A stretch of 28,495 nucleotides of DNA from a virus: the IMG/VR virus record IMGVR_UViG_3300035145_001343, positions 1-28,495 of that record; one strand, 5' to 3'. Below the pieces are notes generated by a model that saw only the letters and a list, made by a program, of their open reading frames with translations, ran no database searches and was not told the origin of the DNA. This document shows positions 1 through 28,495 of this stretch, one piece after another (position 1 is the first letter of the stretch; each line of letters opens with the position of its first letter). The position numbers and the translations under genes were made by a program.

Positions 1-116
1 CCTCCTTCAGCGGGGAATCGTACCCACAAGGTTTGATGTAGACACCCTGTACGCATAAACGACAAAGCCCCGACAACTGGCGGTAATGCCGGTTGCCGAG
101 GCTCGTCTTAGGCGTG
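1..116. other. Left edge, no complete gene
   Basis: I see no supportable gene here. Positions 1-7 read AAGGAGG on the minus strand, which looks like the Shine-Dalgarno of a minus-strand gene starting just outside the window. Positions 74-95 can form an 8-bp hairpin on the plus strand (CAACTGGC, loop GGTAAT, GCCGGTTG, one G-T wobble); on the minus strand it has a mismatch and no T run, so it is not a convincing terminator. Confidence 0.4.
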
Positions 117-335
117 TCAGGCGTGCTGTAGTTCTGCCACGATCTTGTCGTGATCGTCGTAGGTGCCCCGAACATCGCTCTCGCCGTTGGGGAAGAACAC
201 GCATGTTTCGTTCAGTCGGGCGGTGCCGATGTCGTAGTGAACGGACGACACTTCGATAACGTCGTCAGTTCTCGGAATCGGAATCTTGGTGATTCGCTGG
301 TCACGATGCACCGTCTTGGTGTAGTCGTATTTCAT
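117..335 (-). CDS. Hypothetical protein, 72 aa
   Basis: A short soluble protein of unknown function with many charged residues and no signal peptide or membrane segment. I recognise no family. The start is supported by AAAGGA about 7 nt before the ATG on the minus strand, and a TTGACA / TAGTAT promoter lies about 60 nt upstream. It is the last of three small minus-strand genes, each with its own promoter, an arrangement common in early or accessory phage regions. The overlapping 201-aa plus-strand reading frame is a shadow. Confidence 0.7.
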   Translation of the reverse strand: MKYDYTKTVHRDQRITKIPIPRTDDVIEVSSVHYDIGTARLNETCVFFPNGESDVRGTYDDHDKIVAELQHA

Positions 336-390
336 TACTTGTCCTTTCTTATGGCCTCTCGTAGTGCCATCTCTCTCGTAGGGTATGACG

Positions 391-420
391 ATACTACACC
401 ATACCCGTTGCCGGTGTCAA
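391..420 (-). promoter_or_regulatory. Promoter of the 72-aa gene with possible operator
   Basis: Read on the minus strand: TTGACA (415-420), 18-nt spacer, TAGTAT (391-396). A 7-bp inverted repeat, GGGTATG (381-387) and CATACCC (400-406), brackets the -10 box and could be an operator. The expected transcript has a leader of about 50 nt with a Shine-Dalgarno site. Confidence 0.6.
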
Positions 421-423
421 CAA

Positions 424-451
424 CGTCCCAACCCCCTTCGGAGTTGGGACG
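424..451 (-). terminator. Stable hairpin after the 69-aa gene
   Basis: A perfect 9-bp stem, CGTCCCAAC (424-432) with GTTGGGACG (443-451), has a C-TTCG-G tetraloop inside its loop on the plus strand. It lies 16 nt past the stop of the 468-677 gene and just before the next promoter. The T tract that follows on the minus strand is weak (TTGTTG), so termination is plausible but not certain. Confidence 0.45.
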
Positions 452-467
452 AATGTCGTACCGTTCC

Positions 468-677
468 TCAGTACGCATAGTCGATGCACCGCTCGTGATA
501 CGCCTCCACTGCGGAGTCGTAGGCGTTGGACTTCAGGTACTCTTCCTCGGTACCGTCGAACTCTTCCAAGTCCTCTTGGTACTGCTCAGACTCTACGTAC
601 TCTTCCTCAACACGTGTCCAGTAGTCCAGACGGTCAAGGTATTGGTTTGTTTGGTATGTAACGTGGCAATAACTCAT
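468..677 (-). CDS. Hypothetical acidic protein, 69 aa
   Basis: A small, strongly acidic, tyrosine-rich protein (about a quarter Asp/Glu) with no family that I recognise. Acidic proteins of this size in phages are sometimes DNA mimics or inhibitors, but nothing here shows that. There is no well-placed Shine-Dalgarno. Instead the -10 hexamer TATACT ends 7 nt before the ATG, with TTGACA 16 nt further up, which fits a leaderless mRNA. The stop is followed by a stable hairpin at 424-451. Confidence 0.65.
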   Translation of the reverse strand: MSYCHVTYQTNQYLDRLDYWTRVEEEYVESEQYQEDLEEFDGTEEEYLKSNAYDSAVEAYHERCIDYAY

Positions 678-684
678 GTCCCTA

Positions 685-712
685 AGTATAGTCCTCTCAC
701 TAGGTATGTCAA
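685..712 (-). promoter_or_regulatory. Leaderless-type promoter of the 69-aa gene
   Basis: Minus strand: TTGACA (707-712), 16 nt, TATACT (685-690), then 7 nt to the ATG at 677. Transcription would start at or next to the A of the start codon. Confidence 0.65.
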
Positions 713-719
713 GTCTTTC

Positions 720-998
720 TTACCACTCTCGCCAACTGCGTCCCCAACGGGGTGAAGTCGAACGGAGATAGGTAGCAAGTTCGGGATACTTCTCGGTGAT
801 GGCCTCAGGCAACCACACGTGAACGAACAAGTCGATACTGCGAACGAACCGGCACGGCGAACCGAACCAGAACCGGCTAACCGGCTCACGCTCTTGCTTG
901 GTGGTGAACATACGGAGCCGCTTCATGTCAACATCCCACGGGTCAAGCCCGATACGGTCAACCATGATGCGGAATCCGATGTAGTAGTTGTGGAACAT
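720..998 (-). CDS. Hypothetical protein, 92 aa
   Basis: A 92-aa protein of unknown function, rich in aromatic residues and arginine, with a Trp-rich C-terminus (SPRWGRSWREW). I recognise no domain. Two longer overlapping frames on the same strand (674-889 and 923-1288) are rejected because only this start has a promoter in the geometry used by its neighbours: TACTAT ends 6 nt before the ATG and TTGCAA lies 17 nt above it. Its stop lies about 7 bp beyond the -35 box of the next gene down. Confidence 0.6.
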   Translation of the reverse strand: MFHNYYIGFRIMVDRIGLDPWDVDMKRLRMFTTKQEREPVSRFWFGSPCRFVRSIDLFVHVWLPEAITEKYPELATYLRSTSPRWGRSWREW

Positions 999-1004
999 GG
1001 GTAC

Positions 1005-1033
1005 ATAGTACAGGTGACTGATGCGGATTGCAA
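1005..1033 (-). promoter_or_regulatory. Leaderless-type promoter of the 92-aa gene
   Basis: Minus strand: TTGCAA (1028-1033), 17 nt, TACTAT (1005-1010), then GTACCC and the ATG at 998. There is no Shine-Dalgarno before the start. Confidence 0.55.
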
Positions 1034-1251
1034 CTCAAAGTTATACGGAAATCGCAAAAATCTCAGAGTTTTGACGAGTTTCTGGCTGCGGCTGCGAGAA
1101 TGACGGCTGCGGCTGCGGCAGGGTAGGTGCGTCCCGCTGCGGAGAGCACGAGTCGGGGCTTGGCCGGGGTGCTTGCGGCGGTTGAAGGGGTTGACAACTG
1201 TGGTGTGTTGTGCAGCCAAACTGAACTGAACAAACTTTTTTAGGAAATGGG
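1034..1251. other. Divergent intergenic region with GCTGCG repeats
   Basis: No gene is supported between the divergent transcripts. The 13-mer GGCTGCGGCTGCG occurs twice (1084-1096 and 1105-1117), 8 nt apart. A TTGACA at about 1189 has no matching -10 box. Confidence 0.5.
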
Positions 1252-1279
1252 TTGACATTGCTGATACTGGTGCTAGAGT
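1252..1279 (+). promoter_or_regulatory. Promoter of the 1324-1773 operon
   Basis: TTGACA (1252-1257), 16 nt, TAGAGT (1274-1279). The start of transcription should be near 1286, leaving a leader of about 38 nt that carries a strong Shine-Dalgarno site. Confidence 0.6.
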
Positions 1280-1323
1280 CACAGTCAAGTTCTTTTACAA
1301 CTAAAGAAAGGAGGTGAGACTAC

Positions 1324-1503
1324 ATGTCGATCGTCACTCCGTTGCTGTCTACACAGTGGTGGGACAACGTGTCCGCTGAGGACATGCTTGCCCGTCTGGA
1401 GCGTGACTACCGTTTCGCACTCGGTAACCTGTCTCTTCGTGAGCAGCACCAAGTGTGGACGGACATGGCGACTGTTCGCCAGTACGTCACTCACAACGGC
1501 TGA
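1324..1503 (+). CDS. Hypothetical protein, 59 aa
   Basis: A short frame of 59 codons that starts MSIVTPLLSTQWW and ends YVTHNG. It has one of the best ribosome sites in the window (AGGAGGTGA, 9 nt to the ATG), a promoter upstream and no competing frame, so I treat it as real. It looks like a small soluble, probably helical protein (EDMLARLERDYRF and following). I recognise no family. It is the first gene of a two-gene operon that ends at the terminator at 1800-1823. Confidence 0.7.
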   Translation: MSIVTPLLSTQWWDNVSAEDMLARLERDYRFALGNLSLREQHQVWTDMATVRQYVTHNG

Positions 1504-1584
1504 GTCTCATCGGATAAGTTCCGGCGCTCGGGGGAGCGTGGCAACAGAATCCCCCAATCAACCAACTCCAACCGAAAGGCAACC

Positions 1585-1773
1585 ATGCTTACCAAGCGTT
1601 TCAACATCCGAGTCGGAGACTTCGTGCTTCACAACGGCGCTCCCCGACAGGTAGCCCACAAGTGGAACAGGACGCACGGCTGGGAGACAGTTACAACTTT
1701 CGTGTTTGAAGGTGGTGGCAGTGTCGATCTCTTCGGAGAAGAAACACTCCCCATCATCAAGCCCGTATGGTGA
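1585..1773 (+). CDS. Hypothetical small beta-rich protein, 62 aa
   Basis: A 62-aa protein with alternating hydrophobic and polar residues (RVGDFVLHNGAPRQVAHKW, then a VTTFVFEGGGSVDLFG stretch), suggesting a small SH3- or KOW-like beta barrel; that fold is a guess. The start is supported by AAAGG 8 nt before the ATG. It follows the 59-aa gene after 81 nt in the same transcript, and the stop is followed within 30 nt by a strong terminator. Confidence 0.7.
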   Translation: MLTKRFNIRVGDFVLHNGAPRQVAHKWNRTHGWETVTTFVFEGGGSVDLFGEETLPIIKPVW

Positions 1774-1799
1774 CATAACCCATCAACATCCACCAGAAG

Positions 1800-1823
1800 C
1801 CCACCCTACGGGGTGGGTTTTCT
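1800..1823 (+). terminator. Rho-independent terminator
   Basis: A 7-bp stem, CCCACCC (1800-1806) with GGGTGGG (1811-1817), is closed by a TACG tetraloop and followed by TTTTCT. It ends the 1324-1773 operon. Confidence 0.85.
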
Positions 1824-2193
1824 GCGTTTGAGGCACAGACACGATCAGAACGGCTCAGAAAGCCTGCTGTATCACTCCACGCATCCACACACCCCCAGAA
1901 CGCCTACAAGCCCACAGACACGCTCACAGGCTGTCTCACAAGCAAACAGACAAACAGAGTACTGGTGGACTCCACACAGTCCGAATAGGTAGGGTAAAGA
2001 CAGGGCAGAGGACGAAGCGAACACTCGTTCGGACGAACACATGTTCGGTAATCGACACGAACACCCGTTCGCCCCCCGCCAAGCGAACACATGTTCGGGA
2101 GGGGCGGCAGAGTCCCGCAACTTTTCAACAGCAGCATAGCACCCTGCCCGCAGTTGTGACATATTTTTATGGGGGTTGTTGGTTTGTGTTATG
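1824..2193. other. Convergent intergenic region without a gene
   Basis: Between the plus-strand terminator and the 3' end of the minus-strand SNF2 gene I see no credible coding frame. The two minus-strand frames here (1872-2162 and 1904-2137) are Cys-rich and run through the repeated boxes, so they look like chance. The plus strand is C/A-rich from 1840 to 1990, with a 5-bp inverted repeat GGACT/AGTCC near 1966-1981. The main feature is the array of four LexA-like boxes, listed separately. Confidence 0.6.
2018..2097. promoter_or_regulatory. Array of four LexA (SOS) box-like sites
   Basis: Four sites match CGAAC-N4-GTTCG: CGAACACTCGTTCG (2018-2031), CGAACACATGTTCG (2034-2047), CGAACACCCGTTCG (2058-2071) and CGAACACATGTTCG (2084-2097). 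The pattern is the Gram-positive and actinobacterial LexA box. Distances between starts are 16, 24 and 26 bp. No start codon with a promoter lies next to them, so the regulated gene is not obvious. Other readings are a phage repressor operator array, an origin iteron set or a partition site. Confidence 0.65.
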
Positions 2194-4080
2194 TCAGGGT
2201 TTGGTGTTGAGTATGTTTTGGATTGCTGTTGGTGTGATGGCTGGTTGTGTTTTTTGGGTTTTGTTTTGTAGTGTGTTGTAGATGTGTTGGTCGATTGTTT
2301 GTGGGTTTATGAGGTTGTGGATGGTGGCGGGGTGGTTTTGGCCGATTCTGTGGATTCGGGCGCAGGTTTGGTGGTATTTGGCGGGGGTCCAAGGTGCTTC
2401 GATGAAGAGCATGTTGTGTGATGCTGTTAGGGTGTGTCCGTGTGCTGCTGCTTCTATTGAGATGACGATGTTTTGGCAGTTTGTGTTATTTTGGAATTCT
2501 TGTTTTGCTTTTTCGGTGTCTTTTGGTGGTTGTCCGCCGATGATCATTGGGGCGTTGAGTTCGTTTGCTAGGGTTTGTACTATGTGGCGGTGGTGGGCGG
2601 CGATGACGATTTTTTGTCCTTGGGTGTTTGCGTTTTCGATCCATTCTAGGGCGTGGGGTATTTTGGATTGGGCGGCGATTTTTCTGAGTTCTGTGAGTTG
2701 GATGAGGTTTTCGTAGTTTTGTGTTGCGTAGTGTGCTCGGATTCGTGCTTGGTTGGGGTTGTTGCCTTCGTTGATGGCGATTTGTTCTTGTTGTTGTGTG
2801 TACCATTCTTGTAGGTCGTTGAGGGCGTGGTTGTACATGGTGCGGTGTTTTTTGTCCATTGTGGTGTGGATGGTGTTGTAGGTGATGGGTGGGAGGTCGG
2901 TGAGGACGTGTTCTTTTTCTCTGCGGATGTAGCAGTTGGTTTGTAGTTTGTTGAGGAGTTCTTTGTTGTTGGTTGAGCCGTGGATTTGCCAGTGGCCCCA
3001 GTTGTCTCGGTAGGCTCCGCAGTATCGTTTGTAGAAGTTCCAGCGGCCTCCGAAGTTGTCGATTTGTTGGAGGATTTCTAGTTGTGGGGCGTATTCGGCT
3101 GGCATGTTGGTGATGGGGGTGCCGGTGAGGAGGAGGATGTTGCCGGTGGTGGGGATGTTTTTGGCGATGTTTTTGGCGGCTTTGGTGCGTTGTGCGTCTG
3201 GGTTTTTGCAGTAGTGGGATTCGTCTAGGATGAGGGTGTTGTGGTTTTGGTTGTTGAGGTGTTGTTTTTGGGCGTGGATGTTTGGGTAGCCGATGATGGT
3301 GTAGTCGGTTTCGGTCAGTTCGGGGGTTTTGCGGCCTTCGATGGTTTGGATGGTGCGGTGGGGTAGTGCTTCTTCGATTTTGGTTTTCCAGTCTTCTGTG
3401 AGGCTGGTGGGGCAGATGATGAGGGCTGGGTATTGGTTTGTGTATTCTGTGGTGGCGAGGGCTTGGATGCTTTTGCCGAGGCCCATTTCGTCTGCGATGA
3501 AGGTGCGTTGTTTTTCGGCGGCGTAGGCTACGCCTGCTCGTTGGTAGGGGTAGAGGTCTAGTTGTAGGTTGGGGATGGTGATTTTGGCGTCGGTGGCTTG
3601 TGTGAGGTTTTGGGCGTGTTGGGCTTTTTGGGTTTCGATGTTGGCTTGTGTGCGGATGTGGTCGGGGATGGGGTGGTTGTATTTGTCGGCCCATTGGATG
3701 AGTTCGTGTACGTTGGTGTAGGGGGTTTCCCAGTGATTGTGGTGGGGGTTCCATTTGATGCCGGGGATGGCTTTGAGGTCGTGGATTTGTAGGGTGTCGT
3801 AGGGCACGACGATTTGTAGGATTGCTTTTTCAAGTCTGATGGTGGTTTCGCCTATGGGGTGTTCTGGTAGTTGTAGGCGTATGAGGTCGTCGTCCACGTC
3901 GATGTTCCATGCGTTTGCGAAGGCGATGGCTCGTTTGCGGGCGGCGAGGGGTATTGTCCAGTGTTTGTTGATTTTGTCCCAGCGTGCGTTGGGGAATGAT
4001 GTTTTGAGGGCTTGTACTTCGTCTTTGTTGTAGGGTGTGTCTAGGACGAGTTTTGTGCCTTTGAGGTAGAGTCTTTTCAT
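2194..4080 (-). CDS. SNF2-family DNA helicase with SMARCAL1-like N-terminus
   Basis: A 628-aa superfamily 2 ATPase of the SNF2 type, expected to move along or anneal double-stranded DNA during phage replication or repair. Seen in order: two N-terminal repeats of the form W-D/N-x(4)-HW-x-x-P (about 34-44 and 110-120), resembling the HARP-type modules of annealing helicases; Walker A in DEMGLGKS (about 197-204); the DESH box (about 286-289); LLLTGTPITN (motif III); and a C-terminal RecA lobe ending in motif VI, QTCARIHRIGQ. The frame is open upstream to 4473, but ATG 4080 is chosen because it overlaps the stop of the previous gene as ATGA. It is the last gene of a four-gene operon. The coding strand is very rich in A and C and poor in G and T, unlike neighbouring genes, which suggests separate acquisition. 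Confidence 0.93.
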   Translation of the reverse strand: MKRLYLKGTKLVLDTPYNKDEVQALKTSFPNARWDKINKHWTIPLAARKRAIAFANAWNIDVDDDLIRLQLPEHPIGETTIRLEKAILQIVVPYDTLQIHDLKAIPGIKWNPHHNHWETPYTNVHELIQWADKYNHPIPDHIRTQANIETQKAQHAQNLTQATDAKITIPNLQLDLYPYQRAGVAYAAEKQRTFIADEMGLGKSIQALATTEYTNQYPALIICPTSLTEDWKTKIEEALPHRTIQTIEGRKTPELTETDYTIIGYPNIHAQKQHLNNQNHNTLILDESHYCKNPDAQRTKAAKNIAKNIPTTGNILLLTGTPITNMPAEYAPQLEILQQIDNFGGRWNFYKRYCGAYRDNWGHWQIHGSTNNKELLNKLQTNCYIRREKEHVLTDLPPITYNTIHTTMDKKHRTMYNHALNDLQEWYTQQQEQIAINEGNNPNQARIRAHYATQNYENLIQLTELRKIAAQSKIPHALEWIENANTQGQKIVIAAHHRHIVQTLANELNAPMIIGGQPPKDTEKAKQEFQNNTNCQNIVISIEAAAHGHTLTASHNMLFIEAPWTPAKYHQTCARIHRIGQNHPATIHNLINPQTIDQHIYNTLQNKTQKTQPAITPTAIQNILNTKP

Positions 4081-4277
4081 CTTGGGTTTATTGTTTGGTC
4101 TAACCATTCGTGTACTTCGTTGAATCCGCATTCGGTTAGTTGTTGTTTTGCTTCGGCTCGTTTTTCTGGGCTGTGTTTTATTTTTTCCCAGTTTTCGTCT
4201 GAAAGTATTTCTCGCATTTTGCGGATACTTTGGATAGCCGTGTAGTTGTTGTTTGTACCGAATCGTGGTTTTGTCAT
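4077..4277 (-). CDS. Hypothetical protein, 66 aa (paralogue B)
   Basis: A 66-aa protein of unknown function. Its N-terminal half (RFGTNNNYTAIQSIRK, then EILSDENWE) closely matches the middle of the gene just upstream (RFGTNKNYTAAESIRR, then EIMSPENWE), so the two are tandem paralogues. I place the start at ATG 4277, which overlaps the upstream stop as ATGA and opens with MTKPRFGTN, rather than at 4310. Its own stop overlaps the SNF2 start in the same way, so translation is probably coupled. Confidence 0.75.
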   Translation of the reverse strand: MTKPRFGTNNNYTAIQSIRKMREILSDENWEKIKHSPEKRAEAKQQLTECGFNEVHEWLDQTINPR

Positions 4278-4513
4278 AGTTCGTATTTTTGTACGTCCCA
4301 GTATCCGCATTCTTCGATTTGGGCTTGTCGCCAGTATTGGTCTCTTGTTTCCCAGTTTTCTGGGGACATGATTTCGTTGTATCTGCGGATGCTTTCAGCG
4401 GCGGTATAGTTTTTGTTAGTGCCGAATCGTGTTGCTTGTAGTTCTTTAAACCATTCTGTGTCTGAAATGTCAATCGGTTCTGATATTGAGAATTTGAGGT
4501 CTGAGAATTTCAT
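4274..4513 (-). CDS. Hypothetical protein, 79 aa (paralogue A)
   Basis: A 79-aa protein of unknown function and the longer member of the tandem pair. Residues from about 29 onward (RFGTNKNYTA...SIRR...EIMSPENWE...ECGYWDVQ) align with most of paralogue B; the first 28 residues are unique. Both protein ends are set by ATGA overlaps. The junction upstream and the one downstream share the 12 bases TACGAACTATGA, giving both this protein and the one before it a YEL terminus, as expected if a unit including its junction was duplicated. Confidence 0.75.
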   Translation of the reverse strand: MKFSDLKFSISEPIDISDTEWFKELQATRFGTNKNYTAAESIRRYNEIMSPENWETRDQYWRQAQIEECGYWDVQKYEL

Positions 4514-4860
4514 AGTTCGTACATTTCTTCGGGTAGTACGGGCTGGATTTTGTGGGGGACGGTGTTGTAGGTTTCGTCTAGGTATAGGGGCGTGTTGGGT
4601 CCCATGTAGGCGTTGTAGACGTTGAAGTCGGCGTATTCTTGTGCAGATTCGGGTGTCATGTAGTGGTCGTCTACGAAGATTTGCACAATTTTTTGTTTGC
4701 TGTATACGGCGAGGTGTCTGCGGGTGCCGTCGTGATCCCAGATTTCGGTGTGTCCTATGCAGGCTGCTTCTAGTCCGTCTGCGAATAGTGCGTCGGGGTT
4801 TGCTTCTGCTAGGTGGTCTACTGTGTCGGTGTATCTTGGGAAAAATCCGTATGCTTCCAT
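4510..4860 (-). CDS. Conserved phage-type hypothetical protein, 116 aa
   Basis: First gene of the operon that ends with the SNF2 helicase. The middle and C-terminus (GLEAACIGHTE, AVYSKQKIVQIFVDD, MTPESAQEYADFNVYNAYMGPNTPLYLD) have the shape of a small protein that recurs widely in phages, with a MTPE-AxEYxxFN-xxAYxGxxTP core; its role is unknown. There is no Shine-Dalgarno. TAAACT ends 6 nt before the ATG, suggesting a leaderless mRNA. The stop overlaps the next start as ATGA. Confidence 0.85.
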   Translation of the reverse strand: MEAYGFFPRYTDTVDHLAEANPDALFADGLEAACIGHTEIWDHDGTRRHLAVYSKQKIVQIFVDDHYMTPESAQEYADFNVYNAYMGPNTPLYLDETYNTVPHKIQPVLPEEMYEL

Positions 4861-4866
4861 GCGGCT

Positions 4867-4895
4867 AGTTTACCATATTTTGTGGGGTGGGGCAA
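4867..4895 (-). promoter_or_regulatory. Leaderless-type promoter of the SNF2 operon
   Basis: Minus strand: TTGCCC (4890-4895), 17 nt, TAAACT (4867-4872), then AGCCGC and the ATG at 4860. It lies in the 38-bp gap after the PhyH gene. Confidence 0.6.
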
Positions 4896-4898
4896 ATT

Positions 4899-5864
4899 TT
4901 AGTAGTTGCCGCCGCCGTCTGGGAGTAGCAGATCGGGGTCACCCATGTCGTGTTGGATGCCGTATGATGGGAGGTCTTCCCAGAGCACTCGGTCGTAGGG
5001 AACTTCGGGGAAGTTTCGTCCTAGCCATGTGCGGGTGATTGTGCAGTTGGGGTAGTAGAATCCACCGTCGTCTCCCCAGCGTTGGAAGAAGTGTTCGTTG
5101 GAGTTTGATTTGTTTGTGATGAGGTCGTCTGCCATGATTTCATATGGGACGTGTCCTCCGGCTTTTTCTACTTCTGATTCGGCTACGAGCCGGTTGCACC
5201 AGTGTGCTACGACTGCTGGGCGCTTTACGTTATTTTGTGTGGGTTGGGCGGCTCGGTGTACTGAGCGTCCGTGCCATACTTGTAGGTCACCTCGGCGGGC
5301 GTGGAGTTGCACGATTGGTGCGTTGATTTCTTGTCGGTGAGTTTCAAACTCTGCCGATTTTGGGTGTGTGGTTCTGTCGGGGTTACTGTAACGCTCCCGA
5401 TAGTTTAGGTCCCATTTATGCGATCCGGGGATTGCTTCGATTGCACCGTTTGATTCGTTACAATCACCTAATGCTACCATTCCCCCAACGTAGTTTTTTG
5501 GTCCTACGTCGTGGGGGTGGGTAGCGTCTAGGTGCCATCCGGTGTGTTGCACTGTCATCCGTGTTTTGGTGACGTGCAGTGCTACGGCGATGTCAATTTC
5601 TTTGAAGAAATTGTTTACGCCTTTGTGGCAGAGCACTTCTTTCAGTTCGGGGACGTGCATGTATGCTTTGTCGTCTTCCCATCCTGTGAAGTTTGGATTA
5701 TCGGGTGTGTCGAATTCGGCGTCCCATCGTTCCCCGTACATGTCTAATGACTCGTCGGGTACAGCGTTGGGGATGATCGCAAAGCCGTGCTTTTCGTAAA
5801 ACTCGGCGGTGTCTGTGCGTTCACCGTTGTATTCGTAGTTGTCGATAATCGTGATTTCGCTCAT
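4899..5864 (-). CDS. PhyH-family Fe(II)/2-oxoglutarate dioxygenase
   Basis: A 321-aa phytanoyl-CoA-dioxygenase-like enzyme, expected to hydroxylate a small molecule, sugar, lipid or base using iron, oxygen and 2-oxoglutarate. The facial triad is visible: HxD in TGWHLDATH (H111, D113) and the distal His in GDLQVWHGRSVHRAA (H203), with the 2-oxoglutarate-binding Arg in VKRPAVVAHW (R215). ATG 5864 is chosen over the longer frame to 6128 because it overlaps the deacetylase stop as ATGA. It ends the operon HAD, ThyX, deacetylase, PhyH. A second PhyH enzyme lies at 23829-24728. The substrate is unknown; the deacetylase partner suggests an acetylated intermediate. Confidence 0.9.
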   Translation of the reverse strand: MSEITIIDNYEYNGERTDTAEFYEKHGFAIIPNAVPDESLDMYGERWDAEFDTPDNPNFTGWEDDKAYMHVPELKEVLCHKGVNNFFKEIDIAVALHVTKTRMTVQHTGWHLDATHPHDVGPKNYVGGMVALGDCNESNGAIEAIPGSHKWDLNYRERYSNPDRTTHPKSAEFETHRQEINAPIVQLHARRGDLQVWHGRSVHRAAQPTQNNVKRPAVVAHWCNRLVAESEVEKAGGHVPYEIMADDLITNKSNSNEHFFQRWGDDGGFYYPNCTITRTWLGRNFPEVPYDRVLWEDLPSYGIQHDMGDPDLLLPDGGGNY

Positions 5865-6775
5865 ACCGTTAGTGTAGCAACTTTTTCTTTTTCCCACCAT
5901 TCCATCTGGTTTTCTGCCTTGTTGATGGTATTGATGTGGGATTGGACGAGTTCGTCCATTGTTTGTGCGTGCGTATATCCGCCTGCGAGCACGTAGGCTA
6001 CGGGTGTGTCTGCTTTGTATGCTTCGCTGAACACAACTTGGTCTCGGTATGCGAGGTCTGCGTGCGAAATGCGAGGGTAGGGGTCTGTTCCTGCATTGTA
6101 CAATACAAGGTCGATCTGGTCGTCCCACAAAAGATCAAATGCGGTTTGCATCTGATGAATGTAGTCGTCGCTGTTGTCTGCGTTAAGAATGAAGTGGGTT
6201 TCGTCCTCTGCGTACTCGTCAAAGTAGTTCGTGGAGATGTCGGCTTGCCATACTTGCTGGTCGATGCCGAGGTGTCGTAGTGTTCTTACGGTTCCTCCGC
6301 CGCAGTGTGCGTCAAAATCTAGGATAACAATCTTCATTGACGGGTTCATTTCAAGCATGAAGTTTGCGGCGACAGCCAGACCGTTGACGGTGCAGAATCC
6401 CATGCCTCCGTTGTGGTCGGCGTGGTGCAGACCTGAGGATAGGCTTCCGGCGATTGTCTTGTTCTTGTAGGCTTCGGATGCGGCGTTGATTACTCCTAGG
6501 GTGGAGTTGAGTGCCATTTCCCAAATGCCGTAGTCCCATTGGAAGCCGTTAGACTGTGCTCTCGGTCCACCAGTTTGGAGGGCTTCGTAGTATTCGGGCG
6601 TGATCGCCTTGCGGATTGCTTCGTCTGCGTCTTGCAGGTTGAAGTGTCCGTGCGTGGCGGGGTCACTGATGTGTTCGTGGCCAATCGTGTCTGCGATGTG
6701 TCCGCTCTTGCGGGTTGTGTCGAAGGCGTGCTTGGCTCCGGTGTATTTTTCGTTCCAGTAAATTGTGTGTTTCAT
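5861..6775 (-). CDS. HDAC/AcuC-fold zinc deacetylase
   Basis: A 304-aa member of the arginase-deacetylase superfamily that also holds histone deacetylases, AcuC and acetylpolyamine amidohydrolases. The catalytic set is complete: the His dyad in GLHHADHNGGMGFC (H117, H118), zinc ligands in DFDAHCGGGT (D155, H157) and in YNAGTDP (D231), and the active-site Tyr in LAGGYT (Y267). It should remove acetyl groups from an amine. ATG 6775 is chosen over 6889 because AAGGAG sits 4 nt before it. It follows thyX by 11 nt and overlaps the PhyH start as ATGA. Such enzymes are unusual in phages; the target could be a polyamine, a sugar or a host protein. Confidence 0.9.
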   Translation of the reverse strand: MKHTIYWNEKYTGAKHAFDTTRKSGHIADTIGHEHISDPATHGHFNLQDADEAIRKAITPEYYEALQTGGPRAQSNGFQWDYGIWEMALNSTLGVINAASEAYKNKTIAGSLSSGLHHADHNGGMGFCTVNGLAVAANFMLEMNPSMKIVILDFDAHCGGGTVRTLRHLGIDQQVWQADISTNYFDEYAEDETHFILNADNSDDYIHQMQTAFDLLWDDQIDLVLYNAGTDPYPRISHADLAYRDQVVFSEAYKADTPVAYVLAGGYTHAQTMDELVQSHINTINKAENQMEWWEKEKVATLTV

Positions 6776-6786
6776 CTTGCTCCTTG

Positions 6787-7467
6787 TCAGGGCGCTACTC
6801 GCCCGTTGTTGATGAAGTGGTCGTATGTGATGGGCATTGCTGCTTGGAAGAATTGTTCCAGAACGTCTGCGTATTGCCTGATCTCCCATTGGGCGGTTTC
6901 GTCGCCTCGTAGGTTGATAAAGTTCATCAGTGCCCGTGCGTTTGTTGTGGCGTAGAATTCGCTGTAGGTGGCTACGGGTAGTACCATGCGTGCTACTTCT
7001 TTGGCTACGCCTTCTGATATTAGTTTTTCGTATGCGTGAAAACTTGCGTAGTATGACATTTTGATTCGGTCTTGGGAGAACTGGTATTCTTCCATCGGTT
7101 CAAATGTGTATGATCCGGGCTTACCTACTTGTGTTCGCATTTGTTCTGCGTCGGGAAGGTAGGCTTCGGTAGCCATTTGTGAGTATCGGCCAGAGTATTC
7201 GTTGTATGACCAGCCGATGCGGTGACGGAACCATTCTCGCACCACGAAGATGGGTGCTTTGATGTGGAATCTGAAGAAGTTGTGCTCAAATGGGGTTCCG
7301 TGCTTTTCTCGCATTAGGAAACCGATAAGGCCCTTATCTCGTTCGCTCAGTTTGTCATTGTGAATCCCGAAACTGACTCGTGCGGCGTTTACCACGCTTA
7401 AGTCATCTGCGCAAGCGGCGTCTAGCCGCACGAATCCGTTGTCTAGGACTTCTACTTCGTTGGCCAT
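6787..7467 (-). CDS. thyX: Flavin-dependent thymidylate synthase ThyX
   Basis: A 226-aa FAD-dependent enzyme that makes dTMP from dUMP with methylenetetrahydrofolate and NADPH. Visible hallmarks are EHNFFRFHIKAPIFVVREWFRHR and the signature that follows, RHRIGWSYNEYSGRY (from R81), then the C-terminal NARALMNFINLRGDETAQWEIR. The usual signature spacing is RHR-x7-S; here it is RHR-x8-S, one residue longer. Its ATG overlaps the HAD gene stop as TGATG. With thymidine kinase at 12386-13000 it gives the phage two routes to dTMP. Length and end-to-end conservation look normal for an active enzyme. Confidence 0.97.
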   Translation of the reverse strand: MANEVEVLDNGFVRLDAACADDLSVVNAARVSFGIHNDKLSERDKGLIGFLMREKHGTPFEHNFFRFHIKAPIFVVREWFRHRIGWSYNEYSGRYSQMATEAYLPDAEQMRTQVGKPGSYTFEPMEEYQFSQDRIKMSYYASFHAYEKLISEGVAKEVARMVLPVATYSEFYATTNARALMNFINLRGDETAQWEIRQYADVLEQFFQAAMPITYDHFINNGRVAP

Positions 7468-8054
7468 CAGGCGTCGATCCCGTTGCCGATGTTGCGTTCA
7501 CGAATGACGTGACCGGTCTTGCCGGGTGCAGCGACGTAGGTCGGCCCTTCATACCCGCCGTGTTCAACGATGTGGTCCATGAACTGAACGGGCAGGTGCT
7601 GGGGGAGGAACACGCCTTCTCCGTTGAAGTCAGTGTCAACAAACTTCAATGTTCCAGTTAGGCGGTTGTCGTAGACACGACCGAAGTCCTCAATCCAAAG
7701 AACTTCTTGACCGTCGTTCTTCAACTGTTCGGCTAGAGGGCGCACGGTTTCAAACTTCCAGTGAGGATTACGGATGGCTGTACCATCGTCAATCACGGGT
7801 GTCTCCTTAGAGATTCCTAGGATGTCTGAAATGTGCTCGTTGGCCTTGTTGCGCCACGTCGTTAGCCAATACAGGTCTGTGCTGGCTTCGATGGCTTGGA
7901 TCAACTCTGGCATATAATCGGGCACCCAAATGGTGTACTGTCCGGCCTCATGCGGGTTTGTCTTGTGGTCGAACGCTACAGTTCCACCAGAGTAGAGGTG
8001 ACGAAGGCTGTTGATTACTCCGTCAACGTCAAGAAATACTGCGTAATGATTCAT
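7467..8054 (-). CDS. HAD-superfamily phosphatase-like protein
   Basis: A 195-aa haloacid-dehalogenase-fold protein. Motif I is FLDVDGVIN (nucleophile D9, acid D11), motif II is WLTTWR (about 63-68) and an acidic motif IV sits in VLWIEDFG. These fit a Mg-dependent phosphatase; the type resembles the small HAD domains found in phage RNA-repair or nucleotide proteins. It is the first gene of the ThyX operon, with AAAGGAG 6 nt before its ATG and a consensus promoter 34 nt upstream. Dephosphorylation of a nucleotide or sugar phosphate fits the neighbours, but the substrate is not shown. Confidence 0.85.
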   Translation of the reverse strand: MNHYAVFLDVDGVINSLRHLYSGGTVAFDHKTNPHEAGQYTIWVPDYMPELIQAIEASTDLYWLTTWRNKANEHISDILGISKETPVIDDGTAIRNPHWKFETVRPLAEQLKNDGQEVLWIEDFGRVYDNRLTGTLKFVDTDFNGEGVFLPQHLPVQFMDHIVEHGGYEGPTYVAAPGKTGHVIRERNIGNGIDA

Positions 8055-8087
8055 GTTTTGCTCCTTTGTTTTCCATTACTGACACCC

Positions 8088-8117
8088 ATTATAACATAGG
8101 TGTATACAGTTTGTCAA
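8088..8117 (-). promoter_or_regulatory. Consensus promoter of the HAD-thyX-deacetylase-PhyH operon
   Basis: Minus strand: TTGACA (8112-8117), 18 nt, TATAAT (8088-8093). Both hexamers match the sigma-70 consensus exactly. It lies directly after the dehydratase stop and gives a leader of about 27 nt with a strong Shine-Dalgarno. Confidence 0.85.
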
Positions 8118-8118
8118 A

Positions 8119-9144
8119 TTATTCAACTAGCCAGTCTGGTCGGCTAATTGTCCATTCGACAGTTCGTCTGAATGATTCTGCTACTGACATTGGCGCATTC
8201 CATCCGTGCTCTTTTAGTTTAGAGCCGTCTAGGGAATAACGCAAATCGTGGCCGGGGCGGCTTGAGTGAAAATCTACAAGTTCGTAGACCGGCTCTTGAC
8301 CCATAATGTCAGCGATCATTTTCACAATTTGCAGGTTGTCAATTTCCTGTTCGCCTGCAACATTGAATCGTTGAATGTCGGGGGTGACATTACTGTCGAT
8401 GTAGTAGGTTACGTCAATGTTTTCAAGGATGTGTTGGATTGCGTCAGCGTGGTTGCGGGCATGTAACCACACACGTGATCCGATCTCCCAAGTACCGTCT
8501 TCGTTAGGCTTGCTGTGGATATCAATCTTTTCTCCTGCGAGAATCTTTTTGATAACCATAGGAACATACTTTTCTGGGTGTTGGCGTTCACCAAAGTTGT
8601 TCATGGTGTTTGTGATGATTACTGGCACATCAAATGTTCGCCAGTAGGAGTATGCAATGGCTTCCTGAGCAGACTTTGAAGCAGAGTAGGGGTTTGATGG
8701 GCGGTGTGGCTCACCTTCTGCATGGTCATGTCCGCTTGGTGCGGGTCCGTATACTTCATCAGTTGATACTTGAATAAACTTTTCTGGCTTGACTTCTCGT
8801 GCGTACTCTAAAGCGTTAAGTACTAGGTTCACATTGTTTTGTACAAAATCAACAGGTTCGGTGATTGACCGATCTACATGCGAGTCAGATGCCATATTTA
8901 CGATGTAATCTACGTCGCCAATTTGACGCTTAATCTGCTCGTGGAAAGGCGCACGCATGTCGTGCCAAAGGACAGTAGCCCTGTTTGGATCGTATCCTTC
9001 AATGTCTGTCAGGCGTTCTACCCGACCTGAGAACCGTAGGGAATCTAAAACAATAATTTCCCAGTCCGTGTTCTTTAACCAATGTTCAACAGTGTGGGAA
9101 CCGATGAATCCTAACCCACCTGTCAACAGTACTCTTTTACTCAC
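8119..9144 (-). CDS. Nucleotide-sugar 4,6-dehydratase (RmlB-like)
   Basis: A 341-aa extended short-chain dehydrogenase, most like dTDP-glucose 4,6-dehydratase, which makes the 4-keto-6-deoxy intermediate for deoxysugars. The NAD-binding GGLGFIG lies at 9-15, the TDE dehydration triad in STDEVYGP (T128, D129, E130) and YxxxK in YSASK (Y153, K157). The start codon is GTG: the ATG one base earlier runs straight into a stop, and AAGGAG is well placed for the GTG. A promoter and a hairpin-bearing leader lie upstream. With the glycosyltransferase at 22318-23433 it suggests that the phage builds and transfers a modified sugar. Confidence 0.92.
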   Translation of the reverse strand: MSKRVLLTGGLGFIGSHTVEHWLKNTDWEIIVLDSLRFSGRVERLTDIEGYDPNRATVLWHDMRAPFHEQIKRQIGDVDYIVNMASDSHVDRSITEPVDFVQNNVNLVLNALEYAREVKPEKFIQVSTDEVYGPAPSGHDHAEGEPHRPSNPYSASKSAQEAIAYSYWRTFDVPVIITNTMNNFGERQHPEKYVPMVIKKILAGEKIDIHSKPNEDGTWEIGSRVWLHARNHADAIQHILENIDVTYYIDSNVTPDIQRFNVAGEQEIDNLQIVKMIADIMGQEPVYELVDFHSSRPGHDLRYSLDGSKLKEHGWNAPMSVAESFRRTVEWTISRPDWLVE

Positions 9145-9163
9145 ATTTCTCCTTAAGAAAGAA

Positions 9164-9189
9164 GTTAACCCCTCAGGCGAGGGGCTAAC
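9164..9189 (-). terminator. Terminator or attenuator hairpin in the dehydratase leader
   Basis: An 11-bp stem with one A-C mismatch (9164-9174 with 9179-9189, loop AGGC) has a core of CCCCTC/GAGGGG. On the minus strand it is followed by TTCTTTCTT and then the Shine-Dalgarno of the 4,6-dehydratase. It lies after the -10 box of that gene's own promoter, so it may also work as an attenuator. Confidence 0.65.
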
Positions 9190-9205
9190 CGGCGCTTTGG
9201 CGTAC

Positions 9206-9221
9206 CTAGGTGTTAGTGGTA
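9206..9221 (+). repeat. 16-bp direct repeat, copy 1
   Basis: CTAGGTGTTAGTGGTA, present again at 13294-13309. This copy lies in the leader of the dehydratase gene, on the strand opposite its transcript. Confidence 0.6.
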
Positions 9222-9241
9222 CAGTGAAGCGACTTAAATTT

Positions 9242-9270
9242 ACCCTAGTAAACTAGGCGCTTACAGTCAA
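9242..9270 (-). promoter_or_regulatory. Promoter of the 4,6-dehydratase gene
   Basis: Minus strand: TTGACT (9265-9270), 17 nt, TAGGGT (9242-9247). An inverted repeat CCTAG-TAAA-CTAGG (9244-9257) overlaps the -10 box and could be an operator. The leader would be about 90 nt long. Confidence 0.55.
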
Positions 9271-9295
9271 CCGTTACTCAAGTTTTCATCAAAGG

Positions 9296-11101
9296 TCACC
9301 AAGGAGTCACCTCGTCGTCAAACTCTTCGTTTTGGTATGCTTCGTTTAATTCTTCATCACTACGATCTGATCCTTGCGGAGCAACACTGTTTTGATACTG
9401 TGAGAACTCTACGACTTCAAAAGGCCATGTTTCACCACGCTTACAGAGAGCAGGCCATTCTCGGGCTTCTCGCTGTCCACGGTAGTGCTTGAACTCAATC
9501 AGTTCAGGATCGGTGGGGTCGGGCGCTAGTGCTAGACCGAACTCTGACCAGCGTGACCATACGGCTGAACCGAACGGTCGTAGGTCTCGCTGACCGCCTG
9601 AACCTAGCGGAGCGTGGTGCTCAATCCAGAGCGCACAGTTGTAGGTGTGCCGGATGTAGTCTAGGAACTTGGCAATTTCGATTGAAACTGACTCTGCTGT
9701 TCGGCCACCGGGGTCAATGAACGCTTTGTAGAGCGGCCCGAAGAAAACAATGTCGGGCTGAACCATTGCCACGTGCTCTTCAATGAGCGCCTTGTCTTTG
9801 GGCGTCAACAAGTTAACACCGTCAGGCTTCATCAACAGGTGTGCGTCCATGTCTTCGTGCTTGCCAAACCACTTGATCTTGTCATAGATACGCAACGATG
9901 TGCGCCGAATGATTCGTTCAGGGTTTTCTAGGTCGATCATCAATGTACGTACCTTCGGCATTGCATCACGACGGAACGGGTGGATGCCTGCGGATGACAT
10001 GAGTGCAACCTGTCGGGCGAGGGTAGTCTTACCGGCACCCTCAGCGGCGACAACGATGACACGCTCTTGACGCTCTAGTACGTTGGGAATCACCCAGTCG
10101 TATGAGAGGTCTACGTCGGTCTCTAGGAACGGTGACCATTCAACAAGGTTGCCCCCGTCTTCGTGTTGGCGGTCCTTGGTGCTGATGAAGGAGTCGAAGT
10201 GTGACGCTACCCGCCCCATGAGAAGACTTTCGCTCATCTCTTGTCCTTGCAGGTCTGCGAGACTGCTGATCAATTTGCTGAGCGCAGTGTCATCCGTTTC
10301 TTCAGGTTCAGGAATAGCCGTGGCATCAAACGGTGTAAGCGTGTCCGCTAACTCGTCACCAGCGTCAATTAGGTCGGAAACGTCATTGTACTTTCCGGGC
10401 TTGAACACCTTGACGTTGCATCCGGCTTCGGTGAGCATCTTGTTAACGGAGCGTGCGTGTAGGTAGCCTGCTTCGTCGTTATCGCAGATGATGATGACGT
10501 TTGCTCCAGCAAGCGCTTCAGTGTGATGAGGCATCCATTTGTTTTGGCCTTCTGCACCTGCACCACCGGGGTTGGTGGTAGCAGTCTTGCCCAGAGCCTC
10601 TAGGCTGTGTACGTCCTTCTCGCCTTCTACGACGTAAATCGGACGGCCTTCTTCCTTGGCGTGAATAACTTGGGGAAGACGGTACAGTGGCTTTTCAATG
10701 TCTGAAGTTGACCAGTTCCAGCCTCCCGCATCTTCATCGGGGCGACGTTGCCTGAAAGTCTTCTTACCGTTGTCGTCTACAAACCGCAGAACCTCCATCG
10801 CTAGAGTTCCGTCTGCATAGTAGTACTTGTAAGTGTCAACAAGGTCCAACTTAGACTTCTTCGGCTTAGGTGCGTCCTTGGGGAACAAGTCACCAACCTC
10901 TAGCCCGATAGACTCACAAATCTCGCCAAGTTCACATCCGCCACCACGCAGGCACTTCATTAGAACCTGACCTTGCTTGCCGACCGACACCCGCAAAGAA
11001 GGGTTGTCGTCGTCACTGCGGCAGGGGCATGTAGCATCCCACTGGTTCTTTCCAGATGACGTGTGGTTGACTCGTGCTAGTACGTTATCAATCGGTTCCA
11101 T
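9296..11101 (-). CDS. Bifunctional primase-helicase
   Basis: A 601-aa replication protein joining a DnaG-like primase half to a RecA-fold helicase. Seen in order: an N-terminal zinc-binding motif (C25, C27, C50, C56); a TOPRIM domain with EGEKD (159-163) and DNDEAG (207-212); and a P-loop AAEGAGKTT (352-360) followed by a Walker B-like DIVFFGPLY stretch. The helicase half looks more like RepA/RSF1010-type ATPases than the T7 type. ATG 11101 is chosen over 11158 because GGAG lies 4 nt before it and the protein then begins at a conserved-looking N-terminus. It overlaps the preceding gene by 14 nt. It should prime and unwind DNA at the phage fork. Confidence 0.93.
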   Translation of the reverse strand: MEPIDNVLARVNHTSSGKNQWDATCPCRSDDDNPSLRVSVGKQGQVLMKCLRGGGCELGEICESIGLEVGDLFPKDAPKPKKSKLDLVDTYKYYYADGTLAMEVLRFVDDNGKKTFRQRRPDEDAGGWNWSTSDIEKPLYRLPQVIHAKEEGRPIYVVEGEKDVHSLEALGKTATTNPGGAGAEGQNKWMPHHTEALAGANVIIICDNDEAGYLHARSVNKMLTEAGCNVKVFKPGKYNDVSDLIDAGDELADTLTPFDATAIPEPEETDDTALSKLISSLADLQGQEMSESLLMGRVASHFDSFISTKDRQHEDGGNLVEWSPFLETDVDLSYDWVIPNVLERQERVIVVAAEGAGKTTLARQVALMSSAGIHPFRRDAMPKVRTLMIDLENPERIIRRTSLRIYDKIKWFGKHEDMDAHLLMKPDGVNLLTPKDKALIEEHVAMVQPDIVFFGPLYKAFIDPGGRTAESVSIEIAKFLDYIRHTYNCALWIEHHAPLGSGGQRDLRPFGSAVWSRWSEFGLALAPDPTDPELIEFKHYRGQREAREWPALCKRGETWPFEVVEFSQYQNSVAPQGSDRSDEELNEAYQNEEFDDEVTPW

Positions 11102-11549
11102 AATGCTCCAAAATATATGCCTCTCTAGTCTTCTCGTACAAGGAGGTAAACATAGCACGATCTGAGTTAGTTGTCAAGGCCGTGGCGTTAGTGCCCAGCC
11201 TGCGAATGGTTTGCGCAAGAACAGGGTGCGGCTTTACGTAGTCGTAAGTGCCGCTGTAAATCTTCTGCCCGATGGCTTGCAGGATAGTCCACGCTTCTTC
11301 GGGTTCAGGGGGTAGTTCTTCGCCGTTCATGTATGAGAGCGTGGCGAGGCGAAGTTCTCCGGGCTTGGGTAGCCACTTGCGCCCAGCCATTCCCATACGC
11401 TTAATAGTTGTTTTAGTTTCTTCATAGGGCAAGTCGTGGATAAACTCCCAGTATCCCTTCGCTCGCACAGTGAGGGATGCGGTGTCTAGTGACTTGTCCC
11501 AAGTTACACTTAGCAGTTCAACGACTGCTTTGCATTCAGTCTTTTCCAT
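11088..11549 (-). CDS. Hypothetical protein, possible helicase loader
   Basis: A 153-aa protein just before the primase-helicase. Its helical N-terminal 70 residues (ELLSVTWD, YWEFIHDLPYEETKTTIKRM, WLPKPGELR) resemble the loader domain of phage replisome organisers such as G39P, which load the helicase. That match is from memory of the pattern and is tentative. The start has no usable Shine-Dalgarno: AAAGGAGG lies 14 nt away, inside the promoter spacer. TATGCT ends 6 nt before the ATG, so a leaderless mRNA is likely. Confidence 0.75.
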   Translation of the reverse strand: MEKTECKAVVELLSVTWDKSLDTASLTVRAKGYWEFIHDLPYEETKTTIKRMGMAGRKWLPKPGELRLATLSYMNGEELPPEPEEAWTILQAIGQKIYSGTYDYVKPHPVLAQTIRRLGTNATALTTNSDRAMFTSLYEKTREAYILEHYGTD

Positions 11550-11555
11550 GAGATA

Positions 11556-11584
11556 AGCATAGCCTCCTTTCGATCATCTGTCAA
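11556..11584 (-). promoter_or_regulatory. Leaderless-type promoter of the loader/primase operon
   Basis: Minus strand: TTGACA (11579-11584), 17 nt, TATGCT (11556-11561), then TATCTC and the ATG at 11549. It starts right after the ssb terminator. Confidence 0.75.
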
Positions 11585-11588
11585 TCCC

Positions 11589-11618
11589 AGAAAAGAAGAA
11601 GCCCCCCTTTCGGGGGGC
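11589..11618 (-). terminator. Terminator of ssb
   Basis: A perfect GC stem, GCCCCCC (11601-11607) with GGGGGGC (11612-11618), has a GAAA tetraloop when read on the minus strand and is followed by TTCTTCTTTTC. It lies 22 nt after the ssb stop. Confidence 0.92.
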
Positions 11619-11640
11619 CGGTCTCCTTTCGTGTGTTTGA

Positions 11641-12075
11641 TCAGAAATCCTCAAAAGGATCACGTTCGGGAACCGTTGCCTTCTGCTGAGGAGCAGGTCG
11701 GCTTGCGCCGCCTCCGCCTCCGCCGCCACGGCGACGGACAAGGCTCTCAATGCCAAACGTGTTGACAGCAACAGCGTCTGCAACGATCTCTACCGTTGAG
11801 CGCTTCTCGCCTTCTGCGTTTTCCCACGAACGCTGCTCAAGACGGCCCTTGATGATTACGGGCATACCCTTCTCAAGCACGTTAGCAGCCTGCTCTGCAA
11901 TTCCTCGCCAAGCAACAACGTTGAAGAACGATGTTTCTTCCTGCCACTCACCGTTGACCTGAAAACGCTTGTTTGATGCTACCGAGAACGATAGCCGTGC
12001 GTTGCCGTTGTTACCGTACTTAAGTTCCGGGTCAACTGTGAGGTTTCCGCTTACTGTGATATCTGCATTGCTCAT
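11641..12075 (-). CDS. ssb: Single-stranded DNA-binding protein
   Basis: A 144-aa SSB that coats single-stranded DNA at the fork and in recombination. The OB-fold runs over about 110 residues (GNLTVDPELKYGNNGNARLSFSVASN, FFNVVAWRGIAEQAANVLEKGMPVIIKGRL), followed by a Gly-rich linker and an acidic tip DPFEDF, the usual docking site for partner proteins. GGAG lies 8 nt before the ATG, with a consensus promoter upstream and a strong terminator downstream, so it is a single-gene transcript. It is shorter than typical cellular SSBs because the linker is short. Confidence 0.97.
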   Translation of the reverse strand: MSNADITVSGNLTVDPELKYGNNGNARLSFSVASNKRFQVNGEWQEETSFFNVVAWRGIAEQAANVLEKGMPVIIKGRLEQRSWENAEGEKRSTVEIVADAVAVNTFGIESLVRRRGGGGGGGASRPAPQQKATVPERDPFEDF

Positions 12076-12132
12076 TTTCTTCTCCTATCATATTCGCTAT
12101 TTACAGATGCTGCTTTCTCAAGCAGTACTGGT

Positions 12133-12161
12133 ATTATAATCGACCCGTGGTGGCCTGTCAA
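12133..12161 (-). promoter_or_regulatory. Consensus ssb promoter
   Basis: Minus strand: TTGACA (12156-12161), 17 nt, TATAAT (12133-12138), an exact sigma-70 match. A 9-bp inverted repeat, TCAAGCAGT (12118-12126) and ACTGCTTGA (12163-12171), flanks it and may be a pair of operator half-sites. Confidence 0.85.
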
Positions 12162-12167
12162 GACTGC

Positions 12168-12196
12168 TTGATCAGAAAATTTTCTGGCACTAGACT
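12168..12196 (+). promoter_or_regulatory. Leaderless-type promoter of the 68-aa gene
   Basis: TTGATC (12168-12173), 17 nt, TAGACT (12191-12196), then AACAGC and the ATG at 12203. It is divergent from the ssb promoter, and its -35 box overlaps the inverted-repeat half-site at 12163-12171. Confidence 0.65.
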
Positions 12197-12202
12197 AACA
12201 GC

Positions 12203-12409
12203 ATGTCTGAAGAAAACATTGAACAAGCACAAACGGCCCTATTCAACTATTTCGTGGACACGCTAGTTGACCTGTCCGATCCCGAAGACGAAGACAAAGA
12301 ATTTGTTCAAGACAGCATGTGTCAACTGGTGACCATTCTGTTTGAGGGTCTAGACTTACAGGTGCTGTCGGAAGACGACGGAGAGTTAAACGTCCGTGTC
12401 TCTCTTTGA
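12203..12409 (+). CDS. Hypothetical acidic protein, 68 aa
   Basis: A small, very acidic helical protein (SDPEDEDKEF in the middle) of unknown function. It has no Shine-Dalgarno but a -10 box 6 nt before the ATG. It is a single plus-strand gene between minus-strand blocks and its end overlaps the 3' end of the convergent thymidine kinase gene by 24 nt. It could be an inhibitor or DNA mimic, but nothing proves this. Confidence 0.7.
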   Translation: MSEENIEQAQTALFNYFVDTLVDLSDPEDEDKEFVQDSMCQLVTILFEGLDLQVLSEDDGELNVRVSL

Positions 12410-13000
12410 GTTATGCCCAATGTGCTCTAAGAAGTGTCTACGGCACATGACACGATAATCAACGTTGTCTGCGTTGTCCACGACGGTTTCGCTTCCCGTG
12501 TGTGCACTGCGCCCACCTAAGTAAAGAGCGTTGTGGGTCGCCCGTGCTCCGCACCAGCATCGCATACCGTTGCTGATTTGCACGATTTTGTCGCAAAGTT
12601 CGATCAGCCGCTTGCTAGCCTTGAATAGTTCACCTTTGTAAGAAGTGAGCAGGCCGTAAGCGTATATGTCAATGTCTTGAACGTCTGCTAAGTGTACGAG
12701 TTGTTCAATCTGGGCGATGCTGAAGAACTGTACTTCATCTACAAAAATGTATGCAATCTTGTTGTCGGTTTCTTGCTCTTGTTTGGAAACAAGGTCAACT
12801 ATGTTTGTTTCGTCGGTTACGCCACATGACAAACTCATCCCGCCCATTCGGTTACTACAAACCGAGTCGCCTGATCTGTCGTTCTTGTTGATTAGTAGAA
12901 CCTGACCGGGAAATGCATCTTCTATGTTGAAGTGAGACTGTAGAAGGTGGGTTGTCTTGCCTGAAGACATTGTTCCTGTGAGAAAAGTTAGGCGTCCCAT
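12386..13000 (-). CDS. tdk: Thymidine kinase (type II)
   Basis: A 204-aa kinase that phosphorylates thymidine to dTMP with ATP. The P-loop is GTMSSGKTT (9-17), the Mg-binding DEVQFF lies near the middle, and the C-terminal lid and zinc knuckle show as CDKIVQISNGMRCWCGARATHNALY, with the last Cys in YRVMCRRHF. AGGAG of its Shine-Dalgarno sits in the last codons of the gene upstream, whose stop is 1 nt before the ATG, so the two form an operon. It complements ThyX in thymidylate supply. Confidence 0.95.
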   Translation of the reverse strand: MGRLTFLTGTMSSGKTTHLLQSHFNIEDAFPGQVLLINKNDRSGDSVCSNRMGGMSLSCGVTDETNIVDLVSKQEQETDNKIAYIFVDEVQFFSIAQIEQLVHLADVQDIDIYAYGLLTSYKGELFKASKRLIELCDKIVQISNGMRCWCGARATHNALYLGGRSAHTGSETVVDNADNVDYRVMCRRHFLEHIGHNSKRDTDV

Positions 13001-13001
13001 G

Positions 13002-13235
13002 TCACTCCTGTTGTGCGCTGTTCCAAACGGCGGAACGATCAGACCGGTAGGTTGGGGAAACAGTTTTGGGTACGTTTTCTACGCCGGTTACTGCTGGAGA
13101 GTAGTAGACCTTTTTGACTGACATCTTTTTTCCGGTGTCAGGGTGCTCCAGTTCTGTCAAAGTGTCGTCAGAGAAAGACTGGTAAACGTCAACGGTGTCG
13201 TCAGTGTCGATGAATCTGTACGTGTAAGTAGGCAT
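13002..13235 (-). CDS. FmdB-like small protein lacking the zinc-ribbon cysteines
   Basis: A 77-aa protein whose start (MPTYTYRFIDTDDTVDVYQSFSDD, then LTELEHPDTGKK) follows the FmdB regulatory-protein pattern, MPxYxYRCxxCGxxFEVxQSFSD and a second CxxC. All four zinc-binding Cys positions are replaced, and the whole protein has no cysteine. It probably keeps the ribbon fold without metal, or has a new role. It is the first gene of the operon with thymidine kinase. TATAAT ends 7 nt before the ATG and there is no Shine-Dalgarno. Confidence 0.8.
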   Translation of the reverse strand: MPTYTYRFIDTDDTVDVYQSFSDDTLTELEHPDTGKKMSVKKVYYSPAVTGVENVPKTVSPTYRSDRSAVWNSAQQE

Positions 13236-13242
13236 GTGTCTT

Positions 13243-13270
13243 ATTATACCGCCTGATTGGCCGTTGGCAA
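13243..13270 (-). promoter_or_regulatory. Leaderless-type promoter of the FmdB-like/tdk operon
   Basis: Minus strand: TTGCCA (13265-13270), 16 nt, TATAAT (13243-13248), then 7 nt to the ATG at 13235. A plus-strand -10 candidate for the next gene, TACAAT, lies at 13284-13289, so the two genes diverge from this gap. Confidence 0.65.
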
Positions 13271-13293
13271 GTCTTCATAGCGGTACAATAATA

Positions 13294-13309
13294 CTAGGTG
13301 TTAGTGGTA
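13294..13309 (+). repeat. 16-bp direct repeat, copy 2
   Basis: CTAGGTGTTAGTGGTA, identical to 9206-9221. Here it lies 15 nt before the ATG of the secreted protein and probably within its 5' leader. Confidence 0.6.
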
Positions 13310-13324
13310 AGTGGGGTGTAGTTT

Positions 13325-16039
13325 ATGCTGCGTAAAGGCAGAACCTACAAAAGAATGGCTAAAGCAGCGCTTGTGTGGGTTTTTGCATTAGCGTGGTTTG
13401 CTCCTGTCCCGGCAGCCGCCGCTTCATACACAGTTACCGAAGAATCTGACTGGTACTTTGAGATTGAATCAGACAGCACCGATGTTACCATCTACGGCAA
13501 CAGCAATCAGTCATGTAATGAGGTAACGGTTGACCCGTACTTGTGGTTGTATGACATGTCAGGCACGTTGATTACCAGAAATGATGACAGCAACCACAAC
13601 GCCCAAGACCAGTGTGTGTCAGCAAAGATCGACACCACGCTGGATGCAGGCGTTTACCGCCTTAGGGCGGGCTATTACCCCGGTCAGGTTGGTCCGGGTT
13701 ACGAAAATGGTGAATACGCACTTGTCACTGACCTGACGCTTGCAACAAACTTCAGCACCTACAACGGGGTCAGATTCTCTTACACCCCCGCATACATTGA
13801 GCAAACAATTGACGTTTCTTCGTATGCGGGAGAGATTGATTCAATTGTTGTGACCCCTCTTGTTAAACGGTCCGACGATGTTAACGATTATGTGGCGACG
13901 CAGTATGCCGCTTACGACTCGGCAGGTAACCTACTGCAAGGCAACTTGACATCATCTGCTCCAACATCTTGGGTTGAGGTTCCTTCCTTTTGGTTCTCAG
14001 CGTCTACCTCTACGAATGTGCAAGATTCAACATCGTGGGACACAGTTAAGATTCGTATCTGGGCAAAAGATGGCGAAGGTTCGGGAGGGAACTACGGAAC
14101 CGAAATCAAAGAAGTCGCTTTCAAGGCAAAACTTGATGGGAGCACCGAATGGACAGACCTCACCAACCTGCTCACTAATCCTCAGTTCAACTCCATCAAC
14201 AGCAACTCTGCACCGAATGGCTGGTCGTCTAACGCTTCGTGGGACACATGTCAAGGGCTTACCTCGCAGACCCTGTGTGGGTTTACGGTAAATACGTGGA
14301 CTTGGGCAACGCCTGTCACCACTACAACCACGACGACTACAACCACAACAACGACCACGACGACAATTCCTCAAACGATAGGCGATCCTACCAATTTGAC
14401 TTTAACCGTTGACTACTACAACGGTACGGTGAAGGCTGATTGGGATGCACCAACTGACGGAAACGTTGATCCAGAACGTTACGCTATTGGGTTTGGTCTG
14501 AATGACGACGGGAACGCTGGACCGTATGGCGTTGCTACTGGTAATGTTGGAGATGAGAACGCTCTCGTTACCGAGTACACGTTCAACGCTTCTTACATAG
14601 AGCAGTTGTTCAACGAAGCACACGGTTTGTTTAACGTTAATGTTCGCTCGGATAACGACACTAACGCTTTGTACTCTAATTGGACATCTGTTGCCTCCAC
14701 CTCCATCATGAATATGCCCGACATAGTTGACAACCAGACTTACGAACGGGATGACGCTACTGGCGACATCACATTTAGTTGGGATGCTTCTAGTGACGGT
14801 TTTGTCGATCCTGCGCATTACAAGATCGCTTGGAACCAACTTGGTAATCCGTGGGAAATAGATGAGTCTAACATTACTTATACTCAAAACATTTCTTCGA
14901 CTTCTCACACGGTTGCTTATGATGACCTAGGCAGTGCGACGTGGTTCTTTAACATTCTTGCTTGCGGTTCTGAGAACGATTGTCATGTTGGTGAGACGAT
15001 GGAAATTCAAGTTTCAGAAGGTACTCCTCCGACGACAACGACGACAACCACCGTTCCCCCGACCACAACGACAACGACGACAACAACTACTACGACCTTG
15101 CCTCCAACCACGACCACAACCACTACAATACCTGTAACGACAACAACGACGTTGCCGCCTACAACTACGACGACGGTAGCGCCTACAACTACAACGACGG
15201 AGGCACCGCCATCAACGACAACGACCACCGTACCGCCTACGACGACTACGGTAACCCCGACTACGACTACATCGACAAGCACTACAACTACAAGCACTAC
15301 CACGACAACCACCACATCAACGTTGCCTCCAACGACGACAACGACAACTCTTCCCCCGGAACCGGAACCTGAGCCGGAGCCTGAACCAGAGATCGTTACC
15401 GTAGATGGTGAGGAAATTGAGTTTGAGTTTGTTGACGAAGATACAGGCGAAGCGTTAACCGTTGCAGAGTTCTTTGAAGAATTTGACGTTGAAGAAGAAG
15501 ATCAAGAACTGGCGCTGGAACTAAACAGCCTTGGACTTGACATTGAAGGCGTGGAGTTGTCTGAGGTTGATGACGCCGAAGAAAAAGTCGTTGAAGAACT
15601 TGATGAGTTAGACGAAGAACTTGCCGAAGACTTCTTGGACGTTGTTGACGGCGAAATCACCACGGACGAAATTGAAAGCCTTGTCACTGACGAAAACTTT
15701 GATGACATCTCTGACGATGCCAAAGTTGTTCTAGTCGCTGCCGTTAACGAAGCAGACGATGAAGTGAAGGCAGAGTTTGAAGAGACTGTAGATATCTTTG
15801 ACGACGAGGCTTTCAATGAATATATCGCTGAGGGTTCTGTGGTTGACACTGAAACTCGGCGTACTGTTGTTGCTGCAAGTGCAGCCGTAACTGTTGCTGC
15901 TGCTGCATCTGCTGGCCCTTCCGGTCCTACTGGCGGCGGTGGGGGTGGCCCTTCCGGTGGCGGCGGTGGAGGAGGCCCCGGAGGCGACTCCGGTGGTGGT
16001 AAAGGCAAAAAGGGTAGTTCTAGAAGAAAGTCTCGGTGA
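13325..16039 (+). CDS. Large secreted Thr-rich multidomain protein
   Basis: A 904-aa protein with an N-terminal signal peptide: basic start, hydrophobic core LVWVFALAWFAPV, likely cleavage after PAAAA near residue 34. Then come a PPC-like beta domain (about 35-135, with YLWLYDMSGTLITRNDDS and AGVYRLRAG), a second beta domain (about 140-330), a Thr run (332-347), two fibronectin III-like repeats (about 354-465 and 470-565, each with the WDA-x-SDG/TDGxVDP pattern), a long Thr/Pro linker (567-680), Pro-Glu repeats, a very acidic domain (about 690-840), an Ala-rich hydrophobic stretch, a Gly-rich segment and a basic tail. It may be a surface, adhesion or virion-decorating protein, or a lysis-stage envelope protein next to holins. 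No enzyme motif is seen. Confidence 0.85.
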   Translation: MLRKGRTYKRMAKAALVWVFALAWFAPVPAAAASYTVTEESDWYFEIESDSTDVTIYGNSNQSCNEVTVDPYLWLYDMSGTLITRNDDSNHNAQDQCVSAKIDTTLDAGVYRLRAGYYPGQVGPGYENGEYALVTDLTLATNFSTYNGVRFSYTPAYIEQTIDVSSYAGEIDSIVVTPLVKRSDDVNDYVATQYAAYDSAGNLLQGNLTSSAPTSWVEVPSFWFSASTSTNVQDSTSWDTVKIRIWAKDGEGSGGNYGTEIKEVAFKAKLDGSTEWTDLTNLLTNPQFNSINSNSAPNGWSSNASWDTCQGLTSQTLCGFTVNTWTWATPVTTTTTTTTTTTTTTTTIPQTIGDPTNLTLTVDYYNGTVKADWDAPTDGNVDPERYAIGFGLNDDGNAGPYGVATGNVGDENALVTEYTFNASYIEQLFNEAHGLFNVNVRSDNDTNALYSNWTSVASTSIMNMPDIVDNQTYERDDATGDITFSWDASSDGFVDPAHYKIAWNQLGNPWEIDESNITYTQNISSTSHTVAYDDLGSATWFFNILACGSENDCHVGETMEIQVSEGTPPTTTTTTTVPPTTTTTTTTTTTTLPPTTTTTTTIPVTTTTTLPPTTTTTVAPTTTTTEAPPSTTTTTVPPTTTTVTPTTTTSTSTTTTSTTTTTTTSTLPPTTTTTTLPPEPEPEPEPEPEIVTVDGEEIEFEFVDEDTGEALTVAEFFEEFDVEEEDQELALELNSLGLDIEGVELSEVDDAEEKVVEELDELDEELAEDFLDVVDGEITTDEIESLVTDENFDDISDDAKVVLVAAVNEADDEVKAEFEETVDIFDDEAFNEYIAEGSVVDTETRRTVVAASAAVTVAAAASAGPSGPTGGGGGGPSGGGGGGGPGGDSGGGKGKKGSSRRKSR
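14318..14365 (+). repeat. Threonine-codon low-complexity run 1
   Basis: About 16 consecutive Thr codons (ACN mixture) in the secreted protein, joining two extracellular beta domains. Confidence 0.9.
15023..15365 (+). repeat. Threonine/proline low-complexity linker
   Basis: About 110 codons of Thr runs broken by VPP, LPP, IPV, VAP and STS units. It creates long Val-rich antisense frames that are not genes. The third codon position varies, so the Thr run is kept at the protein level rather than by recent slippage alone. Confidence 0.9.
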
Positions 16040-16050
16040 AAGGAGGCACC

Positions 16051-16275
16051 ATGAAAAACATAATCAAACTAACAGTAGGAGCCATCCGGCGCATGGGTAG
16101 AGAAATGCTTTACCTTGGATGGACTTTGGCGGGTACGGGGCTGGTGTTGATCACCTTGTCATCGACCACGTTACGGCAGGGAATATATATTTCTTTCGCC
16201 GGTCTTGCATTACATTTACTGGGAACTGTATTAGACTACGTAGATGATGAGAGAAGCGATGACAGCGACGACTAA
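16051..16275 (+). CDS. Small membrane protein, 74 aa
   Basis: A 74-aa protein with two likely membrane helices (about 22-40 and 46-66), a short basic N-terminus and a very acidic tail (DDERSDDSDD). I choose ATG 16051, after AAAGGAGG with 4 nt spacing, rather than 16036 inside the previous gene. It starts 11 nt after the secreted protein and overlaps the next small gene. The position before holin-like genes suggests a lysis role, but no family is recognised. Confidence 0.75.
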   Translation: MKNIIKLTVGAIRRMGREMLYLGWTLAGTGLVLITLSSTTLRQGIYISFAGLALHLLGTVLDYVDDERSDDSDD

Positions 16276-16510
16276 ACTTGTTTTCAACACTATGGGCAGA
16301 ATTCTCGCCGTGTTCGTAATGAACGCTATGGCGATTATTGGTAGTTCAAGCCTCATTGGTGGTATTGAACCGCATAAGGCTGCTTTCCTTGCTGGCGCTA
16401 CGGCGGCGGCTCAGGTCTTGCAGAAACTTGCTGCGGCTTACGCTGATGATGGTAAGGTTACTGCTGACGAGATTGATGCAGCGTTTAGCCTATCACAGAA
16501 GAAAAGTTAA
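16259..16510 (+). CDS. Holin-like small protein, 83 aa
   Basis: A short protein with a hydrophobic stretch (ILAVFVMNAMAIIGSSSLIGG), an amphipathic Ala-rich helix and a C-terminal DDGKVTADEIDAAFSL that looks like one EF-hand-type loop, a shape common at the end of actinophage holins. Three in-frame ATGs (16244, 16247, 16259) are possible and none has a clear Shine-Dalgarno. I favour 16259 because translation can couple to the overlapping gene before it. Expected to act in the host membrane; the function is inferred. Confidence 0.65.
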   Translation: MTATTKLVFNTMGRILAVFVMNAMAIIGSSSLIGGIEPHKAAFLAGATAAAQVLQKLAAAYADDGKVTADEIDAAFSLSQKKS

Positions 16511-16534
16511 GATAACATTTACATAAACGTTCTC

Positions 16535-16563
16535 TTATGCCGGTATAGGCTATGCGGTATAAT
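16535..16563 (+). promoter_or_regulatory. Promoter of the 65-aa holin gene
   Basis: TATAAT (16558-16563) is exact; the -35 (TTATGC, 16535-16540) is weak. The leader holds a small hairpin (GAGGT/GCCTC with a T run after it, about 16571-16591) and then AAGGAG before the gene. Confidence 0.6.
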
Positions 16564-16613
16564 ATGACTGAGGTAATTTGCCTCGTTTTTATCCCCTAAC
16601 AAGGAGAATACTT

Positions 16614-16811
16614 ATGGATATGAGCATCTACAAGCAGGTTGGAGAGCGTGCCCTTATGACATTCGCCCAGACATTTCTGGCAATGTTTGTCGTGACTGAC
16701 ATGGCTTCAGCCAAGGGTGCTGCTACGGCTGCTGTTGCCGCTGCCCTTTCAGTGGTGAAGTCATTCGCTGCTACCAAGGTTGGCGACAAATCAACGGCTT
16801 CTCTCGTCTGA
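16614..16811 (+). CDS. Putative holin, 65 aa
   Basis: A 65-aa protein with an N-terminal amphipathic segment (SIYKQVGERALMTFAQTFLAMFVV), a second hydrophobic Ala-rich helix (GAATAAVAAALSVVKSFA) and a short hydrophilic end GDKSTASLV. This matches small phage holins, which make membrane pores at lysis. ATG 16614 follows AAGGAG by 7 nt; ATG 16620 is also possible. It has its own promoter, unlike the two membrane genes before it. No endolysin gene is seen in the window. Confidence 0.8.
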   Translation: MDMSIYKQVGERALMTFAQTFLAMFVVTDMASAKGAATAAVAAALSVVKSFAATKVGDKSTASLV

Positions 16812-16826
16812 GGGTAGTGCCCGTAT

Positions 16827-16859
16827 CGCTTGATCAACCATCAAGCGGTACACTATAAT
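16827..16859 (+). promoter_or_regulatory. Promoter with operator-like inverted repeat (small RNA)
   Basis: TTGATC (16830-16835), 18 nt, TATAAT (16854-16859). A perfect 8-bp inverted repeat CGCTTGAT / ATCAAGCG (16827-16834 and 16840-16847) covers the -35 box. No gene with a usable start follows; the transcript would run to the terminator at 16916-16951. Confidence 0.7.
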
Positions 16860-16865
16860 AAGTTT

Positions 16866-16950
16866 GTTAGGGGATGGGCTTTGCTCCTTTTGTGTCCTTC
16901 CCTAGCAGGGAAGCACCCCGGTCACTTAGGTGACTGGGGTTCTTTCTTTT
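16866..16950 (+). ncRNA. Candidate small non-coding RNA, about 85 nt
   Basis: A strong promoter and a strong terminator lie 57 bp apart with no convincing reading frame between; the only ATG (16874) has no spaced Shine-Dalgarno. The predicted RNA has an internal 7-bp hairpin (CTTCCCT-AGC-AGGGAAG, 16897-16913) and the terminator stem. An upstream GTTAGGGGA segment could pair with TTCCCTAGC instead, giving two exclusive folds. Its 3' end is antisense to the last codons of the convergent gene 16922-17239. Confidence 0.55.
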
Positions 16951-16951
16951 T
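16916..16951 (+). terminator. Rho-independent terminator
   Basis: A 10-bp stem, CCCCGGTCAC (16916-16925) with GTGACTGGGG (16930-16939), has a TTAG loop and one wobble, followed by TTCTTTCTTTTT. It works in the plus direction only and overlaps the stop of the minus-strand gene. Confidence 0.9.
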
Positions 16952-17239
16952 ACGGGGCCGCTTTTTGGGAATGTGCTTAATCCGCTCAACACGAATAGAC
17001 CTCCACTGCCCGTGCCCGTGGGAGCCACCCCACAGGTCAATCCACTCAGAGTGGGGACGGAGGTTCGTGTTTATCACATGACGGATGAACTTATAGTTCC
17101 CCTGCTCGCCCTTAATGCGGCATTCGTCGCCTTTGAACAGCGTGACTTGAGGCGAGATTTGGTACATCTCTGCCACTAGCCAGCCGGGAGGGGGTCCAAC
17201 AGGGGCTTTGGTTGTTTTGACGTTTTTGGTTCTAGCCAT
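16922..17239 (-). CDS. Basic hypothetical protein, 105 aa
   Basis: A 105-aa protein with a beta-rich core (TLFKGDECRIKGEQGNYKFIRHV, then EWIDLWGGSHGHGQWRSIRVERI) and a strongly basic C-terminus (KKRPRKKK). The core pattern, GxExxIxGExGxFxF followed by EWxDxxGG and WRSxRxxRI, recurs in small actinophage proteins of unknown function; that is recalled, not searched. AAAGGA lies 8 nt before the ATG and a promoter overlaps the recA stop. It may bind nucleic acid, judging by its charge. Confidence 0.8.
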   Translation of the reverse strand: MARTKNVKTTKAPVGPPPGWLVAEMYQISPQVTLFKGDECRIKGEQGNYKFIRHVINTNLRPHSEWIDLWGGSHGHGQWRSIRVERIKHIPKKRPRKKKEPQSPK

Positions 17240-17264
17240 TGCTGTATCCTTTCTTCAACTTGCA

Positions 17265-17293
17265 AGGATACTACATATGCTAGCGTCTGTCAA
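17265..17293 (-). promoter_or_regulatory. Promoter of the 105-aa gene
   Basis: Minus strand: TTGACA (17288-17293), 17 nt, TATCCT (17265-17270). The -35 box overlaps the recA stop codon. The leader is about 20 nt with a Shine-Dalgarno. Confidence 0.65.
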
Positions 17294-18264
17294 ATAGATG
17301 AGTAGATAGTGTCCGCAATAGTTTCTCGGATGTCTTCGTTTTCATCCAAGAACGCCTTCGTGTTGGCACGGCCCTGTCCGATGTTCTCACCCTTGTATGC
17401 GTACCACGCACCCTTCTTATCAAGGATGCCCATTTCGGCGGCGATGTCTACAATGTCTCCGGTACGGCTAATTCCCTCACCGTATGCGATTTCAAACTCT
17501 GCCTGACGGAAAGGTGGGGCGCACTTGTTCTTGACAACCTTAACTCGTGTCTTGTTACCGGACGCTTCGCCGCCATCCTTCAACGTTTCAATACGGCGAA
17601 TGTCCATTCGGACTGACGCATAAAACTTAAGCGCCTTACCACCAGTAGTCACTTCGGGCGAACCGAACATTACGCCAATCTTCTCACGCAACTGGTTGAT
17701 CATGATGAGCGTCGTCTTTGAGTTGTTGAGATTTGCAACAATCTTACGCATGGCTTGCGACATGAGGCGAGCGTGCAGACCAACATGACTGTCTCCCATC
17801 TCACCCTCAATTTCCGCACGAGGTGTAAGCGCTGCCACTGAGTCCACGACCACAACATCCAGAGCACCCGATTCAATCAACTTGTTCGTGATTGTCAGGG
17901 CCTGTTCGCCTGTGTCTGGCTGTGAAACGAGAAGATCGTCAATGTCGCATCCGATTGCCTTAGCGTACACAGGGTCTAGTGCGTGCTCTGCGTCGATGAA
18001 CGCACACTTGCCACCGTTCTTTTGGGCCTCTGCAATAATGTGAAGCGCAATAGTGGTCTTGCCTGAAGACTCAGGGCCATAGATTTCTGTAACTCGCCCA
18101 CGAGGCACGCCTCCGACACCCAACGCCAAGTCAAGAGCAATGGAGCCGGTTGAAATTGTTTCGATCTGCATTGAAGCGGCGTCACCAAGACGCATGATGC
18201 TTCCTTCGCCAAACTGCTTTTCGATTTGACCTAGGGCATCTGAGAGAAGTTTATCTTTATCCAT
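17290..18264 (-). CDS. recA: RecA recombinase
   Basis: A 324-aa bacterial-type RecA, slightly shorter than the usual 340-350 because the acidic tail is reduced. Seen: Walker [10 protein letters not shown] (63-71), Walker [11 protein letters not shown], the L1/L2 region with [18 protein letters not shown] and [31 protein letters not shown], and a normal C-terminal domain. It forms the strand-exchange filament in recombination and could trigger LexA cleavage. There is no Shine-Dalgarno; TACAAT ends 6 nt before the ATG, so a leaderless mRNA is likely. No SOS box lies at its promoter. Confidence 0.98.
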
Positions 18265-18270
18265 AGTCGT

Positions 18271-18299
18271 ATTGTATGGTTTCGGTGGCTTCTAGTCAA
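18271..18299 (-). promoter_or_regulatory. Leaderless-type recA promoter
   Basis: Minus strand: TTGACT (18294-18299), 17 nt, TACAAT (18271-18276), then ACGACT and the ATG at 18264. It shares a 56-bp gap with the divergent gene at 18321. Confidence 0.75.
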
Positions 18300-18308
18300 G
18301 GGGGCTGG

Positions 18309-18314
18309 TACCAT
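18309..18314 (+). promoter_or_regulatory. -10 box of the 121-aa gene
   Basis: TACCAT lies 6 nt before the ATG at 18321, the same placement as at recA. No good -35 box is seen at the matching distance, so this promoter may need an activator. Confidence 0.4.
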
Positions 18315-18320
18315 ATCTGT

Positions 18321-18686
18321 ATGAGTAAACGTGGACCGAAGCGGTTGGTCACTCAGGCAGTACGCTTGGGTGAGTACGGACAAACTAAATGGCATATTGA
18401 GTTGGAGTGTGGGCACGCTGTTGAAAGCGCCCGCAAGCCTAAGGTGAACGAAGACCGCCTGTGCTGTAAGACTTGTATCGCTCCTCCTGCCCCCGTGCCT
18501 CTGATGGAGGTGCTGTCCGATGATAGGGAAGACCGTGACTTCTTTACCCCTTATGATCCGATGGAGGATATTCGGATGCGTGCGGCGATTGCTTCTAAAG
18601 TCGGAGTCCCTATGGATCAGGTGGAACTCGTAAACGGAACCGCTACGGTGTTTCTTGATGCTCAGCAGGTTCGTAGGCTGGTTTGA
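18321..18686 (+). CDS. Hypothetical zinc-knuckle-like protein, 121 aa
   Basis: A 121-aa protein with a possible N-terminal metal site (ELECGHAVES then LCCKTC: Cys, His and three further Cys within about 27 residues) and a C-terminal part ending MDQVELVNGTATVFLDAQQVRRLV. I recognise no named family. ATG 18321 is chosen over 18276 because the longer version would start inside the recA promoter and the short one has a -10 box 6 nt before it. It diverges from recA. Confidence 0.75.
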   Translation: MSKRGPKRLVTQAVRLGEYGQTKWHIELECGHAVESARKPKVNEDRLCCKTCIAPPAPVPLMEVLSDDREDRDFFTPYDPMEDIRMRAAIASKVGVPMDQVELVNGTATVFLDAQQVRRLV

Positions 18687-18907
18687 CTTTAGGCATAGTG
18701 GTCCCTCCCTTTCGTGTGGTAGTTGACGCTAACGCACGAGAGGCTGGGACGAACCCATATGGTTTATTCAAGGCTGTTCACTTCATGGACCCCAAGCACC
18801 GCCTATTTTTTCAGCGATGCCCACTCTCCCTAGATATGGCTCTAGTAGCCCGTGTGCCGGAACCGCATGGGCGTTTGCTTGTTCCGAACCTGTTCCTCAA
18901 GGCTTGA
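18683..18907 (+). CDS. Possible protein, 74 aa, TTG start
   Basis: An open frame that would start with TTG overlapping the previous stop (TTGA), giving MTLGIVVPPFRVVVDANAREAG and ending PNLFLKA. There is no Shine-Dalgarno and no family match. A later GTG is also possible. Base composition is more pyrimidine-rich than in the sure plus-strand genes, so it may be chance. Confidence 0.3.
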   Translation: MTLGIVVPPFRVVVDANAREAGTNPYGLFKAVHFMDPKHRLFFQRCPLSLDMALVARVPEPHGRLLVPNLFLKA

Positions 18908-19167
18908 TGTTCTCCGTGCAGTGACTGGCATCCCGTCAAGGATGTTGTTCCAGTGTATCGTGCGATTCAAATCGTTCCTCTTTGGGCAGGCGTGCCCTCT
19001 TAGTCTTCAAAGTACCAGTTGCGTAACGAGTGTAACCCTCCGGTCCTTCAGTGAACGTTTATGTCATCGGGATTTCCCGGCGTCAGTCTTGTGGCAGTTT
19101 GCTCCTTCTGTAGTTTGCTCGTAGTGTAGTTAAACGGCGTGGCTGTGTCAAGGACAGGATTTTTCGG
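18908..19167. other. Unexplained 260-bp stretch
   Basis: No convincing gene on either strand. A 5-bp hairpin GGGCA-GGCG-TGCCC lies near 18987-19000 and a short minus-strand frame of 29 codons near 18840-18930 has no good ribosome site. The stretch is pyrimidine-rich on the plus strand, unlike nearby coding DNA. A structured RNA or decayed gene is possible. Confidence 0.4.
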
Positions 19168-19196
19168 TTGTTTGCTTGACAGCAATTTTATAAACT
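19168..19196 (+). promoter_or_regulatory. Promoter of the whiB gene
   Basis: TTGTTT (19168-19173), 17 nt, TAAACT (19191-19196), then ACCAGC and an ATG at 19203. That ATG opens a 9-codon frame, not whiB itself; whiB starts 17 nt later with its own Shine-Dalgarno. Confidence 0.55.
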
Positions 19197-19202
19197 ACCA
19201 GC

Positions 19203-19232
19203 ATGATGAAAGGAGATCAATGTTTGATGTGA
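19203..19232 (+). CDS. Possible leaderless leader peptide, 9 aa
   Basis: The frame MMKGDQCLM starts 6 nt after the -10 box and stops inside the whiB coding region. It carries within it the AAAGGAG that serves whiB. It could tune whiB translation, or be chance. Confidence 0.3.
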   Translation: MMKGDQCLM

Positions 19233-19450
19233 CGGTTCCAGAATGGTTTGGGTCAGCGCCATGCGTGGGAGAAGATGGTTTGTTCTTTTCTTCGCACCCG
19301 AGTAAACGTCGTATGGCGGTAGCCATTTGCGAGAATGAGTGTGAGTTTAAGAGTGAGTGCTTGGATTTTGCAGTCAGCAGCAAGATGAGTGTTGGTGTTT
19401 GGGGCGGTAAGACTGGGCCTGACTTGGTACGGATTTTAGAGTCTACGTGA
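19220..19450 (+). CDS. whiB: WhiB-family iron-sulphur transcription factor
   Basis: A 76-aa WhiB-like protein, a small [4Fe-4S] regulator that binds the host sigma factor and changes transcription. Four Cys are present (C15, C37, C41, C47), with LFFSS after the first and the GVWGG turn (GVWGGKT) before the basic or helical end. The usual spacing is C-xn-CxxC-x5-C; here the second and third Cys are three residues apart, giving CxxxC. ATG 19220 is preceded by AAAGGAG with 4 nt spacing, so the longer frame from 19139 is rejected. The next gene overlaps its stop as TGATG. The family is limited to Actinobacteria and their phages. Confidence 0.9.
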   Translation: MFDVTVPEWFGSAPCVGEDGLFFSSHPSKRRMAVAICENECEFKSECLDFAVSSKMSVGVWGGKTGPDLVRILEST

Positions 19451-19842
19451 TGTACGAAGAAGTTGAGGACTTTGAGCCTGACGTACTCGCAGTACTAAAA
19501 CGTAGTGGGGTAGAGATAACGTTCATTAATACGCCACGTTCTGCGTTGAGTGGAGAAGATTTTGCCGTTCTGTTATGGACTGACTCTGCTATGACGGTTG
19601 GTATTGCGGATGAATATTTGAACTCTGAGATTGATGAGTTCGTGGCTAATGGTATCATTGAGCGGACACCTGACTTGACAGAAGAGGTTACAGAGGAGGC
19701 CGTCAAGGAGCACGCTGTAAACCTGTTTTCCACTAAACTGCTTGACGTTTTTCATAGTGCTGTGGAAAATGTTTCTGATGCCTCTAAGCACAATTTTGAG
19801 TATACGTTAGACCGCTTACTTGATGAAGGTAGGCTTGACTAA
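19450..19842 (+). CDS. Hypothetical acidic protein, 130 aa
   Basis: A 130-aa acidic protein of unknown function whose ATG overlaps the whiB stop (TGATG), so it is co-translated with whiB. The first half looks alpha/beta (VLAVLKRSGVEITFINTP, FAVLLWTDSAMTVGIADEYL); the rest is helical. I recognise no family. The next promoter's -35 box lies over its last codons. Confidence 0.8.
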   Translation: MYEEVEDFEPDVLAVLKRSGVEITFINTPRSALSGEDFAVLLWTDSAMTVGIADEYLNSEIDEFVANGIIERTPDLTEEVTEEAVKEHAVNLFSTKLLDVFHSAVENVSDASKHNFEYTLDRLLDEGRLD

Positions 19843-19863
19843 CATGCGTAAATTGAGTACACT
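19835..19863 (+). promoter_or_regulatory. Promoter of the recombination operon
   Basis: TTGACT (19835-19840), 17 nt, TACACT (19858-19863). It overlaps the end of the previous gene and leaves a leader of about 25 nt with AAGGAG before the 172-aa gene. Confidence 0.65.
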
Positions 19864-19894
19864 ACAGGTAGTTACTATTTATTAAGGAGACATA

Positions 19895-20413
19895 ATGTCT
19901 GTGTTGGAAAATCCGACTGATTCCCTGAAAGCCGTTTACACGGCGCTTCGTTCGCTTGAGAGCGACATCCAAGAGATGAGCGATGTCTCAAACTTGGATT
20001 ATGCGTCTGTTGAAGAAACGTTACAGTTGGCTAGTGACATGCATATGATTAAGTCGTATACAACTGACTTGTTTAATGAACTTCAGTCGATGATTACTGA
20101 GCATTTGGGTCACTTGCCCGCACCCGTTGCCGTCGATGGCGCTACGGTTGAAATCAAGTCTGGCTCACCCCGTAAGACGTGGGATCATCAAGCCCTTATT
20201 GACGATGTTAGCAAACGCATCGTTGACAGTAGTGTCGATTTGAATACAGGTGAAGTGGTGAAGACTCCCACGGATATGATTCGTGAAGCGTTACAGTTTG
20301 CTGGTATTTCTTATTGGAAGGTAACCAAGTTGAAGGAACTGCACTTGGATGCAGACGACTACTGCGAAGTAGGGGAATCAAAGAAGAGTCTAGTGATTAG
20401 GAGAGATAAATGA
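19895..20413 (+). CDS. Recombination-associated hypothetical protein, 172 aa
   Basis: A 172-aa protein with a helical N-terminal half and a C-terminal half of the pattern KTWDHQALIDDVSKRI, DLNTGEVVKTPTDMI, YWKVTKLKELHLDADDYCEVGE. Proteins of this shape are found next to annealing proteins in actinophages, but their role is unknown. AAGGAG precedes the ATG by 5 nt. Its stop overlaps the Rad52-like start as ATGA, so the two are very likely made together. Confidence 0.85.
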   Translation: MSVLENPTDSLKAVYTALRSLESDIQEMSDVSNLDYASVEETLQLASDMHMIKSYTTDLFNELQSMITEHLGHLPAPVAVDGATVEIKSGSPRKTWDHQALIDDVSKRIVDSSVDLNTGEVVKTPTDMIREALQFAGISYWKVTKLKELHLDADDYCEVGESKKSLVIRRDK

Positions 20414-21078
20414 GCAATATGTTAATGGCACTATCGGAGCCTTTCGACCCTTCAGTTGAGAAGCAACTCAAGAAGGGGGGCGCAAGCCTTACATACATTC
20501 CAGTAAGCGAGGTCATTACTCGGTTGAACAGAGTGCTTGGTGTGGACATGTGGTCCTACGAGATTCTGTCTTGTGTCCGTGATAGTTTGGACCCCGATTA
20601 CATTGTAGCCCATGTTCGGCTTACTGCCACGTTTGTTCCCACCAATGATGCGCCTGCGCTAACGGTCACAAAGGACGGTATTGGTGGACAGAAGATCAAG
20701 CGCACCAAGAACGGTGATATCGTTGATCTCGGTGACGAGATGAAGGGGGCGGTGTCGGATGCTTTGAAGAAGGCGGCACAGCATTTTGGTGTTGGCTTGT
20801 ATCTCGCTCGTTCCGAAGAGTCGATGAATCTAGAGTACGCTCAAGAGACTGCTGACCAGCCTATCTCACCAGAGCATTTTGAGAAACTGCGTGAAGTCCT
20901 AAACAGTCAGTCGCAGACTACCATTGATGCCTGTCGTGCCCATTGGTCAAAGATTTCTGACAATGCCGAGTTTGCTAATGAGAACGTTACTCGTGACTTG
21001 CTTAAGGCGATGTTGGAGTTTGTTAAGAGCATGAGTGCAGATGATTCCGAGGTGCAAGTAGAGGCCGATGCAGGATAG
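20410..21078 (+). CDS. Rad52/Rad22-like single-strand annealing protein
   Basis: A 222-aa protein of the Rad52 superfamily, which anneals complementary single strands in phage recombination. The core is clear: LTYIPVSEVITRLNRVLG (27-44), WSYEI, HVRLTATF, then KDGIGGQKI and DLGDEMKGAVSDALKKAAQHFGVGLYL (106-132). The C-terminal 80 residues are less conserved. Its start overlaps the previous stop and AGGAG lies just upstream. The PD-(D/E)XK nuclease gene overlaps its end by 11 nt, forming a nuclease-annealase pair like lambda Exo-Beta in logic. Confidence 0.92.
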   Translation: MSNMLMALSEPFDPSVEKQLKKGGASLTYIPVSEVITRLNRVLGVDMWSYEILSCVRDSLDPDYIVAHVRLTATFVPTNDAPALTVTKDGIGGQKIKRTKNGDIVDLGDEMKGAVSDALKKAAQHFGVGLYLARSEESMNLEYAQETADQPISPEHFEKLREVLNSQSQTTIDACRAHWSKISDNAEFANENVTRDLLKAMLEFVKSMSADDSEVQVEADAG

Positions 21079-21856
21079 TCTAGATTTGGGGCCGCTGTCA
21101 TACGAGTACCCGAGGTATATGTCGCCTAGTTCTATCAGCACCTTCCAGCAGTGTCCGCTGAAGTTCAAGTTTTCTAAACTTGACAAACTTCCTACAGAAT
21201 CTACTGAAGCGCAACACTTAGGTTCGTTCGTGCATGAAGTTCTGGAAGAGTTGTTCACTTACCCACGTGAAGAACGGACAGAAGCGACCGCACGCAAGTT
21301 GGCACGGGAGTTGTGGGACAGTAAGTGGTCAGCGGAGTTCCATGCTCTTAGAGAGAAGTGCGATGAGAACGAATTCCGTTGGAAGGCGTGGTGGTGTATT
21401 GAAAACTATTTTGGCATGGAAGACCCTACTTCGTTTGATGCTGAAGGTATTGAAGCCAAGATGGATGGCGACATTGATGGTGTACCAATTTTCGGCATCA
21501 TTGACCGATACACGATTGAAGACGGCAAGTTGGTAATCTCGGACTACAAGACTGGCAAGAAGCCTCGCAAGCAGTATGAGTGGGAGAAGAAGATGCAGAT
21601 TACGATCTACAGTATTCTCCTTAAAGAGTTGACTGGTATGGAAGTTGAACGAGCAGAGTTGCTGTATGTAAAGTCTGGTCAGTTTGCAAGATACGACGTT
21701 GATGAAAAACTTGAGAACGATGTTCGTGTCGAAGTTCGTAACACTTGGGATCAGGTCAAGTCAATGTGTGACTCTGGTGAGTTTGAAACCCGAACCGGCC
21801 CTCTCTGTAACTGGTGTGACTACAAGTCTATCTGCCCCGAGTTTGGAGGGCGATAA
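21068..21856 (+). CDS. Cas4/RecB-like PD-(D/E)XK exonuclease with Fe-S site
   Basis: A 262-aa nuclease. Seen: the GSFVHEVLEEL motif (H56), GIIDRY with the metal-binding Asp, ISDYKTGKK (the D-x-K core, about 158-162) and the QxxxY helix in MQITIYSILL. A [4Fe-4S] staple is complete: C29 in FQQCP and C247, C250, C256 in PLCNWCDYKSICPEF, as in AddB and Cas4. It should resect DNA ends to give the strands used by the Rad52-like partner. No cas1/cas2 gene or CRISPR array is present, so it is a recombination enzyme rather than an adaptation factor. Confidence 0.93.
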   Translation: MQDSLDLGPLSYEYPRYMSPSSISTFQQCPLKFKFSKLDKLPTESTEAQHLGSFVHEVLEELFTYPREERTEATARKLARELWDSKWSAEFHALREKCDENEFRWKAWWCIENYFGMEDPTSFDAEGIEAKMDGDIDGVPIFGIIDRYTIEDGKLVISDYKTGKKPRKQYEWEKKMQITIYSILLKELTGMEVERAELLYVKSGQFARYDVDEKLENDVRVEVRNTWDQVKSMCDSGEFETRTGPLCNWCDYKSICPEFGGR

Positions 21857-21859
21857 CAC

Positions 21860-22318
21860 ATGTCGCAGATAAACAACTTTGCCATGATAGTCTCCGAAGA
21901 CATTAAGAACAATGCTTCACAACAGGACAAAGACTTTCTGCGCCTACCAGAAAACCTTCAATTGTGGAAGGACTGCCTTTTGGAAATCATTAGTACGGTT
22001 TCTGAAAAGATCAGTGAGTTGGAAACAGATATCAACTCGCTGAGAGCAGCATACCCTGATTTTGTTACCGATCCTGCTGCTGGGATGGAAGATCAGAAAA
22101 CTAAGTCGGAGCGCTTTAGATTCTATGCCGAGAAGCGTCTTGCGGAAGTAGATAGGTTGATGACTCTTGGTCAACCTGCCGACCCATCGTTATCACTAGC
22201 CACGTTCTTGCGTGAGGCAATTATTGCGCATAGGAAGTGGCATGAAGATAACGGCTTGGTTAATTCCGAGGGCGATGATTGCTTGTATGCCGCTTTAGAT
22301 GGAGAATGGAAGTTCTGA
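21860..22318 (+). CDS. Conserved phage-type hypothetical protein, 152 aa
   Basis: A 152-aa mostly helical protein with coiled-coil tendency in the first 110 residues (LEIISTVSEKISELETDINSL) and a C-terminal motif FLREAIIAHRKWHEDNG...CLYAALDGEWKF that recurs in small actinophage proteins of unknown function. GGAGG lies about 11 nt before the ATG. It follows the nuclease by 3 nt and its stop overlaps the glycosyltransferase start (TGATG). Confidence 0.8.
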   Translation: MSQINNFAMIVSEDIKNNASQQDKDFLRLPENLQLWKDCLLEIISTVSEKISELETDINSLRAAYPDFVTDPAAGMEDQKTKSERFRFYAEKRLAEVDRLMTLGQPADPSLSLATFLREAIIAHRKWHEDNGLVNSEGDDCLYAALDGEWKF

Positions 22319-23433
22319 TGAAGATTGGTTTCGCATCTAATGACTGGTCTCGTTCTATACAGACTCCGAACGGTATGCCTGTTATGGGAGGTTCAGGACA
22401 TATTAGGGTCGGGCAGTTTATCGGGCCTTTACGCAAGAAAGGTATTGATGTTGCTGTCGGTATTCTTGCTCATAATTCAATGACTGGTACGTTTGGAGTT
22501 CATTCCTTTGACGGTAGCGGTGATCATTTTGATTGTGATGTTATTGTCATGCAGCGTTACATGCACAAGCAGGTGTTGCCTGATATGAAGCGAGCGCAGT
22601 CTGCTGGGCAGATTATCATTAATGATGTAGATGACTGGTATTGGGGGCTTAGCGAAAAGAATGCTGCCTATGCTGCGTCTAAGCCGTCTTTGAATCCTGA
22701 GGAAAACACCCAATGGTACAAAAACATTTTGATGGAATCTGACGCTATTTTGGTTTCGACTCCGTTCCTAGAGAGCAAAATGCTGGAATGGAACGACAAC
22801 GTTTATTTGCAAACAAACTATGTTACTGTTGATCAGTATCGGGATGTTCCAGCGTTTGAATCACCTAATCCGCATAAACTGGTTGTGGGGTGGATGGGGT
22901 CAACTGCCCATAGAAGTGGCGATTTAGAAATTCTGAGACGGTACAGTAGTGAACTAAGTAAGTTTGCTACTTTCCACCATACCGGGGACATTAAAGTTGC
23001 TGGTGTTCCTAGGTTCTATAAAGAAATTGGTGTTAGCGCAGGGCTTGTTTCTACGTCGCCGTTTTTACCACCGTATGAATTACATAAAGGGTTTTTGTTC
23101 CAAGTCGGAATTGTGCCCCTGACCAACATCCCCTTCAACCACGCTAAGTCTTACATCAAGGGCTTAGAGTATGCGGCGGCGGGTGTTCCATTTGTGTGCT
23201 CCTACTCTCCGCAGTATGCGGAATTAGTTTCAGAGCACGGTATAGGTGTAATGGCTGATGATCCGTCTGAGTATCCTCACCTGCTGGAGCAGTTCACTGA
23301 TAGAGACTATCTGGCAGAAACCTCTGCGGATATTCGTAAGAAGGTGAAGAAGTTCGATGTTCGTATTGGGGCAGAACGTCTTTATAAGACGATTCTGAAG
23401 ATACACAAAGGTTATTGGCGTGAAAAGAGGTAA
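22318..23433 (+). CDS. GT-B-type glycosyltransferase
   Basis: A 371-aa enzyme with the two-lobed GT-B layout. The N-terminus is MKIGFASNDWSR with a Gly-rich loop GGSGHIRVGQF; the second lobe starts near VVGWMGSTAHRSGDLE, and the donor-binding helix is in HAKSYIKGLEYAAAGVPFVCS, like the E-x7-E region of GT4 enzymes. It should move a sugar from a nucleotide donor to DNA, a virion protein or a host glycan; the acceptor is unknown. ATG 22318 is chosen over 22279 because it overlaps the previous stop as TGATG. The dehydratase at 8119-9144 could supply its donor. Confidence 0.85.
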   Translation: MKIGFASNDWSRSIQTPNGMPVMGGSGHIRVGQFIGPLRKKGIDVAVGILAHNSMTGTFGVHSFDGSGDHFDCDVIVMQRYMHKQVLPDMKRAQSAGQIIINDVDDWYWGLSEKNAAYAASKPSLNPEENTQWYKNILMESDAILVSTPFLESKMLEWNDNVYLQTNYVTVDQYRDVPAFESPNPHKLVVGWMGSTAHRSGDLEILRRYSSELSKFATFHHTGDIKVAGVPRFYKEIGVSAGLVSTSPFLPPYELHKGFLFQVGIVPLTNIPFNHAKSYIKGLEYAAAGVPFVCSYSPQYAELVSEHGIGVMADDPSEYPHLLEQFTDRDYLAETSADIRKKVKKFDVRIGAERLYKTILKIHKGYWREKR

Positions 23434-23878
23434 GCCACTTCGTCGCACTCCGTTAAAGCGTGGGGATAGTCAGTTGAAGCGTTCCCCTTTGAATAAGCGC
23501 TCAAAGAAAATGCAAACAAAGTATGTTAAACGCAGGGCGCTGGTTGAAGATTTACTAAATGAACGTCCTCTTTGTCAGGCATGTGTAGTCTTTGCTGTGT
23601 ATGACGGTAAGCAGGGTGCAGTAACTGTTAACAGAACTGACGACATTCACGAACTAGTTAACCGATCTCAGGGTGGGAGCATTTTAGACCTCCCTAATTT
23701 ACTAGCGGTATGCCGACCATGCCATACTAGGATAACTGTTAGTCCTAAGCAGGCCGAAGAACTTGGTTTACATTTAGAAAGTTGGTGCAACACCGAAGAG
23801 CACCTTACAGAAGCAGAAAGAGTGAGAAATGAGTGGAAAAACGGGATTGCTACAAAACCTTATTGGTTCAGCGATTGA
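23420..23878 (+). CDS. HNH endonuclease, GTG start
   Basis: A 152-aa HNH nuclease with a very basic N-terminus (KRGKPLRRTPLKRG). The site shows CxxC at 52-55, DIHEL (H77), N93 and CRPCH (C98, C101, H102). The start is GTG with AAAGG upstream, overlapping the glycosyltransferase end by 14 nt. Phage HNH enzymes of this size serve packaging, homing or host-DNA cutting; no intron or intein is visible nearby, so a homing role is not supported. Confidence 0.85.
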   Translation: MKRGKPLRRTPLKRGDSQLKRSPLNKRSKKMQTKYVKRRALVEDLLNERPLCQACVVFAVYDGKQGAVTVNRTDDIHELVNRSQGGSILDLPNLLAVCRPCHTRITVSPKQAEELGLHLESWCNTEEHLTEAERVRNEWKNGIATKPYWFSD

Positions 23879-24728
23879 GCATCATCCAAATTTGTTAGCA
23901 GAAATTAATTTACTGTCCGGCGGCTTTGCGAATCAAGACCTTCCTTGGCTTGATCGTGAAAAGATTGGGGATTTTGTTTTAAGTGATTTTGAGCGGCAGT
24001 GGCGTAATGACGGAGTTTTGATTTTGGATTCTTTCATGCCTGATGATATTATTGAGGCGTATAAGGAGTCATGGATTCAGCACAATCGGATTAACCACGA
24101 CAGACCAATGGGGTATCCGGGCGAGTGCGCTTACTTCCAAGTGCCTAGCCTGATGGAACTAGCGACATACAAGCCCCTTCACCAAATACTAGAATCTCTC
24201 ATTGGAGATCAGATGGGAATCCATTTGAATCTTACTGGTTGGAAGTCAACCACCCGTAACTGGCACCAAGACGGGTACTTAAACCCTGACGCAAACAAAG
24301 ATCACTATCTTGCAGTCTGGGTAGCCCTAGATGATATTCATGAAGATGCTGGACCGTTTGAGTTTGTGCGAGGGAGTCACGTACTCCCCACGATCACACA
24401 GCAGGCAACGAAGCAGAGAATTCCTGTTAATTTGCGAGATGACCCTAACTGGCCAAGGTATTCTGAGGAGTTCCTAACGCCGATGTTTGAAGACATTATT
24501 AGTCGTGGCGGTTTACAGAAGGAGCAGTTTATTGCAAAGAAGGGCGATGTGCTTATTTGGCACGCTCGTCTAATGCACAGGGGTACTGTTCCGAACAATC
24601 CTGATTTGTGGCGTGAAGCAGTTATTCTGCATTACTCTGGTGTAAATCATCGTCCAGATATGCCTCAGGCTAGACAACATAACGATGGTGGCTGGTATTT
24701 CCCCATCCATCAAGACATTGAACTGTAA
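23829..24728 (+). CDS. PhyH-family dioxygenase (second copy)
   Basis: A 299-aa Fe(II)/2-oxoglutarate oxygenase, only distantly like the one at 4899-5864. The metal site is complete: NWHQDGYLNP (H146, D148), then GDVLIWHARLMHRG (H250) and the cosubstrate Arg in LWREAVILHY (R262). The annotated ATG overlaps the HNH gene by 50 nt and has only a weak Shine-Dalgarno, so the true start may be slightly later. It sits between two HNH genes and downstream of a glycosyltransferase, consistent with tailoring of a glycan or base. Confidence 0.88.
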   Translation: MSGKTGLLQNLIGSAIEHHPNLLAEINLLSGGFANQDLPWLDREKIGDFVLSDFERQWRNDGVLILDSFMPDDIIEAYKESWIQHNRINHDRPMGYPGECAYFQVPSLMELATYKPLHQILESLIGDQMGIHLNLTGWKSTTRNWHQDGYLNPDANKDHYLAVWVALDDIHEDAGPFEFVRGSHVLPTITQQATKQRIPVNLRDDPNWPRYSEEFLTPMFEDIISRGGLQKEQFIAKKGDVLIWHARLMHRGTVPNNPDLWREAVILHYSGVNHRPDMPQARQHNDGGWYFPIHQDIEL

Positions 24729-25108
24729 TGCCTACCGATTATGGTAAGAGTGCTAAGGCTAAGGCTACCAAACTTCATAGTCTGTACGTCCGCACTAGAG
24801 ATAACTTTACTTGCCGCTGGTGCGGTGCGACTAAAGAGAGTGGCAAGCAGATTCAATGTGCTCACATTATTTCTCGTAGTATTTCTTCCACTAGGACTGA
24901 CGAGCGTAATGCGGTGGCGCTTTGTGCGTCATGCCATTGGGCACAGTCAAAGAATCCACTTGTTTGGGCAAGATGGCTTGAGGCCGAATTAGGCAGAGAA
25001 TTTCTAGATGATTTGTTAGAGCGTGGCGTTCCGGGGGTCAAGGTTGACTGGGGCGTTGAAGTTGTGCGCTTACAGAACGCTCTTGACCATTTAAAGAATG
25101 CAGGGTAG
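24728..25108 (+). CDS. HNH endonuclease (second copy)
   Basis: A 126-aa HNH nuclease with a basic N-terminus. CRWC (C29, C32), CAHIISR (H46), N61 and CASCHW (C66, C69, H70) give a full zinc-supported ββα-metal site. The ATG overlaps the PhyH stop as TAATG. It is not a close copy of the HNH at 23420-23878, so the two were probably gained separately. Confidence 0.88.
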   Translation: MPTDYGKSAKAKATKLHSLYVRTRDNFTCRWCGATKESGKQIQCAHIISRSISSTRTDERNAVALCASCHWAQSKNPLVWARWLEAELGREFLDDLLERGVPGVKVDWGVEVVRLQNALDHLKNAG

Positions 25109-25111
25109 AAT
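25083..25111 (+). promoter_or_regulatory. Leaderless-type promoter of the 116-aa gene
   Basis: TTGACC (25083-25088), 17 nt, TAGAAT (25106-25111), then AACGAT and the ATG at 25118. It overlaps the end of the HNH gene. Confidence 0.7.
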
Positions 25112-25117
25112 AACGAT

Positions 25118-25468
25118 ATGAATACTGTGCGCAATAAGCCTATCACTCCGGTGGAGGTTGAGAGTGAGTTGATTCGCTTAACTAGCGAGATTGAGGAAGA
25201 GACAGAAGCGTTTGAGGTCTTGGCTAAAGACCATGCGCAAAAAGAAGCCGCTTATAAGAAGCAGTGGTTCAAGGAGTACCTTGCGGCTGAAGGAGCGGTC
25301 AAGCAGAAAGAGAGTTGGGCTGGGTACAAGACCAGCGAACTATATTATGATTCGATGGTTGCAGAAGCGCTCGTTAAAGCAAAGCGTGAAAAACTACATT
25401 CATTACGCACGGCTTGTGATGCGCTTCGTACAATCGCAGCGAATGTTAGATCACAAGCAAAGTTCTAA
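25118..25468 (+). CDS. Coiled-coil hypothetical protein, 116 aa
   Basis: A 116-aa highly charged helical protein with likely coiled coil through most of its length (SEIEEETEAFEVLAKDHAQKE, then VKAKREKLHSLRTACDALRT). Proteins of this form are common near recombination genes in actinophages and have no known activity. It has no Shine-Dalgarno but a promoter with the -10 box 6 nt before the ATG, and heads the operon that runs to the right edge. Confidence 0.8.
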   Translation: MNTVRNKPITPVEVESELIRLTSEIEEETEAFEVLAKDHAQKEAAYKKQWFKEYLAAEGAVKQKESWAGYKTSELYYDSMVAEALVKAKREKLHSLRTACDALRTIAANVRSQAKF

Positions 25469-25477
25469 GGAAAAGAT

Positions 25478-26095
25478 ATGACTGAATATTACCGAGGCGA
25501 TCAGGGATATAGAGACTCTGATATTTTTCAGATTTTCATTGATAAGATGAATACAGGCGAGCCAAAGTCAATTCTTGAAGTTGGTGTAGCGCAGTCACAG
25601 CCCGGAAGATCAACTCACAGCATGGGACGTTTCGATAACCTCAACGAGTATGTTAAGTCAGACTTTGTGGATGATGGTGCTGACGTAGATGTTGTTGCTG
25701 ATATTCACCAGTTGGAAGACACTTTTGAAGCATCTCGTTTTGATGGTTTCGTGGCCCGGTTTGTTTATGAGCATGTTGAAAAGCCGTGGTTAGCATCTGC
25801 TTCAATAAATCGAATTTTAAAGTTAGGCGGATTGGCGCATATTCACACTCACCTAACCTTCCCAATACACGGTTATCCTAACGATTATTTTCGGTTCACA
25901 ACAGATGGGCTAGTTTCTTTGTTTGACGATAGTTTCGGATTCCGTACATTAGCATGTGACTTTCAGTCACCCTGCGCTCTATCCTTTGTTGGTGGACAGA
26001 AAGCGCCTGAGGTGTGGGACGAGTATGCTGCTCAACACAGAAACTACCTAGATGTGCTGTTGGTCGCAGAGAAAGTCGCAGATTATGATTCATAA
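25478..26095 (+). CDS. Class I SAM-dependent methyltransferase-like protein
   Basis: A 205-aa protein with the Rossmann methyltransferase layout: motif I ILEVGVAQS (32-40), an acidic loop DVDVVADIHQL (69-79), motif IV-like FDGFVARFVYEHVEKPW, and the strand after RILKLGGLAHIHTH. It resembles type 11 methyltransferases and those in sugar pathways rather than DNA cytosine or adenine methylases, since no catalytic PC or DPPY motif is seen. AAGG precedes the ATG by about 7 nt. Its end overlaps the ParB-like gene by 11 nt. Confidence 0.8.
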   Translation: MTEYYRGDQGYRDSDIFQIFIDKMNTGEPKSILEVGVAQSQPGRSTHSMGRFDNLNEYVKSDFVDDGADVDVVADIHQLEDTFEASRFDGFVARFVYEHVEKPWLASASINRILKLGGLAHIHTHLTFPIHGYPNDYFRFTTDGLVSLFDDSFGFRTLACDFQSPCALSFVGGQKAPEVWDEYAAQHRNYLDVLLVAEKVADYDS

Positions 26096-26885
26096 CATCG
26101 CAGATAATATTCAAAGCCTAGCAGTAGATATTGCATTATTGCACCCGTTGGAGAACAATGCACGGCGAGGTAATGTTGATGCAATCATGGCGTCTTATGA
26201 TAAGTTTGGTCAGGTAAAGCCTATTGTCGCTGTAGAGAACGATAGTGGTGGTCTTACTGTTATTGCTGGAAACCATCAGTTAGAAGCAGCGAAGCGGCTA
26301 GGTTGGGAGAAGATTGCTGTCTCTATTGTCAATTTGGATAGCGATGACGCACTAGCGTTTGCTCTAGCAGATAACAGAATCTCCGAACTGGGCACTACCG
26401 ATAACGACCTGTTGTATCAGATGCTTACCGATGTCCTAGGGGATGACGAAGAATTTTTTGACGTTCTGGGATGGGACGACTTTTCCGTCGCCGCTATCGA
26501 AAACACGGTAATCTCCGATACGTTCGTTGACACGGTTGATCCGAACGGCGGATGGACTGCGCCAGAGATCGTTGTGAGTGATGCTTCTAGTGGCTCAACT
26601 GCCACGTCACTTCCACCTGCCACTACTCCTACACAAACACCCTCTACTCCCACTACTCCCCCTACGGCTTCTGTAGAAAACGTCGTGACGCAGGGAAGCA
26701 CTGCTGTGGGTGCATCAGGCACTACCAATGCTTCTATTCAGTTCACTCTCGTGTTTGAGGGTGCGGAACAGCAGTCCAAGTGGTATCAGTTCCTACGGTG
26801 GCTACAAGAAGCACCGGCCTATGACGGTGATACTACGAGTGAGCGCCTGCTAGACTTCATCGCACAGCACTCTCCTAGAGGTTAA
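26085..26885 (+). CDS. ParB-like nuclease-domain protein (IbrB-like)
   Basis: A 266-aa protein with an N-terminal ParB/sulfiredoxin-fold domain: NARRGNVDAIMASYDKFGQVKPIVA (26-50) and the phosphate-binding AGNHQLEAAKRLGW (61-74), then ALADNRISELG. A Pro/Thr-rich linker (about 165-200) joins a separate C-terminal domain (TLVFEGAEQQSKWYQFLRWLQE) of unknown function. There is no ParA partner and no HTH of chromosomal ParB, so plasmid-type partition is unlikely. The PAPS-reductase-like gene starts 1 nt after its stop, the same pairing as IbrB with IbrA. Confidence 0.88.
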   Translation: MIHNIADNIQSLAVDIALLHPLENNARRGNVDAIMASYDKFGQVKPIVAVENDSGGLTVIAGNHQLEAAKRLGWEKIAVSIVNLDSDDALAFALADNRISELGTTDNDLLYQMLTDVLGDDEEFFDVLGWDDFSVAAIENTVISDTFVDTVDPNGGWTAPEIVVSDASSGSTATSLPPATTPTQTPSTPTTPPTASVENVVTQGSTAVGASGTTNASIQFTLVFEGAEQQSKWYQFLRWLQEAPAYDGDTTSERLLDFIAQHSPRG

Positions 26886-26886
26886 C

Positions 26887-28059
26887 ATGCCTAGACGCAG
26901 AATGTTTTTGGACATGAACTGTGTGGACGCTGCACGGCACAGAATTCGCCATATCTACGACACGTTCGACACTGTGTGCGTTCAGTTTTCTGGCGGCAAA
27001 GACTCTACTGCGTGTCTGTATTTAGCAAAAGAAGTTCATGATGAGCGAGGCTTAGGCCCCGTCAAGGTTATTTTCCGTGACGAAGAAATGCTGTCTCCCT
27101 CTATTGAAGAGTATGTCAAGCGTGTCAGCGAATATGACTGGGTAGACATGGAGTGGTATTGCTTACCTCAAGGCCAAGAGTTGTGGGTTCTGGGCGCTAG
27201 ACAGTACGTGTTGCTGTGGTCTAAGTACCGAGAGTCACAGGGGCGGTTGTTCCGGCCTTATCCTGAGAACGCCATTCGTGCGGAACACTTTGGGCTAGAC
27301 CCAAACGAGGCAATCCCTAAGCGAATTGATGAGTACACCATGCAGGGCAAGAAGGGACGTACTGCGTTCATTACGGGTATCCGTGCTAACGAGTCGATGA
27401 TCCGGTATCGGACTGTTACGCAAAAACTCCACGAAAACTACATTAACCGTCCATTCCAGTTGTCTAAAGCGATTCCCCTCCGCTTCGCTAAGATCATTTA
27501 CGATTGGACATCTGACGATGTTTTGAAGTACATCACAGAAGAGCACGATGCAGAGTACTGCGCATACTACGACTATGCGGCGATGAGTGGCGCAAATCAG
27601 CGTGTGGGTATTCCGCTTCACTCGGTTGCGGCCCGAAGACTTACGGACGTTATCCGCACTGAACCAGAGTTCTACGATGAGTTAGTCCGGTGCTTCCCTT
27701 CTATTGAAGCACAGCGTCAGTTGTGGTCAGAGTTTGATATTGAGATGGTTATTGACTTGTACTCTAGCATGGGCTGGAAGGGAGTCAAATATTGTATTGA
27801 CGACAATATCTTGACAGACGGATTGCACAAGGCGGCGATGCTTTACTCCAATGAGTTCAAGAAGCGCCACGCTAAAGACCCTTACGGGTACCCGATTGAC
27901 CATTTGGTACGAACTCTTCTACTGAACGCTTTCTTTGGTACACCAAGTCCTGTTGGTCCGAAGACCAAGGCGCACAATAAGCGAGTTGCGTTGTTTGAGC
28001 AGGAAGAGCAGATACTGATGGATGCGGACACCCTTGACTTGCAGGATGACACTAGGTAG
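26887..28059 (+). CDS. PAPS-reductase-like PP-loop protein (IbrA-like)
   Basis: A 390-aa adenine-nucleotide alpha-hydrolase family protein. The PP-loop is SGGKDST (35-41), which binds the pyrophosphate of ATP or PAPS. It lacks a clear C-terminal sulphite-transfer Cys motif of true PAPS reductases, and its size and charged C-terminus fit IbrA/DndC-like enzymes that adenylate or thiolate other targets. AGAGG lies 5 nt before the ATG. It is flanked on both sides by ParB-domain genes, which suggests a three-part system. Possible roles are nucleic-acid modification or resistance to host defence. Confidence 0.88.
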   Translation: MPRRRMFLDMNCVDAARHRIRHIYDTFDTVCVQFSGGKDSTACLYLAKEVHDERGLGPVKVIFRDEEMLSPSIEEYVKRVSEYDWVDMEWYCLPQGQELWVLGARQYVLLWSKYRESQGRLFRPYPENAIRAEHFGLDPNEAIPKRIDEYTMQGKKGRTAFITGIRANESMIRYRTVTQKLHENYINRPFQLSKAIPLRFAKIIYDWTSDDVLKYITEEHDAEYCAYYDYAAMSGANQRVGIPLHSVAARRLTDVIRTEPEFYDELVRCFPSIEAQRQLWSEFDIEMVIDLYSSMGWKGVKYCIDDNILTDGLHKAAMLYSNEFKKRHAKDPYGYPIDHLVRTLLLNAFFGTPSPVGPKTKAHNKRVALFEQEEQILMDADTLDLQDDTR

Positions 28060-28068
28060 GCTATTTAG

Positions 28069-28495
28069 ATGCAGACTCAACACATCTTTCTTGCCGATTT
28101 GAAGATTGGTGGATGGGCAACGTCATGTTATGTTGTTCAGCCTGACTACAAGCGCTTGATGACTTCAATTGAAACATACGGAGTTCTGTCACCGCTAGTA
28201 GTTCAGCAGGGTACCAACACCATCGTTGATGGGCATCATCGCTTGAGGGCCGCACAAGAGTTGGGTTTGTCTTCTGTCCCTTGCGTCCTCGTGGAATGCG
28301 ATGACATTGAGGCCGTGTTACTGCACATTGATCTCAACCGCTATCGTGGCGTTGTGGTGGCCAAGTTCTTGTCTAATTTGATTGGATATATTTTAGAGAC
28401 AGGTGTGTATGAGTACGACGCTCTCAGGGAACGCATGGCGTTGTCAAAAGAAGAGTTTGATATTTTGGCAGACGGCACCCTAGTCAAGATGCGGA
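28069..28495 (+). CDS. Second ParB-like protein, partial (runs off right edge)
   Basis: An open frame from ATG 28069 to the window end, 142 codons seen. It starts MQTQHIFLADLKIGGW and holds a ParB core: SIETYGVLSPLVVQQG (33-48) and DGHHRLRAAQELG (54-66), then LLHIDLNRYRG. The sequence is clearly different from the ParB-like protein at 26085-26885, so it is not a recent copy. GGTAGG lies about 9 nt upstream. The C-terminus is not in the window; a fusion to another domain is possible. Confidence 0.88.
   Translation, partial: MQTQHIFLADLKIGGWATSCYVVQPDYKRLMTSIETYGVLSPLVVQQGTNTIVDGHHRLRAAQELGLSSVPCVLVECDDIEAVLLHIDLNRYRGVVVAKFLSNLIGYILETGVYEYDALRERMALSKEEFDILADGTLVKMR

Follow-up and report, generated by a model that had tools for sequence, protein, structure and literature searches.

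In Actinobacteria, leaderless genes that have the hexamer TANNNT ~12 bp before the start codon and lack a Shine-Dalgarno (SD) site are widespread (Zheng et al. 2011, PMC3160421). A map of transcription start sites in M. smegmatis assigned 24–25% of mycobacterial transcripts to the leaderless class, and described mycobacterial promoters as being without a conserved -35 consensus (PMC6448022). As for phages, SigA-like leaderless promoters (PL1, PR2, and PL2) have been predicted in the Cluster O mycobacteriophages of the Corndog group (PMC4351075), and a leaderless transcript has been predicted for gene 90 of mycobacteriophage Adephagia (PMC11373665).

The window, by which we mean the whole 28,495-base stretch of DNA analyzed here, is an IMG/VR virus contig, and its source phage is uncultured. 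It encodes RecA, ssb, a primase-helicase, an SNF2-type helicase, thymidylate synthase, thymidine kinase, and an exonuclease, along with ParB-like proteins, a PAPS-reductase-like protein, and a WhiB factor (Pfam PF02467). A nucleotide search of GenBank phages with the window gave no match. About 40 IMG/VR contigs encode a RecA that is 83–98% identical to that of the window. Genes for a tail sheath, a major head protein, and a tail-assembly chaperone are present in its larger members, which makes the phage family a contractile-tailed group. An actinobacterial host is indicated by WhiB and the closest cellular RecA sequences, the sole evidence on this point; these RecA sequences are mostly actinobacterial, at 66–71%, and resolve to ‘Actinobacteria-like’ only.

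We observed a recurring promoter-like layout directly before start codons in this family. We consider it about 90% probable that these sites are ordinary SigA-like promoters of the form TTGAC-N17-TANNNT, set so that +1 is the A of the ATG, and that the genes so served are leaderless, gene by gene, and conserved as such by descent.

Promoter-like layouts before start codons

The layout searched for was TTGNNN-N16/17-TANNNT-N7/6-ATG, by a rule that uses the two hexamers only. The window has 11 matches, as against a mean of 0.47 and a maximum of 3 in 500 dinucleotide shuffles, and the pattern is therefore not equally frequent in shuffled DNA. With spacers of 16–18 nt, eight matches occur at a gap of 6 nt to the ATG, four at a gap of 7 nt, and zero to three at others. 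Real genes are opened by nine of the 11 matches. The hexamers and spacings of the original prediction were re-read at every ATG it quoted and each was found in the sequence, as was its description of ATG 18321 as having a -10 without a clear -35 (TACCAT at 6 nt, with a poor -35). ATG 28069, which belongs to a ParB-like gene, also carries the layout and had been overlooked. A match at ATG 2582 (plus strand) was rejected as a gene start, as it lies antisense inside the helicase gene and is probably due to chance. The sites in the window, with counts for distinct relatives, are as follows.

999..1033, minus strand: predicted leaderless promoter of gene 720–998; -35 TTGCAA (1028–1033), spacer 17, -10 TACTAT (1005–1010), 6 nt to ATG; 3/3 distinct relatives
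678..712, minus strand: predicted leaderless promoter of gene 468–677; TTGACA (707–712), spacer 16, TATACT (685–690), 7 nt; no relative of the gene found
4861..4895, minus strand: predicted leaderless promoter of gene 4510–4860; TTGCCC-17-TAAACT-6; 4/5 distinct relatives
11550..11584, minus strand: predicted leaderless promoter of gene 11088–11549; TTGACA-17-TATGCT-6; 13/16 distinct relatives
11600..11619, minus strand: intrinsic-terminator-like hairpin between ssb and the 11549 promoter
13236..13270, minus strand: predicted leaderless promoter of gene 13002–13235; TTGCCA-16-TATAAT-7; 17/19 distinct relatives
12168..12202, plus strand: predicted leaderless promoter of gene 12203–12409; TTGATC-17-TAGACT-6; full layout in 6/15 and TANNNT at gap 6/7 in 13/15 distinct relatives
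25083..25117, plus strand: predicted leaderless promoter of gene 25118–25468; TTGACC-17-TAGAAT-6; 18/22 distinct relatives
28034..28068, plus strand: predicted leaderless promoter of the ParB-like gene from 28069 onward; TTGACT-17-TAGGCT-6; 9/14 distinct relatives

Gene starts in the window and six long relatives were taken from a simple purpose-made gene caller. In these seven genomes, a promoter-like pair precedes 74 genes at gap 6 and 18 at gap 7, while every other gap accounts for 1–12 genes (mostly 3–7, and per class ~0–7 at most of them). Ninety of the 92 layout-bearing starts are ATG and two are GTG, and 66 of the 92 have 17+6 spacing. A strict version of the pattern, TTGAC-N17/19-TANNNT-N6/7-ATG, has 121 matches in 21 related contigs and two when read backwards. 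The layout occurs in 7/7 orthologues of genes 25118 and 28069 and in 6/6 of gene 11549 and recA (the recA of relative G008 is outside that orthologue cluster, yet has the layout too), counts that come from related rather than independent genomes and are not probabilities. Two families absent from the window keep it in 6/6 and 5/5 orthologues. Over all relatives, nine gene families together have the layout in 98/122 distinct upstream sequences, including 27/27 for recA and 1/1 for gene 677, as compared to 4/164 for ten control genes of the window scored by the identical rule, most of which have SD sites. For gene 18321, TANNNT is at gap 6 in 25/25 relatives despite the poor -35.

Generic sigma-70 scans of the window barely exceed shuffles (14 vs. 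11.0 and 20 vs. 15.4), and intergenic DNA is AT-rich, as would be expected if the -10-like words near start codons arose by chance or from composition and the mRNAs had leaders. Such scans are too insensitive for separating sites from shuffles. We judge a chance origin to be exceedingly improbable, since the peak is confined to gaps 6–7, orthologues conserve the layout, and the control genes so seldom have it.

The layout has the character of a SigA-type promoter, with TTGACA-like and TANNNT hexamers 16–18 nt apart, and that of leaderless (TA-led) genes, with the first T of TANNNT ~12–13 nt before the start codon and few SD sites at working distance (SD-like words in 13/92 layout genes vs. 270/482 other ATG genes). 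The base at -1, which is not part of the search rule, is C or T in 90% of layout ATGs vs. 54% of other ATG genes. Because of this predominance of pyrimidines and the rarity of SD sites, the RNA of layout genes probably starts at the A of the ATG. A SigA-like housekeeping promoter would thus place +1 on the A of the start codon, and the leader-free mRNA would be translated by the 70S/leaderless route widely used in Actinobacteria. Leaderless expression, the core of the original prediction, is well supported at the sequence level by spacing, conservation, the -1 base, and SD scarcity; its further proposals of sites at unit heads only and of an early or timing class were not borne out.

Gene runs, leadered promoters, and timing

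The sites had been said all to head transcription units. In the seven genomes, the gap-6 layout precedes 37 genes that head runs and, contrary to this claim, another 37 whose co-directional upstream neighbor is no more than 40 nt away. The terminator-like hairpin marks gene 11549 as a new transcription unit. The distance from the co-directional upstream gene is 38 nt for gene 4860, 42 nt for gene 677, and 9 nt for genes 25118 and 28069. At the latter two, because the gene gap is 9 nt, the stop codon of the upstream gene forms the first half of the -10: TAG at 25106–25108 is the first half of the 25118 hexamer, and TAG at 28057–28059 falls within that of 28069. Relatives keep this fusion at both genes, with either TAG or TAA as the first half of the hexamer. 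The -35 at these genes is inside the end of the upstream coding sequence, where the codon for an Asp is GAC in 14/14 (25118) and 6/6 (28069) distinct sequences. Genome-wide, 42% of Asp codons are GAC, and neighboring Asp codons are mixed. Judged from these sequences, which are related to each other, the constancy of GAC is the product of selection on DNA and not on protein. Some promoters would be inserted in co-directional gene runs, their -10 incorporating the stop codon of the preceding gene.

The ssb gene provides a contrast.

12076..12161, minus strand: leadered ssb promoter; TTGACA-17-TATAAT (12133–12161), ~50-nt leader, SD AGGAG

Its promoter has perfect consensus hexamers, and among relatives it is leaderless in 0/16 and has an SD site in 16/16 distinct sequences. 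The primase-helicase gene and the gene at 19895 likewise have a TTGACA/TANNNT core but an SD leader, and CTTGACA, TATAATA, and TAGAATA are overrepresented in long leadered intergenic regions. As ssb is leadered and these regions are enriched in the core words, one core promoter appears to serve leaderless and leadered genes; in this phage family, an identical core would drive the leadered SD genes.

In the long relatives, the genes for the major head protein and the tail sheath are preceded, at a distance of 75–90 nt, by a different motif, AGTT-N22-TGNTANNATAATA. Its -10 part has 15 forward vs. 3 backward matches, and the motif is absent from leaderless genes. A scan of the collection for it gave apparently unrelated contigs among the matches listed. 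The motif suggests that virion genes expressed at a high level have their own leadered promoters.

The original prediction had assigned the sites to phage early genes of one timing class, such that leaderlessness would mark a regulated set expressed together at one time in infection. Most carriers of known function in the window are indeed DNA-metabolism or small early-type genes, and in relatives the major capsid and sheath genes do use the other, promoter-like motif, with a leader. We nevertheless find an early class improbable, as 4/5 orthologues of the tail-assembly chaperone gene carry the layout, and the core promoter is common to the leadered ssb, primase-helicase, and 19895 genes and, as CTTGACA and TATAATA words, to long leadered intergenic regions.

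Recognition by a phage-encoded sigma factor, which would make the sites a phage-specific promoter class, was also considered. All four relatives of at least 90 kb have Sigma70_r2 and r4 domains within one gene (a sigma-70-family factor), which means that host SigA is perhaps not alone in reading these sites, and five actinobacterial MAG genomes have strong -35 hexamers at a far lower density. This reading is unlikely in light of the consensus, which is the standard TTGACA/TATAAT, and of the sigma gene of relative G001, which sits in the structural region of its genome; the separate capsid/sheath motif is a better candidate target. We therefore favor ordinary SigA-like promoters, with leaderless or leadered status set separately for each gene, conserved by descent, and independent of timing or operon position.

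The recA/18321 region and the whiB promoter

Two intergenic regions have more elaborate arrangements.

17290..18264, minus strand: recA, 324 aa, predicted leaderless; Pfam PF00154, E 9.5e-137
18321..18686, plus strand: gene 18321, predicted leaderless start at 18321; TANNNT at gap 6
18265..18320, no single strand: recA/18321 bidirectional region, 56 bp; two core promoters with 17-nt spacers and 6-nt gaps
19168..19219, plus strand: whiB promoter; TTGTTT (19168–19173), TTGACA box (19176–19181), TAAACT (19191–19196), SD AAAGGAG, whiB ATG at 19220

The recA promoter (minus strand) consists of TTGACT at 18294–18299 and TACAAT at 18271–18276, and the 18321 promoter (plus strand) of T[GT]GNNN at 18286–18291 and TACCAT at 18309–18314; in both, the spacer is 17 nt and the gap 6 nt. 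This single 56-bp region would fire both ways, into recA and 18321, and 18321 would be the true start of a gene whose longest frame begins at 18276. The ATG-to-ATG distance among 36 relatives is 56 nt in 27, 57 nt in four, 58 nt in two, and 80 nt in two. The spacers vary, and the columns without any variation are in essence those of the promoter elements: TTGAC and TA[CG]AATA on one strand, TANNATA and bases 1 and 3 of T[GT]G on the other, and one further base. In the 56-nt form, each -35 is inside the spacer of the other promoter, and the core promoters overlap face to face. Because of this placement, polymerase should not occupy both promoters simultaneously. The 80-nt form keeps both layouts and has lost the overlap.

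At 19203, the layout (TTGTTT-17-TAAACT-6) and the nine-codon frame of the original prediction are both present, but the ATG is not a conserved start codon: relatives have ATC, GTG, GTT, and others there, and we rejected the frame as a conserved leader peptide. This ATG coincides with the +1 expected for the whiB promoter, and the best interpretation is that a whiB mRNA with a short leader begins at 19203, with translation predicted from 19220 and its SD AAAGGAG. In six relatives (L023, L025, L026, L027, L029, and L030), whiB itself has the leaderless layout. All distinct relatives (24/24) have an extra TT[GT]AC[AG] box exactly 9 nt before the whiB -10, and a TTG-like -35 lies two nucleotides upstream of the box. 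This composite promoter occurs in one copy per genome, at whiB. A gene for a 52-residue membrane-like protein has a similar arrangement, TTGTCT-CC-TAGACA-N9-TAAAGT, upstream of it. In a scan of the collection for the composite, about half of the matches outside the family were not before whiB genes. That WhiB might autoregulate its promoter is a guess; WhiB7 acts with SigA on its own promoter via an AT-rich site upstream of the -35, an arrangement that differs from the phage composite (PMC3905903).

It is possible, though on balance doubtful, that the 56-bp region constitutes a conserved, repressor-free switch deciding whether recA or 18321 is transcribed and that, with the whiB composite and the capsid/sheath motif, it outlines a three-part transcription program.

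Comparison with known leaderless systems

Actinobacterial chromosome loci have a peak of TANNNT at gaps 6 and 7 (100 and 114 vs. 21.6), and non-actinobacterial loci are without it. In five actinobacterial MAG genomes, the strict TTGAC pattern had 11 matches vs. 19 in the control; because there is no excess, this pattern cannot link the phage to a host.

These results provide sequence-level, evolution-tested support for the use of leaderless expression by an uncultured actinophage family for recombination, partition-like, and some virion-assembly genes. On this reading, true start codons are fixed, dozens of transcription starts are predicted to the base, and leaderless status in a phage would be inherited gene by gene. 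The overlapping recA/18321 promoters and the fusions of stop codon and -10 would be compact designs.

The phage sites are like the TA-led genes of Actinobacteria in the position of TANNNT, the lack of an SD site, and the peak at gaps 6/7 (PMC3160421, PMC6448022). Unlike mycobacterial promoters, they show a TTGAC that is close to consensus, at a constant 17 nt (PMC6448022), and the rarity of GTG starts among them (2/92) is a further difference from the leaderless genes of Actinobacteria. The divergent firing predicted for PL1 and PR2 from one intergenic region in Cluster O resembles that of recA/18321, but Cluster O has three sites known by prediction only, whereas here there are tens per genome set, tested against orthologues and including those in 9-nt gene gaps (PMC4351075). 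Adephagia differs in that a single gene, tied to a toxin-antitoxin pair, is involved, without a family-wide pattern (PMC11373665). The host group is already known to use this mechanism, which has also been predicted in mycobacteriophages, and the present phage case is unusually well supported; what is striking is the conservation of the layout inside gene runs and between back-to-back genes in dozens of related phages.

Composite promoter of whiB

The promoter of whiB (ATG at 19220, plus strand) contains, between its TTG-like -35 and its -10, an additional box with the consensus TT[GT]AC[AG].

Window 19168-19196, plus strand: whiB promoter with the additional box

The box is located exactly 9 nt 5' of the -10 and is kept in 24 of 24 distinct relatives, in all of which the -35 ends 2 nt ahead of it. 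The composite promoter occurs once per genome and is partly dyad (TTGTC-N5-GACAA in some relatives).

Variants of the leaderless layout

At window 25106-25111 and 28057-28062, upstream of the plus-strand genes starting at 25118 and 28069, the stop codon that ends the preceding gene doubles as the opening three bases of the -10 hexamer, a fusion kept in relatives. A leaderless layout also occurs upstream of a small gene in a related contig and in its orthologues (6/6).

L162, 17732-17890: gene for a 52-residue membrane-like protein

The gene is preceded by TTGTCT-CC-TAGACA-N9-TAAAGT-6-ATG, with the -35 covered by an inverted repeat. Among orthologues of the minus-strand gene at 11549 (window; loci L025 and L027), some have a leaderless promoter and others an ordinary SD-led start.

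Leaders and composition

The ssb leader (window 12076-12130, minus strand) carries a motif near ATCTGYAAATAG, retained by almost all relatives; this is possibly a regulatory leader. In the leader of the 19895 gene (window 19865-19894, plus strand), ACTATTTATTAAGGAG is retained across relatives. The helicase region (window 2200-6000) has very strong GC and AT skew, with G and T abundant on the plus strand.

A second promoter-like class and a phage sigma factor

A second promoter-like class, AGTT-N22-TGNTANNATAATA, is confined to positions 75-90 nt 5' of the genes for the major capsid protein and the tail sheath, including in orthologues of the loci listed.

L164 (in genome G001), ~47680-47710: AGTT-N22-TGNTANNATAATA site
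L163, ~35650-35686: AGTT-N22-TGNTANNATAATA site
G001, 66988-67911: phage-encoded sigma-70-family factor, regions 2 and 4

A sigma-70-family factor with both regions is also encoded by the large relatives G002, G006, and G008.

Follow-up and report, generated by a model that had tools for sequence, protein, structure and literature searches.

A cluster of four LexA-type operators between converging genes of a putative actinobacterial phage, a candidate decoy for host LexA

Introduction

Phages are known to hijack the host regulator LexA, either through LexA boxes at their own promoters or through anti-repressors, and in GIL01 (PMC4551915) and SPbeta (PMC8270828) host LexA is used at phage promoters. 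Clustered sites for another host regulator have been reported in a phage of Alphaproteobacteria, in which 12 canonical CtrA sites occupy a 1.3-kb gap and are associated with "lytic deferment" (PMC9437464). Removal of a regulator by surplus binding sites also has a precedent, since PMC8203912 cites work in which added sites titrate DnaA. In addition, infection by Rhodococcus phage WC1 raises host SOS genes early (PMC10986025).

Here we analyzed an IMG/VR fragment, record IMGVR_UViG_3300035145_001343 (28,495 nucleotides, hereafter the window, meaning the whole stretch), which carries a cluster of LexA boxes. GIL01 and SPbeta likewise carry boxes for host LexA that are of this type (PMC4551915, PMC8270828), but those boxes lie at promoters and control phage genes, whereas the array in the window has no promoter, and the number, spacing and flanks of its boxes vary freely. 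The CtrA clusters resemble it as many host-regulator sites in a large non-coding phage gap, yet they serve another regulator and occupy a divergent gap, where they have been interpreted as controlling promoters (PMC9437464). datA and plasmid DnaA boxes work alike in that extra sites draw off a host regulator; however, they are not phage loci, and the window has LexA boxes only. That phages make use of host LexA sites is thus already known, while non-promoter arrays for several factors appear to be undescribed, and in the open-access literature we came across no account of LexA or LexA/DnaA arrays that act as decoys.

Results and discussion

Four exact LexA-type boxes lie between converging genes

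Four exact CGAAC-N4-GTTCG sites were located within 80 bp of the window (2018-2031, 2034-2047, 2058-2071 and 2084-2097), with the inner bases ACTC, ACAT, ACCC and ACAT in order on the + strand. A first-order Markov simulation gave an expectation of 0.0325 exact sites per window length, so four sites in 80 bp are not attributable to chance, and a search of the entire 28,495-base record for the same 14-mer returned none beyond these four. The features of the locus are as follows.

1324..1503, + strand: small ORF of 59 aa, preceded by the promoter-like site at 1252-1279 (ORF list)
1585..1773, + strand: small ORF of 62 aa, converging on the array (ORF list; without Pfam match)
1805..1817, + strand: terminator-like hairpin, predicted from sequence to end the + transcript ahead of the array
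2018..2031, + strand: LexA-type box 1, CGAACACTCGTTCG (exact match)
2034..2047, + strand: LexA-type box 2, CGAACACATGTTCG (exact match)
2058..2071, + strand: LexA-type box 3, CGAACACCCGTTCG (exact match)
2084..2097, + strand: LexA-type box 4, CGAACACATGTTCG, 97 bp past the helicase stop (exact match, alignment)
2098..2193, - strand: spacer from the helicase stop to the array (alignment of relatives)
2194..4080, - strand: SNF2-type DNA helicase of 628 aa, the gene used to anchor the locus in relatives (Pfam SNF2-rel_dom, 4.8e-31)

The setting is convergent, with the + strand ORFs ending at 1503 and 1773 and the helicase gene, on the - strand, ending 97 bp from the nearest box. The cluster and its convergent gap, as described in the first-pass annotation, were therefore borne out by exact matches and gene ends, and so was its remark that no gene start lies beside the sites. 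The sole sigma-70-like promoter within 1000-2700 was the one at 1252-1279 on the + strand, and neither a promoter-like site nor a gene start was found beside the array, so the boxes do not sit at a promoter as they do in GIL01 and SPbeta. The phage recA gene (17290-18264, - strand), also said earlier to have no box, indeed carries no exact one. Small ORFs that run across the array (e.g. 1904-2137, - strand) were rejected as genes, because the box surroundings cannot be aligned between relatives at about 90% helicase identity.

This setting bears on the possibility that the boxes are operators of an SOS-regulated phage transcript, either a small RNA or an overlooked gene, as in GIL01 and SPbeta. 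It is in this way that phages are documented to use LexA boxes (PMC4551915, PMC8270828, PMC9437464), and many arrays in unrelated phages, those of Gordonia phages included, lie in divergent gaps; the window array, however, has no adjoining promoter-like site or gene start facing it and its surroundings are not conserved, which makes such a transcript distinctly unlikely here.

As a separate observation, an abrupt and extreme strand bias sets in from the array on, over the helicase gene (about 2160-4500), with GC skew of up to 0.49 and AT skew to -0.58.

The motif matches LexA operators of actinobacterial hosts

The window encodes, among others, WhiB, RecA, ThyX, SSB, TK, Rad52-like and Cas4-like genes, of which one is a host marker:

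19244..19414, + strand: WhiB domain, a marker of actinobacterial hosts (E 5.9e-13)

WhiB was present in 28 of the 48 records searched (8 of the 48 from the family of the window) and, as a sequence marker, supports an actinobacterial host without pointing to any species. The epimerase was discarded as a host pointer, as it had matches in 397 of 397 Actinomycetota genomes with a best identity of about 40% and hence named no host. A DNA search of the window against annotated phages gave no match, and tblastn with the helicase and RecA retrieved distant phage relatives only. Elsewhere in the window, two ParB-like proteins (26052-26885 and 28069-28494) flank a PAPS-reductase-like gene, and this stretch (26052-28494) is possibly a DNA-modification or nuclease module. 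The two ParB-like proteins also bear on a centromere-like (parS-like) role of the boxes, which would require a cognate ParA/ParB system.

The LexA ChIP motif of S. venezuelae is tCGAAC-N4-GNNCGa (PMC9380542). We scanned a genome collection in which each species is represented once for runs of three boxes, which returned 100 stretches, many of them dispersed repeats of a few MAGs rather than LexA sites; in these unrelated genome repeats the inner bases followed R-N-N-Y in just 79 of 250 cases, with 25% expected. In a peptide-motif scan, 13 records had a LexA N-terminus no more than about 220 bp from their boxes, and these bore the labels Acidimicrobiales, Acidimicrobiia, Ilumatobacteraceae, Nitriliruptoraceae or Actinomycetota (L215, L216, L218, L222, L232, L250, L252, L256, L257, L261, L276, L279 and L283, in which lexA is accompanied by triple or quadruple boxes). 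Going by the N-terminal peptide motif, we counted clusters "at the lexA start" in at least 12 Acidimicrobiia/Nitriliruptoria-type genome records, and left two records (L226 and L282) out of the adjacent set, as their LexA genes lie more than 1.1 kb from the cluster. The LexA DNA-binding HMM matched in 18 of the 18 genomes searched. On this evidence, the triple and quadruple boxes at these lexA loci read as an unusually strong autoregulatory array.

The inner R-N-N-Y pattern of the lexA-adjacent boxes (39/44) was found in all 26 boxes of the phage family and in 187 of 228 boxes of phage arrays. The core CGAAC-N4-GTTCG and the inner R-N-N-Y are thus shared by the phage array and by LexA operators (SOS boxes) from Actinomycetota and Gram-positives, although the phage array sits 3' of two converging genes and away from promoters. 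The earlier proposal of a match to the actinobacterial SOS box is upheld by the WhiB gene on the phage and by the same clustered motif at lexA in Acidimicrobiia/Nitriliruptoria-type genomes. That the sites in the window are LexA-type operators is well supported by these comparisons, and host LexA very probably binds the array.

Boxes persist at the same place in relatives while their flanks vary

Helicase relatives were found at 62-97% identity, and every relative of 77-95% identity that reaches the locus carries one to seven boxes there: seven in G001 (helicase 95%), five in G007 (91%), one exact box plus one site with 1 mismatch in both G003 (90%) and G004 (87%), two in L204 (78%), and at least three in L202 (77%), where a fourth is cut by the contig end. 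In all relatives with boxes, the first box lies 85-180 bp beyond the helicase stop. The 40 nt after the helicase stop codon align between relatives, and within the spacer at 2098..2193 the first ~40 nt (CATAACACAAACCAAC..AAAAATATGTCACA) and an AAAAGT motif are kept while the remainder varies, whereas the sequence between boxes cannot be aligned and the spacings differ. Sites conserved amid variable flanks were what the first-pass annotation had named as support for a function, and this pattern was found; the conserved spacing that it proposed to look for was absent, as no spacing is common to the relatives. Nor did helical phasing emerge, with box spacings of 16, 24 and 26 in the window and of 16-263 in relatives following no common period. 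The cluster thus appears to be kept by selection where no promoter lies.

In a further reading, LexA bound to the array would halt transcription, as a roadblock or terminator, and so keep the two converging units insulated from each other. The convergent position, the recurrent placement of the first box shortly after the helicase stop, the absence of a detectable terminator-like hairpin for the helicase strand in the window and the uniform polarity of the boxes agree with it. Arrays in unrelated phages, however, lie mostly in divergent or tandem gaps, a single box would be a weak block, and SOS induction during infection would lift the block, so we regard a roadblock as very improbable.

In family records with boxes, the boxes are confined to this locus, apart from a second cluster in G007, 8 kb away, that comprises three LexA boxes and a DtxR-like motif. 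With one cluster in the window and in G001 and two in G007, the sites are not dispersed as in a stoperator array. The earlier suggestion of a phage repressor array or stoperator, taken here as an immunity-type array whose phage-encoded repressor would copy the specificity of LexA, would explain multiple similarly oriented sites in intergenic DNA, but is disfavoured: no Peptidase_S24 (LexA/CI) protein was found in 9 family records and no tyrosine integrase or resolvase in 12 records, any of which may be fragments, the sites are limited to one or two clusters, and the consensus is exactly that of host LexA. We consider this reading extremely improbable.

The content of the locus also changes between relatives. 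In L205 (helicase 65%), several TTAGGTNNGCTTAACAT palindromes follow position 5884 and no LexA box is found, and in L192 (2967-3104) palindromes of the TTAGGTNNGCTTAACAT type stand beside LexA boxes; we take these palindromes to resemble DtxR/IdeR boxes. L192 further holds, at 10839-11077 (G007), nine tandem palindromic repeats of 26-27 bp, of the CCGACC-N5-AGTCGGGAATCAAA type, between LexA boxes. The locus of G004 contains at least 10 DnaA boxes (TTWTCCACA) in addition to its LexA site, while the window array contains none.

LexA-box arrays recur in other phages and adjoin DnaA boxes

Triples of LexA boxes were found in 83 IMG/VR stretches, compared to 1 for a mirrored control pattern. These 83 correspond to about 42 unrelated loci, and simple home-made gene calling put most of them in gaps between divergent or tandem genes. 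Some viral triples (L131, L147 and L014) were discounted, being inside ORFs and having non-LexA inner bases. Among cultured phages, seven Gordonia phages (Zierdtviridae), with Marietta, IDyn and Emianna among those with conserved box clusters, keep three or four sites adjoining divergent genes. Neighbouring boxes point the same way almost throughout (same versus opposite pairs: 29 vs 0 in the family, 104 vs 4 in other phages and 13 vs 1 at host lexA), and this uniform polarity may reflect local duplication.

DnaA boxes occurred at 0.86/kb within 400 bp of LexA boxes compared to 0.09/kb elsewhere in the same loci, a density about nine times higher, with 0.04 for the mirrored motif. In 72 IMG/VR stretches (about 31 lineages), a LexA box had a DnaA box no more than 31 bp away, versus 5 stretches for the mirrored motif, or 55 versus 5 once a 17-contig lineage with non-LexA inner sequence is discounted. 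One stretch, L158, holds four DnaA-box clusters in 2.4 kb (126-2493), and ahead of a small gene its LexA boxes alternate with palindromes of the TGTGAC-N4-GTCACA type.

These associations raise the question of whether the locus is a replication origin or a site of initiation control, where iteron-like repeats would be bound by DnaA and LexA of the host or by an initiator of the phage. The DnaA boxes of G004, the adjoining LexA and DnaA boxes in about 31 lineages and the cumulative GC skew, which begins rising at the G007 array and runs down toward the array in G001 and G004, are in keeping with an origin. The skew nevertheless tracks gene strand and is flat left of the array in G007, the window array has no DnaA box, and L205 carries DtxR-box-like sites with neither LexA nor DnaA boxes; an origin would leave these LexA-only and DtxR-like forms unexplained, as well as the repeated clusters (four DnaA clusters in L158, two LexA clusters in G007). 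We therefore judge an origin unlikely.

A decoy for host LexA as the preferred reading

Among the functions offered by the first-pass annotation, titration of LexA fits best, and we tentatively favour, with confidence just short of even, an array that binds host LexA and acts chiefly as a decoy or sponge. The sequences themselves show the motif to be of LexA type, conserved where its flanks are not, placed off promoters in the family and repeated in many phage lineages; from there we infer binding by host LexA and its depletion. Host LexA would bind the high-consensus operators of the array, and as phage DNA multiplies, the growing number of array copies would soak up LexA. Loss of LexA would in turn free the SOS genes from repression, and the phage could profit from what these genes provide in repair, polymerase and nucleotide functions. 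The early rise of host SOS genes upon WC1 infection fits a decoy, although it is no test of it.

Decoy action accounts for the non-promoter site, the free number and spacing of boxes, the exact consensus, the swaps of motif class and the presence of several arrays per genome, the last of which (DnaA clusters of L158, two LexA clusters of G007) is easier to square with decoys than with one origin. Against it, relatives with one or two boxes weaken the case, and G003 and G004 in particular, with one exact box and one mismatch site, would titrate weakly. A simple sponge would not need the same-way orientation seen in the family, which local duplication can explain, and most arrays of unrelated phages lie in divergent or tandem gaps, so some of them may be ordinary operators.

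Relatives and unrelated phages have loci of the same kind in which DnaA boxes and further palindromes of regulator type are also present, so that the locus resembles a general site where DNA-binding control proteins of the host would dock or be drawn off. In a broader form, which we regard as possible while leaning against it, many actinophages would keep evolvable non-promoter "regulator sponge" loci that serve several host master regulators together (through boxes for LexA and DnaA, and probably for iron and other regulators), with the motif class swapped at the same syntenic place, and would thereby reprogram SOS and host replication during infection. If true, the pairing of LexA operators off promoters with arrays of DnaA boxes, across dozens of lineages, would suggest that DNA decoys are a common, protein-free form of host control. 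The conserved clusters in cultured Gordonia phages make the decoy idea testable in laboratory strains now.

A pseudoknot RNA near the array

An H-type pseudoknot RNA was observed at 1510-1555 of the window on the + strand, and also in L192 (five aligned copies, from G007) and L332-L356. It consists of a short hairpin followed by CGC..GCG, the loop of which pairs with sequence past a nearly invariant GTGGCAACAGAA linker. A search of Rfam with window 1-5000 and six further loci gave no match to it; the one sub-threshold match in window 1-5000, to RNAI, was judged to be chance. Covariation was seen in 9 of its 13 pairs, and the strict pattern occurred in 28 viral stretches. Some carriers, namely L031, L158, G007 and the contig of L128, also hold LexA-box clusters.
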